Origin: Erodium maritimum
Taxonomy: Eukaryota > Streptophyta > Magnoliopsida > Geraniales > Geraniaceae
Direction: 5' to 3'
Assembly: GCA_963921825.1 (NCBI GenBank)
Contig: OY997593.1
Coordinates: forward strand, 72,038,513-72,102,512
DNA length: 64,000 nucleotides
Part shown: in pieces, positions 1 through 64,000 of the stretch
How the letters are laid out: each line of letters starts with the position of its first letter
Numbering within the stretch: position 1 is the stretch's first letter
Made by a program: the position numbers and the translations under genes
The notes under the pieces: generated by a model
Databases searched by the model: none
Seen by the model: only the letters and a program-made list of their open reading frames with translations
What the model was told of the DNA's origin: nothing

Positions 1-102
1 GAAAACGTTAGAAAAAACTCCAAGAACTAACTTTCTCATGACTATTGAACGCGAAAACTAACTGTAGACTTGTTGCTTTTTGGAGTTTTTCCTAACGTTT
101 TC
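1..102. repeat. Short inverted-repeat (hairpin) element at the left edge
   Basis: Bases 1-23 and 80-102 are near-perfect inverted copies (GAAAACGTTAGAAAAAACTC against its complement), so the segment folds on itself. It looks like a tiny MITE or the end of a larger one cut by the window edge. Bases 103-240 hold no gene that I recognise. Confidence 0.5.
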
Positions 103-242
103 TGTCATTTCTAACGGAAAATGTTAGTTTGTGGAATTACCATAAGTCAAGGGTACTGATCTGATCGACTAATAAGTCAGCAGCAAGTTCTTGAGCGGTA
201 CAACTCGACGATAGTTAGTTCTTAGTTTTACCCCTTGATACT

Positions 243-700
243 TTCATGCATGTTCGGATATACAAAAACAAACAAAAATTGCAATAAACATGTTACGAAC
301 CTTATGATTCGTCTTTCTTTGATCCAAAAGTTACTATTTATACTCAAAAGAAATCAAATTAAAACTTGTGCATGTAATGTTGTTATAATGTTCAAGATGA
401 AAAACAATTGATGGCAATCACTAGAGAACATATATAGTTCTGTACAATACTTTGCTTATTTATTGCATCATCTCATGTTCTTGTCTTTTTTATCTCCTTT
501 ATAATATTCTTTGCTTCAAAATCATTTTTGTCTTACTTAAAAACATGACGACAAATACTTTACCGTCTTTAATATGGTCATGATTGTTCTTTGCTTATTG
601 AGAACATATCATTTTTGTTTCTTTTGCTTTTTTTTTTGACAATTATATAATTATTCTCTTTCTCGCTCAAGGCCGACATCATATATTCGAAAAACGCCGA
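243..700 (-). promoter_or_regulatory. Orphan promoter and 5' UTR module of the DC1 gene cluster
   Basis: Read on the minus strand, this stretch matches the upstream regions of DC1 units A, C and D. It has a TATA box (TATAAATA, about 335-342), a UTR exon of a few tens of bases containing TTTTGGATCAAAG, a splice donor at 301/300 (AAG then GTTCGT), and the start of the 5' UTR intron. Upstream sequence to about 700 (CTTTGCTTATTTATTG, CATGTTCTTGTCTTTTT) is also shared. The matching coding exon would lie left of base 1. Homology stops near 243, so either that gene lies outside the window or its intron is interrupted. Confidence 0.6.
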
Positions 701-1110
701 ATCCTAACAGTCTTAGAATAGTCATTCGCGGGTCTAACTACGCTCCACTTAATAACATGAAAATGACACTAAAAAAGTGGTATAATGTTCGCATTCGATG
801 GTTTTGTCTCTTATTTTTTGTATAATTATCGTTTGTCAATGTACTACAAGCGGTAGGTGACATAAATTTACAAAAAAAAAATTGACGTCAGACATGAAGC
901 GATACGCCGCGCTGTTCTGAGCATAACCTATGAATACACAATCAAGGTCTTGGATCCGATAGTGGTTCTCTTAGGGTCAGTTAGGCGTACTTTCGCCAGA
1001 CACCCCCACACTCTGAGAAACCTTAGGTTAGGAGCGTAACCCTTCCATAACTCGTAGGGAGTCTTATCAAGGTTCTTGTGCGGCACACGGTTAAGTATGT
1101 GACAAGCAGA

Positions 1111-2776
1111 GTCATGCTCTCCTTTCCCATTTTTTGTTCCGAGCTTCTCTCCCTCTATGACAAATACTGTAAAATAGTATCTGGTAAGAGGAGGTTGAAG
1201 AGATCGGGTTCCTCTTCGGTTAAGAAGGGACGCAAAAGCTCCGGCAAGCATGGATATTCCACGGCTCCGGTGAAGGGAAAGGAAGTCGATCTTCCGGAGG
1301 CAATGGCGAAGCCAGACATGGATAGAGACAGAAACATCGGAGGAGATCGTGCAGAGGTGAGGCCAAACAAAGGTAGAGTTCGCAGAGCAGGATCTGTAGC
1401 CACAGGTTTGACGCCGGAAACTCAAACCGAAATCTACTTATGCAATCTTCCGGCCAAAACCAAAATTGATTGGGTACAAAATGTATTTGGAGTTTTTGGG
1501 GAAGTACTCTCAGTCTCTATTTCGTCTAGGCCAAATCGGAAAAGGAAATTTTTCGGTTTCGTAAAGTTCAGTTATTCGGAAGCGGCGAGACAGGCCATTA
1601 CCAGCCTGAATGGCTTGAAGTTCAATGGAATCCCTTTGTTCATCAGCTTAACTAGGCGCCGGAAAGTTCGCCCGGAGGCAAAACAGAGCTCCGGCATGGG
1701 GGTGGTGTCTCGGGTGAGATCTCTGACTCCTCTGGGGAGCTTGCCGACGACCACGTCTGTGGTGGAGATTGGAAGCTCGGAAGGACCGAAACTTCGGGAT
1801 CTCGATGTGGTTGCTCCTCGAGTTTCGGGATCTGATGGCTCGTTGGTTTCGGAATCAGATCAAGCCATAGATTTGGGGATCGCGATTTCAGACGTTCAAA
1901 CCAGCGGTGTGGAAATTTCAAGTGGTGAGGCTGTGGTTATTGGGCCGTGTGGTGATAATCAATCCCAAATGCCTGAAGTGGAGGCTTGTGATGGTGCAAT
2001 TACGAGACCAATTCTATTGGGTCTAGGATTGGACCAAGTTCAGTCAAAGAAGTCTGGGTTTGATGGTGGGCCTGCGTCTGGCCTTACTTTGAGGCTAGAA
2101 AATGGGGACGTCGCTACTATTAACGGCCTATCCTTTTCTTCAGCTTCGATGGTTGATCTGGGTGAAGATGAAATTTATATTTGTAATCTCCCGCCCGAGT
2201 CAACGGAGGTTTGGGTAACAAATTTATTTAAAGCCTATGGAAAGATTGTTCATGTCTCTGTTTCGAGGCAACCAAATCAACTTGGCCGTTACTTTGGTTT
2301 TGTGCGTTTCAAATCAAAAACTGAAGCTTCGTCAGCTGTTGAGGGTTTGAACGGTTTTACAGTAAATGGGAAGGTGTTGGTTGTAGAAATTGCCCGGCAT
2401 TGGAAAGCTCAAGACTAGAGGTCTATTTCGATCTGTCAAGATGCAAGCTGTGAGATCGTGCATGCGGTCTCGAAGGAGTTGGGAAGTCCGTGGAAGGATA
2501 CCCTTCTCAAAGCTCCGAAACGTCAGAGCCGACCTCCTAAGTTTCTAAAGGATTATTATCGCTAAATCAAAACCCGAGAGGGTTTTGAAGAGGGTTGATC
2601 GGTTCATTGTTATTCACTTTGTTTTTGGGCTCAGTTTTTCGGGTTTGTTCCCACTTTTTTCGGGCTTAGGGCCCTTAGCTCTATTCAAGAGTTCCATTGT
2701 TATCGTTGTTTTCTGGGCCTCTTTCTCCTTGGAAGGGGTTTTTCTTAAATAAAATTTTCTAGCTTATAAAAAAAAA
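1111..2776 (+). mobile_element. Poly(A)-tailed retroposon with perfect 17-bp target duplication
   Basis: The sequence AGTATGTGACAAGCAGA occurs at 1094-1110 and again at 2777-2793, exactly flanking this segment, which ends in an A tract after TTAAATAAAATTTTC. Target duplication plus poly(A) is the signature of LINE-type target-primed reverse transcription. The insert disrupts the copia integrase. It carries one long ORF (1114-2418) and about 350 bp of 3' sequence, with no endonuclease or reverse transcriptase. It is therefore either a 5'-truncated, internally deleted LINE or a retrocopied RNA. Confidence 0.9.
1114..2418 (+). CDS. Two-RRM protein, LINE ORF1-like, inside the retroposon
   Basis: This is an intact 434-aa ORF. 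I chose the ATG at 1114 because it lies three bases inside the insertion; the longer frame begins in copia DNA. A basic N-terminus (KRRLKRSGSSSVKKGRK) is followed by RRM1 at about residues 105-185 (RNP2-like EIYLCNL, RNP1-like KFFGFVKF), a 165-residue Ser/Gly/Val-rich linker, and RRM2 at about 350-430 (EIYICNL, RYFGFVRF). RRM-bearing ORF1 proteins are known from plant L1-clade LINEs (BNR type), where they are thought to bind the element RNA. After the TAG at 2416 the same frame stays open for 48 codons and ends KAPKRQSRPPKFLKDYYR, so the TAG may be a later mutation. Expression is uncertain because the copy brought no visible promoter. Confidence 0.7.
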   Translation: MLSFPIFCSELLSLYDKYCKIVSGKRRLKRSGSSSVKKGRKSSGKHGYSTAPVKGKEVDLPEAMAKPDMDRDRNIGGDRAEVRPNKGRVRRAGSVATGLTPETQTEIYLCNLPAKTKIDWVQNVFGVFGEVLSVSISSRPNRKRKFFGFVKFSYSEAARQAITSLNGLKFNGIPLFISLTRRRKVRPEAKQSSGMGVVSRVRSLTPLGSLPTTTSVVEIGSSEGPKLRDLDVVAPRVSGSDGSLVSESDQAIDLGIAISDVQTSGVEISSGEAVVIGPCGDNQSQMPEVEACDGAITRPILLGLGLDQVQSKKSGFDGGPASGLTLRLENGDVATINGLSFSSASMVDLGEDEIYICNLPPESTEVWVTNLFKAYGKIVHVSVSRQPNQLGRYFGFVRFKSKTEASSAVEGLNGFTVNGKVLVVEIARHWKAQD

Positions 2777-3569
2777 AGTATGTGACAAGCAGATAAGACA
2801 TCTTCCCTCCACATTTCATCAAGAAGGCATGAACTTAGAAGCATTGCATTCATCATGTTCTTCAGCGTCCGGTTCTTACGTTCAACTACTCCATTTTGTT
2901 GAGGCATGTATGGCGCACTGTTTTCATGAATGATTCCATTCGATTCACAAACAGCTTTCAAGAAGTTTGAGTCATACTCTCCTCCTCTATCGGATCTAAC
3001 TCTCTTGATATTCCTCTCGAGTTGGTTTTCTACCTCATTCTTATACTTGATGAACATCTCTTCATCCTCATCCTTTATAGTAAGAAGATAAACTCTCGCG
3101 GTCCTTTATAGTAAGAAGATAAACTCTCGCGAACCTTGAGCAATCATCGACGAAGGTACCATAGTAATGTTTGCCTCCCTTGCTCATAGTGTTCTTGAAA
3201 ACCGCAAGATCGGTGTGGATTAATTCAAGAAGGTTCGTGTGTATTGTTGTAATAGATTTGCAAGGTTTTTTTATAGAGAATTTAGCCTCTACGCAAATAT
3301 CACACTTGGAGAGTTCGGAGGTAGATAACAAAGGTATAATAGACATGTTTCTTAGTTGTTTAATATAGGCAACATTCACATCTCCTAATCTACCATGCCA
3401 CAAATCAAGAGACTCAGCAATATAAGCGGAAGCCGAAATCTTATTATTCAGAACAACATGATCAACATTGAAAAGGAAAAGACTCCCACAATAATACCCC
3501 TTCCCTACAAACTCCTCATTCTTGGTGAAAACAACAGTGCCATTCTCTATAACAGTCTCCAATCCAGCA

Positions 3570-3807
3570 CCTAATGTGACCTTTGTTTAAGACTTCCTAA
3601 CTTACGTTGACCTTTTGTAACAATTCGTGACTTATAGAAAGTTGCATTTTATAGGGGGTATTATCGACATTTCGGGTGTCAAACTAACGACATCGTTACT
3701 TTTAACAGTTTTTTATACTTCCCGTAAAATGCAAATATCTATAAGATAGGAATTGTCACAAAAAGTCGACAGAGGTTAGGAAGTCTTAAACAAAGGTTAC
3801 ACTAGGT
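3570..3807. mobile_element. Fold-back MITE
   Basis: The left arm (CTAATGTGACCTTTGTTTAA followed by GACTTCCTAAC) and the right arm are imperfect inverted copies over roughly 90 bp each. It has no coding capacity. The phrases TTCCTAAC and TTTGTTTA also occur in the MITE in the intron of DC1 unit A (27559-27858), so the two may be distantly related. Confidence 0.7.
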
Positions 3808-3889
3808 ACGAAAACGACCTTTTCCCTAAATTTAATCAATCCTGTTTTTGTTTCATCTAAATCTTTCAATAATAACATGAGCGTAATGT

Positions 3890-4218
3890 TTGGAAAATCA
3901 GGGTTTTAACCTTTTTATTCTTGCGGGCTTCATGGTGGGAAAATCAGGGTTTTAGACCTAGTTCACTGTTTTGTTCTTAATGGTTGTAAAATTTGGGTAT
4001 TTATACCTTTTTCGTTGTATTCTCCCATTGTTGGGGTTGTCATGAGGCTAATTTGTCATGCCAGCGCTCGCGTGTCAAATGGTTGTTGTGTTGCCTAAGG
4101 TTGTTGAGGTGTTTCATCGAGGATCCTAATAGAGTGGATTGCTCATTCGTTGTACTTCTCCCCTGCTCTTTATTTCAAAGAGCAGGTTTTATATATTGTT
4201 TTGCTGATAAAAAAAAAC
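3890..4218 (+). mobile_element. LINE 3'-end fragment
   Basis: The segment resembles four other plus-oriented copies in the window (25.7-26.49, 43.63-43.87, 46.56-46.84 and 62.86-63.4 kb). They share phrases such as CTTCATGGTGG, GGTTTTAGACCT and TTGTTGTA, and end in TTGCTGATAAAAAAA. This copy ends GCTGATAAAAAAAAAC at 4206-4219. It is a 5'-truncated tail of a non-LTR retrotransposon; the left boundary is approximate. Confidence 0.6.
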
Positions 4219-4339
4219 ATGCGCGTTTTGCATAAACTGACCGTCAACCATTTTGAAAACGACAATATTTTTTTAGTTGTATTTCTCATGTACGTGTTTT
4301 GCAGTTTGAAACTCTAATGTATGCATATTTATGAAACCT

Positions 4340-5240
4340 TCACATAAAAACAAGCCCTTAGAGAATTTGCTAAAGACAAATTGTCTTTTATTCACCGCAT
4401 GAAATGAATTACAACTTTCCAAATTTATACTACTGCAAAACAAGGAATAATAACGTCTAAAAAGTAACTAATCAAAACAAATAAAAACGGTTGTTGTTGT
4501 AATTGCAGCCATAATGTAAAAAATAACTCCCATGTAAACAAGTTCAACACCAAGATTATGACAACAATAATGACTAAATAACAAGATTAAGTCAACATTT
4601 ATCCCCTAGTCTTGTTTCCCATAAAGATCAACCAAACCAAGTTCTGTTCTCATCTCTACAAGCTTCGCACGACCCAGTGCTTTAGCTAAGATGTCCGCAC
4701 ATTGCCATTTTGTACCAACATATTCTACCTCAATTGCTCCCGTTTCGACACATTCTCTAGTATAATGATATCGGGTTTCAATGTGTTTGCTTCTTTCATG
4801 ATACACATGATTACGACACAATGAGATAGCGATTTATTGTCCACCATTAACAAAATCTTTTCGAACTCATAATTGAGAAGATTTCCTAGTAATCTAAAAA
4901 GCCACACACCTTGACATGCCGCTGTAGCTGCAACATTGTATTCAGCCTCGCAAGACGAGAGAGCTACAACTTTCTGTTTTTGTGATGCCCAAGTTATCGG
5001 GTTTGATCCAAGGAAGAAAAATTGTACCACTCGGTGTTGAATGTTAGGGCATTCCATAAATCGGCTAACCATCCCAATTGAAAAAGCAATGTCTGGTCGA
5101 GTATTGGGTAGATATCTCATTCTTCCTGCAACAAGTGCATGTAATGTCATTGGTCCCGTGGGAGAACACAAGTACAAGATGAATGGAGATGTAGACATGG
5201 GTGCTCAAGATCGACTTGAACCGAAGAGAGTGGTCTGAAC
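4340..5240 (-). pseudogene. Ty1-copia RT-end/RNase H remnant with start of 3' LTR
   Basis: The minus strand encodes the end of reverse transcriptase (GRMRYLPNTRPDIAFSIGMV) and a copia RNase H (WASQKQKVVALSSCEAEYN, VDNKS). The C-terminal tail ends with DILAKALGRAKL and a stop at 4606. Frames are broken near 4725-4821 and 5040. Downstream on the minus strand, a purine tract (ACTAGGGGATAA, 4598-4610) is followed by TGTTGACTTAATC, the probable start of a 3' LTR reaching towards 4340. Relative to the integrase remnant at 0.9-3.6 kb the domain order is inverted for one element, so these are two insertions or a rearranged one. Confidence 0.8.
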
Positions 5241-5494
5241 TGAAGTCAAAGAAGAGAGGGTTTGAACTGAAGTCAAATATTGGATTTGATCAATGGAGGG
5301 AACATTTTTGTTTTGTGCACTTGAAGTAAGGGTAAAATAGTATTTTGGCTGATAAAAAATAAAATAGATAAAAAAATAAATCCGTAAAATTTGGGTGTAA
5401 TTTGGGTGTTTAATGAAGGGTATAAATGTAATTTCGGGGGTTTAAGAGATATATGGGCTACGAAAGGAAGTATGAAATATGGGAGGCTATTTTG

Positions 5495-5527
<33 letters not shown>
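5240..5527. other. Left flank of the large MULE, ending in (TA)n
   Basis: No gene is visible here. It is AT-rich sequence ending in a TA microsatellite (about 5498-5527) that directly abuts the element terminus. The right terminus is also followed by TA repeats (24157-24176), so the target was probably a TA microsatellite and the exact target-site duplication cannot be read. Confidence 0.6.
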
Positions 5528-5530
<3 letters not shown>

Positions 5531-5580
5531 ACGCTATCAGGTGCGAACCCCCTGTAATATGCGTACCTGCGAACTGTATC
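5528..5580 (+). repeat. Left terminal inverted repeat of the large MULE
   Basis: Inverted match to 24105-24156. The strongest block is ATCAGGTGCGAACCCCCTG with the matching CCTGCG segment about 20 bases further in. The subterminal 60-150 bases are unusually rich in GCGCGC and contain CACGCGC at 5667-5673. Confidence 0.85.
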
Positions 5581-6326
5581 AGGACCGTCGATCTATTAAT
5601 AGCGCGCGCGATTTACGGCTCAGAGCTAAGCGCGCGAAAGCGCGCGAATTGGAACAAATTCTAGGCCACGCGCCTCTTCTCAGGGGCAAAAATGGAATTT
5701 ACCATTTTTAATTACGCGCGCGGCCCAGATTCTCTCGCAAAACAAAATAATAATATCCGCAATCTAATCCTGGTCTTTTGAGATTTTAATTTAGACCAAA
5801 TTTTCATAAATAAAAACTGATAAACACAGAGCTTGTCGTTTTAAACTGGAAAAAAAATTAAAAAATTCTGATCCTTAAACAAATTCTTCTATATATGCAA
5901 AAAATAATAGCAGTATAATAAAAAAAAATTATGTCTGCTTTCTTTGCCTATCACTTCACCTCTTTAAATTTACGCAAACAATTTGTAAGTTTTCCGCAGA
6001 AGATTATATTGTTATCCGCAGACGAGAAAAACTGCATCCGCAGAAGATTTCATTTTGGTTTAGTTTGTTAGTTACGCAAACAGTTTGTTAGTTATCCGCA
6101 GAAGATTATATAGTTTCCACAGAAGATTATATAGTTATCCGCAGAAGATTACATCGTTTTCCTCATATGAGATATAGATGAAACAATTAAAGATTAAACA
6201 TGTTTAGGAACTCAACAATCCAACTAAACCCTACAATTTGCCTATATATACAGAAAAACTGCGCAAAGAAAACATAAACTCAACATCAACTCTTAGCAAA
6301 CCTCAACCCTATCCCAATTATAAACC

Positions 6327-6641
6327 ATGAATGCTTCCAACACCGAGAAGGGTAAGAGCACGAACATCAATCTTCTAACAAAGGAAGAGGTGCTGAAGAG
6401 GGGAGATGCCATATTCGCAAAATACAACGTTCTTCTCAATGTTGAGAAGGTCACAATGAAGCAGAAGAACTTAAAGGTGATGATGCTTGAGGCAAAACTT
6501 GATATCGATCTTCTTGTGGTTGAGACAGCCAAAATTGCCGATAACGACATGTCAGGTGACTGCATAACTATAGCCAAAGTCCTCTTGTGCATAGTGACAG
6601 AAGTTAACAGGGCACTGGATGTTGCTCTGGGTATGTTGTAG
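6327..6641 (+). CDS. MULE small helical protein 1 (104 aa)
   Basis: An intact short ORF with its own TATA box (CTATATATA, 6242-6250) 75-85 bp upstream, an A-rich leader and the good start context AACCATGA. After a polar N-terminus (residues 1-15) the chain is predicted to be almost entirely helical: KQKNLKVMMLEAKLDIDLLV, then the NDMSGD turn, then a second hydrophobic helix ending ALDVALGML. The helix, DMS turn and helix pattern recurs in the other small genes of this element. I do not recognise a named family. No G-box lies upstream, unlike several of its relatives. Function is unknown; a coiled-coil oligomerisation or adaptor role is only an inference. Confidence 0.6.
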   Translation: MNASNTEKGKSTNINLLTKEEVLKRGDAIFAKYNVLLNVEKVTMKQKNLKVMMLEAKLDIDLLVVETAKIADNDMSGDCITIAKVLLCIVTEVNRALDVALGML

Positions 6642-7009
6642 TTGGGTACCAAAGAGTCAATGAACGACCTAGAAGAAGATGGCTTTCTTCTACTCCTTTT
6701 TTGTATGGTGCTCTTTTGTTCAACCTGTGTCATGAATGAAAAGATTTCCTAGAAATATCATTTGCTCTATTTAGCTTTTCTGCAAACATTTTGTTCTTCA
6801 TCCGCAAACTATTATATCGATATCCGCAAAAGGATTTCAGTTTGATTTACTTATTTGCAAATTGGAAGGATTATCTACGCAAACTGGGGTTCTTATATTC
6901 GCAAACCAAAACAACTGTATCCACAAACCAAAATTAATGTTAAACATGATTGATTTCATATGTTGAAAATATTTAATTTCCACAAAAAAAAATTAAAAAA
7001 CTACAGTAA

Positions 7010-7660
7010 TTAAGCATCATCATCATCATCATCATCATCCCAGAAATCTTCTTCATCTTCAACAACTCCTTCCTCAGGATCCTCCCCATATGGGTCTATG
7101 TTGTCTTCTTCTTCCTCATCTCTCTCTTGCTCTTCTTCATCATCCTCTGCATGGACATCTTCTTCATCATCATCCAGACAATCTTCATCAACATAACAAC
7201 TATCTTCTTCATCATCCTCAGCGGGAGCAGGTCCGGGGGCAGTTGCGGGAGCAGGTCCGGGGGCACTTGCGGGAGCAGGTGCGGTCGGAGGTTCTTCTTC
7301 TTCCTCATTCTCCTCTTCTTCTTCATCCTCATTCTCCTCATTTTCTTCCTCATTCTCCTCTTCTTCTTCATTTTCTTTCTCATTGCCCTCTTCATCTTCA
7401 TATTCATCCGGGGGTGATTCATAATCAGGATCCCCCGGTTGAGGAATGTCGTACTCATTAATGAGAGGGTCATCATCATCATCAGAGGAGGAGGAGGAGG
7501 AGGAAGAAGGATTCAGCCTGCGCCTCTTTGAACAGACGTCGTCGTCGTCATCATCACTACTGAAGATTTGTGATGGTGGAGACTTGCATTCGAAAGATTG
7601 CCATTTGTCTCCATCACTGTTAGAATACAGAATAGATGGAGACTTGGGAGATGATGACAT
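7010..7660 (-). CDS. Asp/Glu-rich acidic protein (216 aa)
   Basis: This intact ORF is the only small gene of the element on the minus strand. Residues 1-60 are Ser/Pro/Asp-rich with a short basic patch, CSKRRRLN, that could be a nuclear-localisation signal. Residues 60-130 alternate E-runs with N, a Pro/Ala block follows (APAPASAPGPAPATAPGPAP), and the tail is D/E runs ending in eight Asp. The chain would be strongly acidic and disordered, like acidic activation or histone-chaperone tails, but no domain is recognisable. A TATA-like TTTATATTT lies near 7707-7716. The segment just upstream (7700-7830) is repeated three more times at 8840-9230. Simple-codon composition makes this the least certain gene of the array. 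Confidence 0.5.
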   Translation of the reverse strand: MSSSPKSPSILYSNSDGDKWQSFECKSPPSQIFSSDDDDDDVCSKRRRLNPSSSSSSSSDDDDDPLINEYDIPQPGDPDYESPPDEYEDEEGNEKENEEEEENEEENEENEDEEEEENEEEEEPPTAPAPASAPGPAPATAPGPAPAEDDEEDSCYVDEDCLDDDEEDVHAEDDEEEQERDEEEEDNIDPYGEDPEEGVVEDEEDFWDDDDDDDDA

Positions 7661-7940
7661 GGATATCTACTACGATAGGGATGATGAGAAAATAGTTGAT
7701 TTGTGTTTAAATATAAAGATACCAAAAGGGTATCAGAAAATTTGGAGAAATGGAACGATGCCATTAATTTGGGAAGCTTTTCGTTTGGCGCGAAGAGATT
7801 TTTGTAATGATGACAGAAGATATTGAAATGAAAGGATGAAATGAAAGGGCGGTTGTAGTCAGATCAAAAATGAAACGACGGTTGCGTGTATTCACATCAA
7901 AAATTAAAAATCATGATTAACTTACTTTTTACTGCATGCT

Positions 7941-7950
7941 TGACACGTGT
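7941..7950 (+). promoter_or_regulatory. G-box (TGACACGTGT) upstream of small gene 2
   Basis: CACGTG at 7944-7949 is 303 bp upstream of the ATG at 8247. A second CACGTG at 8131-8136 is closer (116 bp). The core and its TGACACGTGT context recur upstream of three other small genes at nearly the same distance. Confidence 0.55.
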
Positions 7951-8246
7951 TATAACCTGTTAAATTTCGGAAATTAATACTCTGAAAATACAAAATTCTA
8001 GTTTGCAGAAATAATGATTCTGTCTTACGTAAAATGATTTACCTGTTTGCGGAAATTACAATGCCGTTTTGCGAATAATGGACATTCTGTTTGCAAAAAT
8101 GTTCTTTCATCACATTACGTGCGTGTTGGGCACGTGTGCCATCAAAAACCCTAAATCAATACCCCTATAAATATACCCATTCTATCACAGATAATAAATT
8201 ATTCACACTCACATCTCTTCTAAATTATTAGATCTTATATACCAAA

Positions 8247-8513
8247 ATGGAGTCATCATCAAAAAGACTCAAAATCGAAGATCTTGACAAAGAACATCTT
8301 GCATCCGTGCGTGAGCTTCGTAACCTGAAGATGTCTATCATCAAATCCCATTTGATTTTAGTACAAAACAAGGTGGACAAACTGAAGGATGAATTATATG
8401 CAGAAGACATATCCAACGCGGATGAAGAACACAAGGAGTCCGTGAAGAGCATGAGGAAGACTCTCACGTTGTATAAGGCTTTTATTGGAACCGTTGTAGA
8501 AGGGCGCATCTAA
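8247..8513 (+). CDS. MULE small helical protein 2 (88 aa)
   Basis: A short intact ORF with a TATA box (CTATAAATAT, 8165-8174) and start context AAAATGG. The N-terminus holds a basic SKRLKIED patch. The body is one long amphipathic helix (VRELRNLKMSIIKSHLILVQ then KVDKLKDELYAEDIS), a turn, and a second helix (MRKTLTLYKAFIGTVVEG). It lines up by eye with proteins 6 and 7 through the shared pattern K(V)xxLxxEL...DMS...MxxTLKxIQxF. Family unknown. Two G-boxes lie upstream. Confidence 0.6.
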   Translation: MESSSKRLKIEDLDKEHLASVRELRNLKMSIIKSHLILVQNKVDKLKDELYAEDISNADEEHKESVKSMRKTLTLYKAFIGTVVEGRI

Positions 8514-8699
8514 GGAATTGCATGAACTTTCCCTACTGTTTTGATGTGTTTTTTGTTGGCTTTTGGTTCTTCTGTATAATGTCGTTATTTTTGTTGTTCT
8601 TCCTGACTACAGATGAATCAATGAAATGCTTTTTTGTAAAGTAAATATGCACAAAAATTTAGACAACATAATCCAATATACTACCTAGATTGCAAAATG

Positions 8700-9350
8700 A
8701 ACACAATGGTTCCGCAAACAAGATGCCTTGTTTTCACAAACTCGTAAATTCACAAACGCAAACTTCATAATTCGTTATTCTTTAATGTTTGAGAAAATAT
8801 TTCCTGTGGCTCAAGAGAGATTCACCAAAGATAAAAATATCAAATGGGTATCAGAAAATTTGGGGAAATGGGACGACGCCATTAATTTGCGAATCTTTTC
8901 GTTTGTCGCAAAGAGATTTTTGCAATGATGACAGAAGATATTGAAATGAAATCGCGAAATGAACACAGTGGTTCCGCAAACTAGATGCCTTGTATTCTAT
9001 TAATTTGCGAATCTTTTCGTTTGTCGCAAAGAGATTTTTGCAATGATGACAGAAGATATTGAAATGAAATCGCGAAATGAACACAATGGTTCCGCAAACA
9101 AGATACCTTGTATTCTCAACTGACGCCATTAATCTGCGAATCTTTTCGTTTGTCGCAAAGAGATTTTTGCAATGATAACAGAAGATATTCAAATAAAATC
9201 GCGAAATGAACACAATGGTTCCGCAAACAAGATTCCTTGTATTCTCAAACTCGTAAATTAACAAACGCAAACTTCCTAATTCGTTATTGTTTAATATTTG
9301 AGAAAATATTTCGTGTGTCTAGACAGAGATTTACTAAAGATACTTATCGA
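8700..9350 (+). repeat. Compound tandem repeat derived from the acidic-gene promoter
   Basis: A unit of about 120-125 bp, GCCATTAATTTGCGAATCTT through GCAATGATGACAGAAGATAT to the TTCCGCAAAC tail, occurs three times in a row (about 8870-8997, 8998-9117, 9120-9244). A single diverged copy lies at 7740-7850, upstream of the acidic gene. The flanking blocks 8709-8830 and 9219-9345 (ACTCGTAAATT, TTTGAGAAAATATTTC) are also copies of each other. ORFs here are repeat shadows, not genes. Confidence 0.75.
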
Positions 9351-9370
9351 AAAATGGTGAGATTGGGAAG

Positions 9371-9380
9371 TGACACGTGT
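9371..9380 (+). promoter_or_regulatory. G-box (TGACACGTGTC) upstream of small gene 3
   Basis: CACGTG at 9374-9379 sits in a palindromic TGACACGTGTCA context, 275 bp upstream of the ATG at 9649. Confidence 0.6.
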
Positions 9381-9648
9381 CAAGACACGATTGTATACTG
9401 CAAAGAGCCAGTGATTTTTATTTTGAGGATAATTTTATAATTGTTTGAAAATTTAATACACATGTAATACAAATCGTCAATATTGGATAAAACACTTGAT
9501 ATTCCTACCTTGAAAAGTAACTAACCACTAACCCCATTACTTTGAGCAAGATTACAATAATACCCCCTATGACCATTGCTATAAATACCACTACTGAGTA
9601 ACTACTTTCAAACATCTTTCACTCTTCAACTCAAAAAAAGCAACGAAA

Positions 9649-9918
9649 ATGGCCTCAATGAATGCTGAATGGGCTCGCATGAATGCCGATGATGAAGCCA
9701 GGCGTTTGGCTTCCATCCACCATTTATGGAAGCTCAAATACACCAAAATCCAATACAATATGATGATGATTGATGCGCAGGTGGTGAAGCTCCTGGCTGA
9801 AATAGAAACGGACGAAAACCTTACCTGGAACACAGAAGAAAGAGCTTCGAAAGAACGCATGCTTGAGAAACTGAGGGAGTATCAAGAATTCCTCGGGAAA
9901 ATAACTGTAGATCCCTAA
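9649..9918 (+). CDS. MULE small helical protein 3 (89 aa)
   Basis: An intact short ORF with a TATA box (TATAAATA, 9580-9587) 62-69 bp upstream, a CAACTC-rich leader and start context AAAATGG. The N-terminus is Ala/Met/Asp-rich. The main helix (LWKLKYTKIQYNMMMIDAQV then VKLLAEIETDENL) and the terminal helix (KERMLEKLREYQEFLGKI) reproduce the length and hydrophobic spacing of the other small proteins; the closing EKLREYQEFLGK resembles LKKIQDFFKT of protein 7. Function unknown. Being divergent from its neighbours but equal in architecture suggests an old paralogue rather than a recent copy. Confidence 0.6.
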   Translation: MASMNAEWARMNADDEARRLASIHHLWKLKYTKIQYNMMMIDAQVVKLLAEIETDENLTWNTEERASKERMLEKLREYQEFLGKITVDP

Positions 9919-10304
9919 GCCACATCCAGAAGAAGATTTGTGGTATCTAGTTTTTCATGCATGTCTTCTTTTATGTGTTTGTTGGGTGTTTCACACACCA
10001 TCTTTTCGTAATGAATCTATAAATATTCTCAAACTAGATGCTGTATTTTCTCAAACCATGCTTTCTGTATTCTCAACATGAGTGACATTATCCGCAAACA
10101 ATAACTTATGAATCCGCAACCTAGATATGAAATATCCGCGAACTACTTCGGTAAAATCCGCAAACTAAATGTGAAATACCCAAATAATCTGCTCGCTAAT
10201 AAAATAAAATGTTTCGATTGAACTTTCAAAATTGAATCTGGTTCGTCCATTGCGAATAATATATCGACAGTCCTAGATTAGCGCGCGAATTGACCCCAAC
10301 TTTC

Positions 10305-10314
10305 TCTATAAAAC
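10305..10314 (+). promoter_or_regulatory. Likely TATA box of the MULE transposase gene
   Basis: TCTATAAAAC lies about 570 bp before the first identifiable transposase codons. Between them is a stretch with repeated GAGATCGCACC units (10510-10590) that encodes an AEIAPEIAPEI-like run in one frame and may be a 5' exon, but I could not place an ATG or a donor. Confidence 0.35.
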
Positions 10315-10886
10315 CTCGAAATTCAAAAACGGAAAGTTCCTAAACAAGAAATAGGAAATCGAATTAAACACAGAGTTACAAAGTCTCTCGAAAATTTCTC
10401 TACGATTTTACAAGTATCAACCCTAGATCGGAGTTTTCTCGAAGAAATCTAGATCACGGACAAGGTTAAAAGACTGCGATTGTTCGAAACTTGATTCCAA
10501 AAACAAAATCTCATATCGCAGCTGAGATCGCACCAGAGATCGCACCTGAGATCGCACCTGAGATCGTCGAAATCGCAACAGAGGTCGCCGGAGATATTGA
10601 TTGATATCGCCGTATTTTGTGTTGTACGATCTTTAGCAACATATAATATTTGTTTCTTCTCAAACAATATATAAAATCTCATCCATGACAAATTCTCAAA
10701 CTAGGTGTTCAATATACCAGCAAACTAACTTGCTTATTTCCGCAAAGCTTAAATAATCTACTTTGCCTGTTACTATATACCACTGCCTGTATATGAATTT
10801 GAGTATATTATAACTATCTTATTCTATGTGTGATGTATATGCAATCAGAAATTATTACATCCTCAAACTGATCCGTATTTCGATGA

Positions 10887-13499
10887 ATATCAGCTGTAGG
10901 AACAGACAGTGACTGTGCTGCAGAATCAGATCTCCAAAACACTGTTCTGTTTTCTGCTGGAGGAACCAGGATATACTTGCCATCCTGCCAGCCTGAACGA
11001 ACCCCGTTTATAGGAAAGGAATTCAAGACACTGAATAAGGCGATAGATTTCTACCAAAATTACGCTAGACTGTCTGGATTCACTACAAGAAGGTCTACCG
11101 AGAAGAAGGATAAAACAAACAACATAAAGCTAAAGTACATGGTATGCTCCAAACAGGGTGAGATCCCTGAACAAAACAGTCCTCAAATTTCGAAGCCTAC
11201 AAAAAAGAGGAACAAATTGCTCACAAGAATTAATTGTGAAGCAATGATAAGGTTCACATTTGTTTCGGAGGAATTGGGATACAAAGTATCAAAATTTGTT
11301 GAAGGTCATAACCACCCTATGGTTGGAGCGGAGCACAGACATGAGATGAGAGGTAACCGACACATGGAAGGCAACCATGTTGAGTATATGAACTTTTGCG
11401 AGAGATCGGGAATAGGTCCCTCAAAGGCACACAGACTAATCAGTGAAACACGCGGAGGCCCCAGCCATGTTGGAGCTTTGAAGCAAGATTTCTTCAACTA
11501 CCACAGGGACTTGAAAGCCTATATTGGAGGAAGTGATGTTCAGATAATCCTTGACCAGTTCCGTGACAAGAAGGTAGCCAACAACAAGTTCTACTATGAG
11601 TACGATGTTGACCCAAGTGGAAGCCTCACTAAACTATTCTGGTGTGATGAAATAGCTATCAAGAATTACGAACTTTACGGAGATAATATTTCCTTTGACA
11701 CAACTTACAGGACTAACCAGTAAGCATAACTCGTATTCGTTAATCCATTGAAAAAGAAATTTTGAACATTATTCTTTATTAACGATTGATGTTTTGTAGG
11801 TACTCGATGCCATTTTGTCCGTTTACAGGAGTAGACAACTATGACAAATCTGTGACTTTTGGGCTGGGACTGGTAACACATGAGGATATCGAGTATTTCA
11901 CTTGGATGTTTAACGCTTTTCTGAAAGCGATGAATGGGAAGCAACCAATGTATCTGGTGACAGATCAAGACCCAGCAATGAAAGTTGCAATACCGAAAGT
12001 CATGACAGAGACTAAGCACAAACTCTGCATGTGGCACATTATGAATAAGATTCGTCTTACGGCCAGTCTCTATAAGAAAATCATATACTCTGTATCCACA
12101 TCTTATAATGCTTGTTTACACAAAACGTTTTATTCTTAATATGGTTCTCATAGTTAACTACTATGCGATGAGTTTATATTTTTATTCTCAAACTGTTATG
12201 TCTGTTTTCTCAATCTATGAAGACAAAATATCCATAGGCCACAGTATTGTCAATTTCTATTATTTATTTCTTCGACTTTACAAATCTTACAAAAAATGTT
12301 ACAGGTGCCTGGAAGTGTAACAAATGATACAGACTTTGAGAAAAAGGTTGGATTCCATAGTATACAACAACCTTATAGGCGCTGATGAGTTTGATGAAGA
12401 GTGGTCTAGCATCATTGAAGACTTCAATTTGCAGGACAACACTTGGCTCAATGGCATATTCGATCTGCGACAGAGTTGGATCCCAGCATACCATAGGGAT
12501 TTCCCAATGGGGTTGTTTATGAGAACAACATCAAGGTCTGAATCAGCCAACCAGGCCTATCAACAACTCACAGATCAGTACCTAAACCTTGTTCACTTGA
12601 TCTGGCGGTGTGGAGTGGTGATAGAGAACCAAAGGAGTGAGCATTTCAGTCTTATGATGCACAGCTACAATTCATATCCGGTGCTGAAGACAAACACGTG
12701 GTTTGAAGCGGATGCTTGGACCGTATACACACACACTGTGTTTGCTGACATACAAAAGCATATAGTTTACGCTCTCAACCGCTGCAGCTTGCCAGGCATG
12801 GATGACACCGCAGATGACACCATTGTCTATAAAGTCAGGGATTCGTCGATTATTAAAGATGGTAAGGAATTCAGGGTGACTTGGACGATGAGTACAAACA
12901 ACTTTGAGTGCAATTGCAACAAGCTTCTAACAACGGGCTATATATGTTCTCACATATTCTTTGCGCTGCAAAACACAACGTTAAGGAAGATTCCTAGGAC
13001 GCTGGTAAACCCGAGATGGTGTAAAGACACAAACTTGACAGCTACATTATCTTCTAATGGTGTTGCACCTGAAGGTCCTAGTCTGAAGGACGATGAAGTT
13101 ATGGATGCAGTGAAAACCAGGTTTACTGAAATGATTGGGACAGAAGATGCAGCAATTTCAAGTATTCGAGGATTGTTGGACACTCTAAATCGATACAGAG
13201 TGAAGACGGTTGATGACATAGTGAATGAGAATAAACTCAATAGAACAAGTTTCATAGCATCGGTGACAGGGATCAAATTACCAGAAATAATCACTGTCCA
13301 GCCTCCAAATATCACAAACACCAAGGGCTCTCGCTTGCGATCTGGGAGTAGAATGATCAGCAATAAAGAAAAGGCAATCAATGCTAGTAACAAGCGAAAA
13401 CGGCTATGCGCCACATGCCGCACATTGCAAGACCATGACAAAAGGACCTGCCCTCTGAATATGAATAAGAAGAAGAAGAAGAATAAGAAGAAGAAGTAG
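10887..13499 (+). CDS. FAR1/FHY3-type Mutator-like transposase, with a probable frameshift
   Basis: Three exons are recognisable: about 10887-11719, 11800-12091 and 12305-13499. Exon A encodes a FAR1-type DNA-binding domain (FKTLNKAIDFYQNYARLSGF, INCEAMIRF, VEGHNHPM). Exon B encodes the MULE catalytic domain (PFCPFTGVDNYDKSVTFGLG, LVTDQDPAM, LCMWHIMNKI). Exon C holds RTTSRSESAN, the SWIM zinc finger CNCNKLLTTGYICSH and a basic Lys-rich tail. Such transposases bind the element ends and move it, acting in the nucleus. Introns are supported by AACCA|GTAAGC...TTGTAG|G and TACTCT|GTATCC...TTACAG|G. With that second acceptor, VPGSVTNDTDFEKK must shift one base at the AAAAAGG run (12338-12345) to continue LDSIVYNN. 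Using the AG at 12331-12332 instead would avoid the shift but drop conserved residues. The first coding exon and start codon are not identified. Confidence 0.8.
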
Positions 13500-13940
13500 A
13501 AATGATGTATATTTTCAACTGCGGATTTCGATGTTTCAGTTTGCGCATATAGAGAATAAGTTTTGCGAATAAATAAACACTGTTTGATGGTACACTTGTT
13601 TGAGTTTTCCGAATTAATAAATTTCATTTCTGCACATGTTTTTATTTATATGAAATTTAATATAATATATTGTACACACATAAGGCAAAACAAGGACACA
13701 AGGACCTGCCCCGCTGAGTAAAAGTAGGAAGGAGAAATAGACTGATGGACATTATCGACTACGGATTTGGCTTTTTCTGTTTGCGGATATAGGTCAACTG
13801 TTTAGCGGATTCAATATAACAAATTGTTTGCGAATATTTCAAATTTCGTTCACTAAAATATATATAATGATTTGAGAATTTACTACTTTCGTTTTGCGTA
13901 CAAAAGGGAGGTGAAACGGTTTGTGGTAGACCAATCAAAT

Positions 13941-14018
13941 AATGACAGCGTGGAAACGTGGGCGAGAATTAATTGCTCCACTAACCCACGATGCCCTACA
14001 TATTCCCCTATATATACC
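13941..14018 (+). promoter_or_regulatory. Duplicated promoter of small gene 4
   Basis: It contains TAGACCAATCAAAT (CCAAT-type), GACAGCGTGGAAACGTG and a TATA box CTATATATACC at 14008-14018. The same block recurs at 14728-14818 ahead of gene 5 with few changes, showing that promoter and gene were duplicated together. Confidence 0.6.
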
Positions 14019-14081
14019 CAAATAATGTATGCTCTATACTCAACACTCAACTCTTAGAATACCCAATTTTACTCTGAAAAA

Positions 14082-14399
14082 ATGGCATCGTCAAGCAGCA
14101 GGAAGCGTAAAAGCTATGAAGATGAACTTGACGAACGAGAAAGGAAGCTGAAGGAGCAGAACAAGAAGGACCGAAAACAAAAGCGTCACATCAAACACGA
14201 GAAGTTCGTGACGAGCTTCAAGGAAATCAAGCACAAGCTTTCTGAGATCGAGCTTGAGCTTCAAATATTGGTCTCGGATGTTGGCGAGGAGCTCTGCACT
14301 GACATGAGCACTGAAGAGGTGCTTGCAAACACAGCCTTCACCAGGAAGATAACCGAAGTGATCATAGCTGTGAATAAGGCTATGAAACTGGTGGTATAG
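14082..14399 (+). CDS. MULE small helical protein 4 (105 aa)
   Basis: An intact ORF starting in AAAAATGG context 64 bp after the TATA box. Residues 1-45 are very basic and charged (SSSRKRKSYEDELDERERKL, KKDRKQKRHIKHEK), suggesting nuclear or nucleic-acid contact. Residues 46-70 form a leucine-spaced helix (FKEIKHKLSEIELELQILV), then the TDMSTEE turn, then a C-terminal helix ending NKAMKLVV. It is a close tandem paralogue of gene 5 downstream. No known domain recognised; the basic region plus coiled-coil layout is bZIP-like in outline only, without the bZIP asparagine-arginine signature. Confidence 0.65.
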   Translation: MASSSSRKRKSYEDELDERERKLKEQNKKDRKQKRHIKHEKFVTSFKEIKHKLSEIELELQILVSDVGEELCTDMSTEEVLANTAFTRKITEVIIAVNKAMKLVV

Positions 14400-14727
14400 G
14401 AATAGCAAACCATATTTTCTTCATTCCTTTTGTCTGTTCTTAACCAGTTTAAAGTAATTAAAAAATCGTTTTCCTTAAAATAGTTTATATTTCTCCTTCG
14501 ATTATATATAATTCCGTTATTTATGTTACACGCGAAACAGATTATTAGAATCAGCAAACCATGATCTCTGTATCCGCAAACAAGGATCTATGTTTTCACC
14601 TTAATTATATTCGCGAAACATAATAACATTATCCGCAAACTACAAGATCGTATACGCAAACACCAAGTAAAGAGAAAATACAACTTCGTTATTGCGTACA
14701 AAGAGGAAAGTGGACCGGTATGTGGTA

Positions 14728-14818
14728 GACCAATCAAATATTGACAGCGTGGAAACGTGTAGGAGAATTAATTGCTCCACTAACCTACGATGCCCTAGAT
14801 ATTCCCCTATATATACCC
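14728..14818 (+). promoter_or_regulatory. Duplicated promoter of small gene 5
   Basis: A near-identical copy of 13921-14018: TAGACCAATCAAAT, GACAGCGTGGAAACGTG, GAATTAATTGCTCCACTAAC, then TATA box CTATATATACC at 14808-14818, 64 bp before the ATG at 14882. Confidence 0.6.
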
Positions 14819-14881
14819 AATACTGTATCCTTCTATACTAATCTCTCAACTCTTCCTAAAACCAATTTTACTCTGGAAAAA

Positions 14882-15199
14882 ATGTCGTCCTCAAGCAGCA
14901 GGAAGCGTAGAAGTTATGAAGATGAATTCGACGAACGCGAGAGGAAGCTAGAGGAGCAGAATAAGAAGGACAAAAAACAAAAGCGTATCATCAAGCATGA
15001 GGAGTTTTTGATGAAGTTCAAGGCAATAGGGCGTCAGCTTTCTGACATTGAGCTTGAGCTTGAAATTTTGGGTATGGAAGTAGGCGAACAGCTGTGCACT
15101 GACATGAGCTCCGAAGAAGCGCTTGCAAACTCAGCCCTGAACAGGAAGATAACCGAAGTGATCATAGCGGTGTACAAAGCTAAGAAACTAGTGGTATAG
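14882..15199 (+). CDS. MULE small helical protein 5 (105 aa)
   Basis: I chose the ATG at 14882 because it aligns with the start of gene 4 and lies the same 64 bp after the TATA box; the longer frame starting at 14741 would run through the promoter. It begins SSSSSRKRRSYEDEFDERER and matches protein 4 along its whole length, with substitutions concentrated in the middle helix (FKAIGRQLSDIELELEILGM) and the same DMS turn (TDMSSEEALA). Equal length and no frame damage suggest that selection maintained both copies after duplication. Confidence 0.65.
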   Translation: MSSSSSRKRRSYEDEFDERERKLEEQNKKDKKQKRIIKHEEFLMKFKAIGRQLSDIELELEILGMEVGEQLCTDMSSEEALANSALNRKITEVIIAVYKAKKLVV

Positions 15200-15902
15200 G
15201 CATAGCAAGCCCTAGTCTCTTTTGTTTCCCTTTATATGTTCTTAACCAAATCTTATTAATCAATAACAAAATCTTTTTCCTTAAATACATTTATATTTCG
15301 CTTTCAAATTATGTATGATTCCATGATTTGTGTTACACGCGAAACAGAATATAACTATCAGCAAACCATGATATCTGTATCCGCAAACTAGAATCTCTGT
15401 ATTAAAAACTTTAAGTCAATAATAATAGGCATAATAATAGGCAAATTTACAATATTAGCAAACCAGTATATATGAATCCGCAAACTACAAGTCCGTATCC
15501 GCAAAAAACATGGTAGAGAAAAAAATAATAGTATTAACAAAACAGGATCTCTGTATCCGCAAACTACAAGGCCATATATGACCATTATACGCATCATCGT
15601 CTTCCTCCACATTTTCTTTATCCTCTTCTTTCTCATCATCGTCATCGTCACTGATGATAATAGGCCAATCCTCTTTCTATTATGGTGACATGAAATAATT
15701 AAAAAAAAGGTCTATGATGACATGATTTGTAGGGTTAAAAAATTGATTTAAACTAAATCAAACGGCGGTGAAAAGACATAACAACGCCTACATGAGATAA
15801 GATCTTGGTGCACTCAAAGAGGATTTTAGTAATGATGTACTGTAACCGTGGTAACTTAACCGTCAGATTTTGAAATCATACCATCTGATTTTGGGGAACG
15901 AT

Positions 15903-15915
15903 TGACACGTGTCCT
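15903..15915 (+). promoter_or_regulatory. G-box (ATTGACACGTGTCC) upstream of small gene 6
   Basis: CACGTG at 15906-15911, 297 bp upstream of the ATG at 16203. The surrounding 250 bp, including AACTTAACCGTC and GAGAATTATGAG, recurs upstream of gene 7. Confidence 0.6.
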
Positions 15916-16202
15916 CTACAAGATCTTATCGTATCACATTCCGATAGACGTAAATCAGCATTTAGTTTGAGAATTATGAGTTATTGATTGCGAAAAACAT
16001 ATATATTTTTAGCGGAATCCTTACCAGTAAACTAATCTATATATAATTAGAACTCTACTTTTAACGAAATAACGATAATGTCACCGCAAGATTTCAACTA
16101 TAAATACCCCCCCCCCCCCCTTATATTTCTTAACCCTAGAACTCTTCTTCAATTTCAAAACCTCTTCTCTAATAACTTCAAACCACCAGATCTGCAAAAG
16201 AG

Positions 16203-16550
16203 ATGGCCTCCAACAGGAAACGCACCAGATCTCAAGGTAACGTTTGCACCGAAGAAGCTGTGGAATGTACCATTGAGGAACGTTCTAAGAAGATGCGTGA
16301 AATGGAGCAAGCGGCTATGGAAATGGCAATGGAGATTCGCGAAGTGAAGTTGGCACTAATCCAGTGCCACTTTTTTCTGATGGAGGAGAAGGTGGAAAAC
16401 CTTATCCATGATCTGGAAGTGCTTGACATGAGGAACGGAAATGCAAAGCTTAACGAAGATAGAGACAAGATGATGACGGCACTGAAACCGATTCAGGATT
16501 TCTTCAAAACCATGGCCATAGTACAAGACGAAGGCACATCCGGCCCATGA
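16203..16550 (+). CDS. MULE small helical protein 6 (115 aa)
   Basis: An intact ORF with TATA box CTATAAATACC (16098-16108), an intervening C-homopolymer (16110-16120) and a 5' leader shared with gene 7. The basic N-terminus SNRKRTRSQG is followed by a long Glu/Met-rich helix (MREMEQAAMEMAMEIREVKL), the family core (LIQCHFFLMEEKVENLIHDL, then VLDM), and a C-terminal helix MMTALKPIQDFFKTM with a polar tail ending EGTSGP. It is a clear tandem paralogue of gene 7. No named family. Confidence 0.65.
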   Translation: MASNRKRTRSQGNVCTEEAVECTIEERSKKMREMEQAAMEMAMEIREVKLALIQCHFFLMEEKVENLIHDLEVLDMRNGNAKLNEDRDKMMTALKPIQDFFKTMAIVQDEGTSGP

Positions 16551-17052
16551 AGGATGTAATCATATTTTCGCTTTTATCATGTCAATCGTCTTTTGATGTT
16601 TTTGTTTTGGGTTTTGAACACTTGGTTTCTCAATGAAATGGTGATTAGTATCTACCTATTCTACTGCTAAAGTAATCTATATAAATTCGCAAAAGAAATA
16701 TTATGTATTCTCGAAGACGTAGTTTTAATTTCGTAAATCAGAACATGATTGCTCGCAAACGAAAATTATTGAAATGATAACATGTTTGCACACAACTAAA
16801 TATATGATCAAAATGCAGACAATAATTATATTCGCGAAACATAATAACAGTATCCGCAAACAACAAGTCCGTATCCGCAGACAATGATCTCTGCAACCGC
16901 AAACTACAAGTCCTTATCCGCAAAACTAAGTGCGATAAGATCTTCTTGCATTCAATTGGGATTTTACTAATGATGAAATATAACCGTGAAAATTTAACCG
17001 TCTGATTTTCAAATCATATCGATTACACGATATGTCTAATTTTCGTAACGAT

Positions 17053-17065
17053 TGACACGTGTCCT
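17053..17065 (+). promoter_or_regulatory. G-box (ATTGACACGTGTCC) upstream of small gene 7
   Basis: CACGTG at 17056-17061, 291 bp upstream of the ATG at 17347, in a promoter block duplicated from (or to) 15840-16110. Confidence 0.6.
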
Positions 17066-17346
17066 CTACAATATCTTACAGTATCACATACCGGTACACG
17101 TAAATAAGCATTTAGTTTGAGAATTATGAGATACGGATTGCGAAAATAAGGTATATGTTTTGCGGAATTATTATTAGTTAACTAATCTGTCTATAATTAG
17201 AACTCTACTTTAAACATAATAACGATAATGCCACCGCAAGAATTCAACTATAAATACCCCCACCCCTATATCACTGAACCCTACAACTCTCTTTCAATTT
17301 AAAATTCTCTTCTCAAATAACTTCAAACCACCAGTCTGCAAAAGCG

Positions 17347-17664
17347 ATGACCTCAAACAGGAAACGCACCAGAGAGGAAGGAAACGTTTGCAACGCAGAA
17401 GCTATGGAACGTACCAGGGAGGAAGCCGCTTTGGAGTCTAAAATACAGTTACACAAAATAAGGTTGGCACTATGCCAGATCCACTTTTTCCTGATGCAGG
17501 AAAAGGTGGAAAGCCTTGCCAATGAACTGCAAGTGCTTGACATGAGCAACTCGACTGAAAAGCACAAGGAAAATAGGGACATGATGATGGCGACACTGAA
17601 AAAGATTCAAGACTTCTTCAAAACAATTGAGGTAGACATGGAGCAGGGCACATCCAACCCATGA
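17347..17664 (+). CDS. MULE small helical protein 7 (105 aa)
   Basis: An intact ORF with TATA box CTATAAATACC (17248-17258). It has the same basic start as protein 6 (SNRKRTREEGNVC), the core helix IRLALCQIHFFLMQEKVESL, turn VLDMSNS, closing helix MMATLKKIQDFFKTIEVD and tail EQGTSNP. Compared with protein 6 it lacks about ten residues of the Glu/Met helix. Both keep the same positions of charged and hydrophobic residues. Function unknown. It is the last of the seven plus-strand small genes; the protease gene on the opposite strand begins 550 bp further on, so the two transcripts converge. Confidence 0.65.
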   Translation: MTSNRKRTREEGNVCNAEAMERTREEAALESKIQLHKIRLALCQIHFFLMQEKVESLANELQVLDMSNSTEKHKENRDMMMATLKKIQDFFKTIEVDMEQGTSNP

Positions 17665-18212
17665 AAGATGTAGTTATATTTTCCGTATTATCATGTCAAT
17701 CGTTTTTTCATGTTTTTGTGTTTTGTTTTGAAAACTTACTTTCTCAGTGAATGTATGACTAGTATCTACTTATCAATATGAAAGTCACCTACATTTCACT
17801 CGCAAAAGATATTGCATAATCTGAAACAAGGAACCCCACTTTCTCGAACCAAGGATTGACAATTCGCAAAACAGAAAAACAGTTCCGCAAACTAGATATT
17901 GTATATTCGCAAAACAAAAAACACATAATCTCAAAAAACAGAGGAACCTAGGTTTCGCAAACCAAGGATAGCGTTTCCGCAAAACAGAATACCAATACCC
18001 GCAAACTAGACACTATACATTCGCAAAACAGAAAACACATAACCTCAACCAACAACTTGTTTATCCTACAATACAGCATATTCAGAAACAAAAGATCTCA
18101 TAAATTCTGAAAATAGTACACACATTATTCTCAAACAATATAGCATAAATTCTCAACCAAAAAAAATTGTCGTTTTTGAAAACAAACACCAGTAATCAAA
18201 AAGAGTAATTCA

Positions 18213-21200
18213 CTAAGCTTTATGACGTTCGCATGGTAATAAGGCTTTATACTTGACACTAAATTTGAATGTGGCCTTCTTCTTTTTGAAATAATCTTTG
18301 ATATTCTGCTCAATTCCTGGCCACAGGCTGTTCTTCTCAAATGTGATCAACTTAAAGAGGAATCTTTTCCTCAATAACTCGATTTGTGCAGCCTACAAAA
18401 TCAAAATTTAAAGATCAAATCTATACTCATTGCTATATACTGACAAAGAAATAATTGTTGGTTTAACTTACATCATTAACGTTCAATTCTCCTGCCCAAT
18501 TCTCATTGCCAAGGTACGATTCCATGTGCCACATAGCATACACCCCACAATCCATATGATTGTCGTTAGATTCCCATGGTACATGTAACCGATCAATCTT
18601 ACCGTTGAAAATTTTCAGAGCTAGATCTTTATCACTTTTTGATATGACCTTGCAAATTTTAGACCTCTACGCAAATCAAAAACACCAAAGAAAAATAAAT
18701 AAAAACAAAAATGAATAGATAGACAGTAATCAAACACATACTCAAAGAGAAAAGAATACATACCAATGTATAGTGAATTCTTTCATAACGAAGATCATCA
18801 TCAACCTTTTCTTTCACATTGTCAATAATAATTGAATTTCCATTCTTCATATCAATGCATAACAGTGTGAAGTGATTGCTCTTAAAAGCAACTATGAAAA
18901 CCTGTAGAAAATATAAAAAATGCATTAGCATATCAGCAAAACACATATTCACTATCAGCAAACTACATTTTCATTACCAGCAAAACATGTATTCACTTTC
19001 CGCAAACTTGATAGAAAAGATTCGCAAACAAGAAAATCCATACCCTCAAACCAGATATTGCGTGACTCAAACATGTAAACGTTAATTCTCAAGCAAGAGT
19101 GCGTATAAACGCAAAACATACAAACCTTACCCGCAACCAACATATTGAATATTCTAAAACCAACCATGAATTATACTTACCAAGTCCAACTTCTTCCATG
19201 AAAAAGAAGGGAACTCCTTAGTTTCAAATTCGAAATTTTCATCAAAAGCTACATCTTTTTTATGTGCCGTAAGCGTAGCCTACAAAATAAAAATATTAAT
19301 AACAAAAACATATTAAAATAATTCAAACTATAAACGTAATCAACAAAGAAATTGTGCAAACTATCCTTACACTAAGATTAGCTGAAAAGAAGAACCGGTT
19401 AGGTGATGAATCACTCTTGATAGTTTTCAGATGATTCAGATAGTGACACCACCCATTAATGATTTCCATTTCAATCCATGAATCCTTTTTGAAAGAAATA
19501 AAGCCACCCTTGGTAATATAATTGTCAGAGCACTGAAACATAAAAGCCCTGCATTCACAGAGAGAAAAAGCCTATTCACTGTATTTGCAAAAATAAAATA
19601 TCAAAACAAAATAAGGGGAAAAACATATTTTACTTACCAATCCTCGGTTTTGCTTTTATTCAGCACCCAATCTGAAACACAATCCTCAACCTCCAGAATA
19701 TCGGACCAATAATCTGTTTGACGATCAACGTACGGAGAACACAGAAATTTAGACGGTGCAATCAAACGAGGTAAAGGTTGTTTTTCTGGGGTTTCCCTTA
19801 ATAAAGATGCCTTGCTACATCCAATTGACGTAAAACTATTGCCACTTGCAGCAGGTTTCTTCACAACAGGGGGATTTTTCTTAACACCACCTTGAGGTTT
19901 TTTTGCTGCAACAGTATGGGGTACTTTCTTCTTGGGGACAGCAGCGGGGCCTTTCTTACCGGGTGCACGAGCGGGAGCTCTCTTCTTCGGTGGATCAATA
20001 ATTGAGCCAGGCTCCACATGACCAACACCATCAGTCGACTTCTTAGCAGGATGCATGAGACCTTTTTTATCAGGAAGAGGTATGCCAACAGGGCGTTGGA
20101 CTATGGATTCACGCAATTTTGCCATTGCAAGTTCAGGATTCTCGTCAACATTCTCAGAGACCTCTTTCCCACCAATAGAACGATTGATATTTTGGTCAAC
20201 CCGTGCAGTAACAATTGGCGGGGGTTGAGTCTTGCAAGCTTGATTAACAGGTGGATCATTGTTGACATTTTTTTCGACAACAATTATATTGAGTGGCTCG
20301 GGTTGCTCTTGAAGTGTCTGAAAAAAGTCATTGACAGACGGAGACCCGTTGACATTTCCTTGACTGCATTCTATAGTAAGTGGGTCTGATTGCACTGCAA
20401 GAGCCAAACAATCATCTTTGTTAACAACATCTGAAGCTTCACGTTCCGCGATTGGATGATCAACAACCATGTCACAAGCTTCCTTCCCAATACCATAAGC
20501 AACAGAAATAGCGTCAAACTCATCGCCAACACTGTTATTCTTTTCTGGCTCAGTTTGTTCTGCAACAATATTATCCACAGGGGCTGCATCATTACTTGCA
20601 AACAATTTCCGTACCACATTATCGCATTCAGGGCTTGACAATGTAGTGGATCCAGCAGGGCATGGTGAAAGAACATTGGCAGGCGATTTTTGGGATGGTG
20701 AAAGAAGTCTGAACGATGGTGGAGTAACGGCACGAGCAGGTGGCTTCTCTTCTCCTTTGTACCCTTCCCCAACGCGTGTTGCTGCTTCAATCAATTTCTC
20801 AATGGTCTCAATAACCCCGGGTAGATTAAACCATGAGTCTTGTGACAGCAACACACTTTGTGTGTCAGGCATGGCCTCTTCGGGATTTTTTTTTCCCGGT
20901 CAAACCATCAAACAGGGTTGACATTGTCTTGAAACACTCAGTATTGGGATCATCGATGTGCCCTTCAACCAACAACTGATGTCATTCCAAAAAACCTTCT
21001 GCAACCTTATTCCCTGCTATTCGAAACCTTTCTGCAATCCTCTGAATACGATAAAAAAAATCATGTTAATGTGATTAAATGCAAACAAATAAAACACAGG
21101 GTATGCATCAATTACGAAACACATCTTCAAAGCAAAATGTGCATATTTGCACACAATAAACATAGGCACAAATCACATGCAGCAAATACTCAAAACTGTT

Positions 21201-23719
21201 TCGCAAAACAGAGTGCGCATACTCGCAAAACAAAGAATCACAATCCGCAAACTAGGTAAAGCATACACGCAAAACATAAATTCACAATCTGCAAACAGGG
21301 TAAGCATATTAGCAAAACATATATTCACAATCCGCAGACTAGGTAAAGCATATTAGCAAAAAGGTCAATCAATAACAGAGAATGCATCAACTAAAACACA
21401 CATCTGCAGACCAAAATGAGCATATCCGCAAACTGGGTAAAGCATATTCGCAAAACATATATGCACAATCCGCAAAACACAGTATCACTAAACGAAGAAC
21501 ATACATTCACTATTCGCAGAACATATATTCACTGTTCGTAGAACATAAATTCACTGTCCGCAAACTAGGTAAAGCATATTCGCAGAACATATGTTCACTA
21601 TTCGCAAAAAAAAGAAGTCAATCAATAAACCTAACTGTACATTTGAAAAACATAATTCCCCCACAAAAAAATTAATTACATAATAGAATACCTCTGCAGA
21701 ACACCTTTCACTATGAAGGGGGGGGGGGTATTCGGGGCCGGCGGATCTCCACCATTTCTATCACCACTTTCATTATTCCTATTTACGTTAGGTGGTGGAT
21801 GCTGAGCAGCATTATCTTCCTCCCTAACACGTGGAGGACCCTCCCTCTGTATGTGACTCATTCCAAATGACTCACACTGTAATTCATCACCGACTCTTTT
21901 GTTCACCAATGCAGTATTCCATCCAATCAAAGACGGCCACGCCCTAGGAACCTCACATGTGCTGACTTCAACACGATCAAGATAAAACAACTGCATCATT
22001 GAAAAGAAAAGACATGTCAGATGAATATAACATAACAGTTTATTAGATATAAAATGCAATACGTTAAAATAATAAATAAACTTACCAACAAGAAAGTGAT
22101 TGATCCAGAAAAATTCTTTGAACCATCGGGTTTTAACCATAGTTTTTTTTGTATCCACAAGTTTCTTGACTAAAAACTTGCACCAGTTAAAATCTTGTAT
22201 GTGAGATACATCAACGATAGAACGGAAGCATGACTGATTCACATAACCCTCATTCCCCGAATCGATCATGCAAGTCACAAACAACATCATGAAGTTTCTT
22301 TTAAAATCATCTCCCCCTTGAAGTTGCGCCTTCATCTGATCAACCAATTGCTTACTGGTGATAAGACGCTTGATCTCCCCTTTGTCTTTTGTATCGAACT
22401 GCTGCTGCCACAATTTAAGTTCATCACTACACAGGGTGGCCAACTTATCGACTATGACGTCGCGCACACCATTTGGAATGCCCAAAGTTTCATGCACTTC
22501 ATTCTCTGTGATACGCAATTTGGCATCTGGGAATTCCAATGATGAGCTAAGATGGTTATACTTAGACACCAGGTAATATCCAATCTTGCTTGGAATGATC
22601 TTCACAGCCAAATGAAGAATGTGCCCAAACCCAATTTCGCGGACTGCTTCTTGTTGGCATTTATTCAAACTCTCCACCAACTCAACCAATCTCTTTGGAG
22701 ATGATCTGGTCTTCAAAATATCATCCACGCCAACCTTATCAGATAACGGGACAACTCTATCAGACTCACAACCCTTGGCGCGCTTAACATTCTTCTTCTC
22801 AACAACTAATTCTCCACCTCTCTTCTTTCCAGCTATAGCAGGTCGGACAGCTACATCGAGACATTCACGAACCTCAGCTACCTTCTTCTTCTTAATTGAA
22901 AGTCTTCGTTTATTTTTATTCTTAATAGACTTCTGCTCCTTCAACATATTAGCAAGAGTTGTATTTCCTTCACCAACATCAGCCTCTGTGGATGGCCTAT
23001 CCATTAAAAGAAGAGGTACCACTGTATCCAGAGTTTTATCTATAATTCACAAACAAGGGTTATCATTTCAGCAGTACAGACAATATACAAAAATATTGCA
23101 TATTCTAGGGAAAGAAAAACAGTGCCCGCAAACAAGATACTACATATCCGCAAAACATAAATTCACTATCCGCAAAACATAAATTCACTATCCGCAAACA
23201 AGGTAAAGCATATTATCAAAACAAGTCAAACAATAACAGGGTATGCATCAACTACAAAACACATCTGCAAACCAAAATGTGCATATTTGCATACAATAAA
23301 CATACGCAAATATCAAATGCAGGATTATTCAAAACTGTTTCTCAAACCAGAGTGCGCACGCTCGCAAAACATAAATTCTTTATCCGCAAATTGGTTAAAG
23401 AATAATCGCAAAACATGAATTGATTATTCGCAAAACAGAAAAACAAAGTCCGCAAAACAAGATACTCATAACACAAACCCCAAAAACTCTACCAACAACT
23501 TGGCTTTCCTCAAAAGTAGATCAAAATCATCTCATATTTGAATAATTTCATGGTATTTCATTATTCACTTGAAATGGTGTACACTAAAAGCAAAACACAA
23601 GCACTCTGAAAACATGACACCTATAAAAAATCCGCAAACTACAAACACTATATTCTCAAATTACCTGATTCGATGTCCCTGTTGGAGAATGTTGTAGATT
23701 CAGCAACCTTGTTCTTCAT
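18213..23719 (-). CDS. Ulp1-like (peptidase C48) SUMO-protease gene of the MULE, multi-exon
   Basis: Proposed exons, minus strand: 23719-23665 (MKNKVAESTT...), 23039 to about 22087, 21990-21692, 21039-19638, 19548-19371, 19279-19181, 18901-18764, 18666-18472, 18392-18213. The N-terminal part resembles the domain seen in plant MULE-borne Ulp1 proteins (IGFGHILHLAVKIIPSKIGY, LRITENEVHETLGIPNGV). The middle is a disordered Pro/Lys/Ala linker. The C-terminal part has the C48 triad: SNHFTLLCIDMKNG (His, Asp) and HMDCGVYAMWHME (catalytic Cys at 18547-18549). The family cleaves SUMO from proteins or matures it. Lesions: an in-frame TGA at 20983-20985 and a one-base shift in the nine-base A/T run at 20886-20894. 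The exon 2/3 junction phase also fits poorly. This copy is therefore probably non-functional unless spliced around. Confidence 0.75.
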
Positions 23720-24104
23720 TCTCTAAAAACAGATTACTATAATCAAAAAGCTAGATAACCAAACGAACAAGATTGAATCAAAACCCTAAAAACACCAAAA
23801 ATTGTAACTCAGCACAATGAACTATTGAAATTCACTTCGAAATCGCGCAGAAGACGAATATCAAGGCAATGGAAGCTCAAAAAATCAGATTCCGAAATGT
23901 TCGTTTCGCTAAAAACTCGATTCTGCAAGTGTTTTGGTGAGCACGAAACGTTTCTGCGCGAACGGGTAGATAAAAGTACGTTTATAACCCCGAACCATAG
24001 CAAAACAGTTGAAATGAATCCCACGCGCGACTTATTTACGACGCGTGCCACTGATGACGCGTTCAAATCTGCGCCATCGCGAAATTCACATCGGACGGCC
24101 ATAA

Positions 24105-24156
24105 CGAAGTGCGCAGGTTCGCACCAAATCAGGGGGTTCGCACCTGATTGCTCTCC
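24105..24156 (-). repeat. Right terminal inverted repeat of the large MULE
   Basis: Inverted partner of 5528-5580. Read inward it gives ATCAGGTGCGAACCCCCTG and then GCGAACCTGCGCACT. Subterminal DNA is GC-rich and contains CACGCGC at 24022-24028, about 130 bp from the end, close to the 139 bp seen at the left end. Confidence 0.85.
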
Positions 24157-24205
24157 TATATATATATATATATATGTAAAAGGCTATTATGCCAATTACC
24201 CCGTA

Positions 24206-24965
24206 CTTATCAGCTTCGAGACCGAAATAAGCATACACAAGTCTCTCCAAGATTTTAAGGGAAAATTGAATTCCGAACCCTGCAACTTTTCCTAAGGTAA
24301 GCCAAGCCCACCATTCTGCAAGCAAATTCTTCGTTTTTTGAAAGACATATATATTAATAATAATCCAATGTTTTTCGCAGTACAGAACACGAGCATGTCA
24401 ACAAGGGTACCTCAAACCAGACCCGACAAAGGGTGAACAAAGGTCTAACAAAATAGATCTAACTATCAAGAAGCAAACAGTAATGTCATAGTGTCATACA
24501 GACAATGAGCTTGCCAACAAAGGCGCCTCAAACCAAACAAACAATAAATCAAAAACCCGAAATTATACCTTGAAGCAAGAAAATACACAACCAGGTTTAA
24601 AACCTAGATATGACTAGCATATTACACGTACAACTTTCGTGTTACACATATTTTATAGAGCTTTACAAAGTCCAACGAAGAGATATTGTTTCACCTCTGA
24701 ACTGCATGTGCATTTTCCCCAAAGTCACCGTACTTGTCCCACAAAGTTTCAATAACTTCATCGAAATCGAAAGGGACTAAGTATTCTCGCACGCAAACAA
24801 CATCCTCAAACCCAAAACTTTCCAAGGTCGAACAAGCTTTTTCTAGGGTAGAAACTGAGTCTAATTCTTCTATGGAAAGTTTGAATAACTCAGTATGAGT
24901 AAAGACTTGCTAAGAAACTCATCCTTCCGTATCCTCTAGCCTTCGGGCTTTCAACCATATTTGGC
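24206..24965 (-). pseudogene. DC1-cluster unit E: broken C-terminal exon
   Basis: The minus strand matches the helical C-terminal exon of units A, C and D (AYFGLEADKYG, MLAEWWAWLTLGKVAGF, then the FDKYG..CTCS..KQYLFVGL region). A 285-bp insertion (24337-24620) starting with a T-rich tract, a LINE tail in minus orientation, splits it. The frame is broken, the 3' end stops at 24206 near the MULE, and the DC1 exon is missing. It is the leftmost recognisable coding member of the cluster. Confidence 0.75.
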
Positions 24966-25229
24966 CATTGACTCGCACTAATAACGGTTCTTCTATCACT
25001 TTTCAAGTCGAACAAACTTTGAAGACTAAAATGGATGCGTTTCTGAAACTTATAACACTCGTACTGTTGATATAGTAAACAGTAGCACCGAGAAATTGTT
25101 TCAAAAACTTACCTGTCAAGATCTTTATTTTCACGTATATATCTAGTAGAAGGTCAAACCTCATATACTTATTAGACGTGTACGTGAAACAAAGGTCATA
25201 ACAAGTCAGTTTTTGACTTATTAATCTTT

Positions 25230-25532
25230 GGGTTAATTACTTTTAGTACCCCTTTTCTATTGGTAACACTCTTTTAGTACCCTGATGTATTGGTAACGCC
25301 GTGGACAAAATTTTGGTCAAGTTTACACCATTTTGATGATCTGTGACCGATTCATAGGGGTATTAAATGTTTTGTATCAATACATAAGGGGTATTAAATG
25401 ATCTTTGACTAGTTCATAAAGGGTTCTAAATGGCAGTTACCAAAACAGAGGGACTGTTATTGAACGTTACAAAATGCAGGGGTACACAAGGTATGTTACC
25501 AATAGAAAATGGGTACAAAAGGTAATTATCCC
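25230..25532. mobile_element. MITE family 1, copy 1 (Mutator-type, 9-bp target duplication)
   Basis: Termini GGGTTAATTACTTTTAGTAC and its inverse. The target duplication TTAATCTTT is perfect at 25221-25229 and 25533-25541. The body contains repeated phrases AGTACCCC and TATTGGTAAC. Related copies are at 48593-48896 and 52151-52453. Confidence 0.85.
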
Positions 25533-25689
25533 TTAATCTTTTACGTGTACGTTTTTTTGATAAGCTCGAAAATTTATTAATAAAAGCACTATCCAAGAAG
25601 GACAGGGTCAAGAAGGTCAAAAAATGATTCAACGATTACAGGGGAGCTCGTAGTCAAAGGGGTATAACTCTTCTTTTGGACATTCGTAA

Positions 25690-26487
25690 AGTGTTGGCAT
25701 TAAACGAGTTATCTTTGAGAACTGAGCAGTATATGGAGGGCTGATATATGAGTTTTTGTAGCGACTGTTGGTTCTCTTCAGCCAGATTCAATGCCTAGAT
25801 GGTTTGTTGAGCTCAGATCTGATACCCTCGTTGTCGTCTCTTCAAAACAGATTTCAAGGTTTTTCAGATTCGACTCCCCTCTTTGGGTTGGCCGTGGTGT
25901 TGGCCTCGGTTAGGGTCTTCTTGTGAGACCCGGGCAATGTTTGGCCTCATCATCTTGGCGTTGTATTGGTGGTGAGTTCTCTCGGTGTAGTTTGCTTAGG
26001 TTAGAGTTTCTGGCGAGCGACTTTTTTGAGTTTGAGGTTGTGATCTCATCAGGCGCTTGGGGTTATGTTATGTGCTCTTGAGCTTCATGTTTGTTAATCT
26101 GGGTTATAGACCTTGTTCTTCCTTTGTGCTTTATGGTGGAAAAATTTGGATATCAGCTTTGACTTGTTCGTCATGGTAGGAAAATCAAGGTTATAAACCT
26201 AGGTTACTGTCCTTGTTGCCTTCTCTTTATTTCATGTTGATAAAATCTGGTACTTAGACCTTTTTTCTATGTTTATATTGAGACTGAGTTTTCATGCAAA
26301 TGCTCGAGTTTGTATCTGGTTGTTTTTGGTTTGATACTTTGAACAAATCCGATCTGCTGATTCGAAATGCTTGTGGCATACTCCGGTTTATTGTTCTTGT
26401 TGTTTGGGTTCTGTAACTGGAACTTTCTTGTACTCTTTTTCTACCTACGAAAAAAACTTTATTTATTAATTTATATTCGCTGATAAA
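25690..26487 (+). mobile_element. LINE 3'-end fragment (longest copy)
   Basis: Shares successive phrases with 62860-63395 (TTGGGTTGGC, GGTGTTGG, TCTTGGCGTTG, GTGAGTTCTCT, TTTTTGAGTTTGA) and ends in GCTGATAAAAAAGATT. No ORF remains. The left boundary is uncertain; T-rich minus-orientation LINE tail sequence (25548-25640) lies just before it. Confidence 0.6.
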
Positions 26488-26549
26488 AAAGATTCCAACC
26501 CCCAAAACCACACTGATTACTAGTCAATCAAATACACAGAAAAGCTCAC

Positions 26550-29446
26550 TCATGTTGAATCACAATCTTCCTCTAGAGGAAGCAACAACTCAAATATAGA
26601 AGAGCATACTAAGTCTTCGGCCTCGGTCAAACACTTCCTCATCAGATCTGACTTCTTCACTCTAAAAGCTGCTTCTCTCAACTCCTTTTCCTCAATTATG
26701 GCTTCCTCTAATTCCATTTCCTTCTCATTAAGCTTTCTTCTCAACTCCTTCACTTCTTCAGGTACTTCTTTTATCTTCTTACGAACTCGAGTGAGCTCTC
26801 CATCCGCATACTTATCAGCTTCGAGACCGAAATAAGCATACACAACTCTTTTCCAGATTTCAAGAGCGAATTGAATTTCGAACCCTGCAGCTTTTCCTAT
26901 GGAAAGCCAAGCCCACCATTCTACGAGCAAACTTTCCGTTACACGCGCAACTTTTTCTTTACACATACTTTGTAAAGCTTTACAAAGCCCTACGAAGAGA
27001 TATTGTTTCACCTCCGGACTGCAAGTGCATTTTGTCCCAAAGTCACCGTACTTGTCAAACAAATTTTCAATACCTTCTTCGAAATCGAAAGGGACTAGGT
27101 ATTCTCCCACGCGAACAACTTCCTCGTCCCCAAGACGTTTCAAGGTCGAACGAGCTTTTTCTAGGGTAGAAGCTGAATCTAATTCTTCTATAAAAAATTT
27201 GAATGGCTCGTCTGAGTAAAGAGTTTTTCCAAGAAACTCGTCATTGTAAGAAGGATTCTCACCGACAGAGTTTTTCCATGTTGTCCTGGAAGCGGCTTGA
27301 AAGATATCACCAACTTCTGTGCCAACATGAATGTTGGAAAGTTGTAATTCTTTGTATAAACGGAAAACATCTCTAACTCTGGCCTTCTTCTTCTTCTTTG
27401 CTTCTTCCTCTCTTCTAATCTCTTGTAACGTGACAAACTCGACATCTCCTGGTTTGTTGGTACATAGAGCTATAATCTGGTAAGAAGGGTTCGAAAGTTC
27501 AATGTTATACACCTATAAAGGTAGTTGAAAAAGATGAGAACAAAATCAGTAACTAATAGGGATAACACCGGTTCCCAACCTTTTTGAACCTTTGTTTATC
27601 ACGTCCTAACTTATGAAACCTTCAGTTATCACTTCCTAACTCAAAAAATTTCTTTTTCACGATTCCTAACCCGAAGGTGGTATTTTTTTACAATTCCTAA
27701 CTGCGAAAAAACTACTACTTTTTTGTAGTAAAGTACCATCTTTGGGTTAGGAATTATAAGAAAGAAATTTTTTGAGTTAGGAAGTGATAACTGGAGGTTG
27801 CATAAGTTAGGACGTAATAACTGAAGGTTGAAGAGGGTTAGAAAAAAAACGTTTTTCCTAACTAATATATATACCTCGGACTTGATGCATGCGAGCTCAA
27901 CTTCAAACTCACATTCAACACAGTAGTAAATGCACTCGAAGGCTTCTCTTTTTCCATGGCAGACATCACAATAAAATTGGTTGGTATCAATATATCTGAG
28001 AGTATCATCATTTTCATCGAGGCCTAGAACGAGAGTGAGGGGATGGAAATGGCATTCAGGTAGGATAGTGCGCGGCAAACGAATAGATTTACTGATCCAG
28101 AAGTCCTTACGACATGGAATACAACGTAAGGCGGAGTACTTAGGGTGGTTTCCGGCATGATATAGAGTGACAGGGTGATCGTGTCCAATACACTCCAAAG
28201 ACGGCACAACCAACATGCATTCTAGATCCAACACAAACGAAGCATCATCTTTTTTCTGGAACATGAAGCCAATGCATTTCTTCTTGCAACAAGCACATGT
28301 AATGTCACCAGCCCCGTGCGCGAACACAAGTACAAGAGGATTATTGCGCTGCAGATCATAGCCGGGGTGGTTAAATATCAATGTTTCCTCGACCTCTTCG
28401 TCCACCATTGCTCGATAAATACACGTCTCATGGAGGAAGAAACGACAGTATTGACAACCATAAACAGGGACTTCATCGTTGAGGATGCCCTTCCTGCACC
28501 TCTGACATACCATGTTCTCGTGCATTGGACCGTCTTTTGTTATCAAATCATTGAGGGAAATATTGGTTACAAGGTTAGAGAAAGGACATAGCAAAGAAGA
28601 ATGGAAGATACACCGAAGATGAGTTGTGAAGTTATTGCAATCCAAACAGGCATACAAATTCCTTTCAGGCCAATCTTTTTTATTCTTAGAGCAAACATCA
28701 CAAGACCAATAAGTGTCTGTCCAAGCTAGTGAAAGAGGATGTTGAGGGTGGCGTTGTACATCCATTATCAACTCTGGTAGACGATACGGGACTCTACTGC
28801 AGGAAATATGGTAGTTCAGATTGCAGGGCACGCAACGAGCGAAAGTTGTAGAATGTGGAATATCTGACTGACAGGATTCACACTTCCATACACAATCACT
28901 AATTTTTTTATCACTTAGAACGAGAGAAAGGAGGTGAGAATGGGAAGGTAGTGATAATGCGGGCTTTAAGGAGTGAGCGCATTTGACGTGCATCTCAAAG
29001 TTGCATTTCTCTTCCTCACACTGATAACTAAACTTGTTGAGGTGCTCGTGGATGGGGTCGCAACAAGCACTGCACTCTCCATATCCACGAGTCACCGTCC
29101 TCAGTTTGAGCCGCGGATGGTGGGGATGAAGAGCATTACCCTCTAGACTTTCTTCGAGTTCAGCACACGACACGCATAGATATGCATCATAGTCATAGGG
29201 TTCAAATCCAAAGATCTTACTCATGGAAGGGTTGCATTCCATCTCTTTGCAAGCATACATGGCATATTCGCTACTACTTGCACGAATTTGAGGTATATCG
29301 TCGGACATATCATCAATATCATCAGAGAAAGTGGATTTGCAACAATAGCATACAACACTATCAAAGAGTACCCGTAGAAAGACCAATTTCAAGGGATGAG
29401 GGTGAGTAAAATGTTCGATAGCTTCCTTCAAATCATCCATATCCAT
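26550..29446 (-). CDS. DC1-cluster unit A: DC1-domain protein with C-terminal helical domain (832 aa)
   Basis: Exon 2 is 29446-27875 (524 codons, start MDMDDLKEAIEHFTHPHPLK) and exon 3 is 27476-26550. The donor is TCCGAG|GTATAT and the acceptor TTACCAG|ATTATAGC, keeping phase. The first part has about seven DC1 modules, each with HPLxL, CxxC, YxCxxCxFxxHxxC (for example SYQCEEEKCNFEMHVKCA). The second is an all-helical domain beginning IIALCTNKPGDVEFVTLQEI and ending in a coiled coil (RRKLNEKEMELEEAIIEEKE). DC1 proteins are plant-specific zinc-binding proteins, often linked to stress and defence signalling; the fused C-terminal domain I cannot name. A 5' UTR intron (29451-29948) carries a TRIM and intron 2 carries a MITE. 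Nothing indicates inactivation. Confidence 0.85.
27559..27858. mobile_element. Fold-back MITE in the intron of DC1 unit A
   Basis: Long inverted arms (TATCACTTCCTAACTCAAAA against its complement). A perfect 9-bp duplication TAACTAATA lies at 27550-27558 and 27859-27867. The same intron in unit C reads AATAACTAACATATATATAC without the insert, giving an empty-site comparison. Confidence 0.85.
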
Positions 29447-29486
29447 CGATCTGTATGAAATCAAGTTAAATAATCCATATATATTA

Positions 29487-29866
29487 TGTTAAAGTCCTAT
29501 CCAACCCAAAAACTCGAACTTAGAAGCATAAAGATGTTTATCAAAGAGTCAATTTATCCGCACACTTTTGATGTAAAACTCACACTTCAACACTCTCACT
29601 CACGCATAAGACTGGACATCTACACCACTTTCGATGTGGAACTCATACTTCAATACGTCTCTCACGTGTAGGGCTGGACATCTACACTATTTTCGATGTA
29701 GGACTCATACTTCAACACTCTCCCTCATGTGTGGGGGAACCAGCTCCGATATCATGTTAAAACGTTATCCAACCCAAAAGCTCGAACTCATAGACAGAAA
29801 CATTAAGATGTATGTCAATAAATCAATATATTCACACACTTCCGACGTGGGACTCACGCTTTAACA
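29487..29866 (-). mobile_element. TRIM (miniature LTR retrotransposon) in the 5' UTR intron of unit A
   Basis: Two direct repeats, 29487-29592 and 29755-29866, begin TG and end CA on either strand. A perfect 5-bp duplication TATTA flanks it (29482-29486, 29867-29871). On the minus strand, TGATATCGGAGCTGG (29740-29754) follows the first LTR and matches a degenerate initiator-tRNA primer-binding site. Unit D has the uninterrupted site ATATTAATCATTTATTCATG. No coding capacity. Confidence 0.85.
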
Positions 29867-29948
29867 TATTAATCGTCTATTCATGCTTGCATGCTCGTAC
29901 TGATATACAAAACAAACAAACAAAATTGCAATAAACACACGTACGTAC

Positions 29949-30012
29949 CTTACAACTCGCCTCTCTTTGATCCAAAGGTTACTATATATTTGTACTAGAA
30001 CTCGGGGAGGAA
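29949..30012 (-). promoter_or_regulatory. Promoter and 5' UTR exon of DC1 unit A
   Basis: The splice donor is GTTGTAAG|GTACGT (exon end at 29949). The short exon contains CTTTGGATCAAAGAG, and a TATA-like ATATATAG lies at about 29981-29990. The acceptor is at 29451-29452, four bases before ATCGATGG. The same layout is seen in units C and D and at the left edge of the window. Confidence 0.6.
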
Positions 30013-30102
30013 CTAATATATAGATGTAAAGATGAAAAACAATTGAGACGATGTGATCGTAGCAATCATTAGAGGAACATATATATATATATATATATAT
30101 AA

Positions 30103-31012
30103 GGGAGCTTTCAGGTGCAACACAATCTTTAAATACGAAATACGACTTAATCCCAACTTTAGAATCGCATATTGTCCAAGGGCTGCGATTTCGCATGGCT
30201 GATTTTTTTTTTCTTTTTTTTTTCACCAAGTTTCTTATTTTGACATTTCACGCTTCGTTTCAACTCCGATTTAATTTTTTCTTGCGCCAAAAACTTTATT
30301 TTTTCAAGATCTATCTATCAAGTACCATATTGAATATGTTTTGAAGCAAAAAAACATGTACAAGAAAAAACACAAATCGTTAACCGTGCACTAATGTATG
30401 TTCTCGCAACTGCATTTGTATGAATAAGTTAATCTTAATGTATGTTTAAGCTAATCTTAATTTATTAGCTTACACGTACAAAACATATATACAGATACAA
30501 ATGAAAATAGTATGAACATACATTAAGTTTAGCGTATACATACAACTGAAACATCATGCATTAAGGTTGGCTTACACATACAAATGAAAATGACAAGAAC
30601 ATACATTTAAAATTGTATAAACATACATTAAGTTCAGTGTACATATATAACTGAAAATTAAAAAAACATGCAGTTGTAAAAACATATATACAAAACATAC
30701 ATTAAGATTAGCTTATTCATACAAATGCAGTTGCAAAAACATACATTAGTGCACGGTTAACAATTTGTGTTTTTGCTTGTACATGTTCTTTTTTGCTTCA
30801 AAACATATTCAATATGCTACTTGATAGATAGATCTTGAAAAAAGAAAGTTTTTGGCGCAAGAAAAAATTAAATCGGAGTTGAAACGAAGCGGGAAAGATC
30901 AAAATAAGAAACTTGGTGGAAAAAAAAATTAGTCATGCGATTTGCGATTCCAAGGCTGGGATTGAGTCGTATTTCGTACAAAATTGATCAAGTCGTACCT
31001 GAATGTTATCCT
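30103..31012. mobile_element. Fold-back element with ~290-bp arms, inserted in (TA)n
   Basis: The arms 30103-30395 and about 30735-31012 are inverted copies (TTTCAGGTGCAACAC and TTCAGGTACGACTTG termini, then AAATACGACT, TTCGTTTCAACTCCGATTTA, GCGCCAAAAACTTT, ACCGTGCACTAATGTATG). The loop holds repeats of ACATACATTAAG and TTAGCTTA. No ORF of note. The terminal TCAGGT(G/A)C(G/A)A motif and the TA microsatellite target are like those of the 18.6-kb MULE, so it may be a non-autonomous relative. It lies upstream of the unit A promoter. Confidence 0.8.
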
Positions 31013-31985
31013 ATATATATAGTCATATATAGTTTTTTGCTTATTTATTGTATCATCTCATGTTTCTTGTCTTTTTTCTCCTTTATTATATTCTGTACTT
31101 CTAAATCATTTTTGACTAGTTAAAAATATTCTTGAGGACAAATATTTAACTTTACCATCTTTAATATGTTCATGATTCTTTGCTTATTGAGAACAAATCA
31201 TTTTTGTTTCTTTTGCTTTCTTTCTTTAATTTTTTGTTAAACATGTTTTTGACACTCGATATATAATTATTCTGTCTCTTGTTCAGGGACATCAGATATT
31301 TAATTGATCCCTCTTTATAATGTTGTTAGTCTATGATGATTAATTAACAAAAAATACTAATAAAATCGTGTCGTCTTCGTAGCTAATTGTGTCGTCCAAG
31401 TCGCGTCATGGAAGTTGTGTGCCAATGGCCCCCTCGTCACCGTGAAGAGCTACTTGTAGGCGACCATCGAAATTACGTTTCCCAACATGCGCTATGTTTT
31501 TCTTGGGCAATCATAAAACATTTTATTAAATGAAAACCTCCAAATTCTTTGAATACATTACGAACCCAATCCGGCTTGGTACTGTATGGTAAATTGCAAA
31601 TTTATTAATAAGAACGATTCCAAGGAAGGAACCGGAATATCTGATTCAAGGAGAAGCATGGTAAAAACCAACGCTTACAATAGAGCTCTAATAAGGGGAG
31701 CTAAAAGGTCAAGCCTTTTTCCTAAAAACGAAATAAGGAACAAAAAACTGAAAAGGTCACCCCGCCAATCCTCGTCTCCCGAAGTCAAAGACGAATCGTC
31801 GCATCTTTCTTTTTGGAAGCCAAATCACAGATTGTAGTCAATGCGTCGGTCGAATGAGACGAAGCTGCAACTTGAGTTTTTCCAGTTCTGCCTTTCTCAA
31901 CTTATTTCCCAACATCGAAAGGACGAACAACTGTTTCCCGATCCAACGAGCGATTCCTTGGTTTACACTTAACAGTATAATAATC
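31013..31985. other. Gene-free spacer upstream of unit A
   Basis: 31020-31300 continues the shared upstream block of the DC1 units (CTTGTCTTTTT, CATTTTTGTTTCTTTTGC). From about 31590 a T-rich, LINE-tail-like segment in minus orientation appears (GCAAATTTATTAATAAGAAC). No convincing gene. Confidence 0.5.
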
Positions 31986-31991
31986 CGATAA

Positions 31992-32319
31992 GTGTTAGGA
32001 TTTGTGGGGATTTCGTATTGTGTTTAGGAAAGTTTTAGTATTCTTAATAGATTTAGGTAAGAGACTTAAGTAGAGAATTAGAAGAAATTTTCTATTAGGA
32101 TTAGGAAACCTAATTCCTATTTTTTAACGTACTGTCTTCTCTTATATATACCATGTAATTGTAATCCCAAAGTTATTCATAAGTTGTGAGAGCAATAAGA
32201 AAAGAGCATTGAGGTCGTGGACGTAGGCAAATTGTCGAACCATGTAAATTTCTGTGTTCTTGTGTGATTACTTATTTTCTCTTGATTTCTTCTTGCTTGA
32301 ATATTATTATACCCCAACA
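31992..32319 (+). mobile_element. 5' LTR of a Ty1-copia element, with primer-binding site
   Basis: Starts TGTTAGGATTTG and ends ATACCCCAACA. It is immediately followed by TTGGTATCTGAGCC (32321-32334), matching the initiator-methionine tRNA primer-binding site used by plant copia elements. Contains a TATATATACC promoter-like sequence near 32143-32152. No matching 3' LTR is in the window. Confidence 0.8.
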
Positions 32320-32339
32320 ATTGGTATCTGAGCCAGGTT

Positions 32340-33026
32340 GGTGGCAAGTGGGTGCAATGACATAAAATGGGAAAGTTCGAATCGACAAGTTTTATGAGAA
32401 GTATTTTGGATTCTGAAAGATGCAGATTAAGGATTATATGTATCAAAAGAATCTACACGAGCCCCTATCAGATACCTAATAAGAAAAGCTAAGTTCAACT
32501 GATTGGTAATTGCTAGATCGATAAGCACTTGGTGCAATGAGGTTGACATTGACAAGGAATGTTGCCTACAACGTCATGAAGAAGACGACTACCTACAGAC
32601 TCATAAAAGCAGTATCAAATATGTACTAAAGTCGCTGCATCAAACAAGATATATTTGATTCATCAGTTAGTTAATACGAAGATGAGGGAAGGTGTTAACT
32701 TTACCGATCATGTGAACGAATTTAATACCATACTATCCATATTTGTGTCAGTAAACATTAAATACAAAGATGATGCACAAGCCCTATTATTGCTATCCCC
32801 GTAACCTGATAGTTGGCCAGCATCCGTTAGGACGATTAGTAGCTCATTTGGATCACTAAGCTATCTTTCGAAGGGACAAATGACTTGAGTCTTGGGAAAG
32901 ATATTCGTAGAAGAAATTTTGGAGAATCATCAGACTCCTTGTCGAAGGTGAACGGAAGAGATAGGAATTCTGAAAAGGGGAGAACAAAGGACGAGGCAGA
33001 TCAAAATTCAGGAAGACTTAGTAATT
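32340..33026 (+). pseudogene. Ty1-copia gag remnant
   Basis: Broken frames still show copia gag features, for example FTDHVNEFNTI followed by NIKYKDDAQALLLL and SSSFGSL. Stops and shifts are frequent. The remnant ends abruptly at about 33026 against the exon fragment of DC1 unit F, so the rest of the element was lost by deletion or recombination. Confidence 0.75.
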
Positions 33027-33460
33027 CACCAAAAGAGTTTTTCCATGTTATCTTCGAAACGGGTTGAAATGTATCATCAAATTTCTTTATCGGCGTGAAT
33101 GTACGAAAGTTGTACTTCTTTCTCCAAGCGGAAGACATCTCTAACTCTGAGCTTTTTTTCTTTGCTTTTTTCACTCGTCTAATGTCTTGTAATGTGACAA
33201 ACTTGACATCTCTCGGTTGTTGGCACACATATTCATAACCTAATGACAAGGGCAAAAAAACACTAATAACAAGGGTTCAAAAGTTCAACATTATCTGTAC
33301 ATGAAGAAAATAGTTGAAAAAGAAATCAATAACCAATACATACCTCAAGACTTGAGGCATGAGAGATGAGCTTCAAACTTGCATTCAACAAAATTGTAAA
33401 TACACTCATCAGGTTCTCTTTTGTTCTCACAAACATCACATTAAAATAGGCCAGTCTAAT
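33027..33460 (-). pseudogene. DC1-cluster unit F: fragment spanning the exon 2/exon 3 junction
   Basis: 33240-33027 matches the start of the helical exon (VKFVTLQDIRRV, FQPVSKITWKNSFGE). About 33244-33350 matches the intron, and 33352-33460 the end of the DC1 exon (NFVECKFEA-like, DEC.YNF). Both ends are truncated: copia gag abuts one side, and a TGTTGGATTAAATTACGTC start (33479), possibly a solo LTR, lies next to the other. Confidence 0.75.
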
Positions 33461-33469
33461 GATTTTGGA

Positions 33470-33825
33470 TGACGCTGGTGTTGGATTAAATTACGTCTAA
33501 GCCCATCAAGTAACTCAAGGGATGATTTTATTAAGGTAAATAATATTGGTTGAGTAAATTAAGGTAAATTTTATTATAACCCTGATGATGGGTATATAAG
33601 TACGAAATTGTAGGATTTTGACCTCTCTCTATCCATTAAGTTAGTTTTCTATTCAATCTATGAAATCTAAGCCGCCTAAAGAGGGTCAAGAGGGAGAAAC
33701 CAAATCCATCAATCAAGTACTATTTCTGCTGTTCTAATGGATTAAGATATGTTTCTCTCGATCTATTATTGATTGTGAAAATGATATTGTTTTAATATCT
33801 AGGCTTTTAAGATGGGGAAACCATG
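33470..33825 (+). other. Possible solo LTR or LTR fragment
   Basis: Begins TGTTGGATTAAATTACGTC, carries GGGTATATAAGTAC (TATA-like, about 33588-33601) and has no coding sequence. It resembles an LTR in composition, but I could not define a CA terminus or a target duplication. Confidence 0.35.
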
Positions 33826-33834
33826 GGTCCTAGC

Positions 33835-34132
33835 CCCCCTTGAGGTTTGTTTTTGGCGATCCTAACTGGGATTAACCTTTCCTTGCACTTCCCAACTACG
33901 CTTGACTTTTTTTTTTTGTGAAAACTAACAATTTACGTCTATTTTAACGGATTACGTTAGGTTTTTGACACGTGTTGGTCATGTGCACAGTAGCATTTTT
34001 TTAACGGAATCATCAAAATAGACGGAAAATGTTAGTTTGCGCTAAAAATGGAAATGTCACTGTTGGGAAGTGCAAGGAAATGACAAACCCAGTTAGGACC
34101 GCCAAAACAAACCTCAAGAGGGGTTAGGACCC
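33835..34132. mobile_element. MITE with ~70-bp inverted ends
   Basis: The left end GGGTCCTAGCCCCCCTTGAG and the right end (GGGTCCTAACCCCTCTTGAG, reverse-complemented) match on through GGTTTGTTTT, CCTAACTGGG and TTTCCTTGCACTTCCCAAC. The middle holds a second inverted pair around TTAACGGA. Non-coding. No clear target duplication. Confidence 0.75.
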
Positions 34133-34540
34133 ATGGCTACCCCTTTTAAGATTTATGCAAAATTAGAGATTCAATTGCATGATTTTGATTTGATTAAAAC
34201 TTATATGTGGTATAGAGCCTAGGTTTAGAACTTATGATTTTCCGATTGTGTTTTGTTTAATTTAATTATGTTTACGAAACTATATACATGAACACATGTG
34301 TATGTACTGTGTACAAAGCTGTTGTTACCTAATATGCATTTATGAAGGTAACCATGTGATGATCAGTTGATAAACAGTATATTAAGGTAATTGTGTACTA
34401 TATACGAAGGAACTCTTGTGTTGATGCCTAATATCATGCTTTGTATCATAGCCTTATATGCTCTTATGTGTGTTGTATATATAAATAAAACTTTTGTTTG
34501 ATGTATATATTTGTATTTTATATGTAAATATGTAAAAGTA

Positions 34541-34850
34541 GGGATAATTGTTCAAAACTACCAGAAAGTTCCGTCCAAAACGAGTTGATGCACAAAGTTT
34601 CGTCCACGCTGTATGGCTACCTTGAAGTTTTGTCTACGATTTTTTTTAGTTTTGACGTAATAGGGATGCTCAGAATGATGGTCGGGGGCCTCTGGGCAGT
34701 GCTTCCCGGATTGAATAGAAGCGTGGATAAAACTTCAATGCACCTACAAAAGCGTGGGGAAAACTTCAAGGGAGCCACAAAAGCGTGGACAAAACTTCAT
34801 GGTAGCCACACAGCGTGGACAAAACTTTGTGCATTAACACTTGTGTGAAC
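34541..34850. mobile_element. MITE-like inverted repeat
   Basis: Begins GGGATAATTGTTCAAAAC. TGATGCACAAAGTTTCGTCC near the left is matched in inverse near the right (GTGGACAAAACTTTGTGCAT). Four tandem phrases of AGCGTGGACAAAACTTC lie between 34720 and 34830. Non-coding. Confidence 0.6.
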
Positions 34851-34857
34851 GAAGATA

Positions 34858-35770
34858 TAAGATGTTCAGGATATTCTAACCCACCCCTCTTTTCCTTCTG
34901 ATTTAGGATGCCGTTAAAGTATACCATCAACAACCATTTTTCCTCCGGTGGGAGAGCTTCCCCCAACGATCTAAGCATATTCCAAGTCATCCATCTGAGT
35001 TCCCGATCTGCAACCCCATAAATTCCAATAAAACAGAACTCCATTCCGCCTGCAAGTCACTAACATCAATAAATCTGGGGCCTGAGTCCATGCTGACGAC
35101 TTGCACCTCATCCGCCCATAACAACATCGTTCCTCCTTGATGACCCACTGCTGGTACTTCACACCCCCTAGCCACCCTAGTTGTAGTTTTAGTGTCTCCA
35201 CCCGACCCACCTTGGCCAGTGTCTCACTAAGAAAAATTACTCGGGGTTTTCGACGTCGTATAACCCCCTTCAGATACTCCACCGAGGCCACCTTACCGAG
35301 ACCCCTACAATTCCAAGCGAGGAATCTCATACCGTATCCGTTTCTTCCTAACAACAATCAATCGTACGACTTGTCTCCGAAACCCCTCGTTAAGAATCAC
35401 ACCGGAATCCACAAGACTCACCAATCTCCACAAGCTCCCCACACCAGATCCGACTATCAAAGCCGACGATCAATCTCATAAACTCCGACCACAAACCAAA
35501 AAAAATCCCCTTGGAACAAGGATGAGATCACCCCCACACCAACGGTCCGGACTTCCTCCTTGAATTCGACCCAGTTAGCCATAGATAGGCCGTCGCACGG
35601 ATCCCATCGACCCCTCAAACCAGACCTACACGTCGAGACAAGCGTGTCTCGCTTTGTCCTCCGGCTAGCGACCGACGACACAGCACAACCACTCCGATCT
35701 ACCGACCGGTCGTGGGGCTATGATGACTTCGATTACTCGGCAATTGAAGTCGAAATCATGAACCAAACGT
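34858..35770 (-). pseudogene. LINE ORF2 endonuclease-domain remnant
   Basis: The minus strand encodes the start of an L1-type ORF2: MRFLAWNCRGLGKVASVEYL, then RKPRVIFLSETL, the APE-endonuclease start. After a frame break comes EKWLLMVYFNGILNQKEKRG, where the family usually has GDFN. Upstream (35457-35681) is a Cys/Arg/Trp-containing leader. It is truncated on both sides and inserted against unit B. Confidence 0.8.
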
Positions 35771-35777
35771 TCGGACT

Positions 35778-38700
35778 CTTCGTTACTCGCACAACTTTTG
35801 TGTTAAACATACTCTGTAAAGTCTTACAAAGTCCAACGAAGATATATTGTTTCACCTCTGGACTGCATGTGCATTTTGTCCCAACATCACCATACTTGTC
35901 AGAAAAAGTTTCAATACCTTCGTCGAAATCGAAAGGGACTAGGTATGCTCCCACGCGATCAACATCCTCGTCCCCAAGACGACGTACTTTTTTTAGGGTA
36001 GAAGTTGAGTCTAATTCTTCTATGAAAAGTCTGAATGGCTCGTCTGAGTAAAGAGTTTTGCGGAGAAACTCATCCTTGTAAGAAAGATTCTCACCGACAA
36101 AGTTTTTCCATGTTGTCCTTGAAGCGGCTTGAAAGATATCACCAATTTCTTTGACAACATGAGTGTCGGAAAGTGGTAATTTTTTATCCAAAGGGAAAAC
36201 AACTCTAACTCTGACCTGCTTTTTCTTTGCTTCTTCTTCTCGTCTAATCTCTTGTAACGTGACAAACTCGACATCTCTAGGTTTGTTGGCATATCAGGGC
36301 CGTCTCAAGCTTTAAGTGATTTAAACAGCCGCTTAAGGCCTCATATCGAAAAAGCCTAATAAAACTATATAATTAGTCGTTTAACGTCTTGAATATAAAA
36401 AGACCCCCAAAAATTAAGCATTTGTTACTACTTGATCAAATCTAATCAAACGGAACTATAAGATTTCTAGTTTTGAAAATAATTTTTATCACTAATTGTG
36501 CCAATTTTGATCTCGATATGGAAAAAAGATTAGAATAAAAACATTTCGTACCCAAAAGGAAGACAATTTTTCTTGATTATTTAACGTTCTAACAACTCCA
36601 TGGATCTTTATTTAGCAGTGAAAAATATCTTTAACGAAAAAAAATATGCAAGTTCAATTTACCAGTGATTAGTGAACTAAAAATAGGGATCAAACAAAAG
36701 AATGGAACAAAACCAAAGAAAAAAGTGTGAATATTTATACACACACTATAGTATTTGTTTGAGGAATGACAAACAATTTATCTACTTTATTAGGTATATG
36801 TTTAAACCAAAATAATATGGGAAAGTAAGTTGTTAAGAAATACAAAAACTCTTCCAAAAAATTTACAGTAAAAAAGATGTACAACGAAAGTTTCATTTCA
36901 TGATTAATCAAGATATTAAGTAGAGTTGACTTTATATACCTATCACATGAAGTTGTATTGTTCAGACTCTAGGAAAATGATTCAATCATTGGGGATGGAG
37001 ATGCTTTCCAATCGTTGATATGAAGATGTTTAACGGATAGCAAAGACCAGAGGCCATGAACATGAATGATGATTTATATCTGATTCCTTAGTCCAAAATC
37101 AGAAAAGATCAATTTTTTTATAAGCGATTGGTTTATTCATGCCTCGTATTTTCGAGAAGAGAAATACAAGGCATGAATTTGTTTATAAGTCTCTTTAATC
37201 TATAGAGAGAAACAACAATTAAATGAAGTTGGACATATACCATGAGATAACTAGGAGAATGTGTTCGTTTGTCTCTTTTTTACCGGTTAAACGGCGGGTT
37301 TCAATACCGAATACCTTTAGTTCTTGAAAATTCTCACATACCTACTACTTTGCACCGCTATTCTAAGTTCTGACGGGTTTCTTATTTTTGGTTATATTTG
37401 ATTGATCATAGGTAAAACCCATATTTAGTATTTAAAAATTATTTGAAGTGTGGAAATATCTAGAAGATAGTGACAATAACTAGCTATACACGACAACATA
37501 TATATTCTTGATAATTTAGAGAAATATTCTAGAATTATTTAGAACCTATCACATCCGCAAATGATGTGAATATATCTTATTTAAGGATAAATGTGAATAA
37601 TTAAGTATTTTGATTTTTATATAGAATTCTAGTAGTAAATCTTATCCATCTGGAATGTCTTGTTAGAAACTAACATCTATCATCCATTTTAGATCTTTTA
37701 GTATTATAAATAGATGTTCAAGTTTATTATTTGCTCAATATCATCTAGTATAATATTTTTATATGACCAAATTTACTTATTTTCCTATTATATTCTTTCA
37801 TAAGAAAAAAAAATTATCGATCAAATTCTCGCTTTATGCCCCAACAATCATAGGGCCGGCCCTGTGGCACATAAAGCTATAATCTGATAAGAAGTGTTCA
37901 AAAGTTAAATGTTATCGACACGTAAAAATAGTTGAAAAAGAGAAGACAAAATCAGTAACTAATATATAATTGGTTGGTATCAATATATCCGAGAGAATCA
38001 ACATTGTCGTCGAGGCCTGACACGAGAGTGAGGGGATGGAAATGGCATTCAGGTAGGATAATGCGCAGAAAACGAAAACATAGATTCACAGATCTAGAAG
38101 TCCTTGCGACATGGAACGCAACGTAAGGCGGAGTACTTAGGGTGGTTTCCCGTATGATATAGAGTGACAGGGTGATCGTGTCCGATACATTCCAAAGACG
38201 GCACAACCAACATGCATTCTAGATCCAACACAAACGAAACATCATCTTTTTCTTGAACATGAGGCCAATGCATTTCATCTTGCAACAAGCACATGTAATG
38301 TCATCGACCCCGTGGGAGAACACAAGTAAAAGAGGATTAATGCGCTGCAGATCATAGTCTGGGTGGCTAGATATCAATTTTTCTTCGACCTTTTCATCCG
38401 CCATTGCTCGATAAATACACGTTTCGTGGAGGAAGAAACGACAGTATTGGCAAACATAAACGAGGATGCCCTTCCTGCATCTTTGGCATATCATGTTCTT
38501 GTGCATTGGATTGTCTTTTGGCAACATTGATTACGAGGGTAGAGAAAGGACATGGCAAAAAAGAATGGCAGATGCATGAAAGATGAGTTGTGAAATTATT
38601 ACAATCCAAGTAGGCATACAACTTCCTTTTAGGCCAATCTCTTTTTTTCTTGGAGCAAACATCACAAGACCAATAAGTGTTTGTCCAAGCTAGTGAAAGA

Positions 38701-39254
38701 GAATGTTGAGTGTGGCGCTCCACATCCATTATCAATTCTGGTAAGCAGTATGAGACTCTACTGCAAGAAGCATCAGACTCTACTACAAGAAATATGGCAG
38801 TTCAGATTGCACGGTATGCAACAAGCGAAAGTTGTATGATGTGGAATATCAGAATGGCAAGATTTGCACTTCCGTACACAAATACCAAATATTGTATCAC
38901 TAAGAACGAGAGAAAGGAGGTGAGAATGGGAAGGTAGTGACAGTGTGGGCTTTAAGGAGTGAGCGCATTTCGCGTACATCTCAAAGTTGCATTTCTTTTC
39001 TTCACACTGATAACTAAACTTGTTGAGGTGCTCATGGATGGGATCGCAACAGGCATTGCACTCTCCATATCCACGAGTCCCATCCTCAGTTTGAGCCGCG
39101 GATGGCGAGGATGAAGAGCATTACCCTCTACACTTTCTTCGAGTTCAGCACACGACACACATAGATACATATCATTGTCATAGGTTTCAAATCCATAGAG
39201 TTCAATCACAAAGGGGCTGTATTTCATCTGTCTGCAAGCATACATGACATACTT
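35778..39254 (-). pseudogene. DC1-cluster unit B: disrupted DC1 gene
   Basis: 35778-36294 plus 37873-37883 is the helical exon (SDTHVVKEIGDIFQAASRTT), cut by a hAT element and truncated by LINE sequence at its 3' side. About 37884-37967 is intron. 37968-39254 is the DC1 exon, with about 106 bp deleted across the donor and last DC1 codons and several frameshifts; recognisable pieces include SCAELEESVEGNALHPRHPR. The N-terminal MDMDDLKE start is missing, with unrelated DNA from 39255. Sequence is closest by eye to unit A. Confidence 0.85.
36295..37864. mobile_element. Non-autonomous hAT element with 8-bp target duplication
   Basis: Termini CAGGGCCGTCTCAAGC and, reversed, CAGGGCCGGCCCTATG. Flanks TGGCATAT (36287-36294) and TGGCACAT (37865-37872) are an 8-bp duplication with one mismatch, as expected of hAT transposons. 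The 1.57-kb AT-rich body has no transposase ORF. It lies in the helical exon of unit B. Confidence 0.85.
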
Positions 39255-39439
39255 GAAAAGAACTCAAATAAAAAACACCTCTTAATGTAAAAATCGTGTG
39301 AACCAATCCAAGTCATTCAATTTAAGAATGGATAGATAAGATGCAATTGAGTTGTTGACTTGTTGACTACAAAAACACACTACTTTTTAGCAAGTGGTAG
39401 GGGCTTTTTAGTAAAACTATCATATTATATATTTTTACC

Positions 39440-39580
39440 AATCCACTAATTTAATTTTTCCCGCTTCGTTTGAACTCTGATTGGCTTCAAACTTGCGCCA
39501 ATATTTTTGTTTTTTCAAGAGCTTACTATCAAGATCAACGATGAATATGTTTTGAAGCACAATTTTTTATGGCTGATTTT
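39440..39580 (+). repeat. Solo arm remnant of the fold-back element
   Basis: CGCTTCGTTTGAACTC, TTGCGCCAATATTTTTGTTT, TTCAAGAGCTTACTATCAAG and ATGAATATGTTTTGAAGCA match the left arm at 30245-30345 with scattered substitutions. No second arm is visible, so it is a deleted copy. Confidence 0.7.
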
Positions 39581-39599
39581 TAAAAAAAGTTATATTTGG

Positions 39600-40117
39600 G
39601 TAAAATGTAGATGATTTTAACTGTTCAAAGAGCTTGAATGCTTCTTTGGAGGGCGACCCTCATGGCTAGGCTTAAGTACCACTTCCTTCCAAAGACTGCC
39701 CTATTGTTGAACCGGCAATTGGAGCTCTCCGGAAACACCAGGACCAGCTCCCAACTCCTCAAGACCCACAAGAGTCGGATCTACACTGGTTTGAGTCAGA
39801 TCTGTCCCGAGGTCAACTTGGGTCGGACCTACATGGGTTGCTTGACCCGAAAACAACTCGTCCAACCCTTTTTTTTTACCGCGAACATCATCCAAACGAT
39901 CCAACGTCGTATCCACTCTATTCTCCACACTATCTGATTCAAAAATCACGATAGGATTAGAACCACAATCCACAAGAGTATCACTATCCACAACGACCGA
40001 ATCTGGATTGAGAATGTATTCATAATTCAAATCCGATTGAGTGGACGAAAATCTCCCTTCTTCGTCGGAATCAAGCCAAGTATTCACATCCTCGGAGAAA
40101 GAAACCGACTCCGACAC
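39600..40117 (-). pseudogene. Possible LINE ORF1-like fragment
   Basis: A 138-residue open frame (39701-40117) is Asp/Ser/Val/Gly-rich with no structural domain. After its stop a same-frame tail reads LKPSHEGRPPKKHSSSL, resembling the RPPKFL tail of the RRM retroposon at 1.1-2.8 kb. Composition also resembles 44890-45132. I treat these as linker regions of LINE ORF1 proteins, not genes. 40118-40780 contains no recognisable gene. Confidence 0.35.
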
Positions 40118-40860
40118 ACACTCTGTTTTGCGGTCTCAGTGCTCTGTTATGCGATTGTCCTCTGACACGCTCTGTTTCAGGCCGATATATGAACTGAGTT
40201 TCCTACTTCTAGCAAGGGCGATGAACAAATGAAATTCCGGCGAGATTCCGATCACCGGTACTTAGAGAGCATTCTGACCATGTTGTTGACTCGCTGTAAA
40301 CATGGCGAGTCCCATACCTTTATCGCTTTGGTTGGTCATATCAGGGTTCAACAATGAACCGATCTTACACAAGATGGAACCATAAGGGAGGTAATCGAGG
40401 AGTCCACCAACGTTGTTGGGATCACAAGAACTGAAGCACAAAAGAAGTTGTTTGTTTTCATTGTCATGAGCCAAATTATAATAAACGCTCATGTCCTAAG
40501 CTACGCACAATCCTTCACAATTTTATTATGTTCATGTTGCAACTCCATCCAACCCACAGAAGTTGTGTCAGTAGTCCCGACCGCTACTACAACTACATCT
40601 TTGAGACAAACTTTTTGATTCCTATGGTCGGTTTCACTTACTTTTAGTACTGTAACATTCAAACTTTATGTTTACTTCAGTTTCAGATTTCCTTGGTTAA
40701 TGGACTCATTTGTGTAACCGTCTATCGATTAGTGTCTTCGAACATTTTCCTATAGCTTGCCTTTTTACATTTATATATAAAAAAAAACTTATCCGAATTA
40801 TTATTTCTCTTGTTTTGGGCACATACAAGAACGAACAGCAGCAAAACTATCAACACAACT

Positions 40861-41039
40861 TTTTTTTGATCAGCAAATGTTTTATTGAAGAGCCAAGTTT
40901 TCAAAATGAAAACGAGGCCAAGGGGCAACCCTCATACAACCAGAGCCTGCTTTAACCAGCAGCTCAAACCAGTACAAACCAACCCACATACAGGGTATAA
41001 CACAGGTCTAAACTACCCTAATTTTGCAAACATGAAGAT
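40861..41039 (-). mobile_element. LINE tail inserted just past DC1 unit C
   Basis: Read on the minus strand it ends CTTCAATAAAACATTTGCTG then ATCAAAAAAAA, the same type of 3' end as the plus-strand LINE tails. At 51126-51225 a homologous segment runs ACACAACTTACTAATATCCC without interruption, so the insertion point is between ACACAACTT and ACTAATATCCC. Confidence 0.75.
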
Positions 41040-41050
41040 TACTAATATCC

Positions 41051-43538
41051 CTAACCATAGTAGCATGCTAAGTCTTCGGCCTCCGTCAAGCACTTCCTCA
41101 TTAGATGTGACTTCTTTACTCTAAACGCTGCTTCTCTCAACTCCTCCTCCTCAGTTATGGCTTCCTCCAACTCCCTTTCTTTTTCAGCCAACTCCCTTTC
41201 TTTTTCAGCCAACTTTGTTCTCAACTCCTTCACCTCTTCGGGTACTTCTCTTAGTTTCTTACGAACCCGTGTGAGCCTCCCATCTGCATACTTATCAGCT
41301 TCGATACCGAAATAAGCATACACAATTCTTTCCAAGATTTCAAGGAAAAATGTAGTTTCGAACCTGGCAGCTTTTCCTAGGGCAAACCAAGCCCACCATT
41401 CCACGAGCAAACTCTTCGTTACATGCTCAACTTTTGTTTTACAAATGCTTTGTAGAGCTTTGCAAAGCCCAACGAAGAGATACTGTTTCACCTCTGCGCT
41501 ACATGTGCATTTTTCCCCAACATCACCGTACTTGTCAAACAGAGTTTCAAGAACTTCATCAAAGTCGAAAGGGACAAGGTAATCTCCCATTCGGACAACA
41601 TCCTCGTCTCCAAGACGTTTCAAGGTTCGATGTACTTTTTCCAGGGTGGAAGCTGAGTCTAATTCTTCTATAAAAAATTTGAACGACTCGTCTGAGTAAA
41701 GAGTTTTGCTAAGAAACTCATTACTATAAGAAAAGTTCTCACCGACGGAGTTTTTCCATGTTGTCTTCGAAGCGGCTTGAAAGATTTCACCAATTTCTTT
41801 GTCAACATGAATGTTGGAAAGTTTTAATTCTTTTCCCAAGCGGAAAACATCTCGAACTCTGACCTTCTTTTTCTTTTCTTCTTCCTCTTGTGTAATCTCT
41901 TGTAGTGTGACAAACTTGACATCTTCTGGTTTGTTGGCACATAGAGCTATAACCTAATAAGAAGAGTTCAAAAGCTCAACGTTACCGTCACGTGAAGATA
42001 GTTGAAAAACATAAGAACAAAATCAATAACTAACATATATATACCTCCGACTTGACGCATGTAAGCTGAGCTTCAAACTTACATTCAACACAGTAATATA
42101 TGCACTCGTTAGGATCTCTTTCGTCCTCGCACACATCACAGTAAAATTGGTTAGTATCAAAGTTTCCGACGAGGCGTGGCACAAGAGCGAGGGGATGGAA
42201 ATGACATTCATGTACGATAGTCCGCGGCAAACGACACATAGATCGACTGATATAGAAATCCTCACGACACTGAATGCAACGCAAGTAGGAGCATTTGGGG
42301 TTGTTTCCAATGTGATAAAGAGTGACAGGGTGATTGTGTCCTATAAGCTCCACAGACGGAACAACCAACGTACATTCTAGATCCAACACAAACGATTCAT
42401 CGTATCTTTTCTGGAACATGAAACCAATGCATTTCTTCGTGCAACAAGCACATCTAATGTGATCGGCCCCATGCACAAGCACAAGTACAAGAGGATCATT
42501 GCGCTGTAGATCATAGCCGGGATGGCTAAATATTAATGATTCCTCGACCTTTCCATCCACCTTTACTCGAGAAATACACGTTTCATGGAGAAATAAACGA
42601 CAGTACTGACAACCATAGACGGGGGATTCATTTCCGAGGATGCACTTCTTGCACCTTTGGCATACCATGTTCTTGTGCATTAGACTGTCTTTTGTTACTA
42701 GATCATGGACGGAAACCTTGGTTATAAGGTTAGAGAAAGGGCATGGCGAAGAAGAAGGGAAAGCGCAGGAAAGATGAGCGGTGAAGTTATTGCAATCCAA
42801 GCACTTATACACATGCATCCCAGGCCATTCTCTTTTATTCTTACAGCAAACATTACATGACCAGTAAGAGTTTGTCCGCGTTAGGAAGAGGGGATGTTGA
42901 GGGTGGCGTTGCGTATCCATTATCCACTTCGGTAAGCCGTCGTGGACTCTGCGACACGAAATATGGTAGTTCAGATTGCACGGTACGCAACGAGCAAAAG
43001 TCATATCGACTTGAATATCAGAATGGCAGGATTCGCAAATTTGGTAAGCAATATAACGGTTATTGACAGTGAGTGCAAGGAGATGAGAATGGGATGGGAG
43101 TGATAGGGTGGGCTTTAAAGAGTGAGCGCATATGAGGTGCGTCTCAAAGTTGCATTTCTCTTCCTCGCACTGATAGCTTAACTCACTGTAAATGTCATGG
43201 CAACAGGCATTGCACTTTCGACCTCGATCATTCGATCTTTTCAGTTTCAGCGGCGGATGGCGGGGATGAAGAGTGTTACCCTCTCCACTTTCTCCGACTT
43301 CAGAACATGATAAGCATAGATATCTTTTAGGGTTGCATTCTAATTCTCTGCAAGCATACATGACATCTTTGCTACCACTTACACCATCTGAGGAGAAGGG
43401 TACGTACCCCAAGAATCCACAACAATAGCATCTAATATACTCGTTGTCGTATCTAGCCGTGCGAACAAGTTGGACCAATTTCAAGGGATGAGGATGGGTG
43501 AAATGTTCGATAGTCTCCTTCAAATCGTCCATATCCAT
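41051..43538 (-). CDS. DC1-cluster unit C: DC1-domain protein with C-terminal helical domain (798 aa)
   Basis: Coding exons are 43538-42045 (498 codons) and 41953-41051. The donor is TCGGAG|GTATAT and the acceptor TTATTAG|GTTATAGC, phase 0. Start MDMDDLKETIEHFTHPHPLK. Six to seven DC1 modules follow (for example SYQCEEEKCNFETHLICAHS, YWSCNVCCKNKREW, FYCDVCEDERDPNECIYYCV). The helical domain (VIALCANKPEDVKFVTLQEI onward) contains a heptad-like duplication LAEKERELAEKERELEEA not present in A or D. The C-terminus ends ACYYG, some 16 residues short of A and D, where downstream DNA replaces it. A UTR intron (43543-44136) carries LINE sequence and a duplicated promoter block. Confidence 0.88.
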
Positions 43539-43629
43539 CGATCTACATCAAAACACGTAAATAATCCGCATTTATTAATCGTTTACTGATGTATAAAACA
43601 AAGATTAACAGCATTGTAATATGTTGGAA

Positions 43630-43868
43630 GTCTTTTTTTTTTGTGTGCTTCATGTTAGTTAAACCTGGATGTTTCAGATCCTCTTCTTATTTAACGCTTA
43701 ATGGCTGTTAAATCTAGGTTTTAGACCTTGTTTTAATGGTGGTTTCCTATGTGAAACAGTTGGTTTGTGGTGGCTTCGGTATGGTTTCTAACTTTGGTTA
43801 TCTTTGAGTGTTGTGGTTGGTCGTTTGTTGTAACTCCTCTTTATCTTCAAAACAAGTTTAATTTAAAT
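43630..43868 (+). mobile_element. LINE 3'-end fragment in the 5' UTR intron of unit C
   Basis: Shares GTGCTTCATG, TAGGTTTTAGACCTTG, GGTGGTTTCC and GTGAAACAG with 63130-63370. Lacks a clear poly(A) end. Confidence 0.5.
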
Positions 43869-43877
43869 TTGTTGTAT

Positions 43878-44275
43878 TTCTGTTTGATCCAAAAATTATT
43901 GTTTACACGGACAGAAATTAATCGAAAACTTATTCAATAATATTTGATCATATACAACAATCACAAGACGAACATATATACATATAAGAGGTGAATTAAG
44001 TGTGAACCACGATCTATGGTGTGAACCAGTGAACTCAAACACATGTAGTAATCTGAAAAAGGATCCATTTTTTAATCGTTTATTCACATGATATATAAAA
44101 CAACAAAACAATATTGCTATAGACATACGTACGTACCTTGGGCTCGTTTCTGCTTGATCCAAAAATTACTGTTTATACTGATAGAAATTAATCAAAAACT
44201 TATGCACTAATGTTTGATCCTATATAGCATTCACAAGACGAACACACACATACATATATACATATATATAGGGAG
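43878..44275 (-). promoter_or_regulatory. Tandemly duplicated promoter block of DC1 unit C
   Basis: 43878-43985 and 44147-44275 are copies (TTGATCCAAAAATTA, AGAAATTAATC, CACAAGACGAACA). The outer copy keeps the TATA box (TATAAACAG, 44170-44178) and a UTR exon ending AGCCCAAG|GTACGT at 44137. The inner copy has the TATA altered (GTGTAAAC), so the outer one is the likely active start. Confidence 0.6.
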
Positions 44276-44589
44276 TCATGTATAATTCTTTGCTTATTTA
44301 TCGTATCATCTCATGTTCTTGTCTTTTTTATCACCTTTATCATATTCTTTGCTTGGAAATGATTTTTCTCTTAGCTAATTGAAAATGTTCTTCACAACAA
44401 ATATTTATATGGTCATGATTCATTGCTTTATCGTATTCTTATTTTTTTGTATCAGTAAAGCTTTCTCATATTCTTTGCTTCATACAAGAAGTGAAGAAGC
44501 TGCAAGCAGAGCAATTCAAGCCGGTTGTGCGAGTGACTATCTCGCCATTCGAGCATGATCATGTTAGGTGGATACGACGTGTTTTTTTT

Positions 44590-44700
44590 TATCAGCAAAG
44601 CAAAATTATATAAATTCTTTATTTTCAAAGTTTGAAGAAGAAGATGTCTCAGAAGCAAAAGGGTGGTGTGCTTAGACCAACCTTTGGTTTTGTAACACAC
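44590..44700 (-). mobile_element. LINE tail fragment, minus orientation
   Basis: A T tract followed by ATCAGCAAAGCAAAATTATA, the inverse of the common GCTGATAAAAA 3' end. 44275-44590 is the shared upstream block of the DC1 units. Confidence 0.5.
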
Positions 44701-44889
44701 ATAGTTTTATTTTATCTCCTTAGTTTTTTTGTTGTGACTGAAGCACTTTAATTTGGTTTATGAGTACGAGAAAATCTGGAGAAAATAAGTTCGAATTTTT
44801 TCATTAAAAGAAATAAGATTCAAGAAGGATCAAACCAAAAGACAACTATTATAAGAGAGTTCTCGAATCCCGTAATCGACGCTAGGGAT

Positions 44890-45132
44890 TTGGTTGACTC
44901 TGATCCTCTTGTTATTTTGGAGGATTCGGTCAATAAATTACCAGACGTGGATTCCTTGGGTTGCGGACCGTTGCGGATTGATACTGATTTTGGGCCTTAT
45001 GTCCAAGCTAGACTGGAACCCAATCCTGTGTTGGGTCATGATGGTTTGGGCCTAGATATGAGGCATGTTAGAGTAGGAGTTGTCGATGATCAGGTGGGTC
45101 AAGTCCATTCAGGAGGTCATTTGCCACAATAG
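44890..45132 (+). pseudogene. Possible LINE ORF1 linker fragment
   Basis: An open frame of 80 codons, Asp/Val/Gly/Leu-rich, with no domain. A following frame ends VLLQPKKFKPLNK, like the tails of LINE ORF1 proteins. It may be the intergenic remains of a LINE between DC1 units C and D. Confidence 0.3.
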
Positions 45133-45532
45133 GTGGAATCTAGTGATTCGATCGGGATTCAACAAAGTAGGTTATGCAAGGAGGTTCTCCTTCAACCTAA
45201 AAAATTTAAACCTTTGAATAAGTGATCATCGTTGTTGTCCGAAATGTCGATAGTTGTATGCACATGTTGTGTGTGTCGTTGCGGTATGTGTTCTTCAAAA
45301 TCTGAATCTTCTGTATTAAAATTGCAAATAGTAAGTTCCTCAGTATCTTACCCATACAAACGTGAACATGATAAATTGTTTTGACTAGAAATTAGCTATC
45401 TGTAACGAAACTGGAAATACAAGTCCACTGGTTTACAAAAGAATTCTTTAAGATTTTTGGAGTAAAATGACAAGAATACAACCGGTGAATCAAACATAAT
45501 TACTAGAAAATCAAAATTACCCAAAACCTCGT

Positions 45533-48336
45533 TTACGTAGAATCATAATCTTTTTCTCGAGGAAACAATAACTCGATTACACAGTAACATGCTAAGTCTT
45601 CAGCCTCCTTCACACATTTTCTCATCAAATGTGACTTCTTTACCCTAAAAGCTGCTTCCCTCAATTCATTTTCCTCAGTTATGGCGTCCTCTAACTCCGT
45701 TTCCTTCTTGCGAAGCTCTTCGTTCAACTCTTCTAGCTTTCTTCTCAACCCCTGCACCTCTCGAGGTACTTCTTTTATCTTCTTACGAACTCGTGTGAGC
45801 TTCCCATCTGCATATTTATCAGCTTCGATACCGAAGTAAGCATGCACAACTCTTTCTAGTATTTCAAAGAGAAATTGGATTTCGAAGCCTGCAGCTTTTC
45901 CTACGACAAGCCAAGCCCACCATTCCACGAGGAAACTCTTCGTTACGTGCTCAACTTTTGTTTCACACATATTTTGTAGAACTTTACAAAGTCCAACGAA
46001 GAGATATTGTTTCACCTCTGGACTGCACGTGCATTTTGCCCCAACATCGTCGTACTTGTCAAACAGAGTTTCAATAACTTCGTCGAAGTCGAAAGGGACA
46101 AGGTAATCTCCCATTCGGACAACATCCTCGTCTCCAAGACGTTTCAAGGTTCGACGTACTTTTTCCAGGGTGGAAGCTGAGTCTAATTCTTCTATAAAAA
46201 ATTTGAACGACTCGTCTGAGTAAAGAGTTTTGCTAAGAAACTCATTACTATAAGAAAAGTTCTCACCGACGGAGTTTTTCCATGTTGTCTTCGAAGCGGC
46301 TTGAAAGATTTCACCAATTTCTTTGTCAACATGAATGTTGGAAAGTTTTAATTCTTTTCCCAAGCGGAAAACATCTCGAACTCTGACCTTCTTTTTCTTT
46401 TCTTCTTCCTCTTGTGTAATCTCTTGTAGTGTGACAAACTTGACATCTTCTGGTTTGTTGGCACATAGAGCTATAACCTAATAAGAAGAGTTCAAAAGCT
46501 CAACATTATCGACACGTGAAGATAGTTGAAAAACATAAGAAAAAAATCAATAACTAACATATGTAGTTGGGGTTCCCCTAGTTGGAATCATTGGTTGTGA
46601 GGTTGTGCCTGTTTGCCAGTTCTCTTTTTGTTCGTTGTTTTCTTTATGGTCGAAAAATCTGGGTATAGAATTGTTAGACTCATCCTAAGTTCGGTTTAGT
46701 TTCTTACACTGCAAGTCACTTGCGCTAGGGACCCCTACTGGGAATTCATTTGTTTGTAAGATTCTGTGTTTGAGGGTTCGCCCTTTGCCTCATCCTTCAT
46801 TTTGAAGACTTGGTATTTATAAAAAAAATTGCTGATAAAAAAAAACTAACATATATATACCTTCGACTTGACGCATGCAAGTTGGGCTTCAAACTTACAT
46901 TCAACACAGTAGTAGATGCACTCGTCAGGATCTCTTTCCTCCTCGCACACATCACAGTAAAATTGGTCAGTGCCAGTATTTTGGGCAAGGCGTTGCACGA
47001 GAGTAAGGGGATGGAAGTGACTTTCATGTAGTAGAGTGCGCGGCAAAAGACACTTAGATTCGCTGATCTTGAAATCCTTACGACATGGAATGCAATGCAA
47101 GTAGGAGCTCTTACTGATGTTGCGCCTCTGGCGTAGAGTGACAGGGTGATCGTGTCCAATAAGCTCCAAAGGCGGCACAACCAACATGCATTCTAGATGC
47201 AACATAAAAGATTCATCATAATATCTCTGGAACATGAAGCCGATGCAATTCTTCGAGCAGTAAGCGCAAAAATGATCTCTGTCCCCGTGCACGAACCTAA
47301 GTACAAGAGGATCATTGTGCTGCAGATCATAGCCGGGATGGGTAAATATTAATGTTCTATCAGCCTTGTCATCCACCGTTTTCCGATCAATACATGTTTC
47401 ATGGAGAAATAAACCGCAATATTGACAACCATAGACATGGACTCCATTGTTAAGGATGTAATTTTCGCACCTCTGACATCTAGGGTTCTCTTGCATTGAA
47501 CCGTCTTTTGTTATTGGATCAGAGAGGACAACATTGGTTACAAGATTAGAGAGAGGGCATGGCCAAGAAGAACGGAAGATGCAAGAAAGATGAGCGGTGA
47601 AGTTATTGCAATCCAAGCAAGAATATACGCGTATTCCAGGCCGATCTCTTTTATTCTCAAAGCAAACATCACATGACCAGTAATAGTTTGTCCGTGTTAG
47701 TGAAAGAGGATGGTGAGGGTGGCGTTGCACATCCATTATCAAATTCGGTAAGTTGTAGCCCACTCTACCACACGAAATATGGTAGTTCAAATTGCACGGT
47801 ACGCATCGTGCAAAAGTCCTACGACGTTTGATATTAGAACGACAGGATTCGCAGTTCAGTACAGCATCATCATCATAATCATCATCATCATAATCACCCA
47901 TGAGAGTAAGGAGATGAGGATGGGAAGGTAGCGACAGGGTGGGCTTCAAAGAGTGAGCGCACGTAACGTGCGTCTCAAAGTTGCATTTCTCTTCCTCACA
48001 CTGATAACTGAACATACTGAGAATGGGATCGCAACAGGCACTGCACTCTCCGTATTCGTGAGTCACCATCCTCAGTTTGAGCCGCGGATGGTGGGGATGA
48101 AGAGCGTTACCCTCTACACTTTCTCCGAGTTCAGCACACGATACACATAGATACACCCTCCCATGGTGTTCTAATTCTCTACAACCATACATGACATATT
48201 TGCTTCTACTCCTTACAAGAAACTTACCAACACAACAATAACATTTAAACCAATACAATGCATTAATTTGGACCAATTTCAATGGGTGAGGGTGGGTGAA
48301 ATGTTCGATACTCTCCTTCAAATCATCCATATCCAT
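45533..48336 (-). CDS. DC1-cluster unit D: DC1-domain protein with C-terminal helical domain (806 aa)
   Basis: Coding exons are 48336-46861 (492 codons) and 46477-45533 (314 codons plus stop). The donor is GTCGAAG|GTATAT, the acceptor TTATTAG|GTTATAGC. Start MDMDDLKESIEHFTHPHPLK. The DC1 modules are intact; one carries an extra acidic run DYDDDDYDDD coded by GAT repeats (47866-47895). The helical exon is nearly identical to unit C over its first 150 residues (HVDKEIGEIFQAASKTTWKN), showing recent duplication or conversion. It then diverges in the coiled coil (RRKLEELNEELRKKETELED) and ends REKDYDST. Intron 2 holds a LINE insertion, the 5' UTR intron a MITE. Confidence 0.88.
46563..46843 (+). 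mobile_element. 281-bp LINE 3' fragment in the intron of DC1 unit D
   Basis: Flanked by AACTAACATAT at 46552-46562 and 46844-46854, ending TTGCTGATAAAAAAAA. The unit C intron has the empty site AATAACTAACATATATATAC (42026-42044). It shares GTAGTTGGGG-type start and TGGTATTTATAAAAAAA end phrases with other LINE tails. Confidence 0.88.
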
Positions 48337-48592
48337 CGATCTACATCAAATCAAGTTAAATAATATGCATATATTAATCATTTATTCATGCTTTCACAGC
48401 AAAGCAATATATAAATCTCTAACTTTTCAAAGATTGAAAAACAAGGACCAAGAGAAACATGAAGATGATCTATCTACAGACCTGAAAATGAAACCAACAA
48501 CAGACTCAACCTAATGACAATCCCAACAAAAGAGGCAAAGGCCTCAGACCCAAATATTTCATATATTTACTTATATACAAAACCAAAATCAA

Positions 48593-48896
48593 TGATTATT
48601 TACTTTTCGTACTTCTTTTGAATTGATAACACACTTTTAGTACCTTAAAGTTTTATGATATTTAATAAGAATCTTTATGTTTTGACAACACACATTTAGT
48701 ATCTCATATGAATTGGTCAAGATTATTTAATACTCCTTATGTATCGGTAACACAACATTTAATACCCCTTATAAATTGGTCACAAATCATCAAAATGACG
48801 TAAACTTGACCAAAATTTTGTGCAGTGCGTTACCAAAATACGAGGGGTACTAACAGTGTGTACTAATACATAAGGAGTACTAAAAGTAATTAACCC
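48593..48896. mobile_element. MITE family 1, copy 2, in the 5' UTR intron of unit D
   Basis: The right terminus GTAATTAACCC matches the family; the left (TGATTATTTACTTTTCGTAC) has diverged. The 9-bp duplication CAAAATCAA is perfect at 48584-48592 and 48897-48905. Confidence 0.85.
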
Positions 48897-48929
48897 CAAA
48901 ATCAACATTATAATAGACATAATACGTAC

Positions 48930-48971
48930 CTTGTAACTCGTTTCGCTTTGATCCAAAAGTTGTTGTTTATA
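48930..48971 (-). promoter_or_regulatory. Promoter and 5' UTR exon of DC1 unit D
   Basis: TATA box TATAAA at 48966-48971 (minus) and a splice donor GTTACAAG|GTACGT with exon end at 48930. The exon is about 10-40 nt, depending on the start site. The acceptor TTGATGTAG lies at 48341-48349, giving a four-base second UTR piece before the ATG. Confidence 0.65.
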
Positions 48972-49079
48972 CTCCAAAGAAATCAAGTAGAAACTTACAA
49001 ATGTAATGCTGTTAAATAGTGTTGAAGATGAAAAACAATTGAGTCGATGAGATTGTAGCAATAACTAGACGAAATATAC

Positions 49080-51050
49080 ATAGGCATGTCTGATTCTTTG
49101 CTTGGAGATCGTATCGTCTCATGTTCTTGTCTTTTTCATCTACTTTATAATATTCTTTGCTTCAAAATCATTCTTCTATTCTTTAAAAATGTTATTCACG
49201 ACAAGTATTTAGCTTTACCGGCTTAAATATGGTGTTATTGCAAGGGAAATTACAAAAACATACCCTCAATGACTTTTTGTCTCAAAGGTTGACCTATAGT
49301 AAACTGTTTTATCACGTACGTATCGGATAGAAGGTCAATATCTTTCATATTGCATGTTTCCGATTAAAAATCAGTTGGGAAAATTATAAATGACTACCCT
49401 TAAGCTGGCACGTTTAACCGATGCTTACCTAAAGTTCAAAACTACTGATGCATACCATGAAGTTACAACTTCATGGTATACCCTTAGTGATTTTTTTAAA
49501 TATTTTTTTAAAAATAAAACTAAAGTGATTTTTTTAAATAAAAATGAAGTCAATTAATAAAATATTCTGTGTTTTTGGACAGAAAATTATGGTTTTTGAT
49601 AATATATTCGTCGGACCATGTTTTTTGAACGACAAGAAAGTCAATAGTTATATCATGTACTACGAAATCGAATAATAGTCATTTTCTGGAGTTTTCCTTT
49701 TGTACTAAGATATAGAAACCATCAAACCTTATAAAAAGTTATCGTCCAACTAAAATGTATATACTAATCCGAGGACTTTATCGCCTTTGAACATAAATAC
49801 TCTCTACAATCCGAGGACTTGTTCTATCACCTCCGCCTTCCATTGTTCCTTCAATTTGGTCGTCTCCTTGGCGATTTGTGCATCAAGTTCGCCATGAATG
49901 TAAACCTATTTTTAGGACTCCCAATAGGAAACCCTAGTATTTCTTAACAAAAAGGTATAGGGATGGTAGATTTGGCGATGTTTTGATGCTTTCAACCTTT
50001 TGAGATGGCGATGGAGGAATAACAATTATTCTCTATATTTTGGGAGAGAATAGAAAAGGGATAGAGAGAATAAGATGATTCATTTTTTTCTTAACCCGAA
50101 TTTTTCTCCTAATATACTACCTTTAATATTGAGTCAAAGACTCAATTAGGTTTAATACCTGATTGTGGGCCTAGGGTAAACCCAACAATTTTTCACTTGA
50201 GCAAGATCTTATCCGTTAAGAACCCTAGTATAATTATATTTTTGTGTTGGCAGAAAGTATAACAAATATGTCATCTAGATCATTTCAATCAATTATCTCA
50301 TAATAAATTGAATGATCTTAAACATCAAATGTCACTCGTAAGTGTGTGACCACATAGGTTCAATGCTAAACTAGTAGTAATTATCTCATTAACTACTAAT
50401 TGAGGTTGGCATCTAACAACACTCCTCGACGGCCATGCATAAAATCCCTAAGTATCCTTCATGGTTCAGACTGCGAGAAACCACCAACCTTCAATTGACG
50501 CCAGATAGCTTGACTATGAAGCTAGAAGCACACAGGCCCCGACATGTCGGGTGCAGGCTCAAAGGAGAATTTGGTCAAGTTAAGCCTTTCGGCCATAATG
50601 CGCGACATCTTGACTAACTACGGCCCGAAATGCCTGCGTCTAACAGCGAAGGCCTAGGGGATTTATACAATGATCCATTTGAGGCCCCCAATTCTCCTTT
50701 GGGTTCTTAGAAGGTGCTTCTGGGCTTGGGAAGGCAAGAAAGGGAAGTATCGGGCTCGATCCCGAGCCCATCCCGGGAGTAGCAATGACCCAAGGTTGAT
50801 ATCATGTAAAAACGGGTCATGATGGAGTCCACTCCCACTGCTACTGAAGAGTTCCGAGAAAACATGCGAGGTCTGACAAACAGCCTTGTCTTGCCCCATG
50901 AGAATTCCCTGGGGATACGGAGAGGAGGAGCGTTCCGCCTTCACCGCAGGTGACTCTGGTTAGTTGCACTCCACCACCCACACTCAAGTCTGGCTTTTCT
51001 TTTTCAACTTGTATGTCTACCACTGTTATCAATGAAGTGTTGTTCTGCTA
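49080..51050. other. Gene-free spacer between the DC1 cluster and the MATE gene
   Basis: 49080-49240 continues the DC1 upstream block. 49250-49480 has MITE-like ends (GGGAAATTACAAAAACATAC). 50430-51049 has short non-coding frames, is GC-richer than its surroundings, and ends GTTGTTCTGCTAAAAAAAAA, suggesting a retroposon of unknown 5' limit. No gene recognised. Confidence 0.4.
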
Positions 51051-51125
51051 AAAAAAAAGTACATGTATATATTGTAAAACATGGATGAAAATTTATTTAT
51101 CATTGAATCTGAAATAATTGAACTT

Positions 51126-51230
51126 CAAAACTTATCTGAATTATTGTTTGTCTTGTTTTGGGGCACATACAAGAAGTAGAAACAACAAAAGCACAACTAC
51201 TAACACAACTTACTAATATCCCTAACAAAG
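51126..51230 (+). repeat. Duplicate of the downstream flank of DC1 unit C
   Basis: AAACTTATCTGAATTATTGT, GGCACATACAAGAA and ACTAATATCCCTAAC match 40783-41055 across a LINE insertion present only there. It is a leftover of segmental duplication near the edge of the DC1 cluster. Confidence 0.65.
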
Positions 51231-51546
51231 TAAGGACACATTTTGCCTCTCAAACAGACCAATCTGAAACTCATCTCTACCAAAAAAAAAAAAAAAAACT
51301 CAACACTAAGTACCATTTTAGTGTTCACCTTTCAAGTGTAAAGACTACATATCGACTGAACTAAACGAAACATTACACATCCCGAGAGCTTAGAATCCTT
51401 GCCCATAAAGCATTACGCTATGCCCCCGAACAGTTCATGTCAGCCCAGAGTCGTGATGGCTGAGGAAAAAGTGGAAGTTCACGGCATTTCAACTGAGCTG
51501 AAGAGGTAAGAGATGATCATGACTGTTTCTTCTGCAATAAGCAGTT

Positions 51547-54500
51547 TCATACTCCATTAACTATTTCTGTTGGAATGTCTTGCCCGCCCCACTTCCTCAT
51601 TCGTTCTGATGTTTGTTCCACCTGCAAGTGAAATCAACATTGATAAGATGAAAGTATATCGACTCTGATCGACTTTTATACATGCATTAATCATTGGTGG
51701 GTTAAGGTTGTTTCAGTGTTTCAAGACATTAATCAGTTGATCTGCAAGTGAATTCAGCATTGAAGTGATGAAAATATACATACTTTGATCGACTTTTTGT
51801 GGGTTGAGGTTGGTTCATCGTTTCATGGCATTAATCAGTTGATTGCAAGTGAATTCAGCATTTATGAGATGAAAATATACAAACCAACTTTTATAACTAG
51901 GGGCAATTCCATCTCACTACCTGTAACTATGGGATTCCGAAATTACTACCCTAATCCTTTTTATTTTTCTTCTAGCTATCCTGGAATTTTGTTTGTATCA
52001 ATTTAGTACCCGACGTTAACTTTTTCATCAAAAATACGTAAAAACTCCATAATACCTTCACTAACGGTCAATTTTTCAAAACCATGTCATAGAAGAAGGA
52101 TGGGTATTAGGGTTTGAACCTCTAAGGGCGTTTTGGTCATATTGAAAAAAGGGTTAATTACCTTTTGTACCCTTATGAATTGGTAACACACCTTTAGTAC
52201 CCCAAAGTTTTATAACGTTCAATAATAGTCCTTACGTTTTGGTAACACACCTTTAGTACCCCTTATGAATTGGTCACAGATCATTTAATACCCCTTATGT
52301 ATTGGTAACGGAACAATTACATGCCTTATGAATTGGTCACAGATCATCAAAATGGCGTAACCTTGACCTAAATTTATCCAGTGCGTTACCAATACGTAAG
52401 GGGTACTAAAGGTGTGTTACCAATACATAAGGGGTACTAAAGGTAATTAACCCTTGAAAAAAATTAGGGTCCTGTCCAAAAATGGACGGAAGGTACTAAA
52501 TTGAAAAATATGAAACTCGAGGGTAGTGAGAAGAAAAAAAAGGCTTACGGTAATAATTTTGGAATCTCATAATTACATGGTAGTGAGATGGAATTACCCC
52601 TTATAACAGTGCTTCAATTCATTTGTGGGTTAGGGTTATTTTATCGTTTCAAGACATTAATTAGCAGGTTCATCAGCATCCATGAGATGAAAATATAGAC
52701 TTTGATCAACTTTTATAACTACGGATCGAATAATTTCGTGGGTTAAGGTTGGTTCAGTGTTTCAAGATATTAATCTGTTGATCTGCAAGTGAATTCATCA
52801 TCTATGAGATGAAAATACACCATTTTGATCAACTTTTACAACTATGCATCGATTAATTTTGTGGGTTAAGTTTCTTTCGTTGTTTCAAGACATTAACCAG
52901 TGATTAGGTTTAGATTAATTGTAACGAGTCAAGAAACTAAGTGATATCTTGTATTGCAATCTAATCTTACCTCCTTGTTCCAGTTGGTTTTGTATAGTAC
53001 AATAAGCAGCAGCAAGGTTTGCAGACCCGTTCCAAAAATCATACCCGCCCAGAGTCCCTACAGGAGCAACAAAAACACGAGCAAGTTATAACCAACAACC
53101 TTATATAGGCATTGTAGAGGACAATGAAAAGATATTTGCAATGAGGGACAAGAAGAAGCGTGTATTTACCTCTACTCCCCAGTCGACTTTGTAGCCAAGA
53201 AGGAACCCCAGAGGGAGCCCGAAAGCGTAATAACATCCCAAATTGATATATGCCACCAATGCTTGCCATCCACCTCCAACAGCCACACCTGAGAAACGAT
53301 TCCAAGATAAACTGATAAGCGAGTTCCATATCCTCAAAACATTTAGGAATGAATACAAAAAAGTGACATGTACTGTTCACTTTTTGTAAATTATAGCTTC
53401 TTCTTTGATACTGGCAAAAAAAAATTGAACTTGTATTTTTGTTGCACTTTTGTATCAGTCCGTTTCAAAATGACGATTTTACCCTTTAAATTTTAAATCA
53501 GAACGTAAAAAGTAAAAATTCAGGATTTTCCCTCCATTGATTTTTTCCCTTCTTTGTACAGTAAAGTGGAAGAAATTAAAGAAGATGAAAATTTTGGATT
53601 TGTTTCTTTTTAATTTAAAAATGGGATAATTGCAAAAACTTGAGGTGGTTATGCGCGTTTTGCTGAACCTATCAGTAAACTATTTTTTTACAAATGACAT
53701 CTCCCATATATTTCCCTCCCATCTACAAATCCACTAATGGGGTTAATGTTTTTGCAAAAAGTCGAAAGTAACCACGGAAAAGTGTATACATAATGGTTCC
53801 AAATTGCAAAACGTGTATAATGTAAAGCATAAAACTGTCATTTCAAAAAAAAAACTGAAGCCACGTGACTAATTTCCGTTAAAGATAACAGATTTGCAGA
53901 AGGAACAGAGTTGGGGAATGTCATTCGCAAAACAAACAAAAAAGTTAACACTAGTATTTGCAAAACACGGCTGCAAGTTTTTGCAACTATCCCTTTAAAA
54001 TTGCAATGGTAAAAACATCATCGTAACATAAAAAATGATACTAAATGCAACGAAACTATAACTTCAAGGCACTTTTTTGTCATTATAAAAGGAGGCTATG
54101 TTGAACAAAAAAGTGAATAGTACATGACACCCTTTTTTTTGCAACCATCCCAAACATACATACCAATCCAATGGTCAGCATTGTTTTGCATCATAAATCA
54201 AGTCAGATCACTGATTACTCACAACATTCCATATTTTACTTTACCCTTCAAGACATGCATAAACTAGCTTCAGATTCAAACAAGAGGTAGATAAAATAGT
54301 ACCTGATATCACTGGTTGAACACTGTTGAGAACCATGGTGATACCGAGAAGGAAGGCAAGCTTAGAGACAGCTACTTGAAGCGTCTTGCTACTTGTGAAG
54401 ATGACAGCAAAATAATCTTTGGTCAGCAAAATGACGACCATGAAGAGGAGTCCGATGAGGAGAGACTGGAACACTGTTACATAGACGGCGTATTTGGCTG

Positions 54501-57500
54501 CTCTAGGGCGCCCCAATCCTAGCTCATTGGAGACACGGACACTGAATACGAAGAAGCGAGAACAGATATTAATTGTATTCGAATCATGGGTTAATTACAC
54601 CTAGTTACACCTAAATTCAAAAAAAAATGCAATTACCCTAGGTTTTTATTATAAAAAAAAATCATGTGACTCTTTTTTGCCAAAATGACAAAAATACCCT
54701 AGACTCATATCTCAAAAAAAGTACGTAAAAGATAAAAGTCATAAAACTATTAAAAGGACGAAAAATGGTATTTATTAGATTAAAAAAATTCACGCAACTC
54801 TTTTTTGCCAAAAATGCCGAAAATACCCAACTCGAATCTCAAAAGAGGCTCCATAACTAGCAAAACCATTTTGATAACAAGCAATCGCCCTAGGTTTAAG
54901 AAAATCACATAACTCTTTTTTTCCAATAAAATGACAAAAATACCCTTGACCCTAATCTCAAAATAAAGGCTCCGTAACTACCCAAAACATTTTGAGTACA
55001 TGTAAAAAACGATTGTGAAGATGTAAAAAGAGTCTAAAAATAAAACTACTAGAAAGACGAAAAAATAGTTTTTTTTAGATTAGGGTTGAGGGTATTCTCA
55101 TTATTTTGAGCCAAGAGGAGCTATGCATAAAATTTTAGAACCTAGGGTAGTCGCAAAACGAATTTTGAATATAGGTGTAGTTAAGTGAAAATTGTGTAAA
55201 CTTAAGTTTAGCTAGGTGTATTTAATCCTAGAATCATCGCTCAGGTCCACAACACATGACACATTTTCAAACTTGCTAGCTACAAGTCAACCATTGTTGA
55301 AATCAAGGTTGTGATTTCGATGAAGACACCGCAATTAATATGAAGCAGAGTTAGGTCAGTTACCTTACAGCTGCATTTATTCCTATGAACAACATGGCTT
55401 CCCATCCGTTGATGTTCATGCTGATAAAAAGGACAAGTCAGATACAAGAGTAAAAACATATCGGACATCATGATATCATATCAAAAACATCAAGGACTAA
55501 AATAGACACAATTGGAACCAAGAGATCTGAGGAAATGAAAGCATCTATTACTCAATCAGTTCTGTGAAGAAAGCGCATTGGACAAACACGATATCAATTA
55601 GCAAATCATGGAAAGAAAGGGTAATCTCAGTCAGCTACCCTAAGTATGCACCATTCTCAACTAACTAACCATAAGTTTTGACAATCCTAAGTTTCTGTAG
55701 TCTCATTTTACCCAAATCCCATCAACTTTTGGTGTAAATGACGAAAGTACCCTCATGTAAAAAAAATTAAGTATGGGTATTTTCATCATTTAACACCAAA
55801 AAGTTGATGGGATTTGGGTAAAATGAGCCTAAGAAACTTAGGGTTCTCAAAAGCTTTTTAAACTCGAGGGTAGTTAGTTAAGAATGATGCATACTTAAAG
55901 TTAGTCGAGTGAGATTGTCCCTAGAAAGAATATAGAAACATCTAGAACTCAACCATATGTATAGGTAAATAGTATTGAACTGACAACTGAAGCCATGAGA
56001 TCTAAACCATAACTACTGGTGCGCATAAATTTAAGTCGAGAACTCACCAAATAGAAAGTGAACCAACAGCAACTACAGCATTGTTGAGGTGACCGGTAAG
56101 AATGATGATACTCATCATGTACCAAATCTCAAGGCAAAGCATTATAGCAGAAGCAAAAGAGAGACGAACAAAGGCCCAAATCTCATTAAAAGCAGACCAC
56201 GAAAGCCCATGCCAACCCTCCTTGCACCAACCAATAACATAGACAACTTGAGCCACAGCAATGATCCAACTCGTTATATCATAAGCAGCGGCCGCACCAC
56301 TTGTGCCCCAACCAAATGCATATATGAAGAGTGCAAGCAAACCGATATGCATAACTAGAGCAAGAGCCGAGATCCAAGCAATTACGTTGACCTTGCTCTG
56401 GGCCTGAAGGAACTTCTGGGTCGGGAAGACAATGGCAAGTGAGAATAGTTGAGGGATGATCTGTAGCGTGAATGTGCCTGCAGCATCAGCTATGTCGTCT
56501 TCTTGACCGAGGAGCTTTAGGAGTGGTGTGGCGAAGATGTAGATTGGCAAGAGGATGATGCAAGTGCACCATAAGATCACCCATGAACGTTGCATATAGA
56601 CACCGAGCAAGTGCACTTTTCCTGCTCCAAAAGCTTGGCCACATAGGGTCTCCAGTGCACTTCCCATACCAAGCTGCAGTTTTGTATAACATCGAATCAA
56701 TGTTGCTGGATAAGCAAACTCTGAAAATGAATCTTTACAACAACCAAAGCAATGACCGAATTTTGGGGGAAAGCAAGTTCAACCCCAAATTGGGGTTGAA
56801 AATCATCTGGGTCACTATCTACCTCCATCAAATTTTCTTCTAAAAGTTCGAAAACAAAAAAAACATTTTTTCCTTAACCTCCTCAAGTTTCAGAACAACC
56901 CATTTCAGCTAAAAAGTGCAACAGCTTAAATTGATCACTCCCAAGTCTAGAAATGGAAACTTATAGATTTTTAACTAATTTCCTTTTGAATTAAGATAAA
57001 TTATATCCCCGACCACATAAGATTTGGGAAATTGAGCTCAAACACGTGTGACTACTCCCAAGTCTAAACATGGAAACTCTGGGATTCTTAGCTAATTTCC
57101 CTAAGAATTAAGCTAAATGATTTCATCAAACACTTAAGATTTGGGATATTGAGCCCAAACACATGTGATTACTCCAAGGTTTAAAAATTGGAACTCTGGA
57201 ATTTTTAACTAAGCTAAATCATTTCATCAAACACATAATTTGGGAAATTGAGCTCAAACACACATGATTACTCCAAGTTCAAAATTGGAACCTCTAGGAT
57301 TCTCAACTAATTTCTCTAGGAATTAAGCTAAATCATGTCACCAAACACATGAGATTTGGGAAATTAAGCTAAAACCCAGATGCAAAATCAACTAAAATAA
57401 GCTTCAAAACCCACCAAAAACGAAACAAAACAAAAATCGACAACATGGGTCCACAATCAAACAGTAGCTGAAAATCAAAAATGTGTTGAATTAGCAGAGA

Positions 57501-57806
57501 AATTGGGAGAGAAAGAGAGAGAGAGACCATGAAGCCGAAGGAGAAGGTCCCGATGACGGAGAGGGCTATGGCCACCGCAGAGAGGTCAATCTCGCTGATG
57601 TGTCCGACGAAGATGTTGGTGACGGAGTTGGTCCCGTACTGACAAATAATCTGGAACGCCACCGGACCGGCGATCTTCCACAGCTTGACGGTCTCGACCC
57701 AGAACATGGACCTCACCGCCGCGAAGGTCCTCACCGGCTCGTAGTCCACGACGGCGCCGACGGGCACATCGCCGCCGTTGTCACTGGCCAGCAACGGCTC
57801 TTCCAT
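51547..57806 (-). CDS. MATE efflux transporter, DETOXIFICATION 35-like (493 aa)
   Basis: Seven exons, all GT-AG: 57806-57528, 56673-56048, 55420-55364, 54541-54303, 53288-53170, 53057-52971, 51621-51547. Together they give 1482 nt, an uninterrupted 493-residue reading frame of normal MATE length with about 12 membrane helices. Diagnostic stretches: QYGTNSVTNIFVGHISEIDL, LGMGSALETLCGQAFGAG, GVYMQRSWVIL, CMNINGWEAMLFIGINAAVS, VRVSNELGLGRPRAAKY, NSVQPVISGVAVGGGWQ, LYKTNWNKEVEQT. MATE proteins export organic compounds against H+ or Na+. Those most like this one (Arabidopsis DTX33-35, including FFT) sit in tonoplast or plasma membrane and are tied to flavonoid and ion traffic. I chose the first ATG (57806, MEEPLL). 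A TATA box (CATATAAAGG, about 57925-57934) lies 120 bp upstream. The gene looks functional. Confidence 0.95.
51900..52600. mobile_element. MITE in MATE intron 6, containing a second MITE
   Basis: Termini GGGGCAATTCCATCTCACTA and, inverted, GGGGTAATTCCATCTCACTA. Flanks share TTATAAC (51891-51897, 52601-52607). It is interrupted internally by the family 1 MITE at 52151-52453, making the outer one older. Confidence 0.85.
52151..52453. mobile_element. MITE family 1, copy 3, nested
   Basis: Termini GGGTTAATTACCTTTTGTAC and inverse. The 9-bp duplication TTGAAAAAA is perfect at 52142-52150 and 52454-52462. The best-preserved copy of the family. Confidence 0.9.
53623..53993. mobile_element. MITE in MATE intron 4
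   Basis: Termini GGGATAATTGCAAAAACTTG and inverse GGGATAGTTGCAAAAACTTG. Flanking TTTAAAAAT and TTTAAAATT (8 of 9 match). Confidence 0.8.
54588..55228. mobile_element. MITE in MATE intron 3
   Basis: Left GGGTTAATTACACCTAGTTA is matched in inverse by the right end TAGCTAGGTGTATTTAATCC. Flanks TCGAATCAT and TAGAATCAT (8 of 9). Internal repeats of CTCTTTTTTGCCAAAA. Confidence 0.8.
55618..55921. mobile_element. MITE in MATE intron 2
   Basis: Left GGGTAATCTCAGTCAGCTAC and inverted right GGGACAATCTCACTCGACTA, followed in both by AAGTATGCA and CATTCT(C/T)AACTAACTA. A second inner inverted pair is ATCCCATCAACTTTT. Flanks share GAAAGAA. Confidence 0.8.
56936..57375. repeat. Tandem repeat (~110-120 bp x 4) in MATE intron 1
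   Basis: Four successive units share TACTCCAAG, AAATTGGAAC, TTAACTAATT, AAGCTAAATCAT, CAAACACAT and GATTTGGGAAATTGAGC, with small indels. Non-coding. The last unit ends about 150 bp from the exon 1 donor. Confidence 0.8.
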
Positions 57807-57983
57807 GTCGGAGCTCGCGGTGGTGGTGGCGCCGCCGATTTGGTCTCCGGCGCGATTTGAAAATGTTGCTTCTCTCAACTGACTCTGCGTGATTTCGAGA
57901 GCCTCTCTGTTACGCTCTCTCCTTTATATGCTCTCATGAACATGTTTTTTTATTATTTAATTAATTAATAAAATATTTAAACA

Positions 57984-58385
57984 ATTAATTTTTTTTTGAA
58001 CGACAAATTGCAATTTTATAAATCAATAAGAATGATTACATCGAAATGTTTCGAGGAACATGCTCTTCGACTATGAAATGTCAGTATGAGCGAACGCTAG
58101 GTCACTAACCTTTTTAATACTAGAACCGTCATGGACGGTGTTTTGATGTCCCATGGGCAAAGAAAGAAGGCGGGGAGGGGGGACGGGGTACCGGAGATTC
58201 TGGGAGACCTCGACAGTGGTAGTTGTGGAGGGAGGGAAAGCATCATCTAGGGACCCCTCCCAAGGCCAGTCCACGATGCTCCGCTGATGCCTCATTCCTC
58301 CCAGTGGGGCATCCCCCGCCTGTGAGTTGACATACCAGCCAGACACAGACACCATCCCTCCCCATCCATCAACAGCTGCGTTCCT
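57984..58385 (-). mobile_element. Possible minus-oriented LINE tail upstream of MATE
   Basis: Starts with a T tract then GAACGACAAATTGCAATTTT, the inverse of a plant LINE 3' end, and continues GC-rich to about 58385. No ORF with recognisable domains. Confidence 0.35.
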
Positions 58386-58389
58386 CCGA

Positions 58390-59303
58390 ACCAGTGGTTA
58401 ATTAACTTTAATTTATCCACTGTTTCAAAACATATATTATATATTAATCAGTTGACATTTCATGATTAACGTGACTCGTTAGCTATTTAAAACTTGCATG
58501 GCTTCTCTTACTTTAATTATCAATCCTTGTTTAATACTCTAATGTTTATTTTAAGATTAAGACCTTACCTAGTGTTTATAATCGTTAATCAGGTGTTTTA
58601 GCCCAATTCAGCTCAATTCTATAAATGTATAAATTTACAATATGTTTTGTACCCATATAATTGTGAAGGTGTTTTATTATTTAAATTTCTTAGCTTTAAA
58701 TCAACTTAGTTTTGAGAGATAATAAATAAAAAGTATCTTGAGTTACTTTTTTTTGTCTTGGTTAAAAAATGTAAAAAATGATCTGAACTAATATTATTTT
58801 ATTTCACGTTTGATATAATTTTATTTTAAAATAACAATACTATTTTATCAAAAAAATATAACAATTTAAATTTTATACTTTTACAAACTATAGTTTAAAC
58901 AATAAAAAATTACATCACAAAGCGCGAAGTTTAAAACATTTTTTATTATAAATAATGATTATTAGATCTACAACTAAAATACCTCATAGAATTTTTATAA
59001 TTGCCTAAGTTTTGATTGGTGTGGTGGTGTTTTGTTGGGTTTGCTCATGCAAAAAGAATGTCTCACATAAATTAATGTAATATTGTGGTAGATATAACTA
59101 ATAATAATAGTGGAGATAATATCTAAGGAATTGAAAAAATAATATTATAATTATTCACAAGGATCATGCTCCAACTACCAAAGAAGGTGGATATTTTATT
59201 TTATTGGTAGTTGGTAAGACCTAACCACCAAATTTTGGGGGTTCAGAATTCAAGTCCTCACCACCTGCCAGTCTTGCCATCTAATATGTTTTCAGTGTAT
59301 ATT
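58390..59303. other. AT-rich gene-free region
   Basis: No ORF, repeat or RNA gene recognised. Very AT-rich with short A and T tracts. Confidence 0.5.
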
Positions 59304-59319
59304 AAAAAAGAACATTTAG

Positions 59320-60126
59320 ACAAACCCTAGGGCACGGGGCTGCTCTGCGCAGCCTCTTCCCCCCTTCCCTTTTTCCCTTCCTCTCCACCATTAAAGCATC
59401 TACCTCCTTTGCTCCACCATGGAATCCCTTGAAGACGCTCCACACAACCATTTGTAGTTCTATTCTACCCATTTATGGGTTTTATTTTTTTGTTTTTGTC
59501 TTGTTTTGCAGCCGGTCTATCCCCACAGGTCGCTGCCCATCGTTCAAGCTGCTCCACGGTCTCTCCCTCGACTTGCGCTATCGCTCCTGCATCGCCGGAC
59601 CGGCCCCGCCTTCGAGCCAGTAGTCACCGTGCCCCCCCCCCCCCTCCGTTCACTGGATTACGGGCTCCACGCGCCGTATCCCATCTGCAGCGGCCTACCG
59701 TCACAGGGTCACCCCTCGCCGGCGTGGGCCTGCTTCCTAGATGGATCTGGGATCCGGGAGGAAGAACGGGAGTTCGGGACCTACTTCACAGGCACCCAAC
59801 TTCGGGACTTTCAACCCCGAACAAGTCTTTACAGCAGGGAGATCTTTGGAATTCTGCACTAAAGACAAATTCCCCAGTAGGTTTCACTGTTTTAGTTCGA
59901 ATAATCATGTGGCTCAATAAGTTTAGGAATTTGGTTTACTATTTTTTTGTAACGTTGGATCAAAGAAATCCTAAGTTCGGATCCGCGAATCAAAGCGGAC
60001 TACATGTATGGAACCATATGTGCCCAACGGGCTACGGCCGGTTGGGACAAAAACTGGTATCCGGGACTGTTAGGTCCCTCATTGTAAGCACGATTTTATC
60101 GTAATACTACTTCTTTCCCGTTTCAA
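59320..60126 (+). mobile_element. Short full-length-looking retroposon with 16-bp target duplication
   Basis: AAAAAAGAACATTTAG at 59304-59319 and 60127-60142 flanks the segment, which ends CCCGTTTCAAAAAAAA. It starts ACAAACCCTAGGGCACGG, like a plant mRNA or LINE 5' UTR, and contains a C homopolymer (59631-59644) and a T-rich tract ending TTTTGCAG, like an unspliced intron end. Its longest ORF (209 aa, 59475-60104) is low-complexity Pro/Ser/Arg with no domain. Best read as a non-autonomous LINE derivative or a retrocopied transcript. Confidence 0.8.
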
Positions 60127-60394
60127 AAAAAAGAACATTTAGTTATCCTTAATTATTTGGAGAAAATAGGAAACTGAAAATTATATGTAATTAAAGCATG
60201 ATTAAAGTGTTGCAGATTATGACATAATAATGTTAAAATATAATGGTAAAAATATGGGTTTTTTGTGATGAAAATTGCAAATGAATGGAATTCGTAATGA
60301 GTTATTTTTTTGAGGTAAATTTTGGGATTTGTATTATTCGGCTAAATTGTCATTTAAGGATACAAAAACTTCACTCAAATCGGGATAATAACTC

Positions 60395-60790
60395 AATCAA
60401 ACGTGTCCCAAAAGCTAGCATTGCTAGCTAACAAATGTGCTATCTTGTTCGTTTTTTAGGGAAAACCTTGTTAACGCTTTCAGCTTCGCTCGGCACTCTG
60501 TCACCAAGGTTCCAAAGGGCGAGATCATAGCTTTACTCTAGTTAAATGCTTGTATTGCCCCAAGCAATCTGACACCACCACTCCCTTGGGCCAGTCGGCT
60601 TCATGAATCCAGGTCAGCGCTTTCGAGAGGGTTATTACTTTGATGACCTTGGGGTTTTGCTGAGTCGGTATGACAAAACATTTCGTCGTTGAAGTCATGC
60701 CTGAACTGTCCCTATACACCATACCTCCTACACCCCAGACCCTCGGCCAGCACAGCCCCATCAACGTTCCCCATTAGACCTTGAAGTCCT
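60395..60790 (-). pseudogene. LINE RNase H-like domain remnant
   Basis: The minus strand reads VWGVGGMVYRDSSGM, then LSKALTWI, VVVSDCLGQ, and, after stops, NKIAHLLASNA. This is the pattern of the plant RNase H-like domain (RVT_3) at the end of LINE ORF2, where it is usually G.G.V.RDS.G, ..A..W, SDC and N..AH.LA. Too short and interrupted to function. Confidence 0.6.
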
Positions 60791-60799
60791 CGAAGTCAT

Positions 60800-61430
60800 A
60801 CCCCATTAGACCTCGAAGTCCTTATTAATCGAGACGAAAATACGTTCTGCCTCTCGCCGACTGAATAGACCGACCGTCAAACCCAGCCGGTCTCCCTGAT
60901 TTAGGAAGAATCATGGTTACTACTTCGAGGTAAAAATGGTATAAAAAAAAGGTTAAAAACGGTACTTTTGACATTTGAGGAGTTAACAAAGTGGGTACCG
61001 TTGAGTCGGGTACCAGTAAATGCTACCGTGTTTCTAAACTTTCCAAAAGGAGGAGGTGGGGACCACTGTTGGCTTACTCATTTAAGACTTGTCTGTGCGT
61101 GTTTGGTAAGACTTGTGAGCTCCAATCCATCCACGTCTCCACGACATTACTACACAGTGCCATGCAAATCTTCTTCACTTTTCAACGTTGTACTCTTCGG
61201 TGGAAATAACGATTACGTGGACCACCAAAGTAGCTTAGATTTAGAGTATATTCGATAGCGACTTGCTCATAATAAATAAACATTTAGGAGATTTTATCTC
61301 AAAATATGAGATAGATCTCTTTTAATCCGCTTGATTAGTAAATTGTATATCAAAAATTAGTGACGTAAATTAATTTTAAAATAAAAAATATTGATTTCAC
61401 ACGTATAATTTGGCCCGCTAATAATATTGT
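60800..61430. other. Gene-free region
   Basis: A short direct repeat (CCCCATTAGACCT..GAAGTC, 60770-60825). A 96-codon frame at 60968-61258 has no domain. Nothing else recognised. Confidence 0.4.
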
Positions 61431-61818
61431 TAGAATATAACTATAATTGGGCCTCCAACTCAAAGCTCAAGCTCTGATACCATATTAGAAGATCAACTCA
61501 ACTAAAAGCTTAAGCTGATAGGTTGGAGGCCCAATTATAGTTATATTCTAACACGCACCCTCACGGACAAGCCCGTTTTATGGGTTTGGAGGTGAATTAT
61601 TAGAAGATGAGAAGAGCCCATTGAGAATAGTTAGAAGGGCGAGCCCATTTTTGGACAAATTTGATAAATTGAGAGAAATTATAAATTTTTGTAGAGAGTG
61701 GGGTTTGAACCCGGGTCCGTGAGGAAGGAACTAAGCACTGATACCATATTAGAAGACCAACTCAACTAAAAGCTTAAGCTGATAGTTGGAGACCCAATTA
61801 TAGTTATATTCTGACAAA
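61431..61818 (-). mobile_element. TRIM-like miniature LTR retrotransposon
   Basis: On the minus strand TGT(C/T)AGAATATAACTATAATT begins two direct repeats (about 61818-61741 and 61553-61480). They share CAGCTTAAGCTTTTAGTTGA and end TTCTAATA. Each is followed by TGGTATCAG(A/T)GCTT, the initiator-tRNA primer-binding type. A third, inverted copy of the LTR start lies at 61431-61461. Non-coding. Confidence 0.7.
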
Positions 61819-62523
61819 TATTATTGAGTTTGGTACCCGCTCAGTCAGACATATCATCTCTTAATCCGTAATTATCCAAATCACTGTGGATTAATAAAAC
61901 CGATTTATTTTCATCAACTCGTATGCGGATGAATTGCAAGTCGGACGAAATGGATCACTGAATATTTTTGGGCTCCCTTACACGGAGTGAACTAAACAGA
62001 AAAATCACTTACAAATAGTGTTGTGGAGTTTGGTTAGGCAAACCGTCCAGTGTTACAGGGTTTGAGCGGTCGTAGGTTTTATGGGCGAATGAAGTTATAC
62101 ACAAAAGAGAAGATTATGATCATTTATCATGCACATAATTAAGCTCGAGACAGATCGAAATAGTCAATAAATGACTATTCACCTGGACAGACTGATAGTC
62201 CAGATTATCATTGGAGATACTCTAAGGACAATTACAACGGAAGCGAATCTAACCACCTCAATTTCATAGCACCCTAAATAAATAGTTTGTAATCACTTGT
62301 CTGCATGATAATGAGATGATTAGCCCTGCTTGAGTGCTTGGGACGAATTGCATATTCAAATTTAGATAACTAGTGGGCTCCATCCGAGATGCTCCAAGGG
62401 TGGTATGTCTATTAATGGGCTCCATCCGAAAAAGGCCCATCGCTCATAAAGCCCAAAAGGAGTAGTCCACACAGTTACTATACAGATGGCATGAGTATAA
62501 AGGAATTGTCTAGGTTAATCTCT

Positions 62524-62644
62524 TTTCTTTTTTTTATCAGAGAGAAAGAAATGCATTAAAAAAATAAGTGTGGGTCATGGGATGGAAACCACACACTAAA
62601 ACAAGGTCCAACAAAACCGGCCTAACAAGCAAAAGCAACAAGGA
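62524..62644 (-). mobile_element. 121-bp LINE tail with 12-bp target duplication
   Basis: AGGTTAATCTCT at 62512-62523 and 62645-62656 flanks a segment that starts with a T tract and TTATCAGAGAGAAAGAAATG, the inverse of a LINE 3' end. Confidence 0.85.
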
Positions 62645-62859
62645 AGGTTAATCTCTATTTACTCATTCATTTATGAAAAACATTCTACCTTAAGCGATCT
62701 TTCTTCGGTCTCAGTGTTCTCATCGCTATTGTCATCTTTTATTGTTCGGTACGAGTAAGACTAAACTTAGCGTAAGTAAAGTGTACGATTGGACTATGAA
62801 TCACGTTGATTTCGTTAGATAAAAATGCGATCCCATGACTACATGCACATGAACCCTTT

Positions 62860-63395
62860 TTTTAGTTTCGACTCTCTTCTTTGGGTTGGCTGGTGGTGTT
62901 GGGCTCGATTAGGATCTTGTTATGAGATGTGTAAGTGTTTGGTGTTTTCATCTCGGCGTTGTTCCGGTAGTGAGTTCTCTTGGTATTCTTTTACTGAGGT
63001 TTGAGTTTCCGACAGACAGATTTTTGAGTTTGAAGTTTGGGGTTCTAACATGTGGTAGGATGTTTTTTCTGAGTTTTATAGTTGAAAAATATGGGTAATC
63101 AACCCTTTTCTTTGTGACCTAATTGGTAGAGATTCAAGGTTTCAGATCGTTGTTGTTTTCGGTGCTTCATGGTGATTTCTAGGTTTTAGGCCTTTGTTTA
63201 TTTTTTGTCCGTCTTCTTGGTGGCTTCCCGCGTGAAGCAGTGTGGTTTCGAGTATTGGTTGGTTGTTGGTTCTTTAGGTGTTGAATCTTCTTGTGGTGAT
63301 TTGCTTTTTGTCGTGGAGTTTAAAGCAAGACTTTTCGTTGTACTCGTCTTCCTCCTCAAATTGAAATATGGTTTGCTAATGAAAAAAAAAAACTT
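62860..63395 (+). mobile_element. LINE 3'-end fragment
   Basis: Parallels 25850-26487 phrase by phrase (GGTTGGCTGGTGGTGTTGG, CATCTCGGCGTTGTTC, AGTGAGTTCTCTTGGT) and ends GCTAATGAAAAAAAAAA. Confidence 0.65.
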
Positions 63396-63399
63396 TCAT

Positions 63400-64000
63400 T
63401 ATAATTTATTATTTCAAAAATAAAAGCATCATCTTGAAACAAATTTAGTTGGGAAGCTCAAGGTAGCATAAAAGAAGAGCCCATAATACTCCAATTCTGA
63501 AAACTAGGCCCAAAAGGGGCTCATATAGGGCTTTTCAATCCATGACCAAATGGCAAAAGACCCAATGTTACAACCAAGGCCCGTAGAATATCTGTTTGGA
63601 TATTTATGGGCACAGCCTATGTAGAAGAAGTCCCAACACCGAAAGGTAGGCTCAAATGAATGTGTCTCGGGCTTTTAATTCCATATCACCGTGACAGAAG
63701 GCCCAATAGTTAGAGCGAGGCCCACACGACCCTATTTGGGCTTTCAGGCCTAAACCAACGTAACAGCAATTTCGATCATTTGGGCCTTAAGGTCCAACAA
63801 ATAAACCGTGGGCACTCACATTTTGTCTACCCATAAATTTATAATCTATGAATAATCTTAACAAAATACCTCAGGTTTTTTTAATAAAACGTTGTCATAT
63901 ATTATTTATTAACGTGAAGATGTACATAAAAATCGTCGGGCGTACAAGATGAAAAATGATATTACAAACTCTAGATCGGAACCGAAACAGTGCAAGACAG
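63400..64000. other. Right edge, gene-free
   Basis: Repeated phrases GGCCCA and AGGGCTTT appear at irregular intervals. No gene, terminal repeat or RNA recognised. Confidence 0.4.

Follow-up and report, generated by a model that had tools for sequence, protein, structure and literature searches.

Introduction

TIR MULEs inserted in TA tracts, as at the locus reported here, have been described as MuTAnT and AutoMuTAnT in Medicago truncatula and as SaTar and AgS-MULE in guayule and rice (PMC4486113, PMC5907723), and MULEs stack at microsatellites in guayule and rice (PMC5907723). AutoMuTAnT shares a Jittery-like transposase with the present element (PMC4486113). AutoMuTAnT (4.9 kb, a single ORF) and AgS-MULE1 (5.3 kb) are much shorter than the 18.6 kb found here, and neither a Ulp1 protease nor a cassette of small genes nor a motif array figures in the cited accounts of them (PMC4486113, PMC5907723). 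In KI-MULE/Kaonashi elements of Arabidopsis and in the ULP-MULEs of melon, rice and grapevine, an Ulp1-type gene lies downstream of and opposite to the transposase, as it does here; KI-MULEs are non-TIR, unlike our element, and in melon and grapevine ULP is reported from TIR-MULEs and from Jittery-like MULEs too, with no array of small accessory genes in that account (PMC2528002). Jittery-group elements have FAR1 at the N-terminus and MuDR (mudrA + mudrB) carries an accessory ORF, both likenesses to the present element, but they are described with one extra ORF or none, and Ulp1 or a paralogous small-gene array does not figure in the description (PMC6446971).

VANDAL21 (Hiun) and VANDAL6 have, like the element here, a tandem short motif running through noncoding DNA and accessory genes (VANB, VANC) besides the transposase; they differ from it in the motif, in their degenerate TIRs and in having two accessory genes, as far as these sources describe them (PMC5735166, PMC10398659). 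The targets on which VANC21 and VANC6 act are short motifs, repeated in tandem in the noncoding DNA of VANDALs (PMC5735166), and KIU-type VANCs carry Ulp1, according to a review (PMC13317346).

We analyzed a window of 64,000 nt from Erodium maritimum (assembly GCA_963921825.1, contig OY997593.1, 72,038,513-72,102,512, forward strand), in which a TIR-bounded MULE of 18.6 kb occupies positions 5528-24156 inside a (TA)n microsatellite. A preliminary description had placed a FAR1/MULE transposase, a C48 protease and eight short genes between matched TIRs; the TIRs, Pfam domains and ORFs bear this out, with the C48 match below its cut-off. The YCGCAAA arrays were overlooked in it.

Termini, transposase and protease

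Read from the sequence, the TIRs pair over 27 nt with 4 mismatches; the repeat finder gave a pair of 49 nt at 90%, the flanking TA tract counted in (Table 1). Both flanks are (TA)n here and in nearly all copies seen, so that a target-site duplication of 8-11 bp is indistinguishable there. The left 373 bp have at least 40 scored genome matches at 94-100% identity. Left termini were found for 19 of 21 copies, 17 of them in TA tracts, and all 11 right termini examined lie in such tracts, the flanks expected of MULEs that target TA microsatellites (MuTAnT, SaTar, Micron). Twenty-three of 40 left ends, with that of the present copy among them, have a partner among the 40 listed right ends, 7.5-41 kb away; distances of 33.9 and 41.4 kb occur among these pairs.

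Table 1. Features of the MULE and its flanks (positions in the 64,000-nt window).
Feature	Position	Strand	Basis
Left (TA)n microsatellite target	5499-5527		read directly
Left terminal inverted repeat	5528-5554	+	sequence reading, repeat finder
YCGCAAA arrays in noncoding DNA; dense at 17865-18054, 18953-19142, 21198-21611, 23123-23461	5528-24156		repeats, motif count
CACGCGC, 139 bp from left end	5667-5673	+	motif count
s1, 104 aa, family A	6327-6641	+	ORF list, genome matches
Acidic low-complexity ORF, 216 aa	7010-7660	-	ORF list; weakest of the eight
s2, 88 aa, family B	8247-8513	+	ORF list, genome matches
s3, 89 aa, family B	9649-9918	+	ORF list, dN/dS, genome matches
Transposase, first part with FAR1 domain; open frame, start approximate	10887-11720	+	frames, Pfam
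Transposase, MULE domain exon; 3' limit uncertain	11800-12136	+	frames, Pfam
Transposase, last exon	12310-13499	+	ORF list, frames
s4, 105 aa, family A	14082-14399	+	ORF list, copies, dN/dS
s5, 105 aa, family A, tandem duplicate of s4	14882-15199	+	ORF list, repeats
s6, 115 aa, family B	16203-16550	+	ORF list, copies
s7, 105 aa, family B, tandem duplicate of s6	17347-17664	+	ORF list, repeats
Protease-domain exons, five: 18218-18392, 18472-18666, 18764-18901, 19181-19279, 19371-19548	18218-19548	-	splice sites, Pfam
Protease gene, large middle exon, 412 aa from ATG, K/P-rich	19637-20899	-	ORF list, copies
Protease gene, N-terminal part, 442-aa ORF, probably intron-containing	21679-23004	-	ORF list
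CACGCGC, 128 bp from right end	24022-24028	+	motif count
Right terminal inverted repeat	24130-24156	-	sequence reading, repeat finder
Right (TA)n microsatellite target	24157-24175		read directly

Pfam detected a MULE transposase domain between the TIRs (PF10551, E 4e-21), which defines the superfamily, and a FAR1 domain N-terminal to it (PF03101, E 2.6e-16), which is the Jittery-type arrangement. At least 150 scored places in the host genome match the transposase, and its exon is free of stops in 137 of the 150 scored matches listed. We read the element as a single copy of a large TIR MULE, present in many copies, which is of the FAR1 (Jittery-like) kind and inserts into TA microsatellites. 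Its likening to Kaonashi-type elements was not upheld, as those are non-TIR.

The gene opposite to the transposase has an Ulp1-like domain. Its exons, joined at GT-AG sites, gave a weak Peptidase_C48 match (E 0.0034, 17.7 bits against a curated cut-off of 20.7), and Pfam on three single-exon frames gave no match. The His, Asp and Cys motifs, presumably the catalytic residues of the protease, are kept in all nine copies that cover them. VANC homology was not found, the Pfam search of the N-terminal part of the gene for DUF1985 being without a match. The middle exon has 103 genome matches, 62 without stops and 41 with them. Partner genes, counted as s1, s2, s4/s5 or the transposase in opposite orientation within 40 kb, lie on the expected side for 96 of the 103 matches, and partners in the same orientation were seen for three.

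Small genes

The array consists of seven short ORFs on the plus strand (88-115 aa) and one acidic ORF on the minus strand (216 aa), the latter with many indels between copies (10 per kb). The s4-s5 duplication (copies about 800 bp apart) and the s6-s7 duplication (about 1.1 kb apart) include the flanks. By hhalign, s1 joins s4 and s5 weakly (27% and 11%), s3 joins s2, s6 and s7 (51%, 15% and 39%), and no A-B pair reached a probability of 1%. All seven small genes appear, on these alignments, to fall into two families, A and B, grown partly via tandem duplication.

No known relative was detected: none of the seven proteins came close to a Pfam cut-off, five searched against NCBIfam gave no match of weight (s5 at E 0.0052, 15.9 bits against a cut-off of 624, was taken as chance), and s7 and two family alignments gave none in the PDB (best E 0.09). 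Scans with Rfam (gathering thresholds) and for tRNAs found nothing. The helical character ascribed earlier to the small proteins had been drawn from composition, and it was not recovered: single sequences had hydrophobic moments no higher than their shuffles, and averaging over paralogues left one of four segments nominally unusual (55 of 2000 shuffles). A TATAWAWA box stands at -69 to -104 upstream of all seven small ORFs (background 0.028, the position range having been chosen after the sequence had been read), pointing to a probable expression of each small protein from its own TATA promoter.

Recurrence of the cassette in other copies

Ten further copies were fetched, and the gene order is kept, with partial losses, in all nine long ones. 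Copy c4_21.9 has only part of s5 and is without s6 and s7, c2_38.3 is without s7, s6 is broken in c1_122, s3 is shortened in c1_102 and s5 in c1_125, and some copies have a single stop in one of s2, s3 and s7. The cassette comprises seven short proteins, eight in some copies. Two copies of a second subfamily keep the same order up to s7. Two 20-kb stretches had suggested protease loss in this subfamily, which was rejected since the genome search placed the protease about 25.8 kb from both left ends. The deleted copy c2_36.7 retains only s1, the acidic ORF and s2, and the deleted copy d62_c3_14 has s1 only, between both ends; the small genes are not all needed in cis, because such deleted copies persist.

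At genome scale, s1 lies within 16 kb downstream of 38 of 40 left ends, s2 within 20 kb of 34 and s4 or s5 within 45 kb of 33. For 139 of the 150 scored transposase matches listed, at least one small gene stands on the expected side within 20 kb, and s2 follows within 6 kb downstream of 99 of the 150 s1 matches listed, where random placement gives 0.43 even within 30 kb. Presence of the small genes in other copies had been set as a test of the preliminary description, and it was found; nor were they seen as ordinary host genes among the matches listed in the host genome. Among 150 listed matches each, 29 of s1, 16 of s2 and 11 of s4/s5 have no other listed match within 40 kb. Five of these isolated s1 matches were fetched: the left terminus is present in three, a fourth follows the element up to 33 bp short of its end, and the fifth shows no terminus. 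Two sister transposases (85% and 76% identity) were also fetched, both decayed and older, and no small genes were found in the 9 and 8 kb retrieved around them.

We consider it very improbable that unrelated mobile elements or genes merely happen to sit between two termini, and this candidate was rejected. The length is large for a MULE and some left-right spacings are long, but the order recurs in independent insertions, namely the nine other long copies and the two diverged subfamily copies, and one motif, YCGCAAA, is spread over the noncoding parts.

Selection on the small genes

Intact frames had been claimed for all the small genes, and most frames are indeed kept, with the stops, shortenings and breakage noted above in some copies. 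No stop was found in 140 (s1), 143 (s5), 125 (s2) and 118 (s3, counted by eye) of 150 scored matches listed for each. Six of seven s1 matches at 59-65% amino acid identity are without a stop, and eight divergent s1 loci, picked from listed matches without stops, keep the frame. Small ORFs have 0.88 indels per kb, against 4.28 in noncoding DNA. Many copies decay, since stops are carried by 25 of 150 s2 and 32 of 150 s3 matches listed and by protease matches.

Between subfamilies, s3 has the lowest dN/dS of the small genes (0.11 and 0.22), followed by s4 (0.32 and 0.26), at dS of 0.15-0.27 for both. The s4 versus s5 comparison gave 0.22 (z -4.5, dS 0.62), and pooled s1, s3, s4 and s6 gave 0.45 (z -3.1). 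Protein-level selection on s3 and s4/s5 is evident from these ratios. For s1, dN/dS was 0.69-1.18 (window versus the eight divergent copies) and, like s6, about 0.6-1 between subfamilies (s6, 0.63 and 0.56, with 3.17 between two subfamily-2 copies on very few changes), and s2 gave 1.01 among recent copies. In s1, s2 and s6, dN is not well below dS by these estimates, though most frames are kept. The proposal that the small genes are under selection is borne out for s3 and s4/s5 and not for s1, s2 and s6.

The general contrast drawn between intact small genes and a damaged transposase and protease did not stand, in view of a transposase dN/dS of 0.19-0.25 between subfamilies and the protease motifs kept in nine of nine copies. 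Among recent copies one transposase part gave 1.19 and protease parts 0.67-0.81. For the window copy, damage can be retained in part: its transposase seems to change frame near 12.33 kb, where two frames overlap, and the N-terminal part of its protease gene is probably interrupted, whereas its protease-domain exons are without a stop.

The cassette could instead have been captured once from host genes, as in a Pack-MULE, duplicated inside and carried along as a passenger, its constraint being left over from the host phase or mimicked by recent amplification. The closeness of recent copies (dS about 0.015-0.09), the s2 ratio among them and the frequency of decayed copies fit such a history. We regard it as improbable, given the constraint on s3 and s4 between subfamilies and on s4 versus s5 at the dS values above, the TATA box kept at each small gene, and the failure to identify an isolated source gene among the 150 host-genome matches listed for each of four small genes, of which five isolated ones were inspected. 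Pack-MULEs have identifiable host-gene fragments and no transposase, and a transposase is present here. The constraint on s3 and s4/s5 probably postdates entry into the element. Selection keeps some of the short genes intact, an indication that they may assist the element in moving or in remaining active.

Motif arrays and the proposed function

We detected 61 YCGCAAA sites in 10,289 bp of noncoding DNA of the element, 2 in 8,340 bp of coding DNA and 7 in the other 45,371 bp of the window, against a Markov mean of 3.5 (maximum 10 in 200 runs). The spacing is 22 bp in 17 of 37 spacings under 150 bp; VANDAL/VANC systems likewise have a short motif repeated in tandem throughout their noncoding DNA. 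Each of 10 long copies has 47-61 plus-strand sites, with gaps of 21-22, 43-44 and 66 nt at array positions between copies. The arrays may be functionless slippage products. Other motifs were counted in the element: CACGTG occurs 7 times against 2.9 expected, the G-box core ACGTG shows no enrichment (20, with 20.9 expected), and GACACGTG, counted 7 versus 0.8, occurs at four palindromic sites, which lie 277-305 bp upstream of s2, s3, s6 and s7. CACGCGC, which we take to be a FAR1/FHY3 site, occurs only twice in the element, once near each end.

This last motif, confined to the ends, would suit small proteins that help the transposase, with the arrays as extended binding sites of the transposition complex and no part for silencing. 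A transposase helper, TNPA, serves En/Spm. The transposase and s3 are neighbours and both strongly constrained, and mudrB, a known second MULE ORF, is apparently required for integration (PMC6446971). We nevertheless find such cofactors rather unlikely, as the arrays run through the noncoding length, protease-gene introns included, rather than clustering at the ends, as seven or eight short genes are many for that role, and as s1, s2 and s6 change fast.

The best explanation overall, with a probability of roughly 0.6, is a multicopy TIR MULE with a small-protein cassette and, most likely, anti-silencing through an element protein that binds YCGCAAA. An element-encoded DNA-binding protein would bind the arrays along the element and keep it hypomethylated and expressed. 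This part would probably fall to the protease fusion, in the manner of VANC/KIU proteins, or else to some of the small proteins. We infer the function of the small proteins from their context: they would act in the nucleus as element-encoded helpers, serving as partners or specificity factors, and the fast change of s1, s2 and s6 may reflect conflict with host silencing. We put forward only tentatively the more specific idea of a multi-gene counter-silencing kit, in which the two duplicating small-protein families and the Ulp1-fusion protein jointly read the 22-bp-phased array. If true, the kit would be the VANC system's counterpart, convergent or ancestral, in which several small proteins contend with host silencing.

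In the sources cited, plant MULEs are described with one to three genes; the present element, a successful one by its many matches in the genome, has about ten, some kept by selection, and pairs this gene-rich content with an element-wide motif array resembling VANC targets. Protein-motif co-evolution is directly measurable here because copies and subfamilies are many. The element would offer a natural test of two questions: why accessory proteins are carried by some DNA transposons, and whether sequence-specific anti-silencing arose outside VANDALs.

Structure of the element and its genomic copies

The transposase of the element at 5528-24156 carries both FAR1 and MULE domains, an Ulp1-like protease gene lies on the strand opposite to it, and one acidic ORF and seven short ORFs (s1-s7) complete the gene content. 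The layout given in the preliminary description, with inverted termini enclosing all these genes, is upheld.

Coordinates of the element termini and of other features in the window
Feature	Position	Strand	Remarks
Inverted termini of the element	5528 and 24156		27 nt, 4 mismatches; both within (TA)n tracts
Long Cys/His-rich ORF, paralog 1	27641-29446	minus	
Long Cys/His-rich ORF, paralog 2	42030-43538	minus	
Long Cys/His-rich ORF, paralog 3	46846-48336	minus	
Foldback element	30214-30928		arms 140 nt, 96% complementary

The three Cys/His-rich ORFs are presumably DC1-like. A relative of the foldback sequence flanks a divergent element copy in another locus, L030, where a deletion derivative of ~3.4 kb kept both ends and s1 as the sole intact small gene.

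The 763-Mb assembly (40 contigs; the window is C6:72038513-72102512), with genes and elements of plant type, was searched with 373-bp queries. The left end gave 270 candidates and the right end 256, the best 40 of each being scored (identity 94-100% and 97-100%, respectively). A listed right end was located 7.5-41 kb from 23 of the 40 left ends, among them that of the window; the other 17 had no partner among the right ends listed, and their partners may fall outside the best 40. We compared 10 of the 22 other end pairs, of which nine span 18-20 kb and the tenth 7.5 kb. Gene order is common to all nine long copies, apart from the loss of s6 and s7 with a partial s5 (c4_21.9), a missing s7 (c2_38.3), a broken s6 (c1_122), a shortened s3 (c1_102) and a shortened s5 (c1_125). 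Stop codons are present in some ORFs of these nine, three of the copies compared have an additional s2-like gene, and the 7.5-kb copy is reduced to s1, s2 and the acidic ORF. Beyond the TA tract, the right flanks of the copies in L013-L014 and L011-L012 show sequence resembling another terminus (AATCAGGTGC, AATCAGGTAC), as if elements were stacking at microsatellites.

Linkage of the small genes to the element

The presence of the small genes in other copies, proposed as a test in the preliminary description, was confirmed by s1 located downstream (within 16 kb) of 38 of the 40 left ends, one at 12.5 kb and the other 37 within 1.5 kb. Likewise s2 was detected within 20 kb downstream of 34/40 left ends, and s4 or s5 within 45 kb of 33/40. 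Among the best 150 of 985 transposase candidates, 139 were accompanied by s1, s2 or s4/s5 at up to 20 kb on the expected side, and the first 100 included 99 of these. For the protease (504 candidates, 103 matches in 101 scored places), 96/103 matches had s1, s2, s4/s5 or transposase within 40 kb in the expected opposite orientation and 3/103 in the same orientation. The s2 gene follows s1 within 6 kb in 99/150 s1 matches (median 1858 bp); random placement gave 0.43/150 even at 30 kb or less.

Because the small-gene and transposase matches are the best 150 scored, the numbers above of ends or matches lacking a partner gene are upper bounds. Among the matches listed, 29 for s1, 16 for s2 and 11 for s4/s5 had no other listed match within 40 kb. 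We inspected eight divergent s1 loci, all pre-selected from stop-free entries and five of them belonging to the 29 isolated matches. The left terminus (up to 4 mismatches) was found in six of the eight, including three of the five isolated ones; of the remaining two, one aligns from 33 bp inside the element end and the other from window position 6198 onward. A decayed sister transposase with 85% identity in the MULE exon was detected at L040, with homology to the element limited to window 10296-13792 and no small genes in the 9 kb covered; this is perhaps a simpler, older element.

In the 20-kb stretches of two diverged relatives (subfamily 2), similarity to the window element stops at about 17.8 and 17.4 kb, and the protease exon lies 25.8 kb from the left end in both (identity 83% and 84%, the second with one stop). 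About 8-12 kb, apparently unlike the window element, lie between s7 and the protease gene in these loci (L036-L037, L038-L039).

Selection and families of the small genes

Pooled NG86 dN/dS among 8-11 recent copies, from non-independent pairs with few differences, was 0.36, 1.01, 0.56, 0.20, 0.79, 0.45 and 0.49 for s1 to s7, 0.50 for the acidic ORF, 0.29, 1.19 and 0.66 for transposase parts, and 0.81 and 0.67 for protease parts (protease domain, 0.73). Between the window and the two subfamily-2 copies the ratios were 0.11 and 0.22 for s3, 0.32 and 0.26 for s4, 0.63 and 0.56 for s6, 0.78 and 1.07 for s1, and 0.19 and 0.25 for the transposase. The tandem duplicates s4 and s5 differ with dN/dS 0.22 (z -4.5), and the s2-like genes of the two subfamily-2 copies with dN 0.097 and dS 0.087. 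For s1, the ratio was 0.84-1.18 against six copies of 59-65% amino acid identity (0.22-1.38 among these six) and 0.69 against two copies of 84-87%. These values place s3 and s4/s5 under purifying selection, and s1, s2 and s6 are fast-evolving; the selection proposed earlier for the small genes as a whole is shown for the former and not for the latter.

Despite the fast change, the s1 frame is mostly intact, being stop-free in 6/7 matches at 59-65% identity, and internal indels were absent from all eight divergent loci chosen from stop-free entries (ATG lost in one). Neutral simulation at the noncoding indel rate left a stop- and indel-free frame in 0/2000 runs at 0.2 changes/site, and in 0.9% at 0.1. 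Comparison of the copies gave 0.88 indels per kb in small ORFs (13/16 events at the s3 start), 0.85 in the transposase, 1.05 in the protease, 4.28 in noncoding sequence and 10.07 in the acidic ORF.

Profile comparison grouped s4 and s5, joined weakly by s1 (family A), and s2, s6, s7 and the extra s2-like gene, with s3 as a less certain member (family B); no join between the two families was obtained. The s4/s5 and s6/s7 pairs are tandem duplicates, flanks included. Each subfamily-2 copy has a single s4-type gene; in one of them s6 or s7 carries stops, and in the other s7 is represented by its start only. Family and structure database searches matched the small proteins to no known protein family. 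TATAWAWA occurs at -69 to -104 in 7/7 small ORFs (background 0.028), so that each likely has its own promoter. A G-box, GACACGTG, occurs at 7942, 9372, 15904 and 17054, 277-305 bp upstream of s2, s3, s6 and s7.

YCGCAAA arrays and possible function

The YCGCAAA motif, which the preliminary description does not mention, occurs 61 times in 10,289 bp of noncoding element sequence (first-order Markov control: mean 3.5, maximum 10 in 200). It is present twice in 8,340 bp of coding sequence, the transposase and protease bounds being approximate, and 7 times in the remaining 45,371 bp of the window. The orientation is alike in 53/61 sites, and 17 of the 37 intervals below 150 bp are of 22 bp. Plus-strand sites number 47-61 in each of the nine other long copies, and 31 and 26 in the two stretches of subfamily 2, both of which end short of the protease gene. 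Copies differ by gaps of 21-22, 43-44 and 66 nt, tallied per copy and not as events, which fall on the arrays and two other noncoding places.

Passages of earlier reports describe MULEs targeting TA with a Jittery-like transposase (PMC4486113; PMC5907723), Ulp1 in MULEs, TIR and Jittery-like ones included (PMC2528002), and additional MULE ORFs, one or two per element (PMC6446971). A giant-transposon review (PMC6431247) gives 7 kb as the upper size of Pack-MULEs and cites a red alga whose enlarged CACTA elements have 4-5 ORFs. Among the open-licence PubMed Central papers listed in searches on MULEs with Ulp1, extra genes, anti-silencing or TA targeting, no title or abstract opening described a MULE with a small-gene cassette.

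Taken together, the element is mobile, encodes multiple genes, holds an array of motif sites and has selection acting on some of the small genes. The arrays resemble the targets of VANC, the VANDAL anti-silencing protein, described in the passages available as a short motif tandemly repeated in noncoding DNA (PMC5735166). Some element protein would bind the YCGCAAA array; the identity of the binder and the roles of the small proteins are inferred. The small proteins may be transposition cofactors, which we place second; we place an anti-silencing role first, because of the analogy with VANC and with KIU, its form carrying Ulp1 according to a passage of PMC13317346.
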